From: Knoellia locipacati
GTDB lineage: Bacteria > Actinomycetota > Actinomycetes > Actinomycetales > Dermatophilaceae
Assembly (NCBI RefSeq): GCF_007992835.1
Contig: NZ_BKBA01000003.1
Span: 496,001-560,000, forward strand
Length of the DNA stretch: 64,000 nt
Reading direction: 5' to 3'
The position numbers and the translations under genes were made by a program. Under the pieces are notes generated by a model that worked only from the letters and a program-made list of their open reading frames with translations, searched no databases and had not been told where the DNA came from. Shown piece by piece: positions 1-64,000 of this stretch; position 1 is the stretch's first letter, and each line of letters opens with the position of its first letter.

Positions 1-2
1 TC

Positions 3-1004
3 ATCCAGGGGCTGAGCCTGGCCTGGCCACTGTGGAAGTCGGGGTTCCGCTTCCGGCCGCGGTTCGGCTGGCGCGGCTACGGCTTCGGCGACATGTCGCG
101 GATGACCGGGTGGACGGTCGCCGCCCTGCTCATCTCGCAGTTCTACGGCTTCGTCACGACCAAGGTCATGTCCCCCGAGAACATCGACGGGGCGGCCGTC
201 GCGGGCAACGCGGTGCAGGCCAACGCCTACGCGCTCTACATCCTCCCGCACTCGATCATCACGACCTCGATCGTCACCGCCCTCTTCCCCGCCATGTCGC
301 GCGCCCACGAGTCCGGTGACCTCGCCGAGCTGCGTCGCCGCGTCGTCAGCGGCCTCAAGGGCCCGGCGGTGCTGCTGCTCCCGGCCACGGCGATCTTCAT
401 CGCGCTGGGCCGGCCGATGGCCAAGACGCTGTTCTGGAGCATCCAGTACCTCCCCGGCAAGGGCATCGACGAGCCCGGGAGCATCGCGCTCGTGCTCGCC
501 ATCATGGCCGTCGGTCTCCTGCCCTTCGGCATCACCGCGCTCAAGCAGCGCTACTGCTTCGCGCGCGGCGACGGCTGGCTCAACTTCTGGCTCGTCGCGC
601 TCATGACCGGCATCAACCTCGTCGGGTGCGCGGTGGCCTACTGGCTGACGCCGGCCGAGTACGTCGTCGCCACCGTCGCGGGCTTCGCGACCGTCGCCAA
701 CATCGTGTCGGCGGGGGCCTTCCTCGCCGTGGCCCGGCGTGAGCTGCACGGTCTGGGCATGGCGGAGGTCAACCGGCTGTGGCTGCGGCTCACGGTCGCC
801 TCGGCGGTGGCCGGTGTGGCGGCCTGGGGCGTCTCCACGCTGGTCTTCGACCCGGCGAGCGCGTGGCTCCCGCACGCCACGGGGCTCGTCGTGGGCGGCC
901 TCGTGTTCGCGGTCGTCTTCCTCGCCGCGGCGAAGCTGCTGCGGATCCGCGAGGTCGACGACATGCTCGCGCCGGTCCTGCGCCGCCTGCCGATCGGCCG
1001 CTGA
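3..1004 (+). CDS. murJ: MurJ-type lipid II flippase, C-terminal part (5' truncated by window)
   Basis: The reading frame is open from the first bases and encodes 333 residues before TGA. Alternating hydrophobic helices make up most of it, with basic loops such as PRFGWRGYG and a GLLPFGITALKQRYCFARGD segment cut here to its key region, typical of the C-terminal half of the MurJ/MviN family. MurJ moves lipid II across the cytoplasmic membrane for peptidoglycan synthesis. The start lies outside the window, so an in-frame ATG at 93 is internal. The downstream genes also concern the cell wall. The gene ends just before a 25-bp hairpin shared with the convergent ATP-grasp gene. Confidence 0.85.
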   Translation: MQGLSLAWPLWKSGFRFRPRFGWRGYGFGDMSRMTGWTVAALLISQFYGFVTTKVMSPENIDGAAVAGNAVQANAYALYILPHSIITTSIVTALFPAMSRAHESGDLAELRRRVVSGLKGPAVLLLPATAIFIALGRPMAKTLFWSIQYLPGKGIDEPGSIALVLAIMAVGLLPFGITALKQRYCFARGDGWLNFWLVALMTGINLVGCAVAYWLTPAEYVVATVAGFATVANIVSAGAFLAVARRELHGLGMAEVNRLWLRLTVASAVAGVAAWGVSTLVFDPASAWLPHATGLVVGGLVFAVVFLAAAKLLRIREVDDMLAPVLRRLPIGR

Positions 1005-1041
1005 CCGCTCCCACCCGCCCGCCCCCGAACCTGTCGTGACC

Positions 1042-1105
1042 AACTCGCCAATTCCCCTCCTCCGCCCCCGGTCAGCCCGTGGCGGAGGGGAGGAATTGGC
1101 GAGTT
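1042..1105. repeat. Inverted repeat of the AACTCRCCAATTCC hairpin family, copy 1; likely bidirectional terminator
   Basis: Left arm 1042-1066 and right arm 1081-1105 pair over 25 bp with two mismatches, around a 14-nt loop. The outer core is AACTCGCCAATTCC against GGAATTGGCGAGTT. It lies between the converging ends of murJ and the ATP-grasp gene, and its right arm reaches into the stop codon of the latter. A second copy lies at 52454-52527, again between convergent genes. Confidence 0.75.
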
Positions 1106-2432
1106 AACCGCGGGGGAGGTCGCTGTCGGCGGGCTCGCCGCCGGGGTGGTAGGCCGCCTCGGGGTCGTAGTACTGGTGGAACTTGCGGTCGTAGCTCACG
1201 CCGGCCGCGAGGATCTTGGCCCAGCGCACCGGGTGCTTCTCGGCGCGGTAGTGCAGCGGGTTGCGCAGGCCGCCGGCCTTGATGACGCGCCTGGTCCGGG
1301 CCCAGAGGTCGGGGTGGCGCTCGATGGCCCACCTGATCGTCCGCACCGGCACGACCGAGTAGACGGTCTCGGTGTCGGCCTCGACGAGCTCGAACTCCTC
1401 GGGCAGGTTGTCGTGGACGTACTCGTCGACGTACCAGGTCACCGGGTTGAAGCCGGTCCCCGTGACGTAGTAGTTCGAGCGCCCGAGCCGCGGGTTGAGC
1501 TCGAAGAACTTCGTCCTCCCGTCGCGCGGGTCGTACTTGAGGTCGAAGTTCGCGTAGCCGACCCACTTGAGCTCGGCGAGCAGCCGCACGGCCTCGTCGA
1601 CGATCTCGCGGTTCTGTCCGGTGAGGATCGCCGCGGGCACACCGAGCAGACCGGGGGCGTGCTCCTCGATGAGGGTCCGGCCGTAGGAGGCGAACCGGAC
1701 GCGGGAGTCCTTGTCGCAGTAGCAGGTGAGGATCCGCATGCCCGTGTCGTCGCCGGGGATCATGTCCTGGACGATGAGCGTCTCGCGGTAGCCGGAGCCC
1801 TGCACGCGCCCGACGAGATCACGCAGCTCGTCCCGGGTCGCGACGGTGTGCACCTTGGCCTGGCCCTCGAACGTCACGCGGTTCCACGCGGCGGGTGCGG
1901 TCGGCTTGACGATGAGCGGGTAGCCCTCGCTCGGCAGCTCCGCTGCCACGACGTCGTATGCCGGGTCGCCCAGGTCGATGAACGTCGTCGCCGGAGTCGT
2001 GACTCCCGCCCGCTGGGCCGCCTCCTCGAACGTGTGCTTGCGCGTGGCGCGCGCCAGCGACTCGTCGCTGGCATAGGGCACCTTCCACGAGTCGTCGAGC
2101 CCGTCGCGCATGAGGGCGATGACGTCGACGAGCGAGTCAGAGGTCGCGAGCAGGATCTTGGGCTGCACCAGACCGTCGAACGGCGCACCGGCGAGCGTCG
2201 CCGCCAGCACCTCCGGGTCGTGCGCGTCGGAGCAGTGGACGACCTCGAGGATCGCGGAGTTCTCGACGACCCACGACGTCGCGCCGGTGACGACGAGCGA
2301 CTTCACGCCGTAGCCCTCGTGGAAGGCGCGCACGAGCGAGTAGCCGCCGACGTGGGCGCCGACGATGACGGGGACGAACGGCTGGTCCGCGATCGACGCG
2401 TAGGACGTGGGACGGGCGGTGCTCTGCGACAA
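1104..2432 (-). CDS. ATP-grasp carboxylate-amine ligase, candidate D-amino-acid (D-Asp) ligase of the peptidoglycan bridge
   Basis: A 442-residue ATP-grasp protein. Visible features are the nucleotide-binding strand EGYPLIVKPT near residue 175 and the metal-binding motif KFFELNPRLGRSNY near residue 310, in the order usual for ATP-grasp ligases that join a carboxylate, through an acyl-phosphate, to an amine. I chose the TTG at 2432 because GGAGCG lies 8 nt upstream and 13 nt after the femX stop; a longer frame to 2594 would overlap femX by about 150 bp. The adjoining FemX transferase and Asp/Glu racemase suggest a role like Enterococcus D-aspartate ligase, adding D-Asp or D-Glu to the stem-peptide diamino acid. 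Substrate is inference; the family assignment is firm. Confidence 0.65.
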   Translation of the reverse strand: MSQSTARPTSYASIADQPFVPVIVGAHVGGYSLVRAFHEGYGVKSLVVTGATSWVVENSAILEVVHCSDAHDPEVLAATLAGAPFDGLVQPKILLATSDSLVDVIALMRDGLDDSWKVPYASDESLARATRKHTFEEAAQRAGVTTPATTFIDLGDPAYDVVAAELPSEGYPLIVKPTAPAAWNRVTFEGQAKVHTVATRDELRDLVGRVQGSGYRETLIVQDMIPGDDTGMRILTCYCDKDSRVRFASYGRTLIEEHAPGLLGVPAAILTGQNREIVDEAVRLLAELKWVGYANFDLKYDPRDGRTKFFELNPRLGRSNYYVTGTGFNPVTWYVDEYVHDNLPEEFELVEADTETVYSVVPVRTIRWAIERHPDLWARTRRVIKAGGLRNPLHYRAEKHPVRWAKILAAGVSYDRKFHQYYDPEAAYHPGGEPADSDLPRG

Positions 2433-2445
2433 GGGAACTCGCTCC

Positions 2446-3672
2446 TCAGCGGCGCTTGTAGACGCGGACGACGAGGTCGAGGAGCCGCCCCGCGAGGGGA
2501 AGGAGCTCCTTGCTGAACTCACCGGCATACTCACGTCGTTCGGGGTTCCACTGGCGCTTGAACTCCTCGAGCCCCTCGGACGCGTCGATGCCACCGAAGT
2601 CGAAGGTCGTCACGCCCTTGGCCGCGGCGGCCTGCATGATCCGCCACACCATGAGGTAGTTCGGGCGCAGGTTGCGGTGCTCGTTGGAGGAGGCGGCGTA
2701 GAGATAGGAGCCGCGCGTGCCACAGGTGGCGAAGATCGAGCCGGCGAGGTACTCGCCGTCGGGGTGCCGGGCGTGGGCCGCCTCGAAGCCGGGGATCGAC
2801 TCCTCCTTCTTGGCGATCGTCTCCTCGAGCTGGGCCACCTGGCGGTCGGCCTTCTCGGAGGGGTACTTCTCGCGCTTGGCCTGCGCCTTCTCGAGCTGGG
2901 CGCGGGTGTCCGCGACAGCCTTGCGGGCCGACTCGGCGGCGGCGCCGTGGTCGAGCTTGACGAGCGAGACGACGATGTCGTCGGTCGGCGAGAGGACGTC
3001 GACGAGGGTCGTGAAGTAGTCCTTGCTGCGGATCCCGAAGCCGTCGCGCTCACCGGTGACCCGCATGAGCTCGTAGAACGCGTCGACGCCGTCGCGGCCC
3101 GCCGACTCATAGACGAGGCCCGACTTCTCGCCCTTGCGGATCGACTGGCGGGTGCCCTGCGAGAGCTCCTTCTCGAGCCGGTCGAGGTCGGAGATGTCGG
3201 TGACCATGCGCAGCGCCGGCTGGGCGAGCGTCTTGGCGGCATCGTCGCCCGGGTCGGTGCGGGTGAAGCCGCGCGACTCCAGCGCGGGGCGGATCGTCGG
3301 GTCGTCGATCCGCACGGCGGGGTCGATCCGGAGGAGCACGCCCCGGTTGGCCCTCGCGACGCGCGTGACCTCGGCGAGCAGCGCGTCGACGCTCTCGCCG
3401 TCGGCCCAGTCGACGACGAACCCGCGGGGGCAGTAGGCCAGCGCCAGCGGCAGGACGGGGGTGCGCCGGAAGAGGATGAGCGCGGCGCCGGTGACCTCGT
3501 CGCCGCCGTCGGGCCCTGCACCCTTGCGGCCGACGGCGACGGTGCGCCAGGTCCAGCCCGTGTGCTCCTTCTCCCTGCCCCACGGAGTCGTCTGCATGAG
3601 GTGACCGTTTGGGTGGTCACGGACGAAGTCGTCGTGCTCGCGGTCGGTGAGGTCGAGGGCGGCCAGTGCCAC
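2446..3672 (-). CDS. femX: FemABX-family peptidyltransferase (interpeptide bridge formation)
   Basis: A 408-residue protein that aligns by eye with FemA/FemB/FemX, enzymes that use aminoacyl-tRNA to add bridge residues to lipid-linked peptidoglycan precursors. The N-terminal half has the first GNAT-like fold (HLMQTTPWGREKEHTGW), the region near residues 220-290 is a charged coiled-coil insertion rich in Lys, Glu and Ala as in FemA, and the second fold ends with FDFGGIDASEGLEEFKRQWN. The GTG start at 3672 has AGGAG 7 nt upstream. It is followed after 13 nt by the ATP-grasp ligase and probably shares its transcript. The amino acid transferred cannot be read from sequence. Confidence 0.85.
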   Translation of the reverse strand: MALAALDLTDREHDDFVRDHPNGHLMQTTPWGREKEHTGWTWRTVAVGRKGAGPDGGDEVTGAALILFRRTPVLPLALAYCPRGFVVDWADGESVDALLAEVTRVARANRGVLLRIDPAVRIDDPTIRPALESRGFTRTDPGDDAAKTLAQPALRMVTDISDLDRLEKELSQGTRQSIRKGEKSGLVYESAGRDGVDAFYELMRVTGERDGFGIRSKDYFTTLVDVLSPTDDIVVSLVKLDHGAAAESARKAVADTRAQLEKAQAKREKYPSEKADRQVAQLEETIAKKEESIPGFEAAHARHPDGEYLAGSIFATCGTRGSYLYAASSNEHRNLRPNYLMVWRIMQAAAAKGVTTFDFGGIDASEGLEEFKRQWNPERREYAGEFSKELLPLAGRLLDLVVRVYKRR

Positions 3673-3801
3673 GGAGCTCCTAGGTCAAGCCGGTCAGGGG
3701 TCGCCTCGGAGTGTATCGGCCGGGGAATCCGCTCCCGAGTCGCCGAGGTCGCCGAAAGACCGACCCACGATCGGCCTTCGCCATGTGGTGTCGTCAGGGT
3801 C

Positions 3802-3842
3802 GGTCACCAATAAGTGTCCGCGCTGGGCACTTATCGGTGACC
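3802..3842. promoter_or_regulatory. 18-bp inverted repeat between femX and racemase genes
   Basis: Arms 3802-3819 and 3825-3842 are complementary at 16 of 18 positions. The AT-containing centre (CAATAAGTG / CACTTATCG) stands out in this GC-rich DNA. Position between two divergent cell-wall genes suggests a shared regulatory site. Confidence 0.5.
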
Positions 3843-3900
3843 GGCCCGTCGGAGCACCCCCAGCGCAAGCCGAGTCCCGGGAGACCGTGCCGGTCGGGGT

Positions 3901-3906
3901 TAGGCT
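3901..3906 (+). promoter_or_regulatory. -10 box (TAGGCT) for a leaderless racemase mRNA
   Basis: TAGGCT fits the actinobacterial TANNNT -10 consensus and ends 7 nt before the GTG start codon at 3913. There is no Shine-Dalgarno sequence, so transcription probably begins at the start codon. Confidence 0.5.
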
Positions 3907-3912
3907 CGACGG

Positions 3913-4629
3913 GTGCGCAACGAACGCAACGAACCAGTCGGCATCCTCGGCGGGATCGGGCCGATGGCCACCGTCTACTTCATGCAGCGCGTCCTCGACC
4001 TCACCGACGCCTCCCGCGACCAGGACCACCTCGACATGCTCGTGTGGAACCACGCGAGCATCCCGGACCGGACGGCATACCTGCTCGGCGACAGCGACGA
4101 GAGCCCCGGGCCGGTCATGGCCGACGACGCCCGCCAGCTCGAGCGTGCGGGCGCGCGGTTCATCGCGGTGCCGTGCAACACGGCCGTGGCGTTCCAGGAC
4201 GAGATCGCCTCGGCCGTCGACATCCCCGTGCTGAGCATCGTCGACGAGACGGTCGCCGCCGCGCAGGCCGCGGTCCCCGGGCTCACGAGCGTCGGCATCC
4301 TCGCGACCGACGGCACGCTCAGGGCGGAGACCTACCACCGCACCGCGCGGGCCGCGGGCCTCACCCCGGTGGTCCCCGACGACGTCGTCCAGAAGGACGT
4401 CATGTCGATGATCTACGACGGGGTCAAGGCGGGTATGCCGGTCGAGCGCGACCGCTTCGACGCGGCGGTCGCGCACCTGCGCGCCAAGGGCGCCGGTGCC
4501 GTGATGCTCGCCTGCACCGAGCTCTCGATCCTCAAGACCGACCTCGCCGTCGACGAGCCCGACGTCGTCGACTCCCTCGACGCCCTCGCCGCCCGCACGG
4601 TGACGATGGCCGGCGGACGGCTGCGGTGA
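3913..4629 (+). CDS. Aspartate/glutamate racemase family protein
   Basis: This 238-residue protein has the complete racemase signature: N-terminal GILGGIGPMATVYFM, first catalytic cysteine in AVPCNTAVAF near residue 83 and second in MLACTELSIL near residue 201. The family interconverts L and D forms of acidic amino acids with the two cysteines and no cofactor. Length matches aspartate racemases (about 230-240). It is read divergently from femX and the ATP-grasp ligase; a supply of D-Asp (or D-Glu) for the cell-wall bridge is a plausible job. It is not MurI-like in length or motif, so the essential D-Glu supply is probably encoded elsewhere. Confidence 0.8.
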   Translation: MRNERNEPVGILGGIGPMATVYFMQRVLDLTDASRDQDHLDMLVWNHASIPDRTAYLLGDSDESPGPVMADDARQLERAGARFIAVPCNTAVAFQDEIASAVDIPVLSIVDETVAAAQAAVPGLTSVGILATDGTLRAETYHRTARAAGLTPVVPDDVVQKDVMSMIYDGVKAGMPVERDRFDAAVAHLRAKGAGAVMLACTELSILKTDLAVDEPDVVDSLDALAARTVTMAGGRLR

Positions 4630-4698
4630 CCGTGGGAGGGCTGCCCGCTCCCCGACCGGTGTCGTCCGCCGTTCACCTCGACCTGCCACGATGAAGCC

Positions 4699-7023
4699 AT
4701 GACGACGTCGACGAAGCCCTCCTCCCCCGACGTCGACGGCGCCCCCACGACGTCCGAGGCCGTGGCCGACGTGCGCGACGTCGACGGTGAGACGCTCGAC
4801 CCCACCGGCTTCGTCAACGAGGTCTCCATCGCGAGCGCCTCCGCCGCCGAGGCCCGCGGCACCCAGCCGCGCGCCTCCAACGGCCGGTTCGTGCGCACCG
4901 GTGGGGCCGACGACGCCGAGGGGCTGCCCGCCGACCGGTTCCTCGACCGCGAGATCTCGTGGCTGCAGTTCAACGAGCGCGTCCTCCAGCTCGCCGCCGA
5001 CGAGAACGTCCCGCTGCTCGAGCGGGCCCGCTTCCTCGCGATCTTCACGTCCAACCTCGACGAGTTCTTCATGGTCCGCGTCGCCGGCCTCAAGCGCCGC
5101 ATCGCCACCGGGCTCGCCGTCCGCTCCGCCTCGGGCCTCGAGCCGCGCGAGGTGCTCGAGCAGATCTCGGTCGTGAGCCACGAGCTGCTCGCGATGCAGG
5201 CCCGCGTCTACGACGACCTCGTCCAGCCGGCGCTCGAGGACGAGGGCATCCAGGTCGTCCGCTGGGACGAGCTCTCCGAGCCCGAGCAGGAGCAGCTGGG
5301 CCAGCTCTTCACCGACCGGGTCTTCCCGGTGCTCACGCCGCTGGCCGTCGACCCGGCGCACCCCTTCCCCTACATCTCCGGGCTCTCGCTCAACCTCGCC
5401 GTGCTCCTCATCAACCCCAAGACGGGCAAGGAGCACTTCGCGCGCGTCAAGGTGCCGCCGCTGCTGCCCAGGCTGCTCCGCGTGGGTGAGGCCGGCGCCT
5501 CCGCCGACATCTACGACGTGCGCTTCGTGCCGCTCGAGGACGTCATGGCCGCCCACCTCGACCAGCTCTTCCCCGGGATGGAGGTCCACGAGCACTACAC
5601 CTTCCGGGTCACGCGCAACGAGGACCTCGAGGTCGAGGAGGACGACGCCGAGAACCTCCTCGCGGCGCTCGAGAAGGAGCTCACGAGGCGCCGGTTCGGA
5701 CCTCCCGTGCGGCTCGAGGTCGACGAGGAGATGGACGACCACGTCATGGACCTGCTCGTGCGAGAGCTCGGGGTCACCGCCGCCGAGGTCTACCGGCTGC
5801 CGGCCCCGCTCGACCTGCGCGGCCTCAACATCATCGCCGACCTCGAGCGCTCCGACCTGCACTACCCGGCGTTCGTCGCCCGCACCAACAGCGACCTCGC
5901 GCCGACCGAGAGCGCCAAGGCGCGCGACCTCTTCGCGAGCATCCGCAAGCAGGACGTCCTGCTCCAGCACCCCTACGACTCGTTCTCGACCTCGGTCCAG
6001 GCGTTCATCGAGCAGGCCGCGGCCGACCCCAACGTCCTCGCCATCAAGCAGACGCTCTATCGCACGAGCGGCGACTCCCCGATCATCGACGCCCTCATCG
6101 ACGCCGCCGACAGCGGCAAGCAGGTGCTGGCCGTCGTCGAGATCAAGGCGAGGTTCGACGAGCAGAACAACATCTCGTGGGCCCGCAAGCTCGAGCGTGC
6201 CGGCGTTCACGTCGTCTACGGCATCGTCGGCCTCAAGACCCACTCCAAGCTCAGCCTCGTGGTCCGGCAGGAGGAGGACGGCCTGCGCCGCTACTGCCAC
6301 ATCGGCACCGGCAACTACAACCCCAAGACCGCCCGCCTCTACGAGGACTTCGGCCTCCTCACCGTCGACCCGCAGGTCGGCGATGACCTCACCCGGCTGT
6401 TCAACCAGCTCTCCGGTGTCGCTCCGCGCAGCAAGTTCAAGCGCCTGCTCGTCGCCCCCCGCTCGGTCCGCACCGGGCTCATCGAGCGCATCGACACCCA
6501 GATCGAGCGTGAGCACGACAGGGCCGGCTCCGGCTACATCGGCATCAAGGTCAACTCGATCGTCGACGAACAGGTCATCGACGCGCTCTACCGGGCCTCG
6601 ATGGCCGGCGTCAGGGTCGACGTGTGGGTCCGCGGCATCTCGGCCCTGCGACCGGGCGTCGACGGGCTCTCCGAGAACATCACGGTGCACTCCGTGCTCG
6701 GCCGCTTCCTCGAGCACTCGCGGGTGTTCCTCTTCGGCACCGGCGAGGAGTTCGAGGCGTGGATCGGCAGCGCCGACATGATGCACCGCAACCTCGACCG
6801 TCGCGTCGAGTGCCTGGTGCGCCTCACCGACCCGCGCCACCTGGTCGACCTGCGTTCGCTCATGTCCAAGGGCATGAGCACCGACTACTCGCACTGGGCC
6901 CTCAGCGCCGACGGCCGCTGGAGCAGGCGCCACCTCGACGCCGACGGCGAGCCGCTGCCGGACATCCAGGAGACCCTCATCGAGATGCACGCGAAGCGTC
7001 GACGCAAGGCGCGGCGGCGCTGA
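4699..7023 (+). CDS. ppk1: Polyphosphate kinase 1
   Basis: The 774-residue protein reversibly transfers the ATP gamma-phosphate to polyphosphate. Its N-terminal domain begins near residue 77 ([15 protein letters not shown], then [13 protein letters not shown]); the first 75 residues are a low-complexity extension common in actinobacteria. The phospholipase-D-like catalytic domains carry His515 in [12 protein letters not shown], matching the phosphorylated His435 of the E. coli enzyme, and His696 in [10 protein letters not shown], matching His592. The overlapping downstream gene is mutT1, the same order as in mycobacteria. A CACGAT box 7 nt before the ATG may be a weak leaderless -10. The pst genes follow. 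Confidence 0.96.
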
Positions 7024-7985
7024 GCACGCAGGACCGACCCGAGGTCATCCCCGCGGCGGGAACGCTGCCGTGGCGGGTGCGCAAGGGCGTGCTCGAGGTG
7101 GCCCTCGTGCACCGCCCCCGCTACGACGACTGGTCGTGGGCCAAGGGCAAGCTCGACCCGGGCGAGGACTGGGCGACCGCCGCGGTGCGCGAGACGTTCG
7201 AGGAGACCGGGCTCGAGGTGCGTCTCGGCCCTCCCCTGCCCGAGGCCCGCTACCTCATGCTCACCAAGTCCGGCACCCGCGGCGACAAGGTCGTGCACTA
7301 CTGGGCCGCCACCGTCACCGGCGGCCACGGCCGCCTCGAGAACGAGATCGACGCCGTCGAGTGGCTCGACGTCGCCGAGGCCAACATCCGGCTCGACTAC
7401 GCCCACGACCGTGACCAGCTGCGCGCCCTCGTCCGGGCCCACGGGGAGGGCACCCTCGAGACCTGGCCGCTCGTCGTCGTCCGGCACGCCAAGTCCATCC
7501 CCCGCTCCGGCTGGAGCGGCGACGACCAGCAGCGACCGCTCGACGAGCGCGGCACCCAACGGGCGAAGGACCTCGTCCCGGTGCTCACGGCATACGGGAT
7601 CACCCGCCTCCTCACCTCGCCTTCCGTGCGGTGTCTCGACACGATCGCCCCGTATGCCGTGCAGTCCGGTCACGATGCGCGGTCCCGTGAGGGGCTGTCC
7701 GAGGAGGGCCACGAGGCCGAGCCCGGCAGGGCCGGTGAGCTCGTCGAGAAGCTGCTCGAGCGTGGTGAGCCGTCCGCCGTGTGCACCCACGGCCCCGTGA
7801 TGCCCGCGGTCATGGAGGTGCTCACCGCCCGCCTGCACCTCGACGGTGGCGACGCGGTCGCGATGCTCGAGCGGTTCGTCGAGGCACGCGACGACAACCT
7901 CGACAAGGGCGAGGCGCTCGTGTGCCACGTCGCCGGAGTCGGTGCCGACGCGCGCATCGTCGCCGTGGAGCGCCACCTCCCCTGA
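7020..7985 (+). CDS. mutT1: MutT1-type bifunctional Nudix hydrolase / histidine phosphatase
   Basis: A 321-residue two-domain protein. Residues 43-65 form a full Nudix box (GKLDPGEDW...REtfEETG), and His156 lies in the RHAKS motif that opens a C-terminal SixA/phosphoglycerate-mutase-like phosphatase domain. In mycobacteria the same fusion degrades 8-oxo-dGTP and dinucleoside polyphosphates. The conserved N-terminus ([11 protein letters not shown]) demands a start upstream of it; the only candidate is CTG at 7020, overlapping the ppk1 stop as CTGA. The alternative GTG at 7077 would remove a conserved strand. Translation is probably coupled to ppk1. Confidence 0.88.
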
Positions 7986-7998
7986 GCCCACGTGAACT

Positions 7999-8031
7999 GT
8001 TCACGCGAAGGTCAGTCGCGCGACACCCGGC
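7999..8031 (+). promoter_or_regulatory. Weak PHO-box-like 11-nt repeat upstream of the small secreted protein
   Basis: GTTCACGCGAA (7999-8009) is followed by GGTCAGTCGCG (8010-8020) and CGACACCCGGC (8021-8031), three 11-nt units resembling the GTTCACC units of Streptomyces PhoP boxes, of decreasing quality. A TAGGGT -10-like box lies at 8049-8054. Confidence 0.3.
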
Positions 8032-8106
8032 CACCGGGCCGGACTCCCTAGGGTCGGCGCACGTGCATGACCACGGGGGCCGTGCCGAACGTCAAAGGGG
8101 ACGTCA

Positions 8107-8541
8107 ATGAAGCGGAAGCTGCTCATGAGCACGGCCGTCGCGGCGGCAGCGGTGGTGCTCACGCCATCGATGGCGCAGGCCAGAGTGTCGGGTGTCTACA
8201 TGGTGAGCTACACCTCGGACTGCCGGGCCGGGATGGAGATCAAGGAGATCAACGGCAGCTTCTACAGCAGCTACTACACGACCCTCATCACCCAGACCCA
8301 CCCCGGGACGCGGCCGCGCTCCGGCAACGCGAGCAACTGCCGGGCGAAGTTCCTCATCCGCTACGTCACGGCCAGCGAGCCCACCGTCACCAAGACCTTC
8401 TACCGCTACATGGACGTGAGCGGCTCCAAGACCGGTGCCGACGTGGCGCTGTCGTCCTCGGGCTTCCGGCTCAAGGGCTACAGCGAGTTCTACGTCTGCA
8501 AGGCCGCCTGCAGCGAGCCGGTGCGGATCTCCTTCAGCTGA
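8107..8541 (+). CDS. Small secreted protein of unknown function
   Basis: A 144-residue protein with a clear Sec signal peptide: a basic MKRK start, a hydrophobic core of Ala, Val and Leu, and a likely cleavage after AQA near residue 26. The mature part has four cysteines (TSDCRAG, NASNCRAK, FYVCKAACSEP), enough for two disulfides, and many Ser, Thr and Tyr residues. An AAAGGGG ribosome site precedes the ATG. It stands alone between mutT1 and pstS, and a weak PHO-box-like repeat lies upstream, so it may belong to the phosphate response. I do not recognise a family. Confidence 0.75.
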   Translation: MKRKLLMSTAVAAAAVVLTPSMAQARVSGVYMVSYTSDCRAGMEIKEINGSFYSSYYTTLITQTHPGTRPRSGNASNCRAKFLIRYVTASEPTVTKTFYRYMDVSGSKTGADVALSSSGFRLKGYSEFYVCKAACSEPVRISFS

Positions 8542-8649
8542 CCCGCGCCCGAGCCTGCTGCGACCGCACGGCCCCGTGCGGGTGACGACACGACGACGGA
8601 CCGGCCCTGACTCCCGCTTGAACAGCGCGACCACCAATGGCCGAACACC

Positions 8650-8693
8650 GTTCACGCGTCGTTCACCCCGCACGGGCCGGGCGGTCACCAGCC
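8650..8693 (+). promoter_or_regulatory. PHO box (PhoP-type direct repeats) upstream of pstS
   Basis: Units of 11 nt begin at 8650 (GTTCACGCGTC), 8661 (GTTCACCCCGC), 8672 (degenerate) and 8683 (GGTCACCAGCC). Three of four match the GTTCACC direct-repeat unit of the Streptomyces PhoP operator with exact 11-nt phasing. A TACCTT -10 box at 8699-8704 follows at the distance expected for activation. Confidence 0.75.
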
Positions 8694-8698
8694 GTCCC

Positions 8699-8704
8699 TA
8701 CCTT
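8699..8704 (+). promoter_or_regulatory. -10 box (TACCTT) of the pst operon
   Basis: TACCTT fits TANNNT and lies 5 nt beyond the last PHO-box unit, where an activator-dependent promoter would lack a good -35. The leader to pstS would be about 52 nt. Confidence 0.45.
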
Positions 8705-8762
8705 CACTGATGTCGGTACACCACGTCCGACCCCGATCTCTGTCCTTGTGAGAGGTACACCA

Positions 8763-9887
8763 GTGAAGATTCAGCGTCTCGGTGCGATGGCTTCCCTCGC
8801 CCTTGTCGGTTCCCTTGCCCTGGCCGGCTGCGGCTCCGACAACAACAGCGGCGACTCCGCCGCGTCGGGCGACAGCAGCGCCAGCGCCTCGTCGAGCAGC
8901 GACTGCTTCGAGGGCACGCTCAACGCCGAGGGCTCCTCCGCCCAGAAGAACGCGTTCGAAGAGGTCTCCGCCGCGTTCAGCGAGAAGTGCACCGGCGCCA
9001 CGGTCAACTACAACCCCACCGGCTCCGGCGCCGGCATCAAGCAGTTCATCGGCGGCCAGGTCGACTTCGCCGGCTCCGACTCCTCGCTCAAGACCGAGGA
9101 GAAGGACGGCAAGGTCGAGGCCACCGACGCCGCCACCGCCTGCGGCTCGCCCGCTTGGAACATCCCCATGGTCACCGGCCCGATCGCCGTGGCCTACAAC
9201 GTCAAGGGCGTCGACAAGCTCACCCTGACGCCGGCCGTCGCCGGTGACATCTTCTCGGGCGTCATCACCAAGTGGAACGACCCGAAGATCGCCGCCGTCA
9301 ACTCCGGCGCCACGCTCCCCGCGACCGACATCAAGGTCTTCTTCCGCTCCGACGAGTCGGGCACGACCGAGAACTTCACGAAGTACCTCAAGGCCGCCTC
9401 CGCCGCCACCTGGGCCGGCGAGCCCTCCAAGAAGTGGACCGGCAAGGGCGAGGGCAAGGAGAAGTCCTCCGGTGTCACCGAGGGTGTCAAGAGCACCGAC
9501 GGCGGCATCACCTACGTCGAGTGGAGCTACGCGAAGGAGGCCAGCCTCGGTGTCGCGCAGATCGACAACGGCGGCGGCGCCGTCGAGCTCAACAGCGAGT
9601 CGGTCGGCAAGGCCGTCGCCACCGCGAAGCAGACGGGCACGGGCAACGACTTGGCCCTCAAGCTCGACTACGCCACGAAGGAGGCGGGTGCCTACCCGAT
9701 CAACCTCGTGACCTACGAGATCGTCTGCTCGAAGGGCAAGGACGCCGAGAAGCAGAAGAACATCAAGGCCTTCCTCAAGTACTTCGCCTCCGAGGACGCG
9801 CAGAAGGTCATCGAGGAGGTCGGCTACGCGCCGCTCCCCGCCGAGGTCCAGACCAAGGTCGAGGCCGCCATCGAGGCGATCAGCTGA
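8763..9887 (+). CDS. pstS: Phosphate-binding lipoprotein of the Pst ABC transporter
   Basis: A 374-residue lipoprotein with a signal peptide ending in the lipobox LALAGC (Cys23), followed by a Ser/Asp-rich linker. The mature domain has the phosphate-binding motifs of PstS: LNAEGSSAQKN, NYNPTGSGAGIKQF, DFAGSDSSL and FRSDESGTTENF. It captures phosphate outside the membrane and passes it to PstC-PstA. I place the start at the GTG at 8763, which directly precedes the signal peptide and follows GAGAGG; a longer frame from 8637 would run through the PHO box. Expression should rise under phosphate starvation. Confidence 0.96.
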   Translation: MKIQRLGAMASLALVGSLALAGCGSDNNSGDSAASGDSSASASSSSDCFEGTLNAEGSSAQKNAFEEVSAAFSEKCTGATVNYNPTGSGAGIKQFIGGQVDFAGSDSSLKTEEKDGKVEATDAATACGSPAWNIPMVTGPIAVAYNVKGVDKLTLTPAVAGDIFSGVITKWNDPKIAAVNSGATLPATDIKVFFRSDESGTTENFTKYLKAASAATWAGEPSKKWTGKGEGKEKSSGVTEGVKSTDGGITYVEWSYAKEASLGVAQIDNGGGAVELNSESVGKAVATAKQTGTGNDLALKLDYATKEAGAYPINLVTYEIVCSKGKDAEKQKNIKAFLKYFASEDAQKVIEEVGYAPLPAEVQTKVEAAIEAIS

Positions 9888-9922
9888 CCTCGCCTTCCGC
9901 ACGCGCCGACCATCTGGTCGAC

Positions 9923-9957
9923 TGAGGGGGTGGGACCGCTCCGGTCCCACCCCCTCA
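9923..9957 (+). terminator. Perfect 15-bp hairpin between pstS and pstC (attenuating terminator)
   Basis: Arms 9923-9937 and 9943-9957 are perfectly complementary (TGAGGGGGTGGGACC and its complement) with a 5-nt loop. There is no U-tract. Position after a binding-protein gene suggests partial termination or mRNA protection so that PstS is made in excess over the membrane subunits. Confidence 0.7.
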
Positions 9958-10019
9958 ACCCCGTTCCACAGCACCTGCCGCACCAGCACCCCGCACAGCC
10001 CCTGAGAGGACTCGACCTC

Positions 10020-11033
10020 GTGTCATCCATCACCGGTCGCAGCGCGATCGACGAGCTGCCCGGCGGCGACGGCCGCCCACCGCTCGAGGCCGACCGAGCC
10101 AGCACCGGCCGTCTCGGCGACCGCATCTTCGGCGGGCTCGCGACGGGCTCGGGCATCTTCGTCATCGCGCTCGTCACCCTCGTCGGCGTCTTCCTCATCG
10201 CGCAGGCCGTGCCGTCGCTGATGAACAACAACGTCAACTTCCTCACCTCGCGCGAGTGGGAGCCGGCCGGCGCGGAGCCCCGGTTCGGCATCGTCGACCT
10301 GCTCTGGGCGACGGTCACGACCTCGCTCATCGCCATGGTCATCGCCGTGCCGCTCGGTGTGGCGGTCGCGCTCTTCATCACGCAGTACGCCCCGACCTGG
10401 CTGAGCAAGCCCGCCGCGGCCCTCGTCGACCTCCTCGCCGCCGTGCCCTCGATCGTCTACGGCTTCTGGGGCCTCCAGGTCGCCGGGCAGTACTTCGAGC
10501 CGGTGGCCAAGGGCGTCGACAGCGTGCTCGGGTGGCTGCCGTTCTTCGACTACACCGGCACCCCGAGCGCCAAGAGCACGCTGGCCTTCGCCGGCGTCAT
10601 CCTCGCCATCATGATCCTGCCGATCATCACGGCGATCTCCCGCGAGGTCTTCAACCAGGTGCCGACGGCGCACAAGGAGGCCGCACTGGCCCTCGGTGCC
10701 ACCAAGTGGGAGATGATCCGCACCGCGGTCCTCCCCTTCGGCAAGCCCGGCATCATCTCGGCCGCGATGCTCGGCCTCGGCCGGGCCCTCGGTGAGACGC
10801 TCGCCGTGACGATCCTGCTCTCCGGCCTCAACGCGAGCGACGCGTTCCGGTCGACGATCTTCAACGGCGGCGCGACCTTCGCCTCGAAGATCGCCCTCGC
10901 GGCCAACGAGTTCGACTCGGCGCAGAAGACGGGCGCCTACATCGCCGCCGGCCTCGTGCTGTTCATCCTCACCTTCATCGTCAACGCGGCGGCCCGGGTC
11001 GTCATCGACCGTCGGAAGGCCTTCACCGAATGA
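10020..11033 (+). CDS. pstC: Phosphate ABC transporter permease PstC
   Basis: A 337-residue membrane protein with six predicted helices in the MetI-like fold. The cytoplasmic EAA-type loop is visible (HKEAALALGATKWEMIRTAV), as is the PstC hallmark VPSIVYGFWGL. With PstA it forms the channel for phosphate. GTG at 10020 with GAGAGG upstream is preferred over a longer frame starting at 9930, which would begin within the hairpin after pstS. The gene overlaps pstA by ATGA, indicating coupled translation. Confidence 0.95.
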   Translation: MSSITGRSAIDELPGGDGRPPLEADRASTGRLGDRIFGGLATGSGIFVIALVTLVGVFLIAQAVPSLMNNNVNFLTSREWEPAGAEPRFGIVDLLWATVTTSLIAMVIAVPLGVAVALFITQYAPTWLSKPAAALVDLLAAVPSIVYGFWGLQVAGQYFEPVAKGVDSVLGWLPFFDYTGTPSAKSTLAFAGVILAIMILPIITAISREVFNQVPTAHKEAALALGATKWEMIRTAVLPFGKPGIISAAMLGLGRALGETLAVTILLSGLNASDAFRSTIFNGGATFASKIALAANEFDSAQKTGAYIAAGLVLFILTFIVNAAARVVIDRRKAFTE

Positions 11034-11956
11034 GCACCGTGAGCACCGTCGGCGAGTCGGCACCACGCGCCCGGACCACTCCGACGAACGACGACTTCGG
11101 CGGCAGATCCGGGGGCCGCGCCTTCAAGGACCAGCTGGCCCGGATCCTCATGTGGGGCGCCTTCCTCATCGCGCTCATCCCGCTCGTGTGGATCCTCGGC
11201 TCCACCCTGCTCAAGGGCGGCCACATGCTGCTCGAGGCCGACTGGTGGGGCAAGTCCCAGGCCGGCATCACCGCCCGGCGCGAGGGTGGCGGCGCCGTCC
11301 ACGCCATCCAGGGCACGCTCATCCAGGCCCTCGTCACGGCCCTCATCTCGGTGCCGATCGGCGTCCTCACCGCCGTCTACCTCGTCGAGTACGGCCGCGG
11401 TCGCCTCGCCCGGGTCGTGTCGTTCATGGTCGACATCCTCACCGGCATCCCCTCGATCGTCGCCGGCCTGTTCATCTATGCGGTGTGGGTGACGACGTTC
11501 GGCTTCCAGCGTCTCCCGATCGCGGTCTGCTTCGCGCTGACCATGCTCATGATCCCCACCGTGGTCCGCTCCACCGAGGAGATGCTCAAGCTCGTCCCCA
11601 ACGAGCTGCGCGAGGCGTCCTACGCCCTCGGCGTGCCCAAGTGGAAGACGATCATGAAGATCGTCATCCCGACGTCGTTCTCGGGGATCGTCACCGGCAT
11701 CCTGCTCGGTCTGGCCCGCGTCATGGGTGAGACGGCGCCGCTGCTCATCCTCGCGCCGTACACCAAGGTCATCGCGACCGACCTCTTCGGCGGTCTCATG
11801 GGCACGCTCCCCACGATGATCAACCAGGACCGCGACCAGACGCTCCAGCCCGCGCTGGACCGCGTCTGGGGCGCCGCCCTCACCCTCATCCTCATCATCT
11901 TCCTGCTGAACATCCTCGGCCGCCTCATCGGCCGGTTCAGCAAGGTGAAGAGCTGA
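11030..11956 (+). CDS. pstA: Phosphate ABC transporter permease PstA
   Basis: A 308-residue second permease subunit of the Pst importer. Helices alternate with short loops, and the characteristic motifs [28 protein letters not shown] and the EAA loop [14 protein letters not shown] are present. The N-terminal 40 residues are a polar cytoplasmic tail. ATG overlaps the pstC stop by four bases. A 67-bp gap, including a CGGCATAC copy at 11973-11980, separates it from pstB. Confidence 0.95.
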
Positions 11957-12023
11957 CGCCCCGCCGAGCACACGGCATACCCGATCTTCTTCGCAACCCG
12001 ACCAGAGAGAAACGACAGCACCC

Positions 12024-12800
12024 ATGGCCAAGCGCATTGACGTCAAGGACCTCGACATCTACTACGGCGACTTCAAGGCCGTCGAAGGCGTGTCGCTGAC
12101 CGTCGAGCCCCGCTCCGTCACCGCCTTCATCGGCCCGTCCGGCTGCGGCAAGTCGACCGTCCTGCGCACCCTCAACCGCATGCACGAGGTCATCCCCGGT
12201 GGCCGCGTCGAGGGCAAGGTCGCGCTCGACGACCAGGACCTCTACGCGTCGTCGATGGACCCCGTCGCCGTGCGCCGCACCGTCGGCATGGTGTTCCAGC
12301 GGCCGAACCCGTTCCCGACGATGTCGATCCGCGACAACGTCGCCGCCGGGCTCAAGCTCAACGGCGTCAAGAACAAGAAGCGGCTCGACGAGGTCGTCGA
12401 GGCCTCGCTCAAGGGCGCCAACCTCTGGAACGAGGTCAAGGACCGCCTCGACAAGCCCGGCGCCGGGCTCTCGGGTGGTCAGCAGCAGCGGCTCTGCATC
12501 GCCCGCGCCATCGCCGTCGAGCCGCAGGTGCTGCTCATGGACGAGCCGTGCTCGGCGCTCGACCCGATCTCGACGCTGGCCATCGAGGACCTCATCAACG
12601 ACCTCAAGAGCCAGTACACGATCGTCATCGTCACGCACAACATGCAGCAGGCGGCGCGCGTCTCGGACCAGACGGCGTTCTTCAACCTCAAGGCGACGGG
12701 CCAGCCCGGACGCCTCGTCGAGGTCGACGACACGCAGCGGATCTTCAGCAACCCGAGCGAGAAGGCGACCGAGGACTACATCTCCGGCCGCTTCGGCTGA
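12024..12800 (+). CDS. pstB: Phosphate ABC transporter ATP-binding protein
   Basis: A 258-residue ABC ATPase that powers phosphate uptake. Walker A is GPSGCGKST near residue 37, the ABC signature is LSGGQQQR near 149, and Walker B is [13 protein letters not shown] near 169; the H-loop is [13 protein letters not shown]. It is the last gene of the pst operon: no phoU follows, unlike many bacterial pst operons. A cluster of nested hairpins separates it from the convergent pit gene. Confidence 0.96.
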
Positions 12801-12828
12801 GCCGCGGGCAGCAGCAGGGCCCGACGCT

Positions 12829-12896
12829 CGAGACGAGCAGTTCCGGGTGGGACGAGCAGACAGGGCTGCTCGTCTCGCCAGGAGCTGCTCGCCTCG
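12829..12896. terminator. Nested hairpins between convergent pstB and pit
   Basis: An inner perfect 9-bp stem (12851-12859 GACGAGCAG with 12866-12874) lies inside an outer 12-bp stem (12829-12840 with 12885-12896, one mismatch). The unit GACGAGCAG or its complement recurs four times in 70 bp. Location between gene ends suggests a two-way terminator. Confidence 0.6.
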
Positions 12897-12914
12897 TCGT
12901 TTGCGGACCGGGCG

Positions 12915-13919
12915 TCAGAGGCCGATGACGAGCTTGAGCAGGAGGTACGAGAGGGCGGCGACGATGCCGGCGCCGGGGAAGGTGAAGATCCACGCACCGA
13001 CGATGTTCTTGGCCACGCCCCACCGGACGGCCTTGACCGACTTCGTCGAGCCGACGCCCATGATCGCCGAGGTGATGGCGTGGGTCGTCGAGATCGGGGC
13101 GCCGGTGGCGGTGGCGACGTAGAGCACGGCCGCAGCCGTCGTCTCGGCGGCGAAGCCCTGGGGCGGGTCGAGGTGGATGATGCGGCGGCCGAGCGTGCGC
13201 ATGATCCGCCACCCACCGGCATACGTGCCGAGCGAGATGACCACGGCGCTCATGACGAGCACCCACAGCGGGATGGTGTCGTTCCCGCTCGTGTGGAAGC
13301 CACCGACGGTGAGGGCGAGCACGACGACACCGGCGGTCTTGGCGGCGTCCTGCATGCCGTGACCGAACGCCATCGCGGCGGCCGAGACGGTCTGCGCGTA
13401 GCGGAAGCCACGGTTGACCTTGCCCGGGTGCCCCTTGCGGAACAGCCACATGATCGCGGTCATGACGAGGAAGCCGACGACGAGGCCGACGACCGGCGAG
13501 GCGACCATCGGGAGGATGACCTTCTCGAGGACCGCCGCCCAGTGCACCGTGGTGGAGGCGGCGATCGCCGCGCCACCGAGGCCACCGATGAGCGCGTGCG
13601 ACGACGAGGACGGCAGTCCGAACCACCACGTGAGGAGGTTCCAGGCGATGGCACCGATGAGGGCGGCGGCACAGATCGTCAGGCCGACCTTGCCGGCCGG
13701 CGCGTCGATGATGCCGCTGCCGACGGTCTTGGCGACCTTGGTGCCGAGGAACGCGCCGACGAGGTTGGCGACCGCGGCCATGCCCAGCGCGATGCGGGGC
13801 GTGAGGGCGCGGGTCGACACGGACGTCGCGATCGCGTTCGCGGCGTCGTGAAAGCCGTTGGTGTAGTTGAAGCCCATCGCGAGCGCGACGACGAGGGCCA
13901 CCGGGATCCAGCTGTCCAC
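12915..13919 (-). CDS. pit: Low-affinity inorganic phosphate transporter (Pit family)
   Basis: A 334-residue multi-helix membrane protein of the PiT family, which imports metal-phosphate by ion symport. The two duplicated family signatures are visible: GFNYTNGFHDAANAIATSV near residue 20 and an equivalent GHGMQDAAKTAGV region near residue 180. It lies 5 nt after the DUF47 gene, the usual partner of Pit permeases, and converges on pstB, so high- and low-affinity phosphate uptake are encoded side by side. Confidence 0.93.
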   Translation of the reverse strand: MDSWIPVALVVALAMGFNYTNGFHDAANAIATSVSTRALTPRIALGMAAVANLVGAFLGTKVAKTVGSGIIDAPAGKVGLTICAAALIGAIAWNLLTWWFGLPSSSSHALIGGLGGAAIAASTTVHWAAVLEKVILPMVASPVVGLVVGFLVMTAIMWLFRKGHPGKVNRGFRYAQTVSAAAMAFGHGMQDAAKTAGVVVLALTVGGFHTSGNDTIPLWVLVMSAVVISLGTYAGGWRIMRTLGRRIIHLDPPQGFAAETTAAAVLYVATATGAPISTTHAITSAIMGVGSTKSVKAVRWGVAKNIVGAWIFTFPGAGIVAALSYLLLKLVIGL

Positions 13920-13924
13920 GGTGG

Positions 13925-14551
13925 TCAGGACTCCTTGACGGCGATGCTCTCGATTTTGTGGGCCACGGTCTCGAAGGCATCGGCCGCAGCCTCGAGCTCG
14001 TCGATGAGCTCCTTGTGCTTCATGACCGTGATGGCGTCGCTGCTGTCGGCGTTGAACAGCTCGGCGAGCATGCGGCGGTAGGCCTTGTCGGCGGAGTTCT
14101 CGAGCCGGTTGATCTCGATCCAGTAGGAGCTGAGGTCCTTCATCGAGCGCAGCTTGGGCATCGCCTCGACGGTGAGCTCGGCCATGCGCGAGAGGATCTC
14201 GACCTGCTTGACGACGCCCTTGGGGAAGGTGTCGATGCGATAGAGCGCGACGAGGTCGGCCGCGGCGTCCATGTGGTCGACGCAGTCGTCGAGGGCGCTC
14301 GCCAGGCCGTGGATGTCCTCACGGTCGAAGGGCGTGATGAACGAGGAGTTCACCTTGCGGATGAGCTCGTGCGTGGACTCGTCGGCCGACGTCTCCACCT
14401 CGTCCATGCGCTTGGCGATCGCCTCGCGCTCATCCTGGCTCTGGGCGCCGAGGATGGCGGTGAGCTCGGCAGCACCCTCGATGAGGTGTGCGGCGGACTG
14501 GGAGAACAGGTCGTAGAACCCGGTGTCCTGGGGGGTCAGGCGGAAGCCCAC
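13925..14551 (-). CDS. DUF47 / PhoU-like Pit accessory protein
   Basis: A 208-residue, almost wholly helical cytosolic protein of the DUF47 (YkaA) family, related to PhoU three-helix bundles. Typical text includes FYDLFSQSAAHLIEGA at the N-terminus, REAIAKRMDEVETSADEST and FITPFDREDIHGLASALDDC. Members are co-transcribed with pit genes and are thought to control or aid the permease. Its acidic metal-binding residues (EVETSADE, EDIH, DDCVDHMD) are intact. Start ATG at 14551. Confidence 0.9.
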   Translation of the reverse strand: MGFRLTPQDTGFYDLFSQSAAHLIEGAAELTAILGAQSQDEREAIAKRMDEVETSADESTHELIRKVNSSFITPFDREDIHGLASALDDCVDHMDAAADLVALYRIDTFPKGVVKQVEILSRMAELTVEAMPKLRSMKDLSSYWIEINRLENSADKAYRRMLAELFNADSSDAITVMKHKELIDELEAAADAFETVAHKIESIAVKES

Positions 14552-14877
14552 GTGAGTGCTCCGAAAGGCTCGAGGTCAGCGGTCGCGAACAAGGCTACGG
14601 CCTGTCGGCCCGATCCACGTCATCGGCGGTTCACCCCCCATTTCCCGGCCGTCCCACCGTGGGACACGAGGGACGGGGGTGGTGCGGGAGACAGAGGAAG
14701 TGGTGCCGGACCGGGAGCGCCTCACGGCGCGTGGCCGCTCGTAGCGGCTGAATGTGGGACCCGGGGCTGCCGCGGTCCGGCACCACCATCAGAGCCTAAC
14801 GCGCGGGTGCCCGGAGTCTGTTCCCGAACGCCGATCCTGTGCGCGCCACCCGCACGACCGTCGCGTATGCCGTGTGC
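14552..14877. other. 326-bp gene-free region holding an extended imperfect hairpin
   Basis: No open frame with coding character is seen. The DUF47-proximal part should contain the leftward promoter (a TAGCCT-like box on the minus strand near 14592-14597). The part towards the unknown gene contains the large stem described at 14700-14786. A single GTTCACC at 14629-14635 is not repeated, so I do not call a PHO box. Confidence 0.5.
14700..14786. repeat. 87-bp structured inverted repeat (14-bp perfect outer stem)
   Basis: GTGGTGCCGGACCG (14700-14713) pairs perfectly with 14773-14786. Inside are two smaller stems, GCGCC/GGCGC and GGCCGCT/AGCGGCT. It lies 91 bp downstream of the stop of the leftward unknown gene and could be its terminator, or a structured RNA or repeat element. 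Confidence 0.5.
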
Positions 14878-15519
14878 TCAGTCGAGCTCGTCGGCCCGCC
14901 ACAGGCGGGCGCTGGCGACGAGGTCCTCCCCGGTGCGCTGCATCGCTGCGGCGCTCGTGGTGAGGGCGCCTGCGCCGCCCGGGTCGACGTCGTCGCGGTC
15001 GTGGGCGAGGTCGGCCCGACCTGCGGCGATGACCGCCGCGAAGGCCGCGGCCCGCTCCAGCGCCACCGCGAGGTCCCCGGCGAAGACGCCGGTGAGGATC
15101 TCGTCGGCCAGGGCCCGCACCTCGTCGGGCCCGGGAGGCTCGGCGACACCGGCGACGGCGTGGGCGACGTCGGTGAACCGGATGCCGGCGGCGTACTGAC
15201 GGCTCGCCTCCACCGGCTGTCTCCGCACCCACTCCCGCAGGGCGTACAGGCGCCACAGGGCGCCGGGCAGGCTGCGCGCCGGCCGCCCGGCCCAGAGGTC
15301 GGCGACGGTGGAGAGGCCGAGGTCGTCGACGAGGGCGACGAGACGCGCGGTGACGGTGGGGTCCGCGGCGGCCCGCCCCGTCCCGACGAGGACGGCCGCG
15401 GTCTGGTGTGCGATCTCGGTGATCTCCGCCGGCCCGGGCAGGCTGCCCCCGTGGGCTTCGATCGCGTCCGGGCCGAAGTGGACCGGGCGCCTCGGGACGT
15501 GGCGGCCGCTGTCTGTCAT
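14878..15519 (-). CDS. Conserved actinobacterial protein of unknown function
   Basis: A 213-residue soluble, Ala-rich helical protein (N-terminus MTDSGRHVPRRPVHFG). Residues about 60-110 hold a Leu/Arg-rich segment containing LWAGRPARSLPGALWRLYAL and WVRRQPVEASRQYAAG, and the C-terminal half is alternating Ala helices. There is no signal peptide or membrane segment. The ATG at 15519 is used because the frame further upstream runs antisense through the divergent crotonase gene. I recognise the pattern as a common uncharacterised actinobacterial protein but assign no function. Confidence 0.7.
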   Translation of the reverse strand: MTDSGRHVPRRPVHFGPDAIEAHGGSLPGPAEITEIAHQTAAVLVGTGRAAADPTVTARLVALVDDLGLSTVADLWAGRPARSLPGALWRLYALREWVRRQPVEASRQYAAGIRFTDVAHAVAGVAEPPGPDEVRALADEILTGVFAGDLAVALERAAAFAAVIAAGRADLAHDRDDVDPGGAGALTTSAAAMQRTGEDLVASARLWRADELD

Positions 15520-15536
15520 GACCCCATCGTGCCCCG

Positions 15537-15542
15537 TACGTT
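15537..15542 (+). promoter_or_regulatory. -10 box (TACGTT) for a leaderless crotonase mRNA
   Basis: TACGTT ends 7 nt before the ATG at 15550, leaving room for a transcript that begins at the start codon. No Shine-Dalgarno sequence is evident. Confidence 0.4.
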
Positions 15543-15549
15543 GGGAGCC

Positions 15550-16449
15550 ATGACCGGCAGCGACGACCCACGGACCTACGAGACGCTGCTCTGGGAGGTC
15601 TCGGACGACGGCATCCTCACACTGACCCTCGACCGCCCCGAGGCCCTCAACGCCTTCACCGTGACGATGGCGCGCGAGCTCGAGGACGCCTTCCGGCGGG
15701 TCAATGCCGACGACTCGGTGGCGGCGGTGGTCGTCACCGGTGCGGGGCGCGCCTTCTGCGCAGGCATGGACCTGTCCCGCGAGGGCAACGTCTTCGGGCT
15801 CGACGAGTCGCTCTCCCCCACCCTCGACGACATGACCCAGCGGCTCGACTCCCCCGAGGTCGCCGACGGGGTCCGCGACACGGGTGGACGGGTGGTGCTG
15901 GCGATCTACGACTGCACCAAGCCGGTCATCGCCGCCATCAACGGCGCCGCCGTCGGCATCGGGGCGACGATGACGCTGCCGATGGATGTGCGCCTGGCCT
16001 CCAGCTCTGCCCGGATCGGGTTCGTCTTCGGGCGGCTGGGGATCGTGCCGGAGGCCTGCTCGTCGTGGTTCCTCCCGCGACTCGTCGGCATCTCGCGGGC
16101 GCTCGAGTGGACCTACGCCGCCGACGTCCTCACCGCGGACGAGGCCCTCGACGGTGGGCTGCTCCGCACGGTGGTGGAGCCGGAAGCGTTGCTGGACACG
16201 GCATACGCGCTCGCTCGTCGCTTCGTCGAGGGCCGCTCGCAGGTCGCGACGGCACTCACCCGCCAGATGATGTGGCGCAACGCGGCACAGCCGCACCCGC
16301 TCGAGGCGCACCGGGTCGACTCGCTCGCGATGTGGTGGACGAGCGTGCACGACGGCAAGGAGGGCGTGGCCGCGTTCCGCGAGAAGCGCGCGCCGGAGTT
16401 CACGTCGGCCGCCTCGCGCGACCTCCCGAGGTGGGTCCCGTGGGGCTGA
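15550..16449 (+). CDS. Enoyl-CoA hydratase/isomerase family protein (crotonase)
   Basis: A 299-residue crotonase-fold protein. The oxyanion-hole loops are visible as VVTGAGRAFCAGMDLS and INGAAVGIGATMTLPMDVRLA, and FGRLGIVPEACSSWFLPRLVG carries the Glu often used in hydration. The C-terminal extension of about 40 residues is longer than the 260-residue norm. The family hydrates or isomerises enoyl-CoA esters. The frame is open much further upstream, but that part is antisense to the leftward unknown gene; ATG 15550 is the natural start. The following DUF1810 gene overlaps its stop. Confidence 0.85.
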   Translation: MTGSDDPRTYETLLWEVSDDGILTLTLDRPEALNAFTVTMARELEDAFRRVNADDSVAAVVVTGAGRAFCAGMDLSREGNVFGLDESLSPTLDDMTQRLDSPEVADGVRDTGGRVVLAIYDCTKPVIAAINGAAVGIGATMTLPMDVRLASSSARIGFVFGRLGIVPEACSSWFLPRLVGISRALEWTYAADVLTADEALDGGLLRTVVEPEALLDTAYALARRFVEGRSQVATALTRQMMWRNAAQPHPLEAHRVDSLAMWWTSVHDGKEGVAAFREKRAPEFTSAASRDLPRWVPWG

Positions 16450-16862
16450 ACCGGTTCGTCGAGGCGCAGGACGCCGGGGGCACGTATGCCGCAGCGCTCG
16501 CCGAGCTGCGTCGAGGACGCAAGACGAGCCACTGGATGTGGTTCGTCCTCCCGCAGGTCGCCGGTCTCGGTCGCAGCGAGATGGCGCAGAGGTATGCCGT
16601 GTCGGGGTTGGACGAAGCGCGCGCCTATCTCGCGGATCCCGTTCTCGGACAGCGGTTGCGAGAGTGCGCCCAGGTGCTGCTCGAGCTGCCGGGTTCGGAT
16701 CCCGTGGCCGTGTTCGGGAGCATCGACGCGGTGAAGCTGCGGTCGTCGATGACCCTGTTCTCGCGCGCTGCGGAGGCCGAGCTCGACCGCGCGCTGTTTG
16801 ACGGCGTGCTCGACAGGTACTTCGACGGCGAGGCGGACCCGGCGACCCTCGAACTGCTCTGA
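16440..16862 (+). CDS. DUF1810 family protein
   Basis: A 140-residue cytosolic protein of the DUF1810 (YjbR-neighbouring calpastatin-like) family, recognised from NRFVEAQDAGGTY, the strongly conserved KTSHWMWFVLPQVAGLGRS and FGSIDAVKLRSSMTLFS. Function is unknown. The GTG at 16440 has GAGGTG 6 nt upstream; it overlaps the crotonase stop, so translation is coupled. A GTG at 16431 is an alternative. It contains two copies of the GTATGCCG octamer within 115 bp. Confidence 0.85.
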   Translation: MGLNRFVEAQDAGGTYAAALAELRRGRKTSHWMWFVLPQVAGLGRSEMAQRYAVSGLDEARAYLADPVLGQRLRECAQVLLELPGSDPVAVFGSIDAVKLRSSMTLFSRAAEAELDRALFDGVLDRYFDGEADPATLELL

Positions 16863-16884
16863 CCCCTCCCTGCTCGCGCCGGAG

Positions 16885-17724
16885 TCAGCTCGTCCCGGCG
16901 CCACGGGCGCGCGCCAGGATCGCTTCGGCCCGAAGCAGGACCGGCCGGTCGACGAACTCGCCGTCCACGCTCGAGGCGCCCTCTCCCGCACCCGAACCCG
17001 TGACGCTGCGGGCCCAGGCCAGCTCGGCACCAGTGGGCAGCAGCGCCTCGTGGACGACCGCCACCTGGCGCGGGTGGATGCAGAGCTTGCCGGTGAATCC
17101 CGACGCCACCGCGGAGCGGGTGGCTCGGGTCGTCTCGTCGTCGTCGGTGATCGCGGTCGCAACGCCGTCCACCGGCGGCGGCAGCGAGGCGGCGGCCGAC
17201 GCCACGACGAGGGCGAAGCGGGCCGGCCCCAGCCTGCGGTCGTCGTCGGGTGACAGGCCGAGCTGGGCGCAGAGGTCGAGATGTCCGAAGGCGAGGCGGA
17301 GCACGCCGGGAGCCTCCGCCACCTCCCGGACATCGAGGAGCCCGGCCGCCGTCTCCAGCAGGGGAATCGTGCCGGAGCCCGCGGGCAGCAGCGCCCTGAC
17401 CTCGGCCAGCACCCCGGCGCTCTCGGCCTTGGGCACCATGACCACGAGCGGGTGGCCCACACCGGCCAGGGCGGTGAGCTCGCCCTCCACGCCGTCGGTG
17501 TTGACCCGGACGACGACCGGGGGCCCACCCGCATCCGCACCTCGCTCCGCGAGGAAGGCGACGACGTTCGCGAGGGCGTCGCGCTTGTGCGGCGGCGCGA
17601 CGGCGTCCTCGAGGTCGAGCACGACCGCGTCCGCGCCGCTCGCCATCGCCTTGGCGAAGCGGTCCGGCCGGTCGCCGGGTACGAAGAGGAACGTCCGCGC
17701 CGTGGTCACGCCCTCGACGCTCAC
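16885..17724 (-). CDS. CitE-like CoA-ester lyase (HpcH/HpaI family), candidate citramalyl/beta-methylmalyl-CoA lyase
   Basis: A 279-residue TIM-barrel lyase of the CitE/malyl-CoA lyase group. RTFLFVPGDRPDRFAKAM and ADAVVLDLEDAVAP (metal-binding acidic residues) near residues 10 and 35, VPKAES near 125 and the C-terminal KLCIHPRQVAVVHE are all family landmarks. Such enzymes cleave 3-hydroxy-3-methylacyl or malyl-type CoA esters to acetyl-CoA plus an oxoacid, using Mg2+. It overlaps the acyl-CoA dehydrogenase stop by four bases. With the Mct-like and Meh-like genes at 25.4 and 33.2 kb a citramalyl-CoA substrate is attractive, but this is inference. Confidence 0.82.
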   Translation of the reverse strand: MSVEGVTTARTFLFVPGDRPDRFAKAMASGADAVVLDLEDAVAPPHKRDALANVVAFLAERGADAGGPPVVVRVNTDGVEGELTALAGVGHPLVVMVPKAESAGVLAEVRALLPAGSGTIPLLETAAGLLDVREVAEAPGVLRLAFGHLDLCAQLGLSPDDDRRLGPARFALVVASAAASLPPPVDGVATAITDDDETTRATRSAVASGFTGKLCIHPRQVAVVHEALLPTGAELAWARSVTGSGAGEGASSVDGEFVDRPVLLRAEAILARARGAGTS

Positions 17725-18917
17725 CGGCGGCCAGCGTCCTCGAGCAGCCGGCGGCCGATGATCATCTTCTGGATCTCGGCCGTGCCCTCGCCGATGAGCA
17801 GCATGGGGGCCTCGCGGTAGAGGCGCTCGATCTCGTACTCCTTGGAGTACCCGTAGCCGCCGTGGATGCGGAAGCTCTGCTCGACCACGTCGGCGCAGTA
17901 CTCCGCCGCGAGGTACTTCGCCATCCCGGCCTCGAGGTCGTTGCGCCTGCCGGCGTCCTTGATGCGGGCGGCCTTGACCATCATCTGGTGGGCGGCCTCG
18001 ACCTTGGTCGCCATGTCGGCGAGCCGGAAGAGGATGCCCTGGTGCTGGGCGATCTGCTTGCCGAAGGTCTCACGCTGCTGCGCGTAGGCGATGCCGAGCT
18101 CGAAGGCCCGCATCGAGACGCCGCACGCGCGGGCCGCGACGTTGACCCGGCCCACCTCGACGCCGTCCATCATCTGGTAGAAGCCCTTGCCGGGCACCCC
18201 ACCGAGGATCTGGGTCTCGGGAGCCCGGTGGCGCTCGAGGACGAGCTCGGTCGTGTCGACGCCCTTGTAGCCCATCTTGTCGATCTTGCCGGGGACGGTG
18301 ATCCCCTGCGCCGTCTCGCCGAAGCCCGGCTCCTTCTCGACGAGGAAGGTCGTCATGTTCTTGTAGGGGCTGTCGCTCTCGCCGAGGTCGGTGCGCACGA
18401 GGACGGCGACGAGGTTGGACGAGCCACCGTTGGTGAGCCACATCTTCTGACCGGTGACCACCCACTCGTCACCATCCTTGACGGCCTTGGTGCGGATGGC
18501 GGCGACGTCGGACCCGAGCCCCGGCTCCGACATCGAGAACGCACCCCGGACCTCGCCCGTGGCCATCCGCGGCAGGTAGCGCTGCTTCTGCTCCTCGGTG
18601 CCGTGCTGCAACAGCATGTACGCCACGATGAAGTGCGTGTTGATGATGCCGCTCACCGACATCCAGCCGCGCGCGATCTCCTCCACGCACAGCGCATAGG
18701 TGAGCAGCGACTCCCCCAGGCCGCCGTACTCCTCGGGGATCATCAGCCCGAAGATCCCCATCTCCTTCATGCCCTCGACGATGTCCGTGGGGTACTCGTC
18801 GGCGTGCTCGAGGTCCTGCGCGACCGGGATGATCTGCTCCTCGACGAACTGCCGCACGAGCTTGACGAGCTCGCTCTGCTCGTCGGTCAGGCCGTCGGTC
18901 TGTTGGAGTCTGGACAT
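17721..18917 (-). CDS. Acyl-CoA dehydrogenase (with CitE-like lyase)
   Basis: A 398-residue flavoprotein that oxidises acyl-CoA to enoyl-CoA. Family motifs are GLMIPEEYGGLGES, FSMSEPGLGSDVAAIRTKA, WLTNGGSSNLVAVL and the C-terminal RIHGGYGYSKEYEIERLYR; the Glu in the last helix region (LLIGEGTAEIQ) is where short-chain enzymes keep the catalytic base. The gene overlaps the CitE-like lyase, an arrangement resembling mycobacterial fadE19-citE-type loci. A strong hairpin separates it from the upstream binding-protein gene, so it may have its own promoter in 18918-18972. Confidence 0.88.
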   Translation of the reverse strand: MSRLQQTDGLTDEQSELVKLVRQFVEEQIIPVAQDLEHADEYPTDIVEGMKEMGIFGLMIPEEYGGLGESLLTYALCVEEIARGWMSVSGIINTHFIVAYMLLQHGTEEQKQRYLPRMATGEVRGAFSMSEPGLGSDVAAIRTKAVKDGDEWVVTGQKMWLTNGGSSNLVAVLVRTDLGESDSPYKNMTTFLVEKEPGFGETAQGITVPGKIDKMGYKGVDTTELVLERHRAPETQILGGVPGKGFYQMMDGVEVGRVNVAARACGVSMRAFELGIAYAQQRETFGKQIAQHQGILFRLADMATKVEAAHQMMVKAARIKDAGRRNDLEAGMAKYLAAEYCADVVEQSFRIHGGYGYSKEYEIERLYREAPMLLIGEGTAEIQKMIIGRRLLEDAGRR

Positions 18918-18972
18918 CTCGTGGGTACCTTCTCGCGATCGGTCGGTCGTGCGGCGCTGGGCGGGTGTGGGA

Positions 18973-19013
18973 GACGCGGGTACGCGCGCTTCGGGAGCGC
19001 CCGTACCCGCGTC
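18973..19013 (-). terminator. Strong hairpin after the ABC binding-protein gene
   Basis: GACGCGGGTACG (18973-18984) pairs perfectly with 19002-19013, and the loop contains a further GCGCT/AGCGC stem. It follows the solute-binding-protein stop by about 12 bp in the leftward direction. There is no U-tract. It could end the long catabolic operon or act as an attenuator before the dehydrogenase-lyase pair. Confidence 0.65.
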
Positions 19014-19024
19014 CGTTCGTGGGG

Positions 19025-20179
19025 TCAGCCGACGTAGTTGAAGGCCTTGTTCCAGGTCGCGACGTCGGACTTGCCGAACTTCACCGCGTCCTCGGGGGTG
19101 TAGAGCTTGAACGCGTCGGAGTCCGCGGCGGGGAGCTGGTACTCACCGGTCTTCTGCGGCTCCAGACCGGGACGGGCCGGGACGAAGCCCTGCGCGGCGG
19201 CGAACTTCTGTCCGGCCTTGGACATCGTCCAGTTGACGAACACCTTGGCGGCCGGGCTCTTGGCACCCTCAGGCGTGAGGCCCATGAGGTTGAACGACCC
19301 GGAGATGCCGTCCTCGGGCACGACGAGCTTGATCGGCGCGCCGGCGACCTCGGCACCGTAGGTGCTGTTGAAGCCGAGCGTGGCCACGGCGATCTCGCCA
19401 CGGGCCAGCGCCTCGAGCTGCACCGAGGTGGTGTCGAAGATGCGCGGCTTGAGCGCACCGAGCTTGGCCAGGTAGTCCTCACCGAACTCCGTGATGTGCA
19501 TGTGGGCCAGGGCCGTCACGGTGCCGCCGGCACCGGCGTTGACGACGCCGAGCTTGCCCTGCCACTTGGGGTCGGCAAGGTCCTCCCACTTCTTCGGGAC
19601 GTCCGCGCCCTTGACGAGCTGGGAGTTGTAGCCGAAGACGTAGGCCGAGTAGTAGGCCGTGAGGTACTGGCCCTTGTTGAAGACGACGTTGTCGGCCTTG
19701 CTCAGCTCAGCGAACGACGGAGGCTCGTATGCCGTGTAGACCCCCTTGGCGGCGAAGTCCTCCGCGACGCGCGGGTCGGTGACGCGGACGACGCCGGCCT
19801 TGAGCTGTCCGGCACCCTGCTCACTGAGGACGCGCTCGGCGAGCTTGTTGGTCGGCATCCGGGTGAGCTCGATGTCGATCCCGGTCTCTGCCTTGAAGCG
19901 CGCGACCGTGAGGTCCTCGCTCTCCTTGCCCGACGCCGAGTAGAGGTTGACCTTGTCGGTCTTCGCCGCCTCGAACAGCGCCTTGTCGGCGACCTGCTCG
20001 CCGTCGATGACGAGCCCGTCGGTCGTCTCGACCTTGGGCATGGCCAGGAGCTCGTCGCCCCCGGCGGCCTTGGCTGCGGCGCCGCCGGACGTCGTGGCCG
20101 AGCCGGAGCCGCCGCATCCGGCGAGTGCGATGGCGGCACTGGTGGCGACGGCAGCCATCGCCAGTCTGCGGTTGATCAT
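19025..20179 (-). CDS. ABC transporter solute-binding lipoprotein (FbpA/AfuA-like family)
   Basis: A 384-residue lipoprotein: basic start, hydrophobic stretch and lipobox ALAGC near residue 21, then a Gly/Ala/Ser linker. The mature domain looks like group-1 iron/AEP-type binding proteins (VNLYSASGKES, FKAETGIDIELTRMPT, WEDLADPKWQGKLG, LVVPEDGISGSFNLMGL). A Tyr-Tyr pair in LTAYYSAYVFGY falls where FbpA holds iron, but the rest of the iron site is not obvious. Its place at the end of a CoA-catabolic operon argues that it may bind an organic acid. It carries a GTATGCCG copy. Confidence 0.85.
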   Translation of the reverse strand: MINRRLAMAAVATSAAIALAGCGGSGSATTSGGAAAKAAGGDELLAMPKVETTDGLVIDGEQVADKALFEAAKTDKVNLYSASGKESEDLTVARFKAETGIDIELTRMPTNKLAERVLSEQGAGQLKAGVVRVTDPRVAEDFAAKGVYTAYEPPSFAELSKADNVVFNKGQYLTAYYSAYVFGYNSQLVKGADVPKKWEDLADPKWQGKLGVVNAGAGGTVTALAHMHITEFGEDYLAKLGALKPRIFDTTSVQLEALARGEIAVATLGFNSTYGAEVAGAPIKLVVPEDGISGSFNLMGLTPEGAKSPAAKVFVNWTMSKAGQKFAAAQGFVPARPGLEPQKTGEYQLPAADSDAFKLYTPEDAVKFGKSDVATWNKAFNYVG

Positions 20180-20227
20180 GGGAATCTCCTCGTTGAGATG
20201 GGACGTGGTGCGGCGGAACCGTCGCGG

Positions 20228-22015
20228 TCAGTGGTTGTTCAGCCCGCCACGCGAGCCGAGCAGGCGTGGGAGGCAGGAAAGGACGAACATGATCAGGCAG
20301 TAGATGAGGCTCATGGCTGCCGCCTGCTGCAGCGCACCGCCGTTCTCGAACTGGTCGAAGATCGCGATGGAGAGGATCCGGGTGTCGTTCGTGTAGAGGA
20401 ACAGCGGAACCGTGAGCTCACGCATGCTGAGCATGAGCAGGATGAGGAAGGTCGAGGTCAGTCCGACCTTCATCAGGGGGACCGTGATCGCGGTGATGGC
20501 CCGCGCCCGGTGCGCACCGTGGAGCACGGCACTGTCCTCGAGGTCCTTGTCGGTCGACTGGATCGAGGCGGCGATGCCACGCAGACCCTGGGGCATCTGG
20601 ACCGCGAGGAACGCGATGACCATCACCCAGAGGGTCCCGTAGAGCGGGATGGGCATGACGAGCCAGGTCCACAGCAGGCCGATGCCCAGGACGATCGCGG
20701 GGATCGCGAGCGGAACCATCGAGACGCCCTCGAGCAGGCCACGGGCCCGCGCCCTCGTGCGGTAGACGATGTAGGCCACGAGGAACGCGAGCACGGTCCC
20801 GCCCGCTGCCGAGAGCAGGGCGACGACGACGCTGTTGCCCGCCGCGGTGAGGAAGACGTCCGAGCGCGCCACGGTCCCGAAGGACGACGCGTCGAGCGCT
20901 CCGGGCGCGGTGAGGTCGCGGAACGAGCTCATGTAGGGCGAGGTGCGCATGGCGGTGAGGAACAGCGCGAGGATCGGCAGGGCGATGGCGATGAGGAAGT
21001 AGCCGGTGGCCACGACGAACAGCGGCCAGCGCAGGTGCCCCAGGTCGACCTTGCGGGCCTTGACGCCCTTGCCGGAGACCGTCGTGTAGGCGCGGCGCGA
21101 GAGCAGCACGCGCTGGGTCCACGTGATGACGAGGATGAAGACGACGAGCAGGATCGCCACCGACGACGCCTCGTTGCCGCGGGAGGGAGAGGCGTTCATC
21201 AGCCGGTAGATGAAGGTGGGGAGGGTGTCGATCTGGCCCGGGCTGGCGAGCACCTGCGCGACCGGGAAGTTCTCGAGCACGTGGGTGAAGATCAGGAGCG
21301 CGGAGCCGACGATCGCCGGCATCGCCAGCGGGAACGTCACCGTGCGCAGGGTGCGCCACTGCGACCCGCCGTGCACGGCCGACGCGTCCTCGAGGTCAGG
21401 GTTCATGAGCGACATCGACGAGTGGATGAGCAGGAAGGCGTAGGGCGCGTAGAACACCGCCATCACCATGACGACGCCGGGGATTGAGTAGATGTCGACG
21501 AACCCGGTGAGGCCCAGGTCTCGCAGCCCGATGTTGAGAAGGCCCGCTGCCGGGCTGCCGAGGATCGACCAGGCCAGCGCCCCGACGTAGGACGGCAGGA
21601 ACAGCGGCATGAGGCCGAAGAGGTAGACCAGCCCCTTGAAGGGGATGTTCGTGCGGGCCGTCGTGAACGCGAGGAACCCGCCGATGGCGAGCGCCAGCAC
21701 CGTCGACAGGGTCGCGATGAGGAGCGAGTTCAGGGTCGCCCTCGTCACCCCGGGCTCACCGAGGACCGCGAAGTTGCCGACCGTGAGGTCGAGCGAGATC
21801 GAGCCGGGACGAGGGACCGTCTCGCTGAACGCCGCGAGCAGCACGAAGCCGGCGGGGACGAGGATGAGGAAGCCCATCACGAGCAGCATCACGCCGCTGC
21901 TGCGCCACCCGCCTCGCCCGCTGCGCTGCTTCCGGCCACCGGAGGAGGGCGTGGGCGAGCCGGGCGTCGTCGGCGCACCCAGGTCGGTGGGGGCGCGCAT
22001 CTCGGTGACGCTCAC
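20228..22015 (-). CDS. ABC transporter fused permease (two MetI-like domains)
   Basis: A 595-residue membrane protein with two tandem six-helix permease domains, as in FbpB/ThiP-type importers. After a polar 50-residue N-terminus come the first core (TLNSLLIATLSTVLALAIGG, EAA loop around LEDASAVHGGSQWRTLRTVT) and the second (GNSVVVALLSAAGGTVLAFL, EAA loop LEDSAVLHGAHRARAITAIT). Both EAA loops retain the conserved Gly. GTG at 22015 overlaps the ATPase stop (GTGA). It partners the flanking ATPase and binding protein. Confidence 0.88.
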   Translation of the reverse strand: MSVTEMRAPTDLGAPTTPGSPTPSSGGRKQRSGRGGWRSSGVMLLVMGFLILVPAGFVLLAAFSETVPRPGSISLDLTVGNFAVLGEPGVTRATLNSLLIATLSTVLALAIGGFLAFTTARTNIPFKGLVYLFGLMPLFLPSYVGALAWSILGSPAAGLLNIGLRDLGLTGFVDIYSIPGVVMVMAVFYAPYAFLLIHSSMSLMNPDLEDASAVHGGSQWRTLRTVTFPLAMPAIVGSALLIFTHVLENFPVAQVLASPGQIDTLPTFIYRLMNASPSRGNEASSVAILLVVFILVITWTQRVLLSRRAYTTVSGKGVKARKVDLGHLRWPLFVVATGYFLIAIALPILALFLTAMRTSPYMSSFRDLTAPGALDASSFGTVARSDVFLTAAGNSVVVALLSAAGGTVLAFLVAYIVYRTRARARGLLEGVSMVPLAIPAIVLGIGLLWTWLVMPIPLYGTLWVMVIAFLAVQMPQGLRGIAASIQSTDKDLEDSAVLHGAHRARAITAITVPLMKVGLTSTFLILLMLSMRELTVPLFLYTNDTRILSIAIFDQFENGGALQQAAAMSLIYCLIMFVLSCLPRLLGSRGGLNNH

Positions 22016-23151
22016 GCCGCTGCTCCCGTGTCTCCCGCTGCGGGCGCGGCGGCATCCGTCGCGGGTGCGGGGGTGTCGTCGGGGAGCACCGAGACCGCAG
22101 CCTCGGGCACCTCCACGACGACCGGGGTGTCGGGGGCGAGCACCACCGGGTCGAGCGAGACGACATCGAGGTCGGGCCCGCCGTCGATGCTCACCTGGTA
22201 GCGCACCGACGAGCCCTGGTAGACCGCGACGCGCACCTTCCCAGCGAGCCGGTTCGCACGCGAGGTGAGCTCGTCGGCGCGCTCCGCGTCGTGCACGGTG
22301 ACCGCCTCGGGACGCACGGCGACGCTGATCGGTCCGTCCGGGACGGGGTGGGAGCTGCGCAGCGCGACCGAGTGCCCCTCGAGCCGCAGGCCGAGGTCGC
22401 CACCCCGCTCGACGGGGAAGACGTTGGTGACGCCGAGGAACGTCGCGATCGACGCGGTCGCCGGTGCCCGGTAGATCTCCTGCGGGGTGCCGAGCTGCTG
22501 GATGCGACCGGACTGCATGATCGCGATCCGGTCCGCGAGCGCCAGCGCCTCCTGCTGGTCGTGCGTGACGTAGAGGCTGGTCAGCCCGCGCTCGAGCTGG
22601 ATCCGGCGCAGCTCGACCCGCAGGTCGTCGCGAAGCCGGGCGTCGAGGTTGGACAGCGGCTCGTCGAGCAGCAGGACGCTCGGCTCCATGGCGATGCTGC
22701 GCGCGAGCGCGACCCGCTGCATCTGGCCACCGGACAGCTGGCTGGCCCCACGGTGGGCGAGGTGGGCCAGGCCGACGAGCTCGAGGACGTTGAAGGCCTT
22801 GGCCCGCGAGAGGGTGCGGTTCTGGCCCTTCATCCGCAGCGGGAACGCGACGTTCTCGATGACCGTCTTGTGGGGCCACACGGCATACGACTGGAAGACC
22901 ATCCCGACGTTGCGCTTGTGCGACGGGACACTCTTGCCCGAGTCGCCGTCGAACACGGCGCGGTCACCGATGGCGATCCGGCCGGCACTCGGCGTCTCGA
23001 GGCCGGCGACGCAGCGCATGGTGCTCGTCTTGCCGCAGCCCGACTGACCGAGGAGCACGATCGACTCCCCGTCGCCGATGGCGAGGTCGAGGTCCTGGAC
23101 GGCACTCACGCCTCCATAGGAGAGGGAGAGGCCCTCGATGGTCACGTTCAT
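22012..23151 (-). CDS. ABC transporter ATP-binding protein (FbpC/PotA-like)
   Basis: A 379-residue ATPase. Walker A is GQSGCGKTST near residue 38, the Q-loop is FQSYAVWPH, the signature is LSGGQMQRVALARS and Walker B VLLLDEPLSNLDARLR; a C-terminal TOBE-like regulatory domain (from about residue 250) ends in an acidic tail. ATG at 23151 follows AAGGAAC and is preferred to the longer frame that would start in the preceding gene. It lies 43 bp after the acyl-CoA synthetase gene and is most likely co-transcribed. Confidence 0.9.
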   Translation of the reverse strand: MNVTIEGLSLSYGGVSAVQDLDLAIGDGESIVLLGQSGCGKTSTMRCVAGLETPSAGRIAIGDRAVFDGDSGKSVPSHKRNVGMVFQSYAVWPHKTVIENVAFPLRMKGQNRTLSRAKAFNVLELVGLAHLAHRGASQLSGGQMQRVALARSIAMEPSVLLLDEPLSNLDARLRDDLRVELRRIQLERGLTSLYVTHDQQEALALADRIAIMQSGRIQQLGTPQEIYRAPATASIATFLGVTNVFPVERGGDLGLRLEGHSVALRSSHPVPDGPISVAVRPEAVTVHDAERADELTSRANRLAGKVRVAVYQGSSVRYQVSIDGGPDLDVVSLDPVVLAPDTPVVVEVPEAAVSVLPDDTPAPATDAAAPAAGDTGAAA

Positions 23152-23194
23152 GGTTCGTTCCTTCCCGGTCGGCATGGCTTCGGTGTGGGGACCA

Positions 23195-25393
23195 TCAGGA
23201 CGTCCCGCTGAGGCTGCTCGATGGCGACGATTGTTCGCCCTGCGCCGCAACCCTGACGAGGGCGTCCAGTGCGACGACACCCTGACCCTCGGTGCGGACG
23301 CTGAGCGGGTTCATCTCGGCCTCCACGACGTCGGGCCGGTCGACGGCGAGGCGGGAGACGGCGACGATGGCCGCTGCGAGCGCCTCGACGTCACCTCGAG
23401 GACCGCCTCGGAAGCCGTGGAGCTGGCCGAGCGCCCGGACCTCCCCGATCATCGCCAGGGCCTCGGCCTCGTCGACGGGCGCGAGGCGCATCGTCGAGTC
23501 CTTGTAGAGCTCGGTGAGCACGCCACCGGCGGCGAGGACCACGACCGGGCCCACGGAGGGGCTGACGCGGTAGCCGACGAGGGTGTCGACGACTCCCGGC
23601 GTGGCCATCTCCTGCACGAGGACCCCGTCGAGCTCGACCTCGCCGGCGTGCTCGCGCACGGCCGCGACGATCGCGTCGACCGCGGCGACCACGCCGTCGG
23701 CGTCCGCGACGCCGAGGACGACACCGCCGGCGTCGGACTTGTGGGGCAGGTTGGCCGAGAGCGCCTTGACCGCGACGGGGAAGGTGACGGGCAGGGACCC
23801 GGCCACCTGCGCGACCTCGTCGAGGCCGATGACGACACCGGGGACGACGGGCACACCCTGCTCCTGGAGGAGCCGACCGGAGTCGACCTCGTTGAGCACG
23901 ACGGCACCGTCGGCCTCGGGGGTGGGCCAGGTGCGGGCCACCGTGGGGGCGCGACGGCCGAGGGCTGCCGCGACCGCATCCGCACAGGCCTCAGGGGTGC
24001 GGAAGGCCGGGACTCCCGAGTGGTGCAGGAGCTCGAGGGTGGCCAGCGCGTCGGGCAGGGCGAAGGCGGCCACCGGCGTGGCACCGTCCGCGCACTCGGC
24101 GATCGCCCGGACGGCGAGCTCGGGGTTGCTGCGGGCGGAGGAGCCGATGACGAAGAGGACGAGGTCGAACTCGCCGCTGTCCTGCATGATGCTCACCGCG
24201 CTGCGGACCAGCTCGTGCTTGGCACCGGCCAGGGTGAGGTCGACGATGAGACTCGGCGCGACGGGGCACCCGGCATCGGTCATCGCCTGCAGGGTGGCGC
24301 TGGACGGCGCGACGACCGAGACCCCACGGGTGGCGAGCTGGTCGACGACCACCGCGGCGCCACCACCGGTCGTCGTGATGATGCCGACGCGCGCGGTGCT
24401 GCGGTTGCCGACGGCGCCGAGGCGAGCGAGCAGCGGCGGTGCCTCGATGAGCGCCTCGAGGTGGTCGACGCGGGCGAAGCCGCAGGCGGCGAGGAACGCG
24501 TCCGACTCGGCGTCGGCGCCGGCGAGGGCGCCGGTGTGCGAGACGGAGAGCGCGGCTGCCTCCTCGGACCGGCCCAGCTTGTAGACGGCGACGGGTTTCC
24601 CGGCGGCGTGCGCAGCGTGGGCGAACGACGCGAGGTCGGTGCTGTGCTGGAGGGACTCGAGGAACAGGGCGTACGAACCGATCCCGGGGTCGTCGAGCGT
24701 GGCCTCGCACAGCTCGCCGATGGAGAGGTCGGCCTCGCCACCCACGGAGACGAGCCCGGCGAACCCGAGGCCGCGGGTCTTGCCGCGGCTGAGGAGTGCT
24801 CCGATGACGCTGCCGGACTGCGAGGCGACGAAGACGTCCCCCTCGGGCAGCCCCTCCTCGGCGAAGGCGGCGTTGGCCGTGAGGAGCATGCCGGTGCGGG
24901 GGTTGGTCACGCCGAGGCTGCTGGGCCCGACGAGGCGGACACCACCCTCGCGGGCGGCGGCCTGGAGTCGAGCCTGCCGCTCCTCGCCCTCGTGACCCTC
25001 CTCGCCGAAGCCGCTGGCGAGGATCGTCACCATCGGGACGCCGAGGCGACCGCACTCGCGCACGGTCGCGATCGCGGGCTCGGCGTTCGTCAGGACGTAG
25101 ACGTGGTCCGGGACCTCCGGGAGTGCGTCCAAGGAGGGCCAGGCCCGCTCGCCGAGGACCGTGTCACGGCTGGGGTTGACGGGGTAGACCGCGCCCTCGA
25201 AGCCGGCGGCGCGCAGGAACTGCAGCGGCCGGGCCGTCGTCTTGGTCCGGTCGTCCGAGGCACCGACGATGGCGACCGAGCGCGGCCGGAGCAGGTTGTC
25301 CGCCAGGGTGCGGTCGAGCTGTTGGAGCATGGGGCTTCCTTCGCTTGCGTGAGTGTCGGGGGCGTCGTCGAACGACGCGGGCTGGGCGCTCAT
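23195..25393 (-). CDS. ADP-forming acyl-CoA synthetase (acetate-CoA ligase family)
   Basis: A 732-residue fusion of CoA-binding, succinyl-CoA-ligase-like and ATP-grasp domains. The N-terminal Rossmann part is RPRSVAIVGASDDRTKTTAR near residue 35; the phosphohistidine domain has FVASQSGSVIGALLSRG and LSVSHTGALAGADAESDAF, whose His is the likely phosphorylated residue; the ATP-grasp part near residue 520 has VAVKALSANLPHKSDAGGV and ends VVEAEMNPL. The family makes acyl-CoA from acid, CoA and ATP, releasing ADP. ATG overlaps the CaiB stop by four bases. In context it probably activates the imported acid. Confidence 0.88.
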   Translation of the reverse strand: MSAQPASFDDAPDTHASEGSPMLQQLDRTLADNLLRPRSVAIVGASDDRTKTTARPLQFLRAAGFEGAVYPVNPSRDTVLGERAWPSLDALPEVPDHVYVLTNAEPAIATVRECGRLGVPMVTILASGFGEEGHEGEERQARLQAAAREGGVRLVGPSSLGVTNPRTGMLLTANAAFAEEGLPEGDVFVASQSGSVIGALLSRGKTRGLGFAGLVSVGGEADLSIGELCEATLDDPGIGSYALFLESLQHSTDLASFAHAAHAAGKPVAVYKLGRSEEAAALSVSHTGALAGADAESDAFLAACGFARVDHLEALIEAPPLLARLGAVGNRSTARVGIITTTGGGAAVVVDQLATRGVSVVAPSSATLQAMTDAGCPVAPSLIVDLTLAGAKHELVRSAVSIMQDSGEFDLVLFVIGSSARSNPELAVRAIAECADGATPVAAFALPDALATLELLHHSGVPAFRTPEACADAVAAALGRRAPTVARTWPTPEADGAVVLNEVDSGRLLQEQGVPVVPGVVIGLDEVAQVAGSLPVTFPVAVKALSANLPHKSDAGGVVLGVADADGVVAAVDAIVAAVREHAGEVELDGVLVQEMATPGVVDTLVGYRVSPSVGPVVVLAAGGVLTELYKDSTMRLAPVDEAEALAMIGEVRALGQLHGFRGGPRGDVEALAAAIVAVSRLAVDRPDVVEAEMNPLSVRTEGQGVVALDALVRVAAQGEQSSPSSSLSGTS

Positions 25394-26670
25394 GCGGCCT
25401 CACCGGCGACGACGCCGTCCTGGAGGAGGCGGCCGATCTCGGCATGGCTCAGGCCGAGGACGCCGCTGAGGACCTCGGTGGTGTGCTGCCCGAGCCGTGG
25501 CGCCGACATGGCGGCCGACTCGACGTCGGACAGGCGGACGGGGCTGCCCGCGGTGAGCACCGTGCCGATGCCGGGGTGGTCGACGAGATCGACGACGGAG
25601 TCCGTCCCGGGCCGGGCCAGCTCTCGTGCCAGCTGCGCCAGCGAGCCGTATGCCGCGTGCAGCGCTCCCGTGCGGCGCAGCGCCTCGAGCGCGTCGTCGA
25701 GGGTCTGCTCGGCGAACCACCGGGCGAGGACCGCCGAGATGAGTGCGCGGTGCTCGTAGCGCCCCTCCTCGGTGTCGAGCTCGAGGCCGAGCGTGGTGGC
25801 GAGGGACGCGAACGCCTCCGTCGTGCCGGTGGCGGCCTGCAGCGCGTGCCACTGGCGTTCGGTCATCGCGATGACCATGACCGGCTGGCCGTCGAGCGTC
25901 GTGAGGACGTCGCCGTAGGTGCCGAAGAGCTGGTTGCCGTGACGCGCGCGGTCGGAGCCGGTGAGCTGTGCGTCGGCGAGCCACCCGAGGTCGGCCATCG
26001 CCGCGGTGGCGACGTCCTCGAGCGAGATGCGCGCGAGTGCACCGAGGCCGGTGCGGTCCCGGCGCCGCAGGGCGGCCAGCAGCGCGGTCGACGCCGTGGC
26101 CCCGGTGAGCAGGTCCCACGCGGGCAGGACATGGTTGACGACGCCGGCGCCGTCGGCCTGACCCGTGAGGTACGGGACGCCGACGCGGGCGTTGACCGTG
26201 TAGTCGAGCGCCGGGCTGCCGTCGCGCAGGCCCTCGACGACGATGTGGACGAGGTCGTGCCGGTGACGACGCAGCGACGCGTCGTCGAGCCAGGAGCGGC
26301 GCGCCCGGTTGTGCAGCAGGATCCCGGCGTCCGGGCCCGGGGCGGTGGCGAGCTCGGTGGCGATCTCGCGCCCCCGCTCGCTGCGCAGGTCGATGACGAC
26401 CGAGCGCTTGCCCTGGTTGAGACCAGCCCAGTAGAGGCTCTCCCCCGAGGGTGCGACCGGCCAGCGGCCACGGTCGGGCGCACCGCCGATCGGGTCGATC
26501 CGGATCACCTCGGCGCCGAGCCGCGCCAGCGCCATGCCACCCGAGGGCGCGGCGATGTAGACCGCGCACTCGACGACACGGACACCGCTCAGCGGACGCT
26601 CCGACACGGAGGCGTGACGCGCGTCCGGGTCGTCGGACACGCTGGGCGCGAGGTCGGCCACGGCGGTCAT
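25390..26670 (-). CDS. CaiB/BaiF CoA-transferase family III, close to mesaconyl-CoA C1:C4 transferase (Mct)
   Basis: A 426-residue family III CoA transferase. It resembles the Chloroflexus 2-methylfumaryl-CoA isomerase (Mct) over most of its length: ECAVYIAAPSGGMALARLG, IRIDPIGGAPDRGRWPVA, WAGLNQGKRSVVIDLR, DYTVNARVGVPYLTG and VVNHVLPAWDLLTG, the last holding the Asp that forms the aspartyl-CoA intermediate. Mct moves CoA within mesaconyl-CoA from C1 to C4. I compare from memory of that sequence; other intramolecular or acid-exchange CoA transfers remain possible. The gene overlaps both neighbours by ATGA. It is only 40 residues longer at the N-terminus than Mct. Confidence 0.75.
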   Translation of the reverse strand: MTAVADLAPSVSDDPDARHASVSERPLSGVRVVECAVYIAAPSGGMALARLGAEVIRIDPIGGAPDRGRWPVAPSGESLYWAGLNQGKRSVVIDLRSERGREIATELATAPGPDAGILLHNRARRSWLDDASLRRHRHDLVHIVVEGLRDGSPALDYTVNARVGVPYLTGQADGAGVVNHVLPAWDLLTGATASTALLAALRRRDRTGLGALARISLEDVATAAMADLGWLADAQLTGSDRARHGNQLFGTYGDVLTTLDGQPVMVIAMTERQWHALQAATGTTEAFASLATTLGLELDTEEGRYEHRALISAVLARWFAEQTLDDALEALRRTGALHAAYGSLAQLARELARPGTDSVVDLVDHPGIGTVLTAGSPVRLSDVESAAMSAPRLGQHTTEVLSGVLGLSHAEIGRLLQDGVVAGEAA

Positions 26671-28052
26671 CCCGCTCGACCCCCCTGCGCGCGGACGAGC
26701 TCGTCGGCGCGGTCGAGGAAGTCGAGGTTCTCGAACGCCCAGACCGCTGCGATGAGCTCGTCAGCGCCCTCGGTGCCGACGAGCGGCCCGGTGATGGCAT
26801 GGAACTTGCCCGCGAGGTCCTCGTCGGTGACCGGGTTGGACGGCTCGCCGTAGGGCTGCTCGACCCACTCGGAGACGCTGCGACCATCGGTGAGCTCGAG
26901 CGTGACCCGGCTGGGACGCGCCTTCGGGTAGAGGTCCTGGGCGTCCTGGTCGAGGTGGACCTCGACCGCCGACGTGAGCTGCAGGACGGCCGCGTCGGAC
27001 CGGGACTCGTCGGAGAACTCCGCCAGCGTGACCTCGCCCCATCGCAGGGCGGCTGCCACGGCATACGGGATGCTCATCTGCGCGTCGAGGAAGCTGTCGA
27101 CGCGCGTGTGGCCGTGGTGGGTGGCGACGGAGTACGTCCCGACGGCGACCGAGCGGACGTCCTCGGCGGTGAGCCCGTGCTCCTTGCGCAGTGCCAGGGC
27201 GGCATCGATCGGGCCATGGAGGTGGCGGCACGACGGGTAGGGCTTGACGTAGGTGTCGAGGCAGGTCCACTGCTGGCCGAGCCCCTCGACGAGGGTGTCG
27301 CGGCTCCAGTCGTCACCGGCGAAGGCGGCGAAGTAGCCGTGCTGACCCTCGAGGGCGGTGAGCGGACCGGTGACGCCACGACGGGCGAGCTGGGCGCTGG
27401 CGATGCCGTCGCGGGCGGCCTTGCCCGGGTGGACCCGCTTGACCTCGGCGGCCTGACCGAGGAACTCGAAGAGCCCGCCGGCGTGCGAGGCCGCGATGCC
27501 CAGGGCGTTCGCGGTCGTGAGGGCGTCGGCGCCGGTGAGCGCACTGACGCCGGCCGCCGCGGCGAGCACGCCGGTGAGCGGGGTGTTGTGGAAGTGGTTG
27601 CGCCAGGTCGCCGGGTGGCCCGAGGCGGCGAGGCGACACACGAGCTCGAGCGCGATCGCGGAGGCCCGCAGGGTCTGCTCGGGCGTGCTGCCCTCGCGCT
27701 GGGCTGCGGCCAGGACGGCCGGGAGCGCCACCGCGCTGGGGTGCACGCTGCCGGGGGTGTAGCCGTCGTCGACCTCGAGGCCGTGCGCGGCGGTGCCGTT
27801 GACGAGCGCCGCGCCCAGCGTCGACATGCGGCCGTGGCCGACGGCGACGGCGTGGTCTCCGCCGTACTCCTCGGACGCGTGCTCGGCCACCGCGGTCGTC
27901 ACCGGCGTGACCGACCCGGCCACGACACCGGCGAGGTGGTCGAGGACGAGGCGGCGGACGTGGTGGTCGACCTCGCTCGGGAGCGGGGTGGCGGCCTGTG
28001 CAGCGACCCACTCGGCGATGTGGAGGGTGAGACCCTCCGCGGCCGTGGTCAT
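26667..28052 (-). CDS. MmgE/PrpD family protein, paralogue 1
   Basis: A 461-residue member of the MmgE/PrpD family, which includes 2-methylcitrate dehydratase, cis-aconitate decarboxylase and iminodisuccinate epimerase. Family landmarks are NGTAAHGLEVDDGYTPGSVH near residue 85, the RVHPGKAARDGIASAQLARR segment cut here to its ends, and KPYPSCRHLHGPIDA near residue 265. The Asp-Asp pair and the Cys-x-x-x-His of the active site are intact. ATG at 28052 overlaps the dehydrogenase stop. Reaction and substrate cannot be told from sequence; a dehydratase or decarboxylase acting on a polycarboxylate would fit the cluster. Confidence 0.85.
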   Translation of the reverse strand: MTTAAEGLTLHIAEWVAAQAATPLPSEVDHHVRRLVLDHLAGVVAGSVTPVTTAVAEHASEEYGGDHAVAVGHGRMSTLGAALVNGTAAHGLEVDDGYTPGSVHPSAVALPAVLAAAQREGSTPEQTLRASAIALELVCRLAASGHPATWRNHFHNTPLTGVLAAAAGVSALTGADALTTANALGIAASHAGGLFEFLGQAAEVKRVHPGKAARDGIASAQLARRGVTGPLTALEGQHGYFAAFAGDDWSRDTLVEGLGQQWTCLDTYVKPYPSCRHLHGPIDAALALRKEHGLTAEDVRSVAVGTYSVATHHGHTRVDSFLDAQMSIPYAVAAALRWGEVTLAEFSDESRSDAAVLQLTSAVEVHLDQDAQDLYPKARPSRVTLELTDGRSVSEWVEQPYGEPSNPVTDEDLAGKFHAITGPLVGTEGADELIAAVWAFENLDFLDRADELVRAQGGRAG

Positions 28053-29284
28053 CGGCCGACCCCGGCCGGCTCGGGCGCGACCGACAGCGACGACTCGTCC
28101 GGCTGCGCGGCGAGGATGTCCGAGGGAGGGGCGGCGGGTGCCGGGGCGGCCGGGCGCTGGCTGAAGCGCTGGCCGAAGATGTTGCCGGCGATCGTGTTGC
28201 GCAGCACCTCGACCGAGCCACCGGCGATCATCCAGCCACGGGTGCGACGGACGATGTACTCGAGCGGGAACTCCGTCGAGTAGCCGCTGGCGCCGAAGAC
28301 CTGGAGCGCGTCGTTGGCGACCCTGAACGCCGTCTCGTTGGCGTGCAGCTTGGCGATCGCAGCCTCGGTCGGGTCCGGCGGGCCGGACTCGGCGGAGGCG
28401 ACGGCGCGGAAGATCAACAGCTTGGCGGCGTCGAGCTGGACGCGCATGTCCGCGAACTTCCACTGCAGGCCCTGGAAGTTCGACAGCGGCTGGCCGAACG
28501 CGGTGCGTGACTTGGCGTGCTCCACGGCACGCTCGTATGCCGTCTCCGCCAGGGCGATCGCGCGGCTCGCGTTGCCGATCCGCTCGACGCCGAAGATCGA
28601 CAGCATCCTGGAGACGGCACCCGAGTCGGCGAGGACGTACTCGCGCGGGACGCGGACGTTGTCGAAGTAGAGCTGGCAGTGGTGCTCACCGGACATGTAG
28701 GTCTCGGTCTTGCCCCGGGTGAAGCCGGGGGTGTCGACGGGCACGACGACCGCGCCGATGTCACGGGTGCGCGGGCCGAAGCGGCACCACACGACGGTGT
28801 GGGTGATGTCCGGACCGTGCGAGTTCCAGCACTTCTGCCCGTTGATGACGACGTCGTCGCCGTCGTACTCGGCGCGGGTGCGCAGGTCGGTCAGGGCGGT
28901 CCCGGCCTCGGGCTCGCTCATGCCTGCGGAGACCAGGGCCTCACCACGCAGCAGCGGGGTGAGCACCTCCTCCTTGACCCGGTCGGAGCCGAACCAGGCG
29001 ATCTGGCGGATGGCGCCGAAGTTGGCGGCCTGGAACGCGTCGGCACTGTGCGGGCAGATCTTCGTGATCGCCTGCATGGCCAGGACCGCGTCGAGCAGGC
29101 CGGCACCCTGGCCACCCACGTCCTCCGACAGGGTCAGCCCGGTGAGGCCGTTCTCGGCGAGGATGCGCAGGCTGTCCCACGCGAAACCCTCTCGTGAGAA
29201 CGCCTTCGGGGCGAACTCCCTCTCGGCCAGACGGGTGACGGAGTCGACGAGGTCGTGCTGCTCGTCGGTCAGGCTGAAGTCCAT
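28049..29284 (-). CDS. Acyl-CoA dehydrogenase (in MmgE/PrpD operon)
   Basis: A 411-residue acyl-CoA dehydrogenase. Motifs include LTGLTLSEDVGGQGAGLLDA, SAGMSEPEAGTALTDLRT, NGQKCWNSHGPDITHTVVW, FGQPLSNFQGLQWKFADMRV and the C-terminal VFGASGYSTEFPLEYIVR. The last 35 residues are Pro/Ala-rich and have no counterpart in the usual 380-residue family. It sits between the two PrpD paralogues, overlapping both, so its substrate is probably made or used by them; methylsuccinyl-CoA or a similar branched dicarboxylyl-CoA is one possibility given the Mct-like and Meh-like genes. Confidence 0.88.
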   Translation of the reverse strand: MDFSLTDEQHDLVDSVTRLAEREFAPKAFSREGFAWDSLRILAENGLTGLTLSEDVGGQGAGLLDAVLAMQAITKICPHSADAFQAANFGAIRQIAWFGSDRVKEEVLTPLLRGEALVSAGMSEPEAGTALTDLRTRAEYDGDDVVINGQKCWNSHGPDITHTVVWCRFGPRTRDIGAVVVPVDTPGFTRGKTETYMSGEHHCQLYFDNVRVPREYVLADSGAVSRMLSIFGVERIGNASRAIALAETAYERAVEHAKSRTAFGQPLSNFQGLQWKFADMRVQLDAAKLLIFRAVASAESGPPDPTEAAIAKLHANETAFRVANDALQVFGASGYSTEFPLEYIVRRTRGWMIAGGSVEVLRNTIAGNIFGQRFSQRPAAPAPAAPPSDILAAQPDESSLSVAPEPAGVGR

Positions 29285-30666
29285 GCGGTCTCCTGGGTCG
29301 TGGTGCGGAAGGGGTTCGGGGTGGCCAGACCGGCCAAGGCGGCGTCGAGGCCACCGCGGGGCACGTCGGCGAGTGAGCCGACGACGTCGCGGACGGCCGC
29401 GAGCCCGGCGACGGGGTCGACGCCCGCGACGGCGAAGCATCCGGCGGCCTTGGCCGCCAGCAGCGCGTCGTCCATCGGCTCCTGCGGCGAGCCGAGCATC
29501 GGGGCCGTGCCCGAGACCGTGAGGCCGTCGGCGGTGTGCAGGTCGACGGTCGCCGGGACCATCTCGCTCGTCTCGGGCTGGTCCTGGTGGACGACGACAC
29601 GGGTGGCCAGCGCCTCGACCTCGGGGTCGAGCAGGTCCGGGCCGGCGACGGTGCGCAGGTCGAGCCGTCCGGTGACGACGTGGGCGGCGACGAGCCAGGG
29701 GATCGAGAACTGGGCGTCGACGATGGGGGCGCCCCGACGGGCGAACGGCCGCGAGACCATCGCGTACCCGGCGCCTGAGGGGACGTGCACCTCGGCGCGG
29801 TCCACGGTGGCGCCCGCAGGCAGCGAGGCCAACGCACGGCTCGTCGCCGTGATGGCCGAGTGCGTGTAGCGGCAGGCCGGGTAGGGCTTGAGCGAGAGGC
29901 GAGCGCCCTCCCAGCCCGGAGCCAGCAGCACGTCGAGGTCGGGCTCGGTCGCCGCGAGGCTCGCGATGCCGTACTCCCCGTCGAGCCAGCCGACCGGGCC
30001 GGAGACGCCTGCGCGAGCGAGGTAGGCCGCGGTGATGCCGGCCTGCACGGCCAGCCCCGGCTGGAGGCGCTTGTTGGTGGCGCTGTCGGCGACGACCTGG
30101 CGGCTGTGGCGGGAGCCCGCGGACGGGAGCACGAGCGAGACGGCGTGGCCGAGCTGCTCGGGCGTCAGGCCGAGGGTGCGCGCCGCGGCAGCTGCTGCGG
30201 CGAGCGCACCGAGGCCCGCGGTGCGGATCATGCCGTGCTGGGGGCCGACGAGCCGGGAGAGCCGTGCGAGCACCTGGACGCCGACGACGAACCCGTCGAG
30301 GACGTCCGCGCCGGAACGACCCTCGCGCAGACCCACGGCCAGTGCGGCCGGCAGCGCCACCGCACTCGTGTGGACGACGGCCTCGTCGTGGGTGTCGTCG
30401 AAGTCCCACGCGTGGATGAGGGCGGACATCGCGAGCCCAGCCTGCGGCACGTCCAGCTGGAGGTCGGTCCACGGGACGGGCACCTCGCCCTCCCCGAGAC
30501 CGGCCAGGGCCGCCACGGTCTCGCGCACGCCCTCGGCCTGCGCACCGGCACTGGCGATCGACAGCGCGTCGACGAGCAGGCGGGTCAGCGCCTCCTGCTC
30601 CGACACGTCCAGGTCGAAGGCACGTCGAGCGGCCAGGTCCTCGGTCCACGCTCTCGCCATGTCCAT
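29269..30666 (-). CDS. MmgE/PrpD family protein, paralogue 2
   Basis: A 465-residue MmgE/PrpD protein, the first gene of the leftward operon. It keeps the signature HAWDFDDTHDEAVVHTSAVA near residue 85 and KPYPACRYTHSAI near residue 255, the pair that contributes to the active site. It differs enough from the neighbour at 26.7-28.1 kb that the two probably act on different substrates or form a heteromer. The 16-bp overlap with the dehydrogenase gene implies coupled translation. Its promoter faces the hydroxyacyl-CoA dehydrogenase gene across an operator-like palindrome. Confidence 0.85.
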   Translation of the reverse strand: MDMARAWTEDLAARRAFDLDVSEQEALTRLLVDALSIASAGAQAEGVRETVAALAGLGEGEVPVPWTDLQLDVPQAGLAMSALIHAWDFDDTHDEAVVHTSAVALPAALAVGLREGRSGADVLDGFVVGVQVLARLSRLVGPQHGMIRTAGLGALAAAAAAARTLGLTPEQLGHAVSLVLPSAGSRHSRQVVADSATNKRLQPGLAVQAGITAAYLARAGVSGPVGWLDGEYGIASLAATEPDLDVLLAPGWEGARLSLKPYPACRYTHSAITATSRALASLPAGATVDRAEVHVPSGAGYAMVSRPFARRGAPIVDAQFSIPWLVAAHVVTGRLDLRTVAGPDLLDPEVEALATRVVVHQDQPETSEMVPATVDLHTADGLTVSGTAPMLGSPQEPMDDALLAAKAAGCFAVAGVDPVAGLAAVRDVVGSLADVPRGGLDAALAGLATPNPFRTTTQETAWTSA

Positions 30667-30714
30667 GGGGTGCTCCTCCTCTGTCCGCCCCGTTGCGGTC
30701 AGATGCGACAGTAC

Positions 30715-30730
30715 ATACTCTATAGAGTGT
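30715..30730. promoter_or_regulatory. Operator-like palindrome A (shared GntR-type site)
   Basis: ATACTCTATAGAGTGT is a near-perfect 16-bp palindrome (perfect core ACTCTATAGAGT at 30717-30728) between the divergent MmgE/PrpD and hydroxyacyl-CoA dehydrogenase genes. The sequence TAYTCKATAGA recurs at 32430 and 34162, both also at cluster promoters, and is AT-rich in a region that is otherwise about 70% GC. Confidence 0.7.
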
Positions 30731-30755
30731 TGTCTACAGACCTTGAGGAGAAAAC

Positions 30756-31685
30756 ATGTCGCACCGTCAGGACGCCACCAACACCTGCTCCACGGAGCGG
30801 GTCGCGGTCGTCGGCGCCGGGATCATGGGCCGCGGCATCGCGCAGCTCTTCGCCACTGCAGGAGCCCGGGTGTCGCTCGTCGACTCCACCCCCGAGGCCG
30901 CCTCCGCCGGCCGGGACCGCATCGCCGCCGACCTGCGCCGCGCGGCCGAGCGCCGAGCCTCCCGGTCCGACGCGAGCAGCGCAGACGACGAGGTCGAGAG
31001 CGCCGAGCTCGTCCTCGGGCGCATCCGGGTCGCCGAGCTCGACGAGGCGGTGGCCGACGCCACGGCCGTGATCGAGGCCGTGCCCGAGATCCTCGACCTC
31101 AAGCGCGACCTCCTCGCCGACGTCGCCCGCACGGCACCCGCCGAGGCCCTCCTCACGACCAACACCTCCGCACTGCCGATCACCTCGATCGCCGCTGGCC
31201 TCCCGCAGCCCGAGCGCCTGGTCGGCCTGCACTTCTTCAACCCCGTCCACCGCATGCGCCTCGTCGAGGTCATCGCCGGCCTCGCCTCGGCCGAGGACAG
31301 CGTCCTGCGGGCCCGCGACCTCTGCGAGCGCGCGGGCAAGACCACGGTGCGCGTCGTCGACCGCCCGGGCTTCGTCGCCTCGCGGGTCAACGTGCTCATC
31401 GGCAACGAGGCCTTCCGGATGCTCACCGAGGGCGTGGCGACCGCCGACGAGATCGACATCGCGCTGACCCACGGCCTCAACCACCCGATGGGTCCGTTCG
31501 AGCTGATCGACCTCGTCGGGCTCGACACCCGCCTCTCCGTGCTGCGCTCGCTGCACGCCTCGCTGGGCGACCGCTTCCGGCCCGACCCCACGCACGTCAG
31601 CCTCGTCGAGGCCGGGAGGCTCGGCCGCAAGACCGGTCGTGGCGTCTACACCTACGACGACACGGGACGGAGGGTCGCGCCGTGA
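30756..31685 (+). CDS. 3-hydroxyacyl-CoA dehydrogenase
   Basis: A 309-residue NAD-dependent dehydrogenase that oxidises 3-hydroxyacyl-CoA in beta-oxidation. The Rossmann motif VAVVGAGIMGRGIAQLFA is at residue 13, the catalytic region shows TNTSALPITSIAAGLPQPER and HFFNPVHRMRLVEVI with the catalytic His and Glu, and the C-terminal helical domain has RPGFVASRVNVLIGNEAF and NHPMGPFELIDLVGLD. Length equals the stand-alone family (about 290-310). GAGGAG lies upstream of the ATG, and the stop overlaps the following crotonase as GTGA. Confidence 0.93.
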   Translation: MSHRQDATNTCSTERVAVVGAGIMGRGIAQLFATAGARVSLVDSTPEAASAGRDRIAADLRRAAERRASRSDASSADDEVESAELVLGRIRVAELDEAVADATAVIEAVPEILDLKRDLLADVARTAPAEALLTTNTSALPITSIAAGLPQPERLVGLHFFNPVHRMRLVEVIAGLASAEDSVLRARDLCERAGKTTVRVVDRPGFVASRVNVLIGNEAFRMLTEGVATADEIDIALTHGLNHPMGPFELIDLVGLDTRLSVLRSLHASLGDRFRPDPTHVSLVEAGRLGRKTGRGVYTYDDTGRRVAP

Positions 31686-32425
31686 CCGTCTCCCTCGTCC
31701 GCACCGCCGGCGTCGCACGGCTCGTGCTCGACCGCCCCGACAAGGGCAACGCCCTCAACGTCGAGATGTCCCGGGACATCCGGCACGCCCTCGACGAGGC
31801 CTCCCTCGAGCCGGGCGTCCTCGTCGTCGAGAGCTCGACCCCCGGCATGTTCGTCTCCGGCGCCGACATCGCGGACCTGCGACAGCGCACCCGCGTCGAG
31901 GCGCTGGCCCGGCTGAACCACAACCTCTTCCTCGCCCTCGAGGAGTATCCGTGGCCCACCGTGGCCGTCGTCGACGGACCCGCGCTCGGCGGTGGCTGCG
32001 AGCTCGCGCTGGCCTGCGACATGCGGGTCACGACGTCCCGCTCCACCTGGGGCCTGCCGGAGGTGACTCTGGGGATCATCCCGTCCGCGGGTGGTATGCA
32101 CCGGCTGCCACGCATCGTGGGCTGGGGCATCGCGAGCGAGCTCATCCTCTCGGGGCGCCGCATCGACGGCACCGAGGCCCACCGCATCGGGCTGGCCAAC
32201 CGGGTCTGCGAGCCCGACGACCTCGACGACGTCGTGGCAGGCCTGCTGCGCGACCTCGGCCGCGCCTCCCCCACTGCGACGCAGTACGCCAAGGAGGCCA
32301 TGCGCGCTCCTGCGGACCGGTCCCGGGTGGCCGACGCGGCCCTCCAGGCCCTCTGCTTCGAGAGCGACGACGCGCGGCAGCGCCTCGACGCCTTCCTCGA
32401 GAGGCGAGCACGCAGCCGTGCATAG
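31682..32425 (+). CDS. Enoyl-CoA hydratase/isomerase (crotonase) of the catabolic cluster
   Basis: A 247-residue crotonase. The oxyanion-hole strand is FVSGADIADLRQ and the second loop is VDGPALGGGCELALACDMRV; LPEVTLGIIPSAGGMHRLPR carries the Glu used in hydration (position of E. coli/rat crotonase Glu144 equivalent is Glu in PEVTLG). The GTG at 31682 overlaps the dehydrogenase stop and gives the standard N-terminus. Together the two proteins would carry out hydration and oxidation of an enoyl-CoA before thiolysis. Confidence 0.88.
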   Translation: MTVSLVRTAGVARLVLDRPDKGNALNVEMSRDIRHALDEASLEPGVLVVESSTPGMFVSGADIADLRQRTRVEALARLNHNLFLALEEYPWPTVAVVDGPALGGGCELALACDMRVTTSRSTWGLPEVTLGIIPSAGGMHRLPRIVGWGIASELILSGRRIDGTEAHRIGLANRVCEPDDLDDVVAGLLRDLGRASPTATQYAKEAMRAPADRSRVADAALQALCFESDDARQRLDAFLERRARSRA

Positions 32426-32429
32426 GATG

Positions 32430-32444
32430 TATTCGATAGACACC
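32430..32444. promoter_or_regulatory. Operator-like site B upstream of the GntR regulator
   Basis: TATTCGATAGACACC matches site A and site C over TAYTCKATAGA. It lies 39 bp before the regulator's GTG, a position for autoregulation. Confidence 0.65.
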
Positions 32445-32482
32445 ACCGGCCACGGTGGTCCGGGACGACGAGGGGATCGATC

Positions 32483-33178
32483 GTGACGGCGATGGACCAG
32501 GGGGCCGGACCGCCGCAGAGCCGGACGGCATACGTGCTCGAACGCCTCAAGGACGACCTCGCGAGCGGCGCCATCCAGCCCGGCGACGCGCTCAAGCAGA
32601 CGGTCATCGCGAAGCGCTACGGCGTGAGCCCCACCCCGGTGCGCGAGGCACTGCGCATCCTCGAGGCCGACGGCGCCGTGACCTACTCCCCCCACCGCGG
32701 CGCGAGCGTCCGCGAGATGTCGCCGACGGCGGCGGTCGACCTCTACCGGCTGCGCGCGGCCGTCGAGAGCACCGCCACCCAGATGGCCGTCGAGCGGATG
32801 ACGCCCGAAGGGCTCGCCGAGATCGAGGCCGAGCACCAAGCGCTCGTCGCCGCCCGCAAGAAGAGTGTCGACCCGGCCAGCCTGTCGATGATGAACCGGC
32901 GGCTGCACTTCACGATCTATGCGCAGAGCTCGCCGCTCGTCGTGCAGTACCTCGACCTGCTCTGGAGCCGCTTCACGCCCTCGACGACCATCTGGACCAA
33001 GGCGCACGCCGTGGACCTCGAGGAGGACCACGAGTCGATCATCGAGGCCATCCGGGCGGGCGACCCCGTCGAGGCCGCGCGCAGGATGTCCGAGCACATC
33101 CTGCGGTCCTCGCGCATCCGTGAGCAGGACCCGACGACCCGCGCCGAGGGGCACGACGAGCAGGCCGTCACCGGCTGA
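32483..33178 (+). CDS. GntR-family regulator with FCD domain
   Basis: A 231-residue FadR-like regulator. The winged helix-turn-helix occupies residues 12-80 (GDALKQTVIAKRYGVSPTPV then REALRILEADG) and the C-terminal FCD effector domain shows LYRLRAAVESTATQMAVERM, MNRRLHFTIYAQS and DHESIIEAIRAGD, whose Asp and His residues usually hold a metal that reads carboxylic-acid effectors. It lies inside the catabolic cluster and an operator-like site precedes it, so it is the obvious local regulator. GTG start at 32483 with GAGGGG upstream. Confidence 0.92.
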   Translation: MTAMDQGAGPPQSRTAYVLERLKDDLASGAIQPGDALKQTVIAKRYGVSPTPVREALRILEADGAVTYSPHRGASVREMSPTAAVDLYRLRAAVESTATQMAVERMTPEGLAEIEAEHQALVAARKKSVDPASLSMMNRRLHFTIYAQSSPLVVQYLDLLWSRFTPSTTIWTKAHAVDLEEDHESIIEAIRAGDPVEAARRMSEHILRSSRIREQDPTTRAEGHDEQAVTG

Positions 33179-33184
33179 TCGGCG

Positions 33185-34144
33185 TCAGGCTCCGGCGAGC
33201 GTGCCGGTGAGGACCAGCCGGCCCTCCTGCGCCCCGGTCACCTCCGCGGTCCCATCCGCCTCCCGCACCGAGAAGCTCACGGGCCGACCCATGTATGCCG
33301 GCCCGCGCAGCCTGAAGTCGTAGCGCGCCGTCGTGGGGGAAGGGACACCTGCGGCACGCACGGCCTCGAGGGCGAGCAGCGCCGTGAGTGGACCGTGCAC
33401 GAGCAGGTCTGCGTGACCCTCGACCCCCGTGGCGTACTCGCGGTCGTAGTGGATCCGGTGCGGGTTGTAGGTCAGCGCGCTGAACCGGAAGAGCATGACG
33501 GGGTCGGCCGTCACCTCCAGCGCGAGGTCGGCATCCGCGGTCGAGGGTGCCGGGTCCGCCGCAGCGCGCGGCGTCGCGGTCGCGCGGTCGGTGTCCGCGG
33601 GTGCGTCGTGGCGCAGGGCGACCCGACGCGTCTCCTCGAGGAACAGCCGCCCGTCCACGGCGTACCGGTGGGACTCGGTGATGATCATCAGCCAGCCGGT
33701 CCGGCCGGGGACGAGCCGGCAGTCCGTGACGCCGCTCGTCCTGGACACCTCGTCGCCGACGACGAACGGGTGGCGCTGGCTCAGCGTGGCCCCGGCATAG
33801 ACGCGCCGGCGGGGACGACGCCTGGGCATGAGGGCGTGTTCCTCGGCATGGCCGTCCTCCGCGACGCCGCCCGAGGCCAGCGGGTCCCGGAACCAGATCT
33901 CGTGCCAGCCGAGCGGGAGGTCGTCACCGACGACGAGGGCACCTCGCCCCAGGAGCCCGCCGAGCGCGCTCGCGCGCCACGGGTCGAGGACCGTGGCGGC
34001 GTCGAGGACGGGAGGTTCGAAGTCGGCGGCCATCTCCACGAGGACGTCCGGAGCGTCGCCCGGCACCTGCAGACGTCCCGGCCGCCACCACTGCCCGTCC
34101 ACGGGTTGGGCGGCTGCGTCGTGACCGGTCGTGGACGTCGTCAT
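33185..34144 (-). CDS. MaoC-like hotdog hydratase, close to mesaconyl-C4-CoA hydratase (Meh)
   Basis: A 319-residue double-hotdog protein of the COG3777/FAS1-like dehydratase type. The C-terminal hotdog has the group's hallmark FRFSALTYNPHRIHYDREYA followed by VEGHADLLVHGPLTALLAL; the N-terminal half (residues 60-190) has WFRDPLASGGVAEDGHAEE and GATLSQRHPFVVGDEVSRTS as in mesaconyl-C4-CoA hydratase of Chloroflexus. That enzyme forms citramalyl-CoA. ATG at 34144 follows GGGAG; the longer open frame is antisense to the thiolase gene. It is read towards the regulator gene, six bases apart. Confidence 0.78.
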   Translation of the reverse strand: MTTSTTGHDAAAQPVDGQWWRPGRLQVPGDAPDVLVEMAADFEPPVLDAATVLDPWRASALGGLLGRGALVVGDDLPLGWHEIWFRDPLASGGVAEDGHAEEHALMPRRRPRRRVYAGATLSQRHPFVVGDEVSRTSGVTDCRLVPGRTGWLMIITESHRYAVDGRLFLEETRRVALRHDAPADTDRATATPRAAADPAPSTADADLALEVTADPVMLFRFSALTYNPHRIHYDREYATGVEGHADLLVHGPLTALLALEAVRAAGVPSPTTARYDFRLRGPAYMGRPVSFSVREADGTAEVTGAQEGRLVLTGTLAGA

Positions 34145-34161
34145 CGTGCTACGTTCTCCCA

Positions 34162-34176
34162 TATTCGATAGTCTAT
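34162..34176. promoter_or_regulatory. Operator-like site C between hydratase and thiolase genes
   Basis: TATTCGATAGTCTAT contains the palindrome ATAGTCTAT and shares TAYTCKATAGA with sites A and B. It sits in the 48-bp space between the divergent start codons at 34144 and 34193. Confidence 0.65.
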
Positions 34177-34192
34177 AGAAAATGAGGAAGCG

Positions 34193-35407
34193 GTGCACGA
34201 GCACGACGTGGTGATCTGTGACCCCATCCGCACCCCGGTCGGCCGGTTCGGTGGTGGCCTCTCGACGGTGCCTCCAGAGTCGCTCGCCGCGACCGTCATC
34301 GCGGCCCTGGTCGAGCGCAACGACCTGCCGGGCGACGAGGTCGAGGACGTCATCCTCGGCCACGCCTACCCCACCTCCGACGCCCCGGCGATCGGTCGGG
34401 TGGCCGCCATGGACGCGGGCCTGCCCGAGGGCGTGCCGGGCATGCAGGTCGACCGCCGCTGCGGCTCCGGCCTCCAGGCCGTGATGCTCGGCGCCGCCCA
34501 GGTCGCCAGCGGTGCGGCCTCGCTCGTCATCGCCGGCGGCGCCGAGACGATGAGTCGCGCGCCGTTCTACAGCCACGAGCTTCGCGGCGGCCCGTCGGGC
34601 GCCGGCCTGCTGCTCCACGACTCGCTGGCCCGGGGACGGGTCACCGCCGGCGGCAAGGACCACCCCGTTCCCGGCGGGATGATCGAGACCGCCGAGAACC
34701 TGCGCCGCGAGTACTCCATCACCCGCGAGCGGCAGGACGAGTACGCCCTGATGTCGCAGCACCGCGCCGCCGCCGCCGTCGCCGCAGGGCGCTTCGACGA
34801 CGAGCTCGTCCCGGTGAGCGTGCCCGGGCGCAAGGGCCCGACCGTCGTCGACAGCGACGAGCACCCCCGCCCCGACACCACGCTCGAGGCCCTCGCGGCG
34901 CTCCGCCCGGTCATGGGGCGCACAGACGCCGAGGCGACGGTCACCGCCGGCAACAGCAGTGGCCAGAACGACGGCGGTGCCGCGTGCATCGTCACCACCG
35001 CGCAGCACGCCCGCGAGCTCGGACTCGACCCGATCGTCCGCGTCGTCTCCTGGGCTGTCGCCGGAACGCCGGCCGCGACGATGGGCATCGGGCCGGTGCC
35101 AGCCTCCGCCGTGGCGCTGGCGCGCGCTGGTGTCGAGATGGACGACGTCGGCCTCATCGAGATCAACGAGGCCTTCGCCGCGCAGGTGCTCGCCTGCCTC
35201 GACGAGTGGAAGCTCGGCCCCGGCGACCTGGACCGGGTCAACGTCAACGGGTCCGGCATCTCGCTCGGGCACCCCGTCGGGGCCACCGGCGGGCGCATCC
35301 TCTGCACACTCGCCCGAGAGATGCGCAGGCGCGACGTCCGCTACGGTCTCGAGACCATGTGCATCGGTGGCGGCCAAGGCATCGCAGCGCTCTTCGAGCT
35401 GGTGTGA
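34193..35407 (+). CDS. Thiolase (acetyl-CoA acyltransferase)
   Basis: A 404-residue thiolase that splits 3-oxoacyl-CoA with CoA to acetyl-CoA or acts in reverse. The nucleophile is Cys90 in DRRCGSGLQAVMLG; the second-cysteine region is MCIGGGQGIAALFE near residue 390, and the His motif is NVNGSGISLGHPVGATGG near 350. Length is normal. GTG at 34193 follows GAGGAAG. It completes the beta-oxidation set with the crotonase and dehydrogenase upstream, and the next gene overlaps its stop. Confidence 0.93.
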   Translation: MHEHDVVICDPIRTPVGRFGGGLSTVPPESLAATVIAALVERNDLPGDEVEDVILGHAYPTSDAPAIGRVAAMDAGLPEGVPGMQVDRRCGSGLQAVMLGAAQVASGAASLVIAGGAETMSRAPFYSHELRGGPSGAGLLLHDSLARGRVTAGGKDHPVPGGMIETAENLRREYSITRERQDEYALMSQHRAAAAVAAGRFDDELVPVSVPGRKGPTVVDSDEHPRPDTTLEALAALRPVMGRTDAEATVTAGNSSGQNDGGAACIVTTAQHARELGLDPIVRVVSWAVAGTPAATMGIGPVPASAVALARAGVEMDDVGLIEINEAFAAQVLACLDEWKLGPGDLDRVNVNGSGISLGHPVGATGGRILCTLAREMRRRDVRYGLETMCIGGGQGIAALFELV

Positions 35408-36618
35408 GCAGCAGGCCCGCAGCCTCGTCGACCGGGCCGTCGAAGGCCCGGTCCTTCGTGTTCCTGTGCGTGGTCACCGCGGCCCTGCACGCGGCATACA
35501 GCGCGGTTCGCGTCCTCGTCTCCTACCGGGCCCTCGACCTCGGTGGTGACGCGGTCGCGATCGGCGTCATCACCGCGCTCTTCGCCCTGCTCCCCCTCTT
35601 CGTCGCGCTCCAGGTCGGACGGGCCGTGGACCGCGACCGCGCCGGCACCTTCCTGCAGGCCGGCCTCGTCCTCACCGCCCTCGCGGTCGGCGTCATCACC
35701 GTCAGCGGCAACCTCGTCTGGCTCGGGGTGGGCAACGTGCTGCTCGGCTTCGGGCAGATACTCGCCATGGTGGCGGCGCAGGGCTTCGTCCCCGTCCTCG
35801 CAGAGCCGAACTCGCTGGACCAGCGTTTCGCGGCGTGGACCCTGAGCGTCTCCGTCGGCCAGACCATCGGGCTCCCCGTGGCCGGGCTCGTGAGCGCCTG
35901 GGGCGGCGGCGCGCGTGACGCGGCCACCACCCGCGCGCTCGTCGCCCTCCTCGTCCTGCTCGTCCTCGCTGCGCCCCTGGCGTTCCTGCTGCGCAACCCC
36001 GCGACCACCGCCCGTGAGGGGGACGAGGGGCCGCAGTCCCTGGCGACGATGCTCGTCATCCCCGGCATGGGACCGGCGGTGCTCAGCAGCCTCGCGGTGC
36101 TCACGTCGATGGACCTCGTCGCGGCCTACCTGCCCGTCCTCGGGGAGGAGCACGGGTTCACGGTCCTGCTCGTGACGATCCTCATCGCGGTCCGCACCGG
36201 CTCGTCCGTGCTGTCGCGCGCCTTCCTGCCGCTGCTGCTCCGCCACGTCACCCGAGCGCGGCTGCTCGTCTCCGCGACCCTCTGCTCCGGCGTCCCGATG
36301 GCTCTGCTGCCCTTCACGTCGTCGCCCGTCGTCATGGGCGCGATGCTTGCGGTCGCCGGCTTCTTCTGGGGCATCGGGCAGCCGCTGACGATGAGCTGGG
36401 TCGTCGGGCTCGTGACCGATCGCAACCGCGCCTCCGCACTCGGGCTGCGCCTCACCGGCAACCGGATCGGCCAGTTCATCGTGCCGCTCGGTGCGAGCGC
36501 GGCGGCCGGTGCCGCCGGCGTGGGCTCGGTCTTCCTCGCCAACGGCGCCCTGCTCCTCGGGTCGGCGTTCGTCACCTGGTCGTCCCTGCGGTCACGCCTG
36601 TCGAGCCCCTCGGACTAG
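35404..36618 (+). CDS. MFS transporter
   Basis: A 404-residue twelve-helix major facilitator protein. The loop after helix 2 has VGRAVDRDRAGTF in the position of motif A, and the second half contains IAVRTGSSVLSRAFLPLLL. GTG at 35404 overlaps the thiolase stop (GTGA), so it belongs to the catabolic unit and may import or export an acid related to the pathway. The longer frame to 34984 is a shadow of the thiolase. Substrate unknown. Confidence 0.85.
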   Translation: MSSRPAASSTGPSKARSFVFLCVVTAALHAAYSAVRVLVSYRALDLGGDAVAIGVITALFALLPLFVALQVGRAVDRDRAGTFLQAGLVLTALAVGVITVSGNLVWLGVGNVLLGFGQILAMVAAQGFVPVLAEPNSLDQRFAAWTLSVSVGQTIGLPVAGLVSAWGGGARDAATTRALVALLVLLVLAAPLAFLLRNPATTAREGDEGPQSLATMLVIPGMGPAVLSSLAVLTSMDLVAAYLPVLGEEHGFTVLLVTILIAVRTGSSVLSRAFLPLLLRHVTRARLLVSATLCSGVPMALLPFTSSPVVMGAMLAVAGFFWGIGQPLTMSWVVGLVTDRNRASALGLRLTGNRIGQFIVPLGASAAAGAAGVGSVFLANGALLLGSAFVTWSSLRSRLSSPSD

Positions 36619-36692
36619 GCGCGGCACCCGGCACCGTATGCCGTCCACGCTCCCCCGGTATCGTCTGCGCACGTGCGGGGCTTCCCCGCTCG

Positions 36693-36768
36693 GGGCCTCT
36701 AGCTCAACGGTTAGAGCTGCGGACTTTTAATCCGTAGGTTGTGGGTTCGAATCCCACGGGGCCCACCA
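36693..36768 (+). tRNA. tRNA-Lys (UUU)
   Basis: Folds as a 76-nt tRNA with encoded CCA. Acceptor GGGCCTC (36693-36699) pairs with GGGGCCC (36758-36764); the D stem is GCTC/GAGC; the anticodon arm is GCGGACTTTTAATCCGT with anticodon TTT; the T arm is GTGGGTTCGAATCCCAC. A TATCGT -10-like box lies at 36659-36664. Confidence 0.95.
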
Positions 36769-36870
36769 GTGCGACCACCTCGGCAGTGCTTGGATGGGGC
36801 ATGGCAACCGGCCTCTCCCGCCGCCCTCTCCGAAGGCGCGCGCAACCCCGCCCGGGGACGTGACGGCGCC

Positions 36871-37755
36871 GTGGCGAGACTCTCGTGGCAGCCGCTGCAC
36901 GACGACGACCTGCCCGCGCTGACCGACCTGGCCCTGTGCTGCCTCGAGCGCGATGGTGGCCTGCCGTTGCTCGCCACCGAGCCGATGCTGCGCCAGCTCT
37001 TCCTCGCCGGCCAGTCGATCGGCGGGCGCGACGAGACGGGCGAGCTCATCACGGCTGCGGGTGTGTTCCTCGACCGCTCCGGTCGACGGTCCGCGAGCGC
37101 CCTCATCCATCCGTCGACCCGGTCGCAGGGCATCGCCGAGGAGCTCATCAAGTGGTGCCGGGAGCACTCGCGCGGCTCTCGGCTCAGGATCGTCGCGGAG
37201 ACGACGTCCCCCGAGTCCGAACGCTTCTTCGCCGACAACGGACTGAGCCGCACCTTCGCCGAGCACGTCATGCGCCACCCGCTCCAGGAGATCCCCCGGG
37301 TGCCGCGGCCCAAGGGTGTGCAGACCTACCCGTGGACCGAGGACACCCAGCGGCTGTTCCACACGGCATACCGGCGGTCCTTCGCCACACGTCCGGGATT
37401 CCCCGACACCCCTGAGGCTGCGTGGGTCAGCAGCACGGCCGAGGACGACGGCTTCCGCCCCGACCAGTCACGGGTCGCCGTCGACCGCCTCGGCCACGTG
37501 GCCGGCTTCGTGACGATCAGCGACAACTGGGTCGACCAGGTGGGTGTCGTCCCGCGGTGGCGGGGTCACGGCCTGGGCGCCCACCTCGTCGCCAGGTCCC
37601 TGCGCGTCATGGCCCGCAGCGGGTGGTCGGAGGGGTGGCTCGCCGTCAACGTCGACAACCCGGCCCACGACCTCTACCTCAGGCTCGGCTACCGCGACGC
37701 CGGCATGCGGGCCCGCTACGAGGACATCGACCACCGGCTCGACCGGTCGCCGTGA
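36871..37755 (+). CDS. Tandem GNAT-fold N-acetyltransferase
   Basis: A 294-residue protein with two GNAT domains. The first (residues 5-140) shows ALIHPSTRSQGIAEELIKWC; the second has VDQVGVVPRWRGHGLGAHLV, the acetyl-CoA pyrophosphate loop, followed by LAVNVDNPAHDLYLRLGYRD. Mycothiol synthase has the same architecture, but key MshD text is not evident, so I leave the substrate open. GTG at 36871 is the first sensible start; a longer frame begins inside the tRNA. No clear ribosome site precedes it. Confidence 0.75.
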   Translation: MARLSWQPLHDDDLPALTDLALCCLERDGGLPLLATEPMLRQLFLAGQSIGGRDETGELITAAGVFLDRSGRRSASALIHPSTRSQGIAEELIKWCREHSRGSRLRIVAETTSPESERFFADNGLSRTFAEHVMRHPLQEIPRVPRPKGVQTYPWTEDTQRLFHTAYRRSFATRPGFPDTPEAAWVSSTAEDDGFRPDQSRVAVDRLGHVAGFVTISDNWVDQVGVVPRWRGHGLGAHLVARSLRVMARSGWSEGWLAVNVDNPAHDLYLRLGYRDAGMRARYEDIDHRLDRSP

Positions 37756-37820
37756 CCTGCGCCGCGGCCTCCCCGGGTTTCACCTCGATCGCGCACGAGG
37801 TGCAGGGCCGCGCCCCGGCC

Positions 37821-37826
37821 TAGCAT
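37821..37826 (+). promoter_or_regulatory. -10 box (TAGCAT) for a leaderless small gene
   Basis: TAGCAT ends 6 nt before the ATG at 37833 and no Shine-Dalgarno sequence is present. Confidence 0.45.
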
Positions 37827-37832
37827 CGGGAC

Positions 37833-38267
37833 ATGAGGTCCCTCGACGACGCCCACTCCCGCCCCGAAGGCGCCAGCGACGCGACCGTCGAGGCCGTCGG
37901 CAAGCTGTCCGAGGCCTTCGAGGTCATCGAGGAGGCGCGCGGCTCGCTCTATGCCTTCCACCGCAACCTCGGCCGGGCCGACCTCACCCTCGGCGAGGCC
38001 GTCGACAAGCTGCGCGAGGCCGGCCACCCCGATCTCGCCGACGAGATCGAGACCGACCTCGTCGGGCGCAACGTCCTCGCCGGACGATGGACCTTCCAGA
38101 TCGTCGAGGAGTTCGACGACGGCTACTACTCGGCCTTCCGCGAGCACGACCAGCGGGTGCGCGATGCGCTCATGGATGGTCGACGACACGTCTTCGAGGC
38201 GGAGATGAAGCAGGAGCGCCGCACCCACGGGCGACCCGGCCACGAGGCCACCCCCGACGACGTCTGA
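37833..38267 (+). CDS. Conserved actinobacterial protein of unknown function
   Basis: A 144-residue soluble, acidic, mostly helical protein. Residues 20-80 are rich in Glu, Ala and Leu with LYAFHRNLGRADLTLGEAV, and the centre has WTFQIVEEFDDGYYSAFRE; the C-terminus is a charged tail. There is no signal or membrane segment. Codon use matches its neighbours, and a leaderless promoter precedes it. I do not assign a function. Confidence 0.75.
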   Translation: MRSLDDAHSRPEGASDATVEAVGKLSEAFEVIEEARGSLYAFHRNLGRADLTLGEAVDKLREAGHPDLADEIETDLVGRNVLAGRWTFQIVEEFDDGYYSAFREHDQRVRDALMDGRRHVFEAEMKQERRTHGRPGHEATPDDV

Positions 38268-38290
38268 CCTGACGCGGGCGGTCCACCGCC

Positions 38291-39091
38291 TCAGAAGGGC
38301 AGCGGCAGCCCTCCGGCACGTCCCAAGGACATCAGGAGCGTGAGGACGATCCCGATGACGAGCGAGGTGAGGAACCCGCGCTGCCCACTGAGCCGATCCG
38401 CCATCGGCGGGTCCGGACGACGACGCAGACCGATGAGCTCGACGACGGCGTAGGCGACGAAGCCGAGTCCGAGGGGCAGGCCGAACGTCCAGAACCAGAA
38501 CCACCGGTTCCCGGCACGCGGGGGCGGTCCGGCGAGGAGCATCACGAGGACCGCGACCGCACCAAGGGCGACGGCCCCACGCAGCCACCCTCCCTCGGAG
38601 AACTCGTAGGGCCTCATCGGCACCTTGGCCACCCGCAGCTGTCCCACGAGGGCCGTGGACACCTCAGTCGCCGCCTCCTGGTAGTCGCCCGTGGCATCGG
38701 AGACGCCCGACTCGGAGGCCACGCGCCACCCCTGAGCACCCCAGGTGCGCCAGACGAGGATGCCGCCGAGCGGGTCGCCCTCCGGCGGCAGGTAGACACC
38801 GTCGGAGGCCTCGTCGAGGTCGCCGCGCACCGTCGACATCGGGGCCTGAGTGAAGCCGAGCACTCCATCCTCGAGGCGCTCCGCGGCATACCACTGCTGG
38901 ACCGACCCCTGCTGAAGGTCGGTCTGCAGCTGCTCGAACGACGACTCGCGCAGGCCGGTCGACCACGACATGACGAGCAGCCCGACGACGACCACGACGA
39001 CCGCACCGCCGAACGCGACGACGAGCCGCTCGCGCCACGCCGCCAGGGGTCGCGCATCGACGGTCGCGACCTCCCCCACCTCGGAGCTCAT
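38291..39091 (-). CDS. Membrane protein of unknown function
   Basis: A 266-residue protein with one N-terminal transmembrane helix (Val-rich, residues 20-42), a predicted extracytoplasmic domain (about 45-165, including QQGSVQQWYAAERLEDGV), and three to four C-terminal helices with the positively charged LIGLRRRPDPPMADRL between them. The ATG at 39091 is preferred to one at 39112 because the intervening sequence has no conserved look. It follows the zinc-ribbon gene in the same direction after a hairpin. No family recognised. Confidence 0.7.
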   Translation of the reverse strand: MSSEVGEVATVDARPLAAWRERLVVAFGGAVVVVVVGLLVMSWSTGLRESSFEQLQTDLQQGSVQQWYAAERLEDGVLGFTQAPMSTVRGDLDEASDGVYLPPEGDPLGGILVWRTWGAQGWRVASESGVSDATGDYQEAATEVSTALVGQLRVAKVPMRPYEFSEGGWLRGAVALGAVAVLVMLLAGPPPRAGNRWFWFWTFGLPLGLGFVAYAVVELIGLRRRPDPPMADRLSGQRGFLTSLVIGIVLTLLMSLGRAGGLPLPF

Positions 39092-39113
39092 GGGCGAAGC
39101 GTGGCACGACAAA

Positions 39114-39140
39114 CCCCCGCTGACCAGATGTCAACGGGGG
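39114..39140 (-). terminator. Hairpin after the zinc-ribbon gene
   Basis: CCCCCGCTGAC (39114-39124) pairs with GTCAACGGGGG (39130-39140) with one mismatch; on the minus strand it is followed by TTTGT. A second hairpin, CTGCGAG/CTCGCAG (39142-39172), lies directly before it. Confidence 0.6.
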
Positions 39141-39173
39141 CCTGCGAGTCGGTGGCGCCGAGCGCCTCGCAGA

Positions 39174-39533
39174 TCAGTCGAAGAGCTCGCTCAGGAAGGA
39201 CTTCTTGCGGCGGTGTCCGGGCTGCCCGTAGTAGCCCTTGCCCGGCGAGGACGAGTAGCGCGGGGCCTGGCCGTAGTGCTGGGCCGCGGGCTGCCGATAG
39301 GGATCCTGCCCGTATGCCGGCTGCTGCGGTGCCGCTGCCGGCTGCGCCTGCTGCGGCGGTGCGGCCTGTGGGGCCGGCGGCTGGTAGTACGCCGTCTCGG
39401 CGTTGACGAGGGCCTCGAGCTCCCCGCGGTCGAGGAAGAGCCCGCCGCAACCGGTGCACTGGTCGACGTGGACCTGGTTGCGCTCGTAGCTGCGCATCTC
39501 CGAGCCGCACTTGGGACAGGTGAGGGTGCTCAT
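39174..39533 (-). CDS. TFIIB-type zinc-ribbon protein
   Basis: A 119-residue protein. Residues 1-45 form a zinc ribbon (CPKCGSEM then DQCTGCGGLFLDRGEL) of the zf-TFIIB family, with all four zinc cysteines present. A central low-complexity segment of Pro, Gln, Ala and Tyr (residues 48-95) is followed by a basic C-terminus KSFLSELFD. Such proteins are common and uncharacterised. It probably forms a unit with the downstream membrane protein unless the hairpins stop transcription. Confidence 0.82.
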   Translation of the reverse strand: MSTLTCPKCGSEMRSYERNQVHVDQCTGCGGLFLDRGELEALVNAETAYYQPPAPQAAPPQQAQPAAAPQQPAYGQDPYRQPAAQHYGQAPRYSSSPGKGYYGQPGHRRKKSFLSELFD

Positions 39534-39588
39534 GCCTGCCCCAACGAACGACCCACCGGGATCGTCCCGGCCTATGCGGACGAGTTCA

Positions 39589-40314
39589 TCATCGGGCGGC
39601 GTCGAGGACGACGGGGAGCAGGAAGAGCATGCCCAGCGACCACGTGAGGTGGGTGACGATCGGCCCGAGGATCCCCCCGGTCACGCGCCGCTGGAGGCCG
39701 ACCACGGCACCGACGAGGGCGGCCGCGAGGACGAGGAGGGGGATGCCCGAGCCCGCACACACGAGGGCGTAGACGATCGTCGTCACGAGGACCGCGTGCT
39801 TGCGGCCGACGGCCGCGAAGAGCGATCCCCGGTAGAAGAGCTCCTCGGCGACCCCGTTGATCGCCGTGATGACCGCGACGACCGCGAGCGAGCCGAACCG
39901 GGCGTGGTCGAGCAGCCGGTCGACCGGCTCGCGCAGCACCGGGATCCGCGCGACGGCCACGGCGCCGACGAGGAAGAGCCCGAGCAGCATCGCGCCGAGG
40001 ACGAGCGACTGGACCACCGACCGGCTTGGCCGGTCACCGGCCCGCGTGTGCGCCCAGCCCAGGTGCAGCGGCCCGGACATCAGCGCGCCGAAGGCCCACA
40101 CGGCCGCGAGCGCGAGGGTCGCCGGGTAGAAGAGGTTGTTGCCCGGCTCGATGCGCAGCGCCCACGCGTTGACCGCCAGACCGACGACGAGGGTGACGGC
40201 GGCGACGATGCGCCGGCGGCGGAAGGCCGCGTCGCTCTCGGTGTGGTCGCGTGGCACCGGCTCCACGAGGGCAGCGTTGAGGAATCTCCGCAGTTCAACG
40301 ACCGGATTCGCCAT
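39589..40314 (-). CDS. CPBP-family intramembrane protease-like protein
   Basis: A 241-residue membrane protein with the CPBP (Abi/CAAX-processing) signature: the glutamate pair and arginine in GVAEELFYRGSLF (EExxxR) near residue 155, and a final THLTW motif near residue 220 whose His is part of the active site. The N-terminal 40 residues are polar. Family members cleave prenylated or membrane peptides or act in immunity to bacteriocins; the role here is unknown. It starts back to back with the epimerase-like gene at 40328. Confidence 0.82.
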   Translation of the reverse strand: MANPVVELRRFLNAALVEPVPRDHTESDAAFRRRRIVAAVTLVVGLAVNAWALRIEPGNNLFYPATLALAAVWAFGALMSGPLHLGWAHTRAGDRPSRSVVQSLVLGAMLLGLFLVGAVAVARIPVLREPVDRLLDHARFGSLAVVAVITAINGVAEELFYRGSLFAAVGRKHAVLVTTIVYALVCAGSGIPLLVLAAALVGAVVGLQRRVTGGILGPIVTHLTWSLGMLFLLPVVLDAAR

Positions 40315-40327
40315 GACGGGTGAGACG

Positions 40328-41332
40328 ATGCCACAGATGACTACCCACCAGCAGCCCCATGTCCTCGTGACGGGCGCGACCGGCTACATCGGGTCCCGTC
40401 TCGTACCCGTGCTCCTCGAGGCCGGGCTGCGGGTGCGCGTGCTCACGCGGTCGGCGGACCGGCTCCGCGCCCGCAAATGGGCCGACGACGTCGAGGTGGT
40501 CGAGGGTGACGCCACGTCGCGCCAGGACCTCGAGACGGCGCTCGAGGGCATCGACGTCGCCTACTACCTCCTGCACTCGATGGACGGCAAGGACGACTTC
40601 GAGGAGCGCGACCGCGAGCTGGCGCGCACCTTCGGGCTCGCCGCCCAGGGCGCCGGCGTCGGCCGCATCGTCTACCTGTCGGGCCTGCACCCGAGCTCGG
40701 GCCACCTGTCGGCGCACCTCGCGTCGCGCGTCGAGGTGGGCGACCTCCTCATGGCCTCCGGCGTCCCCACGGTCGTCCTCCAGGCCGCGATCATCCTCGG
40801 CTCCGGCTCCGCGTCCTTCGAGATGCTGCGCCACCTCACCAAGAAGCTGCCGGTCATGGTGACGCCGAAGTGGGTCAACAACCGGATCCAGCCGATCGCC
40901 ATCGCCGACGTCCTGCACTACCTCGTCGGTGCCGCGACCCTCGAGGGTGAGGTCAACCGGACCTTCGACATCGGCGGCCCCGAGGTCCTGACCTACCGCG
41001 AGATGATCCAGCGCTACGCCGCCGTGGCCGGGCTGCGGGCCCGCACCATCCGGACGGTCCCGGTGCTCACTCCCGGGCTCGCGAGCCACTGGGTGGGCTT
41101 CGTGACTCCCGTCCCGTCGGGCATCGCCAAGCCGTTGGTGGGCAGCCTCATCCACGAGGTCGTCTGCCAGGAGCACGACATCGACGACGCGGTCGGCGAC
41201 CCCGAAGGTGGCAAGACCGCCTTCGACGACGCCGTCCGCGCGGCTCTCGGTGGGACCGCCAAGGACCGCCCCGAGCCGGGCACGGTGGACCCGGCCCGGC
41301 TCACGGCGGCCGACCCGGACTGGGCCGGCTGA
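40328..41332 (+). CDS. NAD(P)-binding epimerase/reductase-like protein (NmrA/atypical SDR)
   Basis: A 334-residue protein with an N-terminal Rossmann fold (HVLVTGATGYIGSRLVPVL, residues 10-28) followed by DVEVVEGDATSRQDLETAL and IVYLSGLHP as in atypical short-chain dehydrogenases of the NAD-dependent epimerase/NmrA type. The catalytic Tyr-x-x-x-Lys is not obvious, so it may be a sensor or reductase. Starts at 40313, 40328 and 40337 are possible; 40328 has GGGTGAG six bases upstream. It converges on the CFA-synthase-like gene. Confidence 0.78.
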   Translation: MPQMTTHQQPHVLVTGATGYIGSRLVPVLLEAGLRVRVLTRSADRLRARKWADDVEVVEGDATSRQDLETALEGIDVAYYLLHSMDGKDDFEERDRELARTFGLAAQGAGVGRIVYLSGLHPSSGHLSAHLASRVEVGDLLMASGVPTVVLQAAIILGSGSASFEMLRHLTKKLPVMVTPKWVNNRIQPIAIADVLHYLVGAATLEGEVNRTFDIGGPEVLTYREMIQRYAAVAGLRARTIRTVPVLTPGLASHWVGFVTPVPSGIAKPLVGSLIHEVVCQEHDIDDAVGDPEGGKTAFDDAVRAALGGTAKDRPEPGTVDPARLTAADPDWAG

Positions 41333-41358
41333 GCGACCGGTCGCCCAGCGGCCGTGGC

Positions 41359-42594
41359 TCAGTCGCGACGCATCGTCACCTGGGCGACGTCGAGGTAGCC
41401 CGAGGCGAACCCGGCCTCGCAGTAGGCGAGGTAGAACTCCCACATCCGCTTGAACGTCTCGTCGAAGCTGCCGCCTTCGATCCGCGGCCACGCCTCGAGG
41501 AACGTCATCCGCCACCGGCGCAACGTCTCGGCGTAGTCGCCGCCGAACGCGAGCACGCCTCGCACCCGCAGGTCCGTATGCCGTCCGGTCACCTCCGAGA
41601 TCGCGTCGAGCGACGGGATGAGGCCACCGGGGAAGATGTACTTCTGGATCCACCCGTAGCTGTTGCGGGTGGCGAGGTAGCGGTCGTGACCCATGAGGAT
41701 CGCCTGGACGACGGCGGTGCCGCCGGGTGCGAGCAGCGAGTCGATGGCCGAGAAGTAGGTCGGCCAGTACTCCTCCCCCACGGCCTCGATCATCTCGACC
41801 GAGACGACGGCGTCGAACTCGCCGGTCACCTCGCGGTAGTCCTGCAGCCGCACCTCGACGCGGTCGCTCAGCCCGGCGGCGGCGATCCGCTCGCGGGCCA
41901 GCGCCTGCTGCTCGCGCGACAGGGTGATGGACAGGACGTCGGCGCCACGGGCCGCTGCGCGCAGCGCCAGCTCGCCCCAGCCCGTGCCGATCTCGAGGAC
42001 CCGCGAGCCGGAGGCTACGCCGGCCGAGTCGAGGATGGCGTCGATCTTGCGGTGCTGCGCCTCGACGAGGTCCTGGTCGGCGAGCGGTCGCGAGTGGTCG
42101 AACAGCGCCGACGAGTACGACATCGTCGGGTCGAGGAACGCCGCGAACAGGTCGTTGGACAGGTCGTAGTGCGCCTCGATGTTGGCGCGGCTCCCGACGA
42201 GGGTGTTGCGGGTGCCGGCGGGCAGCGCACGGTCGACGATCCGTCGCAGCGACAGGAGGGGCTTGGGCAGCAGCCGACCCATCCGCGCGGCGAACGGCAG
42301 CAGGGCCTGCGCGAGGTCGGTGCCGTGGGCGGCGTGCCAGTCACCGGCCATGTAGGCCTCGCCGAGCCCGATCTTGGGGTGCTGCTCGACCCGCCGGAAC
42401 AGCGCGGCGGGACGGACGACCTCGAGGGTCGGGCCGTCCGCGGAGCCGCCGCCGACGGAGGAGCCGTCGGGGTAGCGCAGGCGGACCGGCACACCGGCGA
42501 CGATGCGGTGGATGAGGGCACGCGCGACGGCTCCCCGGGTGAACGGCGGGCGGGGGGTGGGGATCTCGAGGCGGGGCAGGGTCTCGGAGGTCAT
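41359..42594 (-). CDS. Cyclopropane-fatty-acid-synthase-like methyltransferase, copy 1
   Basis: A 411-residue SAM-dependent lipid methyltransferase. The N-terminal substrate domain runs to about residue 135; AHYDLSNDLFAAFLDPTMSY is the lipid/bicarbonate motif, VLEIGTGWGELALRAAARGA near residue 195 the SAM site, and VSVEMIEAVGEEYWP the catalytic Glu region. Such enzymes add a methylene or methyl group to unsaturated membrane fatty acids. It is the third gene of a leftward ATGA-overlapping set with DUF1365 and the FAD oxidoreductase. A paralogue is read in the opposite direction at 44.7 kb. Confidence 0.88.
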   Translation of the reverse strand: MTSETLPRLEIPTPRPPFTRGAVARALIHRIVAGVPVRLRYPDGSSVGGGSADGPTLEVVRPAALFRRVEQHPKIGLGEAYMAGDWHAAHGTDLAQALLPFAARMGRLLPKPLLSLRRIVDRALPAGTRNTLVGSRANIEAHYDLSNDLFAAFLDPTMSYSSALFDHSRPLADQDLVEAQHRKIDAILDSAGVASGSRVLEIGTGWGELALRAAARGADVLSITLSREQQALARERIAAAGLSDRVEVRLQDYREVTGEFDAVVSVEMIEAVGEEYWPTYFSAIDSLLAPGGTAVVQAILMGHDRYLATRNSYGWIQKYIFPGGLIPSLDAISEVTGRHTDLRVRGVLAFGGDYAETLRRWRMTFLEAWPRIEGGSFDETFKRMWEFYLAYCEAGFASGYLDVAQVTMRRD

Positions 42595-43370
42595 CGGACA
42601 CTCTCCTGGGAGTTGGCAGGGCGGGGCTGGACGGGGAGGCGGCGGGCCCAGAGGCGGATGCCGTGCATCCGGATGAGGGCGCTCACCCGCTGGGGCATGA
42701 GGGGGTGGCGGGCGACGGTCCGCACGACCGACGACGACGTCGCCGGGACGAGGGCGCCGTCGACGACGGCGGTGAGGACGAGCTCGCCCTCGCGGTGCAG
42801 GCGGATGCCGACCGACACCCGCTCGTCGTCGAGGTGGAAGCGGATCGAGTACTCGCCGGACGTGTCGTTGAACGGCGAGACGTAGAAGTCCTTGTCGACG
42901 CTGGCCGCGCCGCTGGGATCGGGGCGGACGGCATACGCGTGTCGTCCCCCGTAGGTGTTGTGCACCTCGACGACGACGCCGCGCAGCGAGCCGTCGGCGG
43001 TGAGGCACCAGTAGGCGGTCATCGGGTCGAAGACGTGCCCGAGCACGCGCGCGTGCGTCAGCGCGACGACCCGCGTCACGCCGTCAGCCGGTATGCCGTC
43101 CCGCTCGAGGCAGCGCAGGACGTTCGCCTTGAGCTCGGGCAGCGTCGCGGACCCGGCGAGGTGGTCCTCGGGCCGGAAGGTCGCGACCGGTCGCAGCCAG
43201 GCCGGCAGGCGCGGCGGGTCGTCGAGGTCGACGAGCCACTGGTAGTGCCGGTGGCTGAACGTGTGCCGCATCGGCGTGTGCCGGGTGTGGTGGACCTGCC
43301 CGACCACGAGGGCCGGGAGGGCGGGGAGGGTGATCGCCTGGTCGGCGACGCGGGGCCGGACCTCGGTCAT
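42591..43370 (-). CDS. DUF1365 family protein
   Basis: A 259-residue DUF1365 protein, recognised from the N-terminal VVGQVHHTRHTPMRHTFSHR, the LPELKANVLRCLERDG region and LTHARVLGHVFDPMTAYWCL near residue 115, followed by EVHNTYGGRHAYAV and DKDFYVSPFNDTSGEYSIRF. Function unknown, but the family is almost always next to CFA-synthase-like enzymes and an FAD oxidoreductase, as here, and is induced by light or singlet oxygen in several bacteria. Both ends overlap its neighbours by four bases. Confidence 0.9.
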   Translation of the reverse strand: MTEVRPRVADQAITLPALPALVVGQVHHTRHTPMRHTFSHRHYQWLVDLDDPPRLPAWLRPVATFRPEDHLAGSATLPELKANVLRCLERDGIPADGVTRVVALTHARVLGHVFDPMTAYWCLTADGSLRGVVVEVHNTYGGRHAYAVRPDPSGAASVDKDFYVSPFNDTSGEYSIRFHLDDERVSVGIRLHREGELVLTAVVDGALVPATSSSVVRTVARHPLMPQRVSALIRMHGIRLWARRLPVQPRPANSQESVR

Positions 43371-44647
43371 GACCACGTGACTCCCAGCGCGTGTGCCGCC
43401 TCGACACCCGAGCGACACCCGTCCTCGTGGAACCCCCAGCCCCAGTGCGCCCCGGCGAACGCCGTGCGGGCCGTGGTGATCTCGTCGCGGCGGCGCTGGG
43501 CGCGGACCGCGGCGAGGTCGTGGATGGGGTGGGCGTAGTCCATGACCGCGACGACGGCGGCCGGGTCGATGAGCGCCGTCGCGTTGAGCGTGACGTAGAG
43601 GGGGTCGGCGGCCGGCAGCCCCATGAGCCGGGTCATGTCGTAGGTGACGACCGGCCCGGTCGTCCCGACGTCGTGTCCGGGGCGGGCGACCCGGTAGTTC
43701 CACGAGGCGCGGGCCCAGCGCGCCGACGGCAGCAGCGACTCGTCCCGGTGCAGCACGGTCTCGTTGCGCGAGTAGCGGAAGGCGCCGAGGACCTCCTTCT
43801 CGGCCGGGGTGGCGTCGACGAGCAGGGCGAGGGCGTCGTCGGCGTGGGTGGCGACGACGACGTGGTCGAAGCGCTCGGCGCCGGAGCGGGTCGTCACGGT
43901 GACTCCGTCGTCGTCGCGCTCGATCGCCAGGACGCCGTGCCCGCGGCGGACGTCGCCGAGGCGCTCGGCGAGGGCCTCGACGTAGGTCGCGGACCCGCCG
44001 ACCACCGTGCGCCACTGCGGCGAGCCGGTGACGCTGAGCATCCCGTGGTGCTCGAGGAACTGGAACAGGTAGCGCGCGGGGTAGTCCATCGCGTCGCCGC
44101 GACCGCTGGACCACACGCACGAGACGAGCGGGACGGCATACAGCTCGACGAAGCTGTCGGGGAAGGTGCGTGACGCGATGAACTCGCCGTAGGTCGTCTG
44201 GTCCTCGTCGTCGGTCGCGGCGAGGAACTGCGCCGCCTCGGCGTGGAAGCGGCGGACCGACCGCAGCATCGTGAGGAAGTCGCGCGAGAGGAGCTGGCGC
44301 GGGCGCGCGAGGAATCCGCTGATGCCGCGACCACCGGCGTACTGGAGCCCGGACGCGGGGTCGAGGATCGACATCGACATCTCGGTGTCGCGGACCTCGA
44401 TGCCGAGGTCGGCGAACAGCCTCTGGAGGTGCGGGTAGGTCCGGTCGTTGTGGACGATGAAGCCCGAGTCGACGCGGACCTCGCCGTCACCCGACGCGAT
44501 GGTGTGGGTGTGCGCGTGCCCGCCGAGCCGGTCGTCCGACTCGAAGAGGGTGACGCGGTGCTGCTGCGAGAGCACGTGCGCAGCGGTCAGTCCGGACACT
44601 CCGGAGCCGACGACGGCAGTGCGGGGTGCAGCGTCAGTCGAGGTCAT
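43367..44647 (-). CDS. FAD-dependent amine-oxidase-type oxidoreductase
   Basis: A 426-residue flavoprotein. AVVGSGVSGLTAAHVLS near residue 10 is the FAD-binding Rossmann loop; DRLGGHAHTHTIA and RVDSGFIVHNDRTYPHLQRL follow the pattern of desaturase/amine-oxidase relatives encoded beside DUF1365 and cfa genes; the C-terminal GWGFHEDGCRSGVEAAHALG closes the FAD site. By analogy with the Rhodobacter furan-fatty-acid genes it may desaturate a methylated acyl chain, which is inference. ATG 44647 is used; 44656 is possible. Confidence 0.85.
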   Translation of the reverse strand: MTSTDAAPRTAVVGSGVSGLTAAHVLSQQHRVTLFESDDRLGGHAHTHTIASGDGEVRVDSGFIVHNDRTYPHLQRLFADLGIEVRDTEMSMSILDPASGLQYAGGRGISGFLARPRQLLSRDFLTMLRSVRRFHAEAAQFLAATDDEDQTTYGEFIASRTFPDSFVELYAVPLVSCVWSSGRGDAMDYPARYLFQFLEHHGMLSVTGSPQWRTVVGGSATYVEALAERLGDVRRGHGVLAIERDDDGVTVTTRSGAERFDHVVVATHADDALALLVDATPAEKEVLGAFRYSRNETVLHRDESLLPSARWARASWNYRVARPGHDVGTTGPVVTYDMTRLMGLPAADPLYVTLNATALIDPAAVVAVMDYAHPIHDLAAVRAQRRRDEITTARTAFAGAHWGWGFHEDGCRSGVEAAHALGVTWS

Positions 44648-44674
44648 GCCGTCCATTCGTGGCCCGGGTGCGTT

Positions 44675-44713
44675 TGGATTGGGTCCATCTTCGCTGCCCG
44701 CAGACCCAATCCA
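44675..44713. promoter_or_regulatory. 11-bp perfect inverted repeat in the divergent lipid-cluster promoter
   Basis: TGGATTGGGTC (44675-44685) and its exact complement (44703-44713) are separated by 17 bp, placing the arms 28 bp apart. The repeat is centred in the 84-bp space between the FAD oxidoreductase and the second CFA-like gene, so one regulator could control both directions. Confidence 0.65.
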
Positions 44714-44731
44714 GACCAAAGGGGCCTCCGA

Positions 44732-46021
44732 ATGTCGACCGTGAGCACTTCGTCACCCGATCTCGCCCTGCGCATCGCCGACGCACTCGTTCCCCTCCTG
44801 CGTGGGCCGCTGCCCGTGGGGCTCCGGGTCTGGGACGGCTCACGGGCAGGGCCGGTGGAGGGGCCGGTCCTGGTCCTGCGCTCGCCCCGGGCGCTCCAGC
44901 GGCTCCTCTGGTCGCCGGGAGAGCTCGGAGCCGCGCAGGCCTACGTCACCGGCGAGCTCGACATCGAGGGCGATGTCGGCGAGGCGCTCGACGTCGCTCG
45001 GGCCGCCCTCTGGGCCCGTGGCGTGACCGGGCTCGACGTCGGCGCGCTCACCCGCACGGCCCCGAAGCTCGTGTCCCTCGCGCGCGAGCTCGGCGTGCTC
45101 GGTCGACCGCTCCCCGCGCCGGCCAGCCAGGCGCGTCTGCGCGGACGCCTGCACTCGCTCGGGCGCGACCGGTCGGCGATCAGCCACCACTACGACCTCT
45201 CCAACGCGTTCTACGAGCTGCTCCTCGACCCGCACATGGCCTACTCGTCGGCGTGGTTCGGCGACGACCCGTCCGTCGCGGGCCAGTCGCTCGAGTCCGC
45301 CCAGGCCGCCAAGCTCGACCTCGTCTGCCGCAAGGTCGGGCTGCGCGAGGGCTCGCGCTTCCTCGACGTCGGCTGCGGCTGGGGCTCTCTCTCCCTGTAT
45401 GCCGCGGAGCACTTCGGTGCCCGCGTCACCGGGGTGACCATCGCGGCGGAGCAGAAGAAGTTCATCGACCAGCGGGTCCGCGAGCGCGGGCTCGAGGACC
45501 TCGTCGAGATCCGGCTCCAGGACTACCGGGACGTCGACGACGGCCCCTACGACGCCGCCGCCTCGCTCGAGATGGGCGAGCACGTCGGGCAGGGCAACTA
45601 CCCGACCTACGTCTCCGTGCTCCGCGAGGCGGTCCGTCCCGGTGGCGCCGTCCTCATCCAGCAGATGTCCCGTCGCGGCCGGCACCCGGGCGGCGGTCCG
45701 TTCATCGAGTCCTTCATCGCCCCCGACATGCACATGCGGCCCGTCGGCGAGACCGTCGAGCTCATCGAGGCCGGTGGTCTCGAGGTGCGCGACGTGCACG
45801 CGATGCGTGAGCACTACGTCTGGACCGTCGACGCCTGGCTCGACACCTTCGAGAAGAACTGGGAGGCCGTCGTCGACCTCGTCGGCGAGGAGGTCGCCCG
45901 TGTCTGGCGCCTCTACCTCGTCGGCGGCGGGCAGGCGTTCCGCGACGGGCGGATGGGCGTGGACCAGATCCTCGCGCGCCGACCCGGCGGTCCGGCCCTG
46001 GCCCATGAGACGGTGCGCTGA
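44732..46021 (+). CDS. Cyclopropane-fatty-acid-synthase-like methyltransferase, copy 2
   Basis: A 429-residue relative of copy 1 with the same order of motifs: SHHYDLSNAFYELLLDPHMAY cut to its core HYDLSNAFYELL, FLDVGCGWGSLSLYAAEHFG (SAM site near residue 210), SLEMGEHVGQGNYP (catalytic acid region) and a C-terminal helix. It differs enough from copy 1 that the two may act on different double bonds or steps. The frame upstream of 44732 is a shadow of the FAD gene. It overlaps the DUF1295 gene by one base (TGATG). Confidence 0.88.
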   Translation: MSTVSTSSPDLALRIADALVPLLRGPLPVGLRVWDGSRAGPVEGPVLVLRSPRALQRLLWSPGELGAAQAYVTGELDIEGDVGEALDVARAALWARGVTGLDVGALTRTAPKLVSLARELGVLGRPLPAPASQARLRGRLHSLGRDRSAISHHYDLSNAFYELLLDPHMAYSSAWFGDDPSVAGQSLESAQAAKLDLVCRKVGLREGSRFLDVGCGWGSLSLYAAEHFGARVTGVTIAAEQKKFIDQRVRERGLEDLVEIRLQDYRDVDDGPYDAAASLEMGEHVGQGNYPTYVSVLREAVRPGGAVLIQQMSRRGRHPGGGPFIESFIAPDMHMRPVGETVELIEAGGLEVRDVHAMREHYVWTVDAWLDTFEKNWEAVVDLVGEEVARVWRLYLVGGGQAFRDGRMGVDQILARRPGGPALAHETVR

Positions 46022-46800
46022 TGCAGCGCTTCCTCGTCGTCACACTCCTCTCGCTGGCCGCGGCCGCGGTCGTCATGGGCGTCACCGCCCTCATCGCCCG
46101 ACGCCTCGGCAAGGTCAGCGTCGTCGACATCGCCTGGGGCCTCGTCTTCGTCGCCATCGCCTGGGTGTGCACCCTCGTGGGTGCGGGACCCCGGTCCCTG
46201 CTGCTCGCCGTCCTCGTGACGATCTGGGGCGGACGCCTCGCCTGGCACATCCGCCGGCGCGCGCTCGGAGCCGGCGAGGACCCTCGCTACGAGAAGCTCC
46301 TGTCCGCGGCGCCGCCCGAGAAGCGGTTCGCGTATGCCGTCCGCCGCGTCTTCGTCGTCCAAGCGCTCGCGGCATACCTCGTCTCCATGCCGCTCCAGGT
46401 GGCCGCAGCCGCGGACGCGAAGGCGCTCGGCTGGGTCGCCGCGCTCGGTCTCGTCGTCTTCGCCGTCGGGGTCGGCTTCGAGACCATCGGCGACGCTCAG
46501 CTGTCCCGGTTCAAGGCCGACACGGCCAACAAGGGCCGGATCATGGACCGCGGCCTGTGGGCGTGGACGCGGCACCCGAACTACTTCGGCGACAGCGCCG
46601 TCTGGTGGGGCCTGTGGGTCATCTCGGCCGAGGTGTGGCCGGCGGTGCTCACGGTGTTCTCGCCGGCGATCATGACCTACTTCCTCGCGTTCGCGACGGG
46701 TGCCCGGCTGCTCGAGTCCGAGATGGCCAAGCGCCCCGGCTACCCCGAGTACATGCAGCGCACGTCGATGTTCTTCCCGCTGCCGCCGAAGCGCTCCTGA
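46021..46800 (+). CDS. DUF1295 membrane protein (steroid 5-alpha-reductase-like fold)
   Basis: A 259-residue protein with about six to seven membrane helices. VSVVDIAWGLVFVAIAW at the N-terminus and the C-terminal TRHPNYFGDSAVWWGLW motif identify DUF1295, related to 3-oxo-5-alpha-steroid 4-dehydrogenase and methyltransferases of the ICMT fold. Its partner is the CFA-like enzyme directly upstream, so a reductase step on modified fatty acids is plausible. Two copies of the CGGCATAC octamer lie 40 bp apart in it. Confidence 0.88.
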   Translation: MQRFLVVTLLSLAAAAVVMGVTALIARRLGKVSVVDIAWGLVFVAIAWVCTLVGAGPRSLLLAVLVTIWGGRLAWHIRRRALGAGEDPRYEKLLSAAPPEKRFAYAVRRVFVVQALAAYLVSMPLQVAAAADAKALGWVAALGLVVFAVGVGFETIGDAQLSRFKADTANKGRIMDRGLWAWTRHPNYFGDSAVWWGLWVISAEVWPAVLTVFSPAIMTYFLAFATGARLLESEMAKRPGYPEYMQRTSMFFPLPPKRS

Positions 46801-46930
46801 CCGGCTCCCTGCGAGGTTTCCGCTGCTCAGCGGCTCTGTTTGAGCAGGCGCCTAGCCGTTCTGGGTGGCGGATTGTCATGACCTTCGAGATGAGGGCAAA
46901 CCCTCACGTCTTCGAAGGAGAGTGATCCGA

Positions 46931-47443
46931 ATGGACCCGATCTGGTGGTGGGTCATCGCAGCAGTCGTGCTGATCGCACTGGTGCTGCTGCTCGTCCCGC
47001 AGATGCGGAGGCGTCAGGAGGAGTCTCGGCGCCAGCAGGCCGCCGAGGTGCGCGAAGAGGCGCAGGAGCACTCCCACGTCGTGGGTGAACGCGAGGCGCA
47101 CGCCGCCCAGGCCGAGGCCGAGGCACGGGCGGAGGCCGAGCAGAAGCTCGCCGAGGCCGAGAAGCTCGAGACCGAGGGTGCTCGCCGCGGGGAGACCGTG
47201 GCCGCGGCCCGCTCCGAGTACGAGGCCAAGGTGCAGCGCGCCGACGAGATCGACCCGGACGTCGACCTCGACGCCGACGGCCGGCGTGACGGTGACGTCG
47301 TCGCCGACGGCGACCGCCGTGGCCACGACGTCGACGGTGACGGCCTCCGGGACCGTGACGGCCTCGGCGACGGCGACGGCCGGCTCGACCGCGACGACCT
47401 CCCTGGTCGCCACGAGCGGGACGACGTCCGCCGCGACGTCTGA
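46931..47443 (+). CDS. Membrane-anchored coiled-coil protein with Asp/Gly-rich tail
   Basis: A 170-residue protein. Residues 3-23 are one transmembrane helix after MDPIWWW; residues 25-100 are a charged Ala/Glu/Arg coiled coil; residues 105-165 are a low-complexity repeat of Asp, Gly and Arg with DxDxDG units (DVDLDADG, DVDGDG, DGDG) that resemble calcium-binding thrombospondin type-3 or dockerin loops. A strong GAAGGAGAG site precedes the ATG. Function unknown; a possible envelope or stress role is only a guess. Confidence 0.72.
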   Translation: MDPIWWWVIAAVVLIALVLLLVPQMRRRQEESRRQQAAEVREEAQEHSHVVGEREAHAAQAEAEARAEAEQKLAEAEKLETEGARRGETVAAARSEYEAKVQRADEIDPDVDLDADGRRDGDVVADGDRRGHDVDGDGLRDRDGLGDGDGRLDRDDLPGRHERDDVRRDV

Positions 47444-47465
47444 CCCCTCGACCGACCGACCGACC

Positions 47466-47499
47466 GACACCCCGCATGCCGTGAGGCGTGCGGGGTGTC
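47466..47499. terminator. Bidirectional hairpin terminator
   Basis: GACACCCCGCATGCC (47466-47480) pairs with GGCGTGCGGGGTGTC (47485-47499) with one wobble pair and a 4-nt loop, between the convergent 46931 and 47527 genes. Confidence 0.75.
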
Positions 47500-47526
47500 G
47501 TGCGTGCGGCGCCGGGAATCCCGGGG

Positions 47527-48786
47527 TCAGGCGGCGACGGAGGCGACGGCGTGGATGACGATGCCCGCGAGCGCGCCGACGATGGTGCCGTTGATCCGGA
47601 TGAACTGGAGGTCGCGGCCGACGTGCAGCTCGATCCGCTCGGCCGCCTCTCGCCCGTCCCACTGCTCGACAGTCACCGAGATGACCTCGGCGAGCTCGGA
47701 GCCGTAGGTGTTGACGAAGAACGACACCGCCTCACCGATGTGGCCCTCGAGCCGTGAGCGCCACGGCTCGTCCTCGACGAGGTGACGACCGAGGTGCTCG
47801 AGGAGCTCGTCGCCGCGGACGTGGAAGTAGGACTCGGGGTCATCCATCGCCGTCTCGAGCGCGGCGGTGAAGGAGCGCCAGAGCCCGACGGCCGTGTCGG
47901 GGACCTGGGGGTGCAGGAGCAGGCGCTCCTTGAGCGCCTCCGCCCGCTCCATGACCTCGGGGTCGGACTGGAGGTCGTGCGCCAGCCGGACGAGCAGGTC
48001 GTCGAGGGCGACCCGGGCGGGGTGCTCCGGGGTCTCGCGGATGTCGCGCAACCAGCCGAGCACCTGCTGGTAGCTCCAGCCGATGACCTTGTCGTCTACC
48101 CACGGTGGGGACCACCACGGTGCGCGCTCGCCGATGACCGACGCGAACGTCCCCGGGCTGTCACGCAGCCAGTCGTGCAGCTGCTCGAGCCCGAGGTCGA
48201 CGAGCCCGTGGTGGGTCCGCTCGTCGACGACTCCCTCGAGCAGCGATCCGGCGATCGGGCTGATCGGCTCCGTGGCCAGCCGGGGCAGGAGGAAGTCCTC
48301 GATGACCTCGCGCACGTCCTCGTCGGACAGCCGCGCGAGGCCCGCCCGGGAGACGCGCACGACCTCGGTCATGACCCGCCGGCGATGCGCCGGGGCGGAA
48401 AGCCACGTGCCCAGCCGCTCCCCGACGTGCGCTGCGGCGAGGCGTTCGCGCGCGATCTCGTCGGTGAGGAAGTTCTCGGTGACGAAGTCCTGGAGGTTGC
48501 GCCCGATCTCGTTCTTGCGCTTGGGGATGATCGCCGTGTGCGGCACCGGTAGCCCCAAGGGGTGACGGAACAGCGCCGTCACGGCGAACCAGTCGGCGAG
48601 CGCGCCCACCATCGCCGCCTCCGCACCCGCGTTGACGTAGCCCAGCCAGCCGGTCTCGTGACGGAGGGTGACGGCATACACGACCGCCGCGAGGACGAGC
48701 AGGGCCAGCGCGACGGCGCGCATGCGGCGCAGACCCACGCGGCGCTCGGCGTCGGCCGGTGACGGGGCAAGGAGACTCACGGGCAC
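47527..48786 (-). CDS. DUF445 family membrane protein
   Basis: A 419-residue DUF445 (YjiN/YheB-like) protein. Two membrane helices lie near the N-terminus (residues 22-40 and around GAEAAMVGALADWFAVTALF, a family hallmark), followed by HTAIIPKRKNEIGRNLQDF, and the last helix is at the C-terminus around FIRINGTIVGALAGIVIHAV. The long middle part is helical and soluble. Function unknown. GTG 48786 is taken; GTG 48780 is equally possible. Confidence 0.88.
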   Translation of the reverse strand: MPVSLLAPSPADAERRVGLRRMRAVALALLVLAAVVYAVTLRHETGWLGYVNAGAEAAMVGALADWFAVTALFRHPLGLPVPHTAIIPKRKNEIGRNLQDFVTENFLTDEIARERLAAAHVGERLGTWLSAPAHRRRVMTEVVRVSRAGLARLSDEDVREVIEDFLLPRLATEPISPIAGSLLEGVVDERTHHGLVDLGLEQLHDWLRDSPGTFASVIGERAPWWSPPWVDDKVIGWSYQQVLGWLRDIRETPEHPARVALDDLLVRLAHDLQSDPEVMERAEALKERLLLHPQVPDTAVGLWRSFTAALETAMDDPESYFHVRGDELLEHLGRHLVEDEPWRSRLEGHIGEAVSFFVNTYGSELAEVISVTVEQWDGREAAERIELHVGRDLQFIRINGTIVGALAGIVIHAVASVAA

Positions 48787-48808
48787 GATCCTGCTACACG
48801 GGGCCTCC

Positions 48809-51222
<2,414 letters not shown>

Positions 51223-51225
51223 GCC

Positions 51226-52425
51226 ATGACGTACGACGTGGTCGCTGTCCGAGAGCTCTTCCCCGCGCTGCGTGAGGGCGCGGCCCACTTCGACGGGCCC
51301 GGTGGCTCGCAGACCCCGACCCCGGTCGCGGAGGCCGTGCGCGACACGCTCCTCTCCGCCATCTCGAACCGCGGCGACGTCACGCCGAGCGAGCGACGGG
51401 CCGAGGGCGTCGTCGCCGAGGCGCGGGCCGCGATGGCCGACCTGCTCGGCGCCGACCCCCGCGGGATCGTCTTCGGGCGGAGCGCGACGGCGCTGACCTA
51501 CGACCTGTCGCGGGCGCTGGCGAAGACCTGGCAGCCGGGTGACGAGATCGTCGTGACGCGGCTCGACCACGACTCCAACATCCGGCCGTGGGTGCAGGCG
51601 GCCGAGTCCGTCGGCGCCGTCGTGAAGTGGGCCGACTTCGAGCCGGACACGGGCGAGATGCACTCGGACGCGGTGACGTCGCTCCTCACCGACCGCACCC
51701 GGCTCGTCGCGACCACGGCCGCCTCCAACCTCATCGGGACCAAGCCGCCGGTGTGCAAGGTCGCCCGCGCCGTGCACGAGGTCGGCGCCCTGCACTGGGT
51801 CGACGGTGTGCACGCCACGGCTCACGCGTCGGTCGACCTCGGGGAGCTGGGGGTGGACTTCTGGACCTGCTCGCCCTACAAGTTCCTCGGGCCGCACATC
51901 GGGGTGCTCGCGGCTGCGCCGGAGCTGCTCGAGACGCTCACGATGGACAAGCTGCTGCCGTCGAGCAACGCTGTGCCCGAACGCTTCGAGCTCGGCACGC
52001 TGCCCTACGAGCTGCTCGCCGGCACCACCGCCGCGGTCGACGTCCTCGCCACGCTCGACCCGTCGGCGACGGGCTCCCGCCGTGAGCGCATCCTTGCCGG
52101 GTTCGAGGCGCTCGAGGAGCACGAGCACCGTCTCCTCTCGCGTCTCGAGGACGGACTTCGCGGTATGCCGTCCGTCCGCCTCTTCTCGAACGCGCGCAAG
52201 CGCACACCCACCCTGCTCTTCACCGTCGAGGGGATGACGCCGCAGCAGGTGCGGCGCGCCCTGGCCGAGGGCGGGGTCAACGCGCCGGCGTCGCACTTCT
52301 ATGCGATCGAGGCGTCACGCCACCTCGGCCTCGGCGACGAGGGCGGGGTGCGGGTCGGGCTGGCGCCGTACACGAACGACGAGGACATCGACCGCCTCCT
52401 CGCCGGAGTCGCCGCCCTGGTCTGA
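51226..52425 (+). CDS. Class V aminotransferase, cysteine-desulfurase-like but lacking the catalytic Cys
   Basis: A 399-residue PLP enzyme. PGGSQTPTPVAEAV near residue 25, LDHDSNIRPW near 110, HWVDGVHATAHASVDLGELG near 190 and CSPYKFLGPHIGVL with PLP-binding Lys219 define a SufS-like subgroup. The C-terminal region where SufS has its catalytic Cys reads NAPASHFYAIEASRHLGLGD, with no cysteine. It is therefore probably not a sulfur donor for Fe-S clusters; another PLP reaction is likely. It is followed by the second hairpin-family repeat. Confidence 0.85.
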   Translation: MTYDVVAVRELFPALREGAAHFDGPGGSQTPTPVAEAVRDTLLSAISNRGDVTPSERRAEGVVAEARAAMADLLGADPRGIVFGRSATALTYDLSRALAKTWQPGDEIVVTRLDHDSNIRPWVQAAESVGAVVKWADFEPDTGEMHSDAVTSLLTDRTRLVATTAASNLIGTKPPVCKVARAVHEVGALHWVDGVHATAHASVDLGELGVDFWTCSPYKFLGPHIGVLAAAPELLETLTMDKLLPSSNAVPERFELGTLPYELLAGTTAAVDVLATLDPSATGSRRERILAGFEALEEHEHRLLSRLEDGLRGMPSVRLFSNARKRTPTLLFTVEGMTPQQVRRALAEGGVNAPASHFYAIEASRHLGLGDEGGVRVGLAPYTNDEDIDRLLAGVAALV

Positions 52426-52453
52426 CACGCCGCCCCACCCGCTCCCCGTGACG

Positions 52454-52527
52454 AACTCACCAATTCCTCCCCGTTGCCACATGACTGGCGTCCAGCTCGT
52501 GTGGCGGAGGGGAGGAATTGGTGAGTT
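52454..52527. repeat. Inverted repeat of the AACTCRCCAATTCC hairpin family, copy 2; likely bidirectional terminator
   Basis: Arms 52454-52480 and 52501-52527 pair over 27 bp with three mismatches. Compared with copy 1 the stem base pair C-G at the fifth-sixth position has become A-T (AACTCGCC to AACTCACC with GGCGAGTT to GGTGAGTT), a compensatory change. It lies between two convergent genes. Confidence 0.75.
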
Positions 52528-52536
52528 GACCCCGGG

Positions 52537-53868
52537 TCAGGTGCGGCGTTCGACGAACCCGCCGGTCCTGATGTCGGCGATCGACGCGGCTCCGGTGAGA
52601 CCCATCGTGAGGTCGAGCTCGGCGACGACGTCCTCGACGACGGCCTGCACCCCGTCGGCGCCGTCGAGCGCGAGCCCGTAGATGTGCGGACGCCCGAGCA
52701 GCGTGGCGTCGGCGCCGAGCGCGAGGGCGACGAACACGTCGGCCCCCGACCGGACGCCGCTGTCGAGGAGCACAGTCGGCTCCGGCCCGAGCCGCTCACG
52801 GATCGCCACGAGGGCGTCGAGCGAGGCGATCGAGCGGTCGACCTGGCGCCCGCCGTGGTTCGACACGATGATGCCGTCGATGCCCGAGTCGAGGGCCCGC
52901 TGCGCGTCGTCCGGGTGGAGGATTCCCTTGAGCAGCACCGGAAGTCGCGTCCGGCTGCGCAGCGTCTCGATGTGCCCCCACGACAGGCCGGGGTTCGAGT
53001 AGATGTCGAGGAAGGTCTCGACCGCCGCTCGCGGCTCGGGTGAGCGCAGGTTGTCGCGGGTGCCACCGGGGTGGCGGCGGGCCTGCCGCACGAGGGTGCG
53101 CGCACCGCTCGCCGCGGCGACGACCTTCTCAGCACCCTTGGTCCCGGCCAGCGGCGAAGGTCCGTCACCCGCGGCCGCGACCCGCTCTCGCACGATCTCC
53201 ATGAACCGCGGGTCCGAGGTGTACTGCGCGATGCCGATGCCCTGGGTGAACGGCAGCGACCCGAGGTCGAGGTCGCGCGTGCGCCAGCCGAGCATCGTCG
53301 TGTCGAGCGTGACGACGAGTGCCTTCGCCCCGGCGGCCTCTGCCCGTCCGATGAGCGAGTCGACGAGGTCCTCGTCGACCGACCAGTAGAGCTGGTACCA
53401 CCACGACACATCGCCCATCGCCCGTGCGGTCTCCTCCATCGGGACACAGCCTTGGGTCGAGAAGACGTATGCCGTCCCCGCTGCCGCCGCTCCCCGCGCG
53501 ATGGACTCGTCGGACCGGGGTGCGACGAGGTCGGCGGCTCCGACCGGGGCGAGAATGACGGGCGTGGCCAGCGGGGTCCCGAGGATCTCGGTGCCCAGGT
53601 CCCTCGTGGTGGTGCCGTGGAGCATCCGTGGCACGACCTGCCACCGGTCGAAGGCGTCCCGGTTGGCCCGCACGGTCGCCCCGGCGCCCGCTCCGCCCGC
53701 GACGTAGGCCCATGCCTTCGGGCTCATCTCCTTGCGGGCCCGGGCCTCGAGCTCGTCCGGATGGGTCGGCACGCGCGGCGCCTGGCCGAGCGTTCCCCGG
53801 CGGTAGATCGCGCTCTGGCGCGCGCGCCCGGGTCCGGTCGTCGGCTCTGACGGCGTCTGCTCACTCAC
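52537..53868 (-). CDS. FMN-dependent alpha-hydroxy-acid oxidase (lactate oxidase/monooxygenase-like)
   Basis: A 443-residue flavoenzyme of the glycolate/lactate oxidase family. AWAYVAGGAGAGATVRANRD near residue 40, TPVILAPVGAADLVAPRSDE near 95, the substrate Tyr in WWYQLYW, and catalytic HGGRQVDRSIASLDAL near 320 with Arg-Gly-Ala FMN contacts are all present. It oxidises an L-2-hydroxy acid to the 2-oxo acid. Length (about 440) is longer than simple oxidases and nearer to lactate 2-monooxygenases. GTG 53868 starts the coding match; upstream sequence is antisense to the PHP gene. Confidence 0.85.
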   Translation of the reverse strand: MSEQTPSEPTTGPGRARQSAIYRRGTLGQAPRVPTHPDELEARARKEMSPKAWAYVAGGAGAGATVRANRDAFDRWQVVPRMLHGTTTRDLGTEILGTPLATPVILAPVGAADLVAPRSDESIARGAAAAGTAYVFSTQGCVPMEETARAMGDVSWWYQLYWSVDEDLVDSLIGRAEAAGAKALVVTLDTTMLGWRTRDLDLGSLPFTQGIGIAQYTSDPRFMEIVRERVAAAGDGPSPLAGTKGAEKVVAAASGARTLVRQARRHPGGTRDNLRSPEPRAAVETFLDIYSNPGLSWGHIETLRSRTRLPVLLKGILHPDDAQRALDSGIDGIIVSNHGGRQVDRSIASLDALVAIRERLGPEPTVLLDSGVRSGADVFVALALGADATLLGRPHIYGLALDGADGVQAVVEDVVAELDLTMGLTGAASIADIRTGGFVERRT

Positions 53869-53917
53869 CCGCGCCACGCTAGCGGCGGTCGTCGGAGGTG
53901 TGGGCGAGGATGGGGCC

Positions 53918-54973
53918 ATGGTTGCGCTCCTCACCCCGCTCGAGGCCCCCGTCGAACCCACCGAGGCCCTGCGCCGCATCGCGTTCCTCCTCGAGCGCAA
54001 CCGGGCCGGCACCTACCGCGTCGAGGCCTTCCGCAACGCGGTCAAGGCGCTCAAGGAGATCGGCGACGACGAGCTGGAGGAGCGGGTCGAGGCCGGCACC
54101 CTCCAGGAGATCCACGGCATCGGCAAGTCCACGTCAGCGGTCGTGGAGGAGGCAGCGCGAGGTGAGCTGCCGGCATACCTCGAGTCGTTGCAGGACAAGA
54201 GCGGTGGTCCGCTCGCGAGCGGGGGCGAGGACCTGTATGCCGCGTTGCGCGGGGACTGCCACCTGCACTCCGACTGGTCCGACGGCGGGTCGCCGATCGA
54301 CGAGATGGTGCTCACCGGGATCGAGCTGGGGCACGAGTGGATGGTGCTCACCGACCACTCCCCTCAGCTGCGCGTCGCCAACGGCCTCACCGTCGAGCGG
54401 CTGACCAAGCAGCTCGCCATCGTCGACGCGATCAACCGCGGTGTGGGAGAGGCGTTCCGGCTCTTCAAGGGCATCGAGGTCGACATCCTCGACGACGGTG
54501 CGCTCGACCAGACCGACGCCATGCTCGCGCAGCTCGACCTCGTCACGGCGTCGGTCCACAGCAAGCTCCGGATGAACTCCGCGCCGATGACGAAGCGGAT
54601 GGTCGCCGCCGTCCTCAACCCGCGCGTCAACGTCCTCGGGCACTGCACGGGGCGGCTCGTCGAGGGGTCGCGCGGCAAGCGGCCGCAGTCCGACTTCGAC
54701 GCGCGTGCGGTGTTCGAAGCATGCCTCGAGGGCGACACGGCCGTCGAGATCAACAGCCGCCCCGAGCGCCAGGACCCGCCCGACGAGCTCATCGAGCTCG
54801 CGCTCGAGATCGGCTGCCTGTTCTCGATCGACTCCGACGCGCACGCTCCCGGCCAGCTCGACATGAAGGCCTACGGGTGCGAGCGAGCCGAGCGGCTCGG
54901 TGTGCCCTGGGACCGGATCGTCACGACGTGGGACGCCGACCGGCTCCACGCCTGGGCCAACCCCAGCCGCTGA
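53918..54973 (+). CDS. PHP-domain hydrolase with helix-hairpin-helix N-terminus (PolX-related)
   Basis: A 351-residue protein. The first 90 residues form helix-hairpin-helix units (RTFRNAVKALKEIGDDELEE-like, then LQEIHGIGKSTSAVVEEAAR), as in the N-terminus of PolX polymerases. The C-terminal PHP domain has GDCHLHSDWSDGG, VLTDHSP, KGIEVDI, SVHSK, LGHCTG and DSDAH, the metal ligands of a trinuclear site. The polymerase domain of PolX is absent, so it could be a phosphatase or nuclease acting on DNA ends or phosphoesters. ATG 53918 with GAGG upstream is preferred to GTG 53900. Confidence 0.85.
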   Translation: MVALLTPLEAPVEPTEALRRIAFLLERNRAGTYRVEAFRNAVKALKEIGDDELEERVEAGTLQEIHGIGKSTSAVVEEAARGELPAYLESLQDKSGGPLASGGEDLYAALRGDCHLHSDWSDGGSPIDEMVLTGIELGHEWMVLTDHSPQLRVANGLTVERLTKQLAIVDAINRGVGEAFRLFKGIEVDILDDGALDQTDAMLAQLDLVTASVHSKLRMNSAPMTKRMVAAVLNPRVNVLGHCTGRLVEGSRGKRPQSDFDARAVFEACLEGDTAVEINSRPERQDPPDELIELALEIGCLFSIDSDAHAPGQLDMKAYGCERAERLGVPWDRIVTTWDADRLHAWANPSR

Positions 54974-55004
54974 GGACGCTTGACGCCGGCCCCGAGTTAT
55001 GTCT

Positions 55005-55022
55005 CAATGAATCAACACATTG
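55005..55022. promoter_or_regulatory. AT-rich imperfect palindrome before the YtrA-unit membrane gene
   Basis: CAATG (55005-55009) and CATTG (55018-55022) flank AATCAACA in an AT-rich patch 18 bp before the 55040 start. It may be the operator of the downstream GntR/YtrA regulator. Confidence 0.35.
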
Positions 55023-55039
55023 CGACAAAGGAGTCAGGC

Positions 55040-55996
55040 ATGGACGACCAGCTCATCACGCGGCTCGTGACGTGGACAGCGCTCTTCGCGGCGAACGTCC
55101 TCATCGCCTTGATCGTCGTCCTCGTCATGCGACGACGAGGTCCGGTGTGGGCGTCGACCGCATCGAGCGCCTCGATGCTCGCCCTCGTGCTGTCCTTCCT
55201 CGTGCCGGCGTTCGTCCTGCCGGCGGCCGGTGAGGAGCGCCCCTTCGTCGAGACCGCCCCCACCGCGATCCTCACGCTCTGCGCCGTCGTCGTCGTCACC
55301 ACCGCCCTCGGGTCGCGCCTCAGCCGCGTGCCCGCCACGGGAGACGTCCGGAGCGCCACCATCGCACCACGGCGGCTCTTCGTCGCCCGGGTGCCCCACC
55401 AGCGCCTTGCTGCGCTCGTCACGGCCGGTGTCGCCTTCACCGGCATGGCAGCGGCGAGCCTCATGGCGACCGACGGCACGATGCTGGTGCGGCGGCACGA
55501 CGGCGCCAGCGGCGTGGCGCGCGACTTCGCGGGTTGGCCTGCGATGCTTCCGGCGGTCGTGGCCGGCCTGGCCCTGGCAGGCAGCGTGTGGTGGGCTCTG
55601 CGCGAGATCCACGACCGCCCCCGGGTCGCCGACCCGCTCGACACGCACCTACGGGCGCGGGACGCCTCGCGAGTCCTGCGGGCCACGACCTTCGGTTTCG
55701 CGGTCACGGGCAGCGCCATCCTGTTCTCGATGGGTGCCCACATGAACGAGGCCACGCAGCGCTTGCGCGGCGCGTCCGAGACCGCACCCCGCGCTCCGGG
55801 GGATCTCTACCAGTGGCTCGCCTTCGGCCTCTACGTCCCCGCCGTCGCGCTGGCCCTCGTGGCACTCGCGGCACTGGCCGGCTCGGTCGGCTCGCGGGCA
55901 GAGCTCGAATGGGCCACCCGCCCGAACTCCCACGCCGCCGCTGACGCTGACGGCACAGGCCGCGACGGTCGCGTCGATGCCAAGGCACGTACATGA
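55040..55996 (+). CDS. Multi-helix membrane protein of unknown function (YtrA unit)
   Basis: A 318-residue protein with about seven predicted helices: residues 15-35, 42-65, 75-95, 135-155, 170-190, 225-245 and 260-285. Loops carry ARVPHQRLAALVTAG and a polar C-terminal tail of about 30 residues. ATG 55040 has AAAGGAG upstream. Its stop overlaps the start of a YtrA-type GntR regulator, and such regulators normally control the membrane or ABC genes next to them. No ABC ATPase is present here. Family unknown. Confidence 0.75.
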   Translation: MDDQLITRLVTWTALFAANVLIALIVVLVMRRRGPVWASTASSASMLALVLSFLVPAFVLPAAGEERPFVETAPTAILTLCAVVVVTTALGSRLSRVPATGDVRSATIAPRRLFVARVPHQRLAALVTAGVAFTGMAAASLMATDGTMLVRRHDGASGVARDFAGWPAMLPAVVAGLALAGSVWWALREIHDRPRVADPLDTHLRARDASRVLRATTFGFAVTGSAILFSMGAHMNEATQRLRGASETAPRAPGDLYQWLAFGLYVPAVALALVALAALAGSVGSRAELEWATRPNSHAAADADGTGRDGRVDAKART

Positions 55997-56367
55997 GCGA
56001 CGTCGTCATCACCGTCGACGTCTCCGCCGCGGAGCCGCCCTACGAGCAGGTCCGCGCCCAGCTCGCCGGCCTCATCGCCCGGGGCAACCTCGCCGAGGGT
56101 GACCGCCTGCCCACCGTGCGCGCCCTCGCCGGCGATCTCGGGCTCGCCGTCAACACGGTGGCCCGTGCCTACAAGGAGCTCGAGGCCGAGGGCCTGGTCA
56201 CGACGAGGCGCCGGGCGGGCACCGTCGTCGCCGGGGGCGGCCACGCCACCGACGTCGCGCTCCACCGCAGCGCCGCCGCCTATGCCCTGTCCGCCGCGAA
56301 GGCAGGGCTGAGCGAGTCGGCGGCGATCGACCTCGTCCGCGCAGCGCTGCGGGAGGCGCGCACCTGA
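55993..56367 (+). CDS. GntR-family regulator, YtrA subfamily
   Basis: A 124-residue regulator: a winged helix-turn-helix (residues 10-75, PPYEQVRAQLAGLIARGNLA, RLPTVRALAGDLGLAVNTVA) and a short helical tail (SAAAYALSAAKAGLSESAAI) as in YtrA-type GntR proteins, which lack a large effector domain. ATG overlaps the membrane-gene stop by four bases. It probably represses its own unit, perhaps through the palindrome at 55005-55022. Confidence 0.9.
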   Translation: MSDVVITVDVSAAEPPYEQVRAQLAGLIARGNLAEGDRLPTVRALAGDLGLAVNTVARAYKELEAEGLVTTRRRAGTVVAGGGHATDVALHRSAAAYALSAAKAGLSESAAIDLVRAALREART

Positions 56368-56396
56368 GGCGGGCGGACGGCATACGGGAGGGTGCC

Positions 56397-56444
56397 GTGG
56401 CGAGTGCCAAGGGCGTCGGATCCGACGCTTTCGGCACTCGCCAC
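56397..56444. repeat. 48-bp near-perfect palindrome centred on GGATCC
   Basis: The sequence from 56397 to 56444 is its own reverse complement except at three symmetric pairs; outer arms are GTGGCGAGTGCC and GGCACTCGCCAC. It follows the YtrA gene by 29 bp and precedes the tRNA promoter by 32 bp. It can be a two-way terminator, a cruciform or a protein site; a 24-bp stem without a loop is unusual for a simple terminator. Confidence 0.7.
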
Positions 56445-56475
56445 CACCGCATTGCGAGCACGAAACCGGCTCGTT

Positions 56476-56504
56476 TTGGAACCTGCGCAAGAGTCCCTTA
56501 TGCT
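56476..56504 (+). promoter_or_regulatory. Promoter of the tRNA-Glu/tRNA-Asp operon
   Basis: -35 TTGGAA (56476-56481), 17-bp spacer and -10 TATGCT (56499-56504) form a housekeeping-type promoter about 58 bp before tRNA-Glu. Confidence 0.75.
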
Positions 56505-56568
56505 TTCCGAGTCCACGACGGATCCGAGCGCTGCGCGCTGCGCGACGTGGGTTCCTGTCGGAAGACGG

Positions 56569-56641
56569 GTCCCCATCGTCTAGCGGCCCAGGACCCCGCC
56601 CTTTCACGGCGGTAGCACGGGTTCGAATCCCGTTGGGGATA
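56569..56641 (+). tRNA. tRNA-Glu (UUC)
   Basis: Acceptor GTCCCCA (56569-56575) pairs with TGGGGAT (56634-56640); the anticodon arm CCGCC-CTTTCAC-GGCGG carries anticodon TTC; the T arm is ACGGGTTCGAATCCCGT. The CCA end is not encoded. Confidence 0.95.
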
Positions 56642-56667
56642 CGCAAGTCAAGGTCTTGTACCAACAA

Positions 56668-56741
56668 GGCCCCGTAGCGCAGTTGGTTAGCGCGCCGCCC
56701 TGTCACGGCGGAGGTCGCGGGTTCGAGTCCCGTCGGGGTCG
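56668..56741 (+). tRNA. tRNA-Asp (GUC)
   Basis: Acceptor GGCCCCG (56668-56674) pairs with CGGGGTC (56734-56740); the anticodon arm CCGCC-CTGTCAC-GGCGG has anticodon GTC; the T arm is GCGGGTTCGAGTCCCGT. It lies 26 bp after tRNA-Glu in one transcript. Confidence 0.95.
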
Positions 56742-56763
56742 CAGAGAGTGCGACGAGCAGAAC

Positions 56764-56796
56764 GAGAGGCCCACACCACCACGGTGTGGGCCTCTC
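56764..56796 (+). terminator. Terminator of the tRNA-Glu/Asp operon
   Basis: GAGAGGCCCACACC (56764-56777) pairs perfectly with 56783-56796 over a 5-nt loop, a 14-bp stem. Confidence 0.8.
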
Positions 56797-56819
56797 GTCG
56801 TCCCGGCGTCATCAGGCCC

Positions 56820-56825
56820 TAGCCT
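56820..56825 (+). promoter_or_regulatory. -10 box (TAGCCT) for a leaderless lysE-family mRNA
   Basis: TAGCCT ends 7 nt before the ATG at 56833; no Shine-Dalgarno sequence is present. Confidence 0.45.
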
Positions 56826-56832
56826 GTCGCCC

Positions 56833-57456
56833 ATGTCGTGGTCGGTCTGGCTGTCCCTCGTGGTGACCGGGGTCCTCATCTCGTTCACGCCCGGAGCCGG
56901 TGCCATCAACACGATGGCCAACTCGCTGGGCGTCGGGTGGACCCGCTCGATCTGGGGGATCCTCGGCCAGCAGATCGCGCTGGTCATCCACATCGTCGTC
57001 GTGGCCGCGGGGCTGGGCGTGCTCGTCGCGAGCTCCCCCGCCCTCTTCAGCGTCATCCGGTATGCCGGCGCCGGCTACCTCGTCTACCTCGGCGTCCGCC
57101 AGTGGCTCGCGCGCACGACCACCGACGACGGCGAGCCAACGACGACCCGCACCCGGACGCCGTCGGCCATGCTGCGGCGCGGGATCCTCGTCAACCTCAC
57201 GAACCCGAAGGCCGTGGTCTTCTTCCTCGCGTTCATCCCGCAGTTCACCCGGCCCGACCGCCCCCTGCTGCCGCAGTACCTCGTGCTCGCGGCGACGATC
57301 GTCGTCATCGACGTCGTCGTCATGTGGTGCTTCTTCGCGACGGCCGCGCGGGGCCTGCGACGGATCACAGGCACCCCGCGCGGGCAGCGGGCGATGAACC
57401 GGACGTTCGGCGGGCTCTTCGTCGGGGTCGGCCTGCTGCTCGCCGCCGCTCACTGA
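56833..57456 (+). CDS. LysE/RhtB-family amino-acid exporter
   Basis: A 207-residue membrane protein with six predicted helices and the family motifs ISFTPGAGAINTMANSLGVG at the N-terminus, RYAGAGYLVYLGVRQW near residue 75 and LVNLTNPKAVVFFLAFIPQF near residue 120. The family exports amino acids or homoserine lactones. The ATG 56833 gives standard length, whereas a longer frame would start in the tRNA operon. Substrate unknown. Confidence 0.88.
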   Translation: MSWSVWLSLVVTGVLISFTPGAGAINTMANSLGVGWTRSIWGILGQQIALVIHIVVVAAGLGVLVASSPALFSVIRYAGAGYLVYLGVRQWLARTTTDDGEPTTTRTRTPSAMLRRGILVNLTNPKAVVFFLAFIPQFTRPDRPLLPQYLVLAATIVVIDVVVMWCFFATAARGLRRITGTPRGQRAMNRTFGGLFVGVGLLLAAAH

Positions 57457-57466
57457 CCCCGAGGGC

Positions 57467-58390
57467 TCAGCGGCTGACCTCGATCGCGATCTTGCCGCGC
57501 ACGTGCCCGCCCTGGCTCAGCGCGTAGGCCTGGGCTGCGTCCTCGAGCGCGAACACCTCGGCCACCGGCACCGTGAGGGCACCCGCGTCGGCGAGGTCGG
57601 AGAGTGCCTGGAGGTCCGAGGGGTCCGGACGCACCCAGGCGGAGAGGCCGCCGGCCTCGGCGACCGTGCCGTCGGTGATGGAGCCGTGCCGACCACCCTC
57701 GGCGAGAACGGCCTTCGTCGTCTCGAGCACCCCTCCGACGAGGTCGAGGACGACGTCGACGCCGTCGGGCGCCAGCTCGCGCACGCGCTCGACCAGCCCG
57801 TCGCCGTACGTCACCGGCTCCGCGCCGAGTTCGCGCAGGAAGTCGTGGTTGCCCTCGGAGGCCGTGCCGATGACGCGCGCGCCGAGGTGGCGGGCGATCT
57901 GGACGGCGAGGAGGCCGACGCCACCTGCGGCGGCGTGGACGAGCACCGTCTCGCCCTTGCTCGTGCCGAGCCGGTTGAGGAGCTGGTATGCCGTGAGGCC
58001 CGCGAGCGGGAGCCCCGCGGCCTGGTGCCAGTCGAGGCTCTTCGGCTTGCGGGCGACGGTGCGGACCGGCGCCGCGACGAGCTCGGCGAAGGTGCCGTGC
58101 TGCACCCAGTCCTTGCGGGCGTAGGCGATGACCTCGTCACCGACCTCGTACTCCGGGGTGTCGAGCCCGACCTGCTCCACGACGCCCGACACGTCCCACC
58201 CGGGGATGGCGGGGAAGTCGACCTGCATGAGGCCGTCGAGGTAGCCACCCATGACCTTCCAGTCGACCGGGTTGACCGAGGCGCTGCGCACCCGGATGAG
58301 GACCTCGCCGGGCCCGACCCGGGGGTCGGGGACGTCGGTGAGGGTGAGGCTGTCGGGGGTGCCGTACTCGGTGTAGGTGATGGCTCGCAT
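57467..58390 (-). CDS. NADPH:quinone reductase-like oxidoreductase (MDR family)
   Basis: A 307-residue zinc-independent medium-chain dehydrogenase/reductase. [20 protein letters not shown] and [15 protein letters not shown] form the catalytic N-terminal fold, and [20 protein letters not shown] near residue 150 is the NADPH-binding motif, followed by [20 protein letters not shown]. The structural zinc cysteines are absent. It reduces quinones or other carbonyl/enone compounds. ATG 58390 starts the match; 51 upstream bases of open frame are not conserved-looking. Confidence 0.88.
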
Positions 58391-58440
58391 GGTCGGGGCA
58401 ACGCCGGGGCGAGGGGTCAACATTCCGCGGGCACACGGCA

Positions 58441-58446
58441 TACGCT
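58441..58446 (+). promoter_or_regulatory. -10 box (TACGCT) for a leaderless DUF2200 mRNA, overlapping a CGGCATAC copy
   Basis: TACGCT ends 6 nt before the ATG at 58453. Its first three bases are the end of a CGGCATAC octamer (58436-58443). No ribosome site is seen. Confidence 0.45.
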
Positions 58447-58452
58447 CCCTGT

Positions 58453-58797
58453 ATGAGTGAAAGGGTCTTCCGCATGCCGGTCGCGTCGGTCTATCCCCAC
58501 TACGTGACCAAGGCCGAGAAGAAGGGCCGCACGCAGGCCGAGGTCGACGAGGTCATCCGGTGGCTCACCGGGTACGACGACGACGAGCTCAAGCGGCACC
58601 TCGACGAGGAGACGACGTTCGAGGACTTCTTCGCGCAGGCCGACCTCAACCCGAGGTCCTCGCTCATCACCGGCTCCGTGTGCGGGGTCAAGGTGCAGGA
58701 GGTGGAGGACCCGCTCATGCAGCGGATCCGCTTCCTCGACAAGCTCGTCGACGAGCTCGCCAAAGGCCGGCCGATGGACAAGGTCCTGCGCGCCTGA
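58453..58797 (+). CDS. DUF2200 family protein
   Basis: A 114-residue cytosolic protein of DUF2200, identified by [20 protein letters not shown] at the N-terminus, [18 protein letters not shown] near residue 37, and [20 protein letters not shown] near 60. Function unknown. It is a short gene with its own promoter immediately before the tRNA-Phe unit. Confidence 0.92.
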
Positions 58798-58804
58798 GCG
58801 GTTT

Positions 58805-58833
58805 TCGGACAGGCCCGCGCGTTGGGTTATAGT
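58805..58833 (+). promoter_or_regulatory. Promoter of tRNA-Phe
   Basis: A -35-like TCGGAC (58805-58810), 17-bp spacer and -10 TATAGT (58828-58833) lie 38 bp before the tRNA. Confidence 0.6.
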
Positions 58834-58870
58834 TGCCGTCGCGTCGGGGAGACCTGACGCGTTGTCACAC

Positions 58871-58947
58871 GGCCAGGTAGCTCAGTTGGTACGAGCGTCC
58901 GACTGAAAATCGGAAGGTCGACGGTTCGACCCCGTCCCTGGCCACCA
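58871..58947 (+). tRNA. tRNA-Phe (GAA)
   Basis: Acceptor GGCCAGG (58871-58877) pairs with CCTGGCC (58937-58943); the anticodon arm TCCGA-CTGAAAA-TCGGA has anticodon GAA; the T arm is GACGGTTCGACCCCGTC. CCA is encoded. 77 nt. Confidence 0.95.
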
Positions 58948-58950
58948 CCA

Positions 58951-58989
58951 CGAAACCGCAGGTATGCCGTCCTGGCACCTGCGGTTTCG
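58951..58989 (+). terminator. Terminator of tRNA-Phe with GTATGCCG in its loop
   Basis: CGAAACCGCAGGT (58951-58963) pairs perfectly with 58977-58989 (13 bp). The loop contains a GTATGCCG octamer (58962-58969). Confidence 0.75.
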
Positions 58990-59025
58990 TCGTTCCCGGG
59001 CGTGCGTCGGCGGTCGCCCCAGCGC

Positions 59026-59661
59026 TCAGTCCTGCTGGGCGAGCAGGGGCGGCAGGAGATGCTCGAGCAGGCCGACCTCCTCGACGTTGTGCCGGAGCCA
59101 GGCGCGCGCCATGGCGTCGGGGAACGTCCGCTGCGTGAGGAACCGGTTGACCGGCATGAACGCACGGCCCCGGGCGCCGAGGTCCATGACGCTCACGTAG
59201 TGCGTGCCGCTCGCACCCCGCGACCACGTGTGCTCGAGCTGGAAGATGGGTACCCCGGCAAGGCGCCGCACGAGCCGGATCCCCGTCTCGTCGAGCTTCT
59301 CGACCGTCTCGGTCGAGTCGACGTAGAACTCCGGCCGCCGCTGGAAGGCCTCGACGATGCGGAACCTCGCGCCCTCCCCCGCACCCCCACCGGGTGCCGG
59401 TCGGGCGAGCTCCCACCGGATGTGGTCCTCCGGGTGCCAGACGAGGTACTTCGGCACCCGGTGGCCGCCGTAGTCCATCTCGCCACCGAGGTGGCGGAAC
59501 CACCAGTGCAGCATCGCGGGCGTGACCCCGGCGAGCGGCTGGTGGTCGATGGTCAGCCGTCGCCGGTGGTGCGGCAGGTCCTGAACGCTCGTGACCGCGG
59601 ACGTCAGCTCGCGCAGCGGGTACAGGCGCGACCTCGGCGCCGGCATCGGGATCCTCGTCAT
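59026..59661 (-). CDS. DAPG-hydrolase-like (PhlG-type) protein
   Basis: A 211-residue protein. The core GVTPAMLHWWFRHLGGEMDY near residue 55 followed by KYLVWHPEDHIRWEL, and a late THYVSVMDLGARGRAFMPVN, match the DAPG-hydrolase/phloretin-hydrolase domain, zinc enzymes that break a C-C bond of acylphloroglucinols. His and Glu residues that could bind zinc are visible (HPEDH). The true substrate in this organism is unknown. It stands alone, transcribed towards the tRNA. ATG 59661 is used; further upstream bases are low-complexity Arg. Confidence 0.7.
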   Translation of the reverse strand: MTRIPMPAPRSRLYPLRELTSAVTSVQDLPHHRRRLTIDHQPLAGVTPAMLHWWFRHLGGEMDYGGHRVPKYLVWHPEDHIRWELARPAPGGGAGEGARFRIVEAFQRRPEFYVDSTETVEKLDETGIRLVRRLAGVPIFQLEHTWSRGASGTHYVSVMDLGARGRAFMPVNRFLTQRTFPDAMARAWLRHNVEEVGLLEHLLPPLLAQQD

Positions 59662-59756
59662 GGCCTGCTCCTCAGGGCGGCGCCGTGTGCTGCGGCGGGC
59701 TGCCTCCACGCTAGGGCGACCCGGGTGGAGGCGCAGGTGAACGGAGTCGATAACAT

Positions 59757-59772
59757 CTGAGCACCTGTTCAG
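59757..59772. promoter_or_regulatory. ArsR/SmtB-type operator
   Basis: CTGAGCACCTGTTCAG is a palindrome with one mismatch, of the TGAACA/TGTTCA type bound by SmtB/ArsR regulators. It overlaps a TAACAT -10-like box (59751-59756) and lies 17 bp before the regulator start. Confidence 0.7.
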
Positions 59773-59788
59773 ACATGGAGGTCACCTC

Positions 59789-60160
59789 GTGAGCCAAGCC
59801 GTCGCCCTCGACGCCTGCACCGACGGCTGCGTCCACCCGGACAAGGTCGCGCTGGTCGTCGCCAACGCACCCGACCCCGACGAGCTCTCGGTCGTCACCC
59901 AGGTCTTCAAGCTGCTCGGCGACCCGACGCGAGCCCGGCTGCTCTACGCCCTGCTCGAGGCGGGCGAGCTGTGTGTGTGCGACCTGGCCGCAGCCACCTC
60001 GACCGCCGAGTCGACGGTGAGCCAGGCACTGCGGATGCTGCGCGCCTCCGGGGTCGTCGCCGGGCGGCGCGAGGGGCGCAACGTCTTCTACCGCCTCTCC
60101 GACGGGCACGTCCGGATGCTGCTCGACGTCACCCGCGAGCACGTCGTCCACACCCGATGA
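59789..60160 (+). CDS. ArsR/SmtB-family metal-sensing repressor
   Basis: A 123-residue winged-helix repressor. Two candidate metal sites are visible: Cys62 and Cys64 in ELCVCDL on helix 3 together with cysteines near the N-terminus (ACTDGC), and a C-terminal helix 5 motif with Asp105, His107, His118 and His121, an exact DXHX10HXXH as in zinc sensors SmtB/CzrA. Both sites in one protein suggest sensing of Zn plus Cd, Pb or similar. GTG 59789 follows GGAGGT, and the stop overlaps the efflux gene. Confidence 0.9.
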   Translation: MSQAVALDACTDGCVHPDKVALVVANAPDPDELSVVTQVFKLLGDPTRARLLYALLEAGELCVCDLAAATSTAESTVSQALRMLRASGVVAGRREGRNVFYRLSDGHVRMLLDVTREHVVHTR

Positions 60161-61065
60161 GCGGACACTCGCACTCGCACGGAGCCGTCGCCGGCGGGCA
60201 CGCCGGCGGGCGTCACCGCTGGCGCCTGGCCATCGCGTTCGGGCTCGTCGCCGCGTTCTTCGGCGTCGAGCTCGTCGTCGGGATCCTGTCGCAGTCCCTC
60301 GCACTGCTCTCCGACGCGGGCCACATGGCCGCCGACGTCGTCACTCTCGGCGCGGCGCTCGTCGCGACCCGCATCGCCACCCGTCCGGACACCACGGGGC
60401 GGCGCACCTTCGGCTCGTACCGCGCCGAGATCTTCGCCTCCGGCTTCGCCGTCCTCGTCATGCTCGCGGTCTCGGTGTACATCGTCATCGAGGCGATCGG
60501 CCGGATCGGCTCCTCGACCGAGGTCGGCTCCACCGCGATGTTCGTCGTCGGTGGCATCGGCCTCGCCGTCAACGTCGTCTCGCTGCTCCTGCTGCGCGGT
60601 GGCGCCTCCGAGAGCCTCAACGTCAAGGGCGCCTACCTCGAGGTCGTCGCCGACACGGTGGGCTCGGTCGGCGTCATCGTTGCGGCCGCCCTCGTCCTCA
60701 CGACCGGCTCGGCCGTCTGGGACACCGTCGTCGCCCTCGCGATCGGTGCGTTCGTCATGGTCCGGGCGCTCCGGCTCGGTCGCGAGGTCGTCGCCGTCCT
60801 CGGCCAGCACGCCCCCGCGAACGCCGTGCCCGAGGACGTCCTGCGGGCCCTCGAGGCCGTCGACGGCGTGAGCGAGGTCCACGACCTCCACGTCTGGACC
60901 CTCACCTCGGGGATGGACGTCGCCACGGCCCACCTCGTCGCCGGCGGCGCCGTCGAAGGAGTGCTCGACGGGGCCACGACCGTCCTGCGCGAGCAGTTCG
61001 ACATCGCCCACGCGACCCTGCAGGTCGAGACGAGCGACAAGCAGTGCCGCGGCGTCGACTGGTGA
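60157..61065 (+). CDS. Cation diffusion facilitator metal exporter (CzcD/ZitB-like)
   Basis: A 302-residue six-helix transporter with a His-rich N-terminus (MSGHSHSHG). The helix-2 metal motif is His56-xxx-Asp60 (DAGHMAAD). In helix 5 the usual His-xxx-Asp is Glu162-xxx-Asp166 (EVVADTVGS), which may alter metal preference. The C-terminal ferredoxin-like domain has VSEVHDLHVWTLTSGMDVAT. It exports divalent metal by proton antiport. ATG overlaps the repressor stop, so the repressor and pump form one operon controlled by the palindrome at 59757. Confidence 0.9.
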   Translation: MSGHSHSHGAVAGGHAGGRHRWRLAIAFGLVAAFFGVELVVGILSQSLALLSDAGHMAADVVTLGAALVATRIATRPDTTGRRTFGSYRAEIFASGFAVLVMLAVSVYIVIEAIGRIGSSTEVGSTAMFVVGGIGLAVNVVSLLLLRGGASESLNVKGAYLEVVADTVGSVGVIVAAALVLTTGSAVWDTVVALAIGAFVMVRALRLGREVVAVLGQHAPANAVPEDVLRALEAVDGVSEVHDLHVWTLTSGMDVATAHLVAGGAVEGVLDGATTVLREQFDIAHATLQVETSDKQCRGVDW

Positions 61066-61120
61066 CGAGAATGGCGACCTGACGAGACGCACCGAGCACC
61101 ACACGGAGCAGGAGGACCAG

Positions 61121-61615
61121 ATGGACCACGACGACGGCCGCGCCGCGAACAGTCAGGGCCAGCCCCAGCAGCGGACGGTGGCTGCACCGGCCGAGCGCGT
61201 GTGGGAGGTGCTGGCCGACGGCTGGAGCTATGCGACCTGGGTCGTGGGCACGGCGCGAATCCGTGACGTCGACACGACGTGGCCCCAGCCGGGCTCCCGC
61301 ATCCACCACTCCGTGGGCCTGTGGCCGGTGTTGCTGTCGGACACCACGTGCGTCGAGGCCTGCGAGCCCGGTCGGCACCTCGTGCTCACCGCTCGTGGAT
61401 GGCCACTCGGGGAGGCGCGGGTCGAGCTGCTCGTCGAGTCCGACGGACCGGGGAGCTGCACCGTCACGATGACCGAGGACGCGGTCTCCGGGCCCGGAAG
61501 TCTGCCTCCGCGCCTCGTGCGCCAGGCCATGATCCTGCCGCGCAACCACGAGGCCCTGAGGCGGCTGGCCTACCTCGCCGAGGGTGGCACGGGGCCGCTC
61601 GGTCGGCGGCACTGA
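61121..61615 (+). CDS. SRPBCC (START-like) family protein
   Basis: A 164-residue helix-grip protein of the SRPBCC superfamily (polyketide-cyclase/Bet v1-like). RTVAAPAERVWEVLADGWSY at the N-terminus and VGTARIRDVDTTWPQPGSRI are characteristic; the rest alternates beta strands and ends with a C-terminal helix. It has AGGAGG upstream of the ATG. Ligand unknown. Its first 20 residues are polar and probably disordered. Confidence 0.8.
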   Translation: MDHDDGRAANSQGQPQQRTVAAPAERVWEVLADGWSYATWVVGTARIRDVDTTWPQPGSRIHHSVGLWPVLLSDTTCVEACEPGRHLVLTARGWPLGEARVELLVESDGPGSCTVTMTEDAVSGPGSLPPRLVRQAMILPRNHEALRRLAYLAEGGTGPLGRRH

Positions 61616-61742
61616 GGCCCGGTCCTCCCGCCGTCCGGGCAACCCACCCGAAGGCGTGAGGCCGAAGGTCCCTTCTCGCGCGTCGTGTCGGCGAGGACCG
61701 TGGAAGCGGGACAGGAACCCGCAACCCAAGGTCGTGATTCTC

Positions 61743-63230
61743 ATGGCGGCATCCACCCAGTCCGCCCCATCCCCCACCTTCCACCCCTCCCCCGTCCACG
61801 TCGACGCGGTGGACCAGCCGGCTGTCTCGCGATGGCTGTGGCTCGTCAAGTGGCTCCTCGCCATCCCGCACTACATCGTCCTCGCGTTCCTGTGGGCGGC
61901 CTTCGTCGTCCTCAGCGTGGTCGCCCTCGTCTCGATCCTCGTCACCGGTCGGTACCCCCGCGCGATCTTCGACTTCAACGTCGGCGTGCTGCGGTGGTGG
62001 TGGCGGGTGAGCTACTACTCCTACGGCGCCCTGGCCACGGACCGCTACCCACCCTTCAGCCTCTCCGAGGACCCGGACTACCCGGCGCACCTCGAGGTCG
62101 ACTACCCCGAGCACCTCTCGCGCGGACTGGCCCTGGTGAAGTGGTGGCTGCTCGCCATCCCCCACTACCTCGTCGTCGGTGTGCTCATCGGCGGCGGCAC
62201 GGCGGTCGCGTGGCAGGCGGACGACAACGGGCGCTGGGTCTTCGGGGGCGGGCTCGTGGGCCTGCTCGCGATCGTCGCCGCCGTGGTCGTCGCCTTCACG
62301 GGCGCCTACCCACGCCCGCTCTACGACCTGCTGCTCGGGCTCAACCGGTGGGTGCTGCGCGTCGCGGCGTATGCCGGCCTCATGACGGACGAGTACCCGC
62401 CGTTCCGTCTCGACCAGGGCCCGCACGAGCCCGACGGGCGCATGGTCCTGCGGTCGGGCGGTGCGCCCTCGGCCCGCGACGCCGCCCGGGCAGCCGGGTC
62501 CCCCGGTGCCCCGGCGGCGGCCCCGCCACCGACGTCGTCCCTCCCGCCCAGGGGCGGCTGGGGTGCCGGCTCGGTCATCACGGTCGTCGTCGGCTGCGTC
62601 GCGGCGCTCACCTCACTGGCTCTCGTGACCGGGGGCGTGGCCGCCCTCGTCGCGGACAACGTGGCGCGTGACGCCGACGGCTACGTCATGTCGCAGCCCG
62701 AGAGGTTCACGAGCGACGGCAGCGCGGTCCTCTTCAGTGACCTCGAGCTCGACACGACCGGAGCGGGCTGGGTGCCGGAGCAGCTGATCGGCGACGTCCG
62801 CGTCGTCGTGACACCGGCGGCCCCGGCCACCTCCACCTTCTTCGGGATCGGGCCCGCCTCCGACGTCACCGCCTACCTCCGCGGTGCCACCTACAGCGTC
62901 GAGCGTGGTCCCGGTCTGACGCCGCAGCAGGTGACCGGCTCCACCACCCCGGTCGCGCCGACGACGGCGACCTTCTGGGACGCCTCGGTGACGGGAGCCT
63001 CCGATCAGGAGCTGAGCTGGTCGCCACGCGACGGGAGCTGGTCCGCGGTCCTCATGAACGTCGACGGCACTCCCACGGTGGCTGCGGACGTGGCCATCGG
63101 TGCGACCTTCCCCTGGCTGACCCGGCTCGGCGTGGGGCTGCTCCTCGGCGGTCTCGCCGTCGCGGTCCTCAGCGCGGCGCTCGTCGTCCTCGCCCTCCGT
63201 CAGGTCGGCGCCGGTGGGAGGCGGTCCTGA
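61743..63230 (+). CDS. DUF4389 membrane protein with C-terminal extracytoplasmic domain
   Basis: A 495-residue protein with two DUF4389 repeats. Each has two helices and a conserved Y-P segment: LVKWLLAIPHYIVLAFLWA with GRYPRAIFDFNVGVLRWWW, then LVKWWLLAIPHYLVVGVLIG with TGAYPRPLYDLLLGLNRWVL. A Pro/Ala/Ser linker (about residues 240-275), another helix, a beta-rich exported domain and a final helix follow. Function unknown. ATG 61743; the last base of its stop is shared with the flavodoxin start. Confidence 0.82.
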   Translation: MAASTQSAPSPTFHPSPVHVDAVDQPAVSRWLWLVKWLLAIPHYIVLAFLWAAFVVLSVVALVSILVTGRYPRAIFDFNVGVLRWWWRVSYYSYGALATDRYPPFSLSEDPDYPAHLEVDYPEHLSRGLALVKWWLLAIPHYLVVGVLIGGGTAVAWQADDNGRWVFGGGLVGLLAIVAAVVVAFTGAYPRPLYDLLLGLNRWVLRVAAYAGLMTDEYPPFRLDQGPHEPDGRMVLRSGGAPSARDAARAAGSPGAPAAAPPPTSSLPPRGGWGAGSVITVVVGCVAALTSLALVTGGVAALVADNVARDADGYVMSQPERFTSDGSAVLFSDLELDTTGAGWVPEQLIGDVRVVVTPAAPATSTFFGIGPASDVTAYLRGATYSVERGPGLTPQQVTGSTTPVAPTTATFWDASVTGASDQELSWSPRDGSWSAVLMNVDGTPTVAADVAIGATFPWLTRLGVGLLLGGLAVAVLSAALVVLALRQVGAGGRRS

Positions 63231-63730
63231 TGACACACGCCTGGGTCGTCTACGAGTCGATGTTCGGCAACACCCGTGAGGTCGCGCAGGCCGTGGCCGA
63301 GGGTCTGCGCGAGGGCGCGCAGGTCGAGGTGCACGAGGTCTCGACGGCCTCGCCCCTGCCACCGGACCTCGACCTCCTCGTGGTGGGTGGCCCCACCCAC
63401 GCCTTCGGGCTCAGCCGGGCGTCCAGCCGCGACGACGCGGCCACCAAGGCGCACCGACCGGTCGAGTCGGCGACGATGGGCGTGCGCGAATGGCTCGCCG
63501 CACTCGACGGCGCGAGCGTGCCCACGGCATACGCGACGTTCGACACCCGGGTGAACCACCCCCGTCTGCCGGGCTCGGCCGCCAAGAAGGCGGCCAAGCG
63601 CCTGCGCCGGCTCGGCGGCACCGCGTCGGCCGACCCGCAGTCGTTCTGGGTCGAGGGCACCGAGGGGCCGCTGGTCGACGGTGAGCTGGAGCGAGCGCGC
63701 GGGTGGGGCCGAGCGCTCGCCCGTCGCTGA
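63230..63730 (+). CDS. Flavodoxin-family protein
   Basis: A 166-residue flavodoxin. The FMN phosphate loop is VVYESMFGNTREVAQAVAEG (residues 6-25), the second loop is VGGPTHAFGLSRASSRDDA, and the C-terminus ends ELERARGWGRALARR. It transfers electrons or regulates redox; some relatives are FMN-dependent protoporphyrinogen or quinone reductases. It overlaps the DUF4389 stop by one base (TGATG), suggesting a joint unit. Confidence 0.85.
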   Translation: MTHAWVVYESMFGNTREVAQAVAEGLREGAQVEVHEVSTASPLPPDLDLLVVGGPTHAFGLSRASSRDDAATKAHRPVESATMGVREWLAALDGASVPTAYATFDTRVNHPRLPGSAAKKAAKRLRRLGGTASADPQSFWVEGTEGPLVDGELERARGWGRALARR

Positions 63731-63752
63731 CGCGTCGGTCAGCAGCTGCAGG

Positions 63753-64000
63753 TCACGGCGTCAGACGGCTGCCGGCCGGCACCGGGAACGGGTGGCCGAG
63801 GTTGGCGAGCCGTCCACGCACCTGGTTCTGCGCCTGGCAGTCGGTCGTGCAGGTCGTCGGCGGGTTGGCGACCTCCGTGGCGTCCTCCCCGGTGACGAAC
63901 CCCATCCGGCCGCCGCTGGCGACGTCCCACACCGACACCCCGCCGCAGTGGCGCACGCTCGGCGTGAGCGGGGTCGCGGTGTTGCAGGCGGGCTGGGGCA
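63753..64000 (-). CDS. C-terminal end of a probably exported protein (truncated by window)
   Basis: The minus-strand frame from the window edge to the TGA at 63753 is open for 82 residues. It has four or more cysteines (PACNTATPL, VRHCGGVSVWDV, TTCTTDCQAQNQV) and a C-terminus of Pro-Val-Pro-Ala-Gly type, which fits an extracellular disulfide-rich domain. No function can be given. The start lies outside the window. Confidence 0.5.
   Translation of the reverse strand, partial: PQPACNTATPLTPSVRHCGGVSVWDVASGGRMGFVTGEDATEVANPPTTCTTDCQAQNQVRGRLANLGHPFPVPAGSRLTP

Follow-up and report, generated by a model that had tools for sequence, protein, structure and literature searches.

A discrete gene island of Knoellia locipacati with an Mct-clade CoA transferase: a possible pathway for longer methyl-branched dicarboxylates

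The window, a 64,000-nucleotide stretch of Knoellia locipacati DNA (contig NZ_BKBA01000003.1), contains a discrete, self-contained catabolic gene set, recognizable by its gene families and boundaries: an insertion of ~19.8 kb (~16863-36653) enclosing a whole cluster of 16 genes (Table 1). We infer a pathway for one substrate class, and our preferred reading, with a probability of about 0.42, is a methyl-branched (or otherwise 2-substituted) dicarboxylate longer than C5. This acid would enter through the ABC importer, the MFS carrier or both, be adjusted in its free form by the MmgE/PrpD proteins and receive CoA from the ADP-forming synthetase. Ordinary beta-oxidation would follow for one or more rounds (acyl-CoA dehydrogenase, crotonase, 3-hydroxyacyl-CoA dehydrogenase, thiolase), and thiolysis beside the branch would leave the CoA on the wrong carboxyl, as 2-methylsuccinyl-C1-CoA. 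The Mct-type transferase may then move CoA to C4 within the same molecule, the dehydrogenase ACD2 could yield mesaconyl-C4-CoA before or after this shift, and the Ich/Meh hydratase and the Ccl-type lyase would lead through citramalyl-CoA to acetyl-CoA and pyruvate. Beta-oxidation to methylsuccinyl-C1-CoA is favored because a C1-to-C4 shift is needed, an Mct being required only when the entering acid carries its CoA on C1.

The island is bordered by a core frame ending at ~16862 on one side and by the promoter region of a tRNA-Lys on the other. It is missing from all eight congeners compared, where 4 to about 1311 bp separate the flanks, beside tRNA-Lys; its GC content is 72.0%, vs. 71.1% in the rest of the window. 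The span given in the first-pass annotation (16885-36618) falls just within the insertion, and the genes named there were all recovered: the Mct-like, Meh-like and CitE-like ones by Pfam/NCBIfam profiles and comparison with solved chains, and the importer, ADP-forming synthetase, two MmgE/PrpD proteins, two acyl-CoA dehydrogenases, beta-oxidation enzymes, MFS carrier and GntR regulator by profile searches.

Table 1. Genes of the island, with coordinates in the window.
Product	Coordinates	Strand	Basis or remark
CitE-like, (S)-citramalyl-CoA lyase-like, Ccl type	16885..17724	-	Pfam HpcH_HpaI, NCBIfam, comparison with solved chains
Acyl-CoA dehydrogenase ACD1	17721..18917	-	FadE3-like best, methylsuccinyl-CoA dehydrogenase second, signature residues of the latter absent
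ABC importer solute-binding protein, SBP_bac_6 type	19025..20179	-	Pfam and NCBIfam profiles
ABC importer fused permease	20228..21892 (start approximate)	-	
ABC importer ATPase with TOBE domain	22012..23151 (start approximate)	-	62% to L044 frame
ADP-forming acyl-CoA synthetase	23195..25393	-	58% to L044 counterpart
Family III CoA transferase (CaiB), Mct clade	25390..26670	-	Profile, tree, residues; proposed C1-to-C4 intramolecular CoA shift
MmgE/PrpD protein A	26667..28052	-	
Acyl-CoA dehydrogenase ACD2	28049..29284	-	79% to L044 counterpart
MmgE/PrpD protein B, divergent	29269..30666	-	
3-Hydroxyacyl-CoA dehydrogenase (3HCDH)	30756..31685	+	
Enoyl-CoA hydratase/isomerase (crotonase)	31682..32425	+	ECH_1, 159 bits
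GntR/FCD regulator	32483..33178	+	
Ich/Meh: itaconyl-CoA/mesaconyl-C4-CoA hydratase-like	33185..34144	-	
Thiolase, PRK06205 type	34193..35407	+	
MFS carrier	35404..36618 (start approximate)	+	

Mesaconyl-C1-CoA may also arise in an ethylmalonyl-CoA pathway of this organism, since its genome encodes a crotonyl-CoA carboxylase/reductase (592 bits, vs. a cut-off of 379) and isocitrate lyase was not found in it. The island could in that case act as an anaplerotic shunt, with Mct, Ich and Ccl diverting this ester to pyruvate and acetyl-CoA; we consider this very improbable, as the island is absent from the congeners and brings importer, activation and regulator genes of its own, and the N-terminal part of (2S)-methylsuccinyl-CoA dehydrogenase (MCD) found no match in the genome.

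The transferase carries the Pfam domain CoA_transf_3, and its best NCBIfam model is TIGR04253 (2-methylfumaryl-CoA isomerase, i.e., Mct), with 384 bits, below the equivalog cut-off of 725. Among solved chains it reached 369 bits with the Chloroflexus-type Mct 8apq and 102 with the first non-Mct chain; identity to the CaiB protein (Ict) of the P. aeruginosa cluster is 28% over 263 residues. A quick tree, with two outgroup rows that are both long branches, places it in a Mct-like clade of 119 rows (SH-aLRT 100), apart from Ict. The catalytic Asp165 of Mct, and Arg47 and Tyr136, ligands of the mesaconate carboxylate (PMC9813914), are conserved across this clade (Arg47, Asn100 and Asp165 in 119/119 rows, Tyr136 in 118/119), and Ict carries Gly and Leu at positions 47 and 136; Arg75 and Arg104 are likewise common to Mct and the island enzyme, as is the lack of a tetraglycine motif. 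The grouping with acid-exchange transferases that the first-pass annotation had named as counter-evidence did not occur, because in this two-outgroup tree and in these residues the CaiB protein goes with Mct and not with Ict.

Differences from Mct were also found. Position 43, Leu or Ile in the four intramolecular enzymes compared, narrows the active-site mouth as a “cork” (PMC9813914); it is Pro in the island transferase, and Leu/Ile in 63 of the 119 rows vs. none of the 29 others of the window's clade. Phe101 is replaced by Arg, and neither Leu43 nor Phe101 is conserved in the window's clade, a sub-clade separate from that of Mct. The Pro cork and the score under the Mct cut-off would fit an ordinary intermolecular succinyl-CoA:dicarboxylate transferase, like Mct by descent only; the tree and the conserved Arg47/Tyr136 make this quite unlikely, and the synthetase gene adjoining CaiB would render a second activation step redundant. 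The island transferase is thereby a candidate for moving CoA within one molecule.

The hydratase frame lies in a longer mechanical ORF, which as a whole had no Pfam match; the frame alone matched the FAS1-like dehydratase profile with 20 bits, below the cut-off of 22. It scored 126 bits with the itaconyl-CoA hydratase 8khg, and is 37% identical (131 bits) to the hydratase of the P. aeruginosa cluster, vs. 33% (103 bits) to a Roseiflexus homologue. The lyase obtained 148 bits with NCBIfam RipC_Ccl (cut-off 375) and is 46% identical to the P. aeruginosa counterpart. Assignment to the malyl-CoA lyase type of the 3-hydroxypropionate bi-cycle was rejected in favor of the Ccl type, with 31 bits to 4l7z, which we take to be the Chloroflexus malyl-/citramalyl-CoA lyase, and 82 to the malyl-CoA lyase 4l9y, against 170 to the acyl-CoA lyase 9nzb. 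In sequence, both enzymes are nearer to Pseudomonas Ich and Ccl than to the Chloroflexota-type enzymes compared. Of the originally proposed resemblance to the end of the bi-cycle, the Mct grouping holds, and the insertion also carries an Ich/Meh-type and a Ccl-type enzyme.

ACD2, whose gene sits between the two MmgE genes, has Gly at the usual catalytic Glu and a Glu in GVERIG instead; the dehydrogenase encoded in the P. aeruginosa cluster, an (RS)-methylsuccinyl-C4-CoA dehydrogenase, has NAERT and likewise no Glu at the usual place. Identity to the latter is 27% for ACD2 and 33% for ACD1, the moved Glu being common to ACD2. ACD2 was discarded as a 3-sulfinopropionyl-CoA desulfinase, with 268 bits vs. 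an NCBIfam cut-off of 600, and with Asp and Glu at Arg84 and Gln246 in an alignment by eye with 5af7, presumably such a desulfinase in which these two residues have roles. ACD1 was rejected as MCD: among the signature residues (PMC5798300), Arg252, Ala285 and Phe287 are Thr, Phe and Met, Arg376 is Lys, Arg421 and Glu535 are kept, and the N-terminal extension is missing. Genes of the ACD1 type adjoin Mct-like CaiB genes in other loci (e.g., L040, L041, L073). Regarding the residues described for MmgE/PrpD proteins (PMC12290011), protein A keeps His88, Glu91, His102, His152, Lys202 and Lys266, with Trp at Tyr148, the epimerase residue of methylsuccinate isomerase; protein B does not keep His152 and has a gap at Tyr148, so that in the alignment both island proteins lack this catalytic tyrosine, a point against the preferred pathway.

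The C5 tail of the proposed pathway is the already published itaconate/methylsuccinate tail: in Pseudomonas and Cupriavidus, mesaconyl-C4-CoA is converted to citramalyl-CoA and then to acetyl-CoA and pyruvate, with MmgE/PrpD and acyl-CoA dehydrogenase genes alongside (PMC12290011, PMC9875883). Like the P. aeruginosa/Cupriavidus necator cluster (ich, mcd, mmgE, ict, ccl), the island combines Ich- and Ccl-type enzymes with a moved-Glu dehydrogenase, MmgE/PrpD neighbors and an importer. Unlike it, the island has a CaiB of the Mct clade, MmgE proteins without the isomerase tyrosine, an ABC importer instead of TRAP (P. aeruginosa reference cluster), and in addition the ADP-forming synthetase, thiolase, 3HCDH, crotonase, a second MmgE and a second dehydrogenase.

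The first-pass annotation had suggested a C5 dicarboxylate route for an imported branched di- or tricarboxylate. In this reading the synthetase would activate methylsuccinate, mesaconate or itaconate at one carboxyl or the other, the Mct-type enzyme would even out the esters, and degradation would run through ACD2, Ich and Ccl, with another purpose for the beta-oxidation genes. The part of this suggestion that stands is the complete set of tail enzymes in one insertion, equal to the characterised pathway, with ACD2 placed between the MmgE genes. However, the transferase of that pathway attaches CoA at C4 (>90% of product), and therefore the known route works without Mct; MmgE A has Trp in place of the tyrosine. 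The longer branched dicarboxylate would fit better than a C5 acid because the insertion also holds genes for a thiolase, a hydroxyacyl-CoA dehydrogenase and a crotonase, the first of which is found repeatedly across the clade. We regard the C5 route as unlikely.

Mct-like patterns retrieved at least 584 relatives of the transferase, 80 of which were examined with neighborhoods of ~10 kb. Ich was found near 19, Ccl near 21, both near 13, N-terminally extended MCD-type dehydrogenases near 18 and thiolase near 24, with any of Ich/Ccl/MCD near 40; 20 control regions gave no Ich, Ccl or MCD, singly or together, and one thiolase. The remaining 40 relatives, some on short contigs, had no Ich, Ccl or MCD within ~10 kb, which speaks against the preferred reading. 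Within the window's clade (29 other loci), Ich occurred in 11, Ccl in 13, both in 8, and thiolase within ~10 kb in 15, one of them (L056) an HMM seed. In P. migulae (L083), the relative adjoins the gene for the solved (2S)-methylsuccinyl-CoA dehydrogenase 8ciw (555/555 residues aligned, no difference), with Ich, Ccl and thiolase close by. Other relatives are carried by two plasmids of herbicide degraders; on plasmid pSHV1 of Sphingobium herbicidovorans (L063), the transferase gene is followed directly by those for MCD (622 bits with 6es9), hydratase and lyase. These Proteobacteria neighborhoods resemble the island in joining a Mct-like transferase with dehydrogenase, hydratase and lyase (Ich/Ccl in some), but their dehydrogenase is the N-terminally extended MCD, an extension unmatched in the window's genome.

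The enzyme might also flip CoA on another 2-substituted succinate, a larger alkylsuccinyl-CoA or a tricarboxylate (e.g., tricarballylate), the lyase releasing acetyl-CoA and a different 2-oxo acid; for a tricarboxylate this would be oxaloacetate, from citryl-CoA. The variable Leu43 and Phe101 agree with this, as do the known MmgE/PrpD substrates, substituted 1,4-dicarboxylates including tricarboxylates (PMC12290011), and ThnP, which performs an intramolecular transfer on a bulky dicarboxylate (PMC11659651); yet the closest solved hydratase and lyase relatives belong to the itaconate pathway and some transferase relatives adjoin methylsuccinyl-CoA dehydrogenase, and we find this rather improbable. 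The preferred pathway for a longer methyl-branched dicarboxylate shares the logic of ThnP/ThnO in anaerobic naphthalene degradation, where beta-oxidation leaves CoA on one carboxyl, intramolecular transfer follows, and then come a dehydrogenase, a hydratase and a proposed lyase at the tertiary alcohol; ThnP is there a family I transferase, and the island enzyme is of family III (PMC11659651).

Genes for this enzyme type have been described as uncommon, with a disjunct distribution (PMC6593406). We tentatively suggest that Mct, instead of belonging chiefly to autotrophy, may be one offshoot of a large heterotroph family of dicarboxylyl-CoA flip enzymes (at least 584 relatives, 80 examined). Together with Ich, Ccl and a dehydrogenase of the MCD or ACD2 type, these would form a general terminal module in which methylsuccinyl-CoA is burned to acetyl-CoA and pyruvate. 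The methylsuccinyl-CoA would stem from methyl-branched dicarboxylates and from aromatics with a methyl substituent, perhaps including the methyl end of MCPA, a herbicide, and the island would be the transport-to-pyruvate version of the module. If so, an enzyme type known until now chiefly from work on CO2-fixing bacteria would have a heterotrophic role, methylsuccinyl-CoA a possible end in aerobic catabolism, and C5 CoA ester work a compact, well-bounded gene set; an annotation suggestive of CO2 fixation would become a testable catabolic pathway. A Brevibacterium gene list similarly contains Mct, Meh and two acyl-CoA dehydrogenases (two mmgC), with fumB and another transporter (dctP/dctM), as annotation only and with no function proposed in the excerpted table (PMC12467314).

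Much of the island's cluster is present in L044, from another genus of the same family: both hold ABC importer, synthetase, MmgE, ACD2, transferase, lyase and thiolase. L044 has its own crotonase and SDR; as the crotonases are only 29% identical and the hydroxyacyl dehydrogenases unrelated, the beta-oxidation genes of the two are alike in kind, not by descent. Against the preferred reading, among the loci examined the importer's binding protein recurs in L044 only, and the ADP-forming synthetase in three (L044, L058, L085).

The gene cluster of Knoellia locipacati is real, coherent and newly bounded, and the C5 tail of the pathway is already known. Genes were called from the GC content per codon position together with family scans, and both place the three enzymes on which the first-pass annotation had built a C5 dicarboxylate route (a CitE-like lyase, a CaiB-type transferase resembling the intramolecular mesaconyl-CoA transferase, Mct, and a hydratase), as well as their companions, where it had located them. 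The hydratase frame is concealed inside a longer mechanical ORF without a Pfam match; the hydratase stretch itself comprises 319 residues and scores 126 bits against the itaconyl-CoA hydratase (Ich) 8khg, its Pfam match being sub-threshold only. As an importer for 2-aminoethylphosphonate, the transport system was rejected (best model 65 bits against a cut-off of 310). The open-licence full texts, passages and literature listings consulted contain no description of an Mct-type step within a heterotrophic island that has its own importer, save for Brevibacterium, where the accessible part of the paper records Mct in an annotation list (PMC12467314).

Features of the island and its surroundings (window positions)
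Feature	Position	Remark
Phosphate-related block	4699-14551	Upstream of island
Crotonase	15550-16449	Outside insertion
Island	~16863-36653	Insertion
CitE-like lyase	16885-17724	Citramalyl-CoA lyase (Ccl) type
ACD1	17721-18917	Acyl-CoA dehydrogenase
CaiB transferase	25390-26670	Mct-like
MmgE A	26667-28052	MmgE/PrpD protein
ACD2	28049-29284	Acyl-CoA dehydrogenase
MmgE B	29269-30666	MmgE/PrpD protein
Hydratase	33185-34144	Ich-like
tRNA-Lys region	~36654	Start
Variable stretch	36768-38400	Downstream of tRNA-Lys

The limits of the island are set by eight congeners, whose DNA follows that of the window up to 16858-16866 and then reaches the tRNA-Lys region after a gap of 4, 6, 6, 16, 41, 98, 431 or ~1311 bp, where 19.8 kb intervenes in the window. 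Since the left edge lies directly after a stop codon common to the congeners and the right edge at the tRNA promoter region, we infer that the 16 genes from the lyase through the MFS carrier were gained as one, or lost together by the congeners. A transferase match at E <= 1e-60 was found in none of the eight congeners (a first look gave up to 25 candidates per genome, and 18 of them were scored). Counting the window's own genome, the family and order yield such a match in 7 of 98 genomes and the phylum in 15 of 346. The GC content is 72.0% within the island and 71.1% in the remaining window. No convincing terminal repeats were detected among the 20 of 46 repeat families examined or at the junctions, nor any convincing integrase at the junctions or among the scanned island genes. 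The neighboring crotonase, present in six of the eight congeners, was discarded as a cluster member. The stretch downstream of tRNA-Lys also varies in length among the congeners (same place in L193-L200), and the tRNA-Lys gene thus looks like a hotspot.

The closest solved relatives of the transferase are the Mct chains 8apq (369 bits) and 7xkg (364 bits), the next chain scoring 102. The alternative is an Ict-type itaconate CoA transferase, as in the P. aeruginosa reference cluster (L062, assigned to PA0878-PA0886 from gene order); the island lyase and hydratase share 46 and 37% identity with that cluster, and the transferase 28% over 263 residues with its CaiB. A quick tree was built with 121 rows, i.e., 119 Mct-like and two outgroup sequences, with the fragment L051 excluded as the one of 117 loci below the 380-bit cut. 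All 119 Mct-like rows, true Mct among them, separate from the two outgroup rows, and the window transferase falls within a 30-row clade supported at SH-aLRT 97, the named members of which belong to the Actinomycetota. According to the available text on Mct, the free carboxyl of mesaconyl-CoA is held by Arg47 and Tyr136 (PMC9813914); Arg47, Asn100 and Asp165 are invariant across the 119 rows and Tyr136 is kept in 118, where Ict has Gly at position 47 and Leu at 136. Identity, tree placement and residues 47/136 all stand against the Ict assignment, which was rejected. Position 43 is occupied by Pro in the window transferase, which counts against full identity with Mct; Leu or Ile stands there in 63 of the 119 rows and is absent from the 29 other members of the window's clade. 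Pro is also present in 6 of the 27 loci linked to (2S)-methylsuccinyl-CoA dehydrogenase (MCD), and therefore is insufficient alone to exclude an Mct role.

The neighborhoods of these relatives were scored with home-made HMMs built partly from plasmid loci; the sets of 80 and 23 loci are seed-free, and the counts for 14 plasmids were set aside as circular. By pattern scan the window transferase has at least 584 encoded relatives, the best 80 of which were taken with flanks. Among these best 80, Ich-type hydratases were found in 19, Ccl-type lyases in 21, both in 13, N-terminally extended MCD-type dehydrogenases in 18 and thiolases in 24, counts which are lowered by short contigs; 40 carry one or more of these three partners (Ich, Ccl, MCD), the remaining half having none of them. 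Twenty control regions, at hand-chosen positions in eight genomes of the window's phylum (the 80 loci also span other phyla), contained a single thiolase and no Ich, Ccl or MCD, alone or combined. The second set of 23 loci yielded Ich in 6, Ccl in 6, both in 4, MCD in 0, thiolase in 9 and any of Ich, Ccl and MCD in 8; the 29 loci of the window's clade yielded Ich in 11, Ccl in 13, both in 8, MmgE in 7 and thiolase in 15, including one thiolase HMM seed (L056). In P. migulae (L083, 8361-11266), the dehydrogenase adjoining the Mct-like transferase is the solved MCD 8ciw (555/555 residues aligned without difference), with hydratase, lyase and thiolase close to the pair.

ACD2 carries Gly in place of the usual catalytic Glu and a Glu within GVERIG (GVERMG in its orthologue in L044, a locus from another genus of the family), presumably the helix G site of the acting Glu. 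Methylsuccinyl-C4-CoA is similar to isovaleryl-CoA with one methyl swapped for a carboxyl, and because of this resemblance it fits ACD2 as predicted substrate. Isovaleryl-CoA dehydrogenase has Ala instead of the usual Glu, whose part is taken by a Glu of helix G (PMC5798300). The P. aeruginosa cluster dehydrogenase likewise lacks the usual Glu and shows NAERT at the place of GVERIG, in an alignment that includes one stray row of two residues; PA0879 has been demonstrated to act as methylsuccinyl-C4-CoA dehydrogenase (PMC12290011). The family of 3-sulfinopropionyl-CoA desulfinase heads the NCBIfam list of ACD2, though the alignment rejects or at least weakens this role. ACD1 resembles FadE3 most (398 bits), ahead of MCD in second place (301 bits), and was rejected as a canonical MCD, as Arg252, Ala285 and Phe287 are absent; it is the best match to MCD in the host genome (3.59 Mb, 19 contigs), where no N-terminally extended MCD was found and the first 118 residues of the query had no match. 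Seven residues have been assigned to methylsuccinate isomerase, and MmgE A retains six of them; the replacement of the seventh, Tyr148, by Trp would weaken that role. In the published MmgE/PrpD scheme, as far as the accessible text goes, epimerisation employs a second base (PMC12290011), and therefore a one-base reaction, such as that of a dehydratase or decarboxylase, is possible. MmgE B has lost more: neither His152 nor the region around Tyr148 is retained, and the protein may serve a different function or be without one.

The nearest whole relative of the island is L044, with identities of 79% for ACD2, 59% for MmgE, 58% for the synthetase, 61-62% for three importer proteins, 63% for the thiolase, 49% for the transferase and 47% for the lyase; its hydratase-like frame is split in two. 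L044 also bears a crotonase and a short-chain dehydrogenase; the crotonases share 29% identity, and the 3-hydroxyacyl-CoA dehydrogenase of the window has no real similarity to the short-chain dehydrogenase. Judged by these comparisons, the genes for both steps are not common by descent; the same kinds of step are present in both clusters via different genes, from which we infer that beta-oxidation belongs to the island pathway.

Thiolysis of a 4-methyl-3-oxoadipyl-CoA-like ester leaves CoA on C1, and Mct would be needed once CoA sits there, either after such thiolysis or after MCD. The first-pass annotation had proposed imported acids of the mesaconate, itaconate, methylsuccinate or aconitate type; the itaconate transferase of C. 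necator, in the part of the source available, puts CoA onto C4 of methylsuccinate (>90%; PMC12290011), so that a route from free C5 acids needs no Mct. Naphthalene degraders face the same CoA-position problem, met by the family I transferase ThnP according to the accessible text (PMC11659651). As the need for Mct would arise only with CoA on C1, we favor beta-oxidation of a longer methyl-branched dicarboxylate, followed by the known C5 tail. The low identity between the crotonases of the window and L044 makes this reading slightly less likely.

Two plasmids also carry transferase-MCD loci. On pSHV1 (L063) of Sphingobium herbicidovorans, presumably a herbicide degrader, the gene order is transferase, MCD, MaoC hydratase and lyase. 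On pCADAB1 (L064), whose host degrades MCPA, the pair shares the plasmid with pcaIJ and pcaF; no Ich or Ccl is annotated beside it, and a hypothetical gene comes next, with a transposase gene on the other side of the record start. Both loci could possibly serve as an end route for methylsuccinyl-CoA from MCPA. The accessible part of the pCADAB1 paper treats pcaIJ and pcaF without mention of the pair (PMC3877037), and titles and abstracts on methylsuccinyl-CoA with methyl-3-oxoadipate, methyladipate or MCPA gave no link of Mct to these routes. In the window's own host, a 4-methylcatechol ortho route was rejected or at least weakened, with a single intradiol-dioxygenase match (27.8 bits against a cut-off of 27.3).

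The host genome contains a crotonyl-CoA carboxylase/reductase (592 bits; G000 contig C16:244-1437, L169) and no isocitrate lyase was found in it, a combination that may indicate an ethylmalonyl-CoA pathway. The phosphate-related block upstream of the island comprises a polyphosphate kinase, a PBP-type binding protein, PstB, a PHO4 carrier and a PhoU-like protein.
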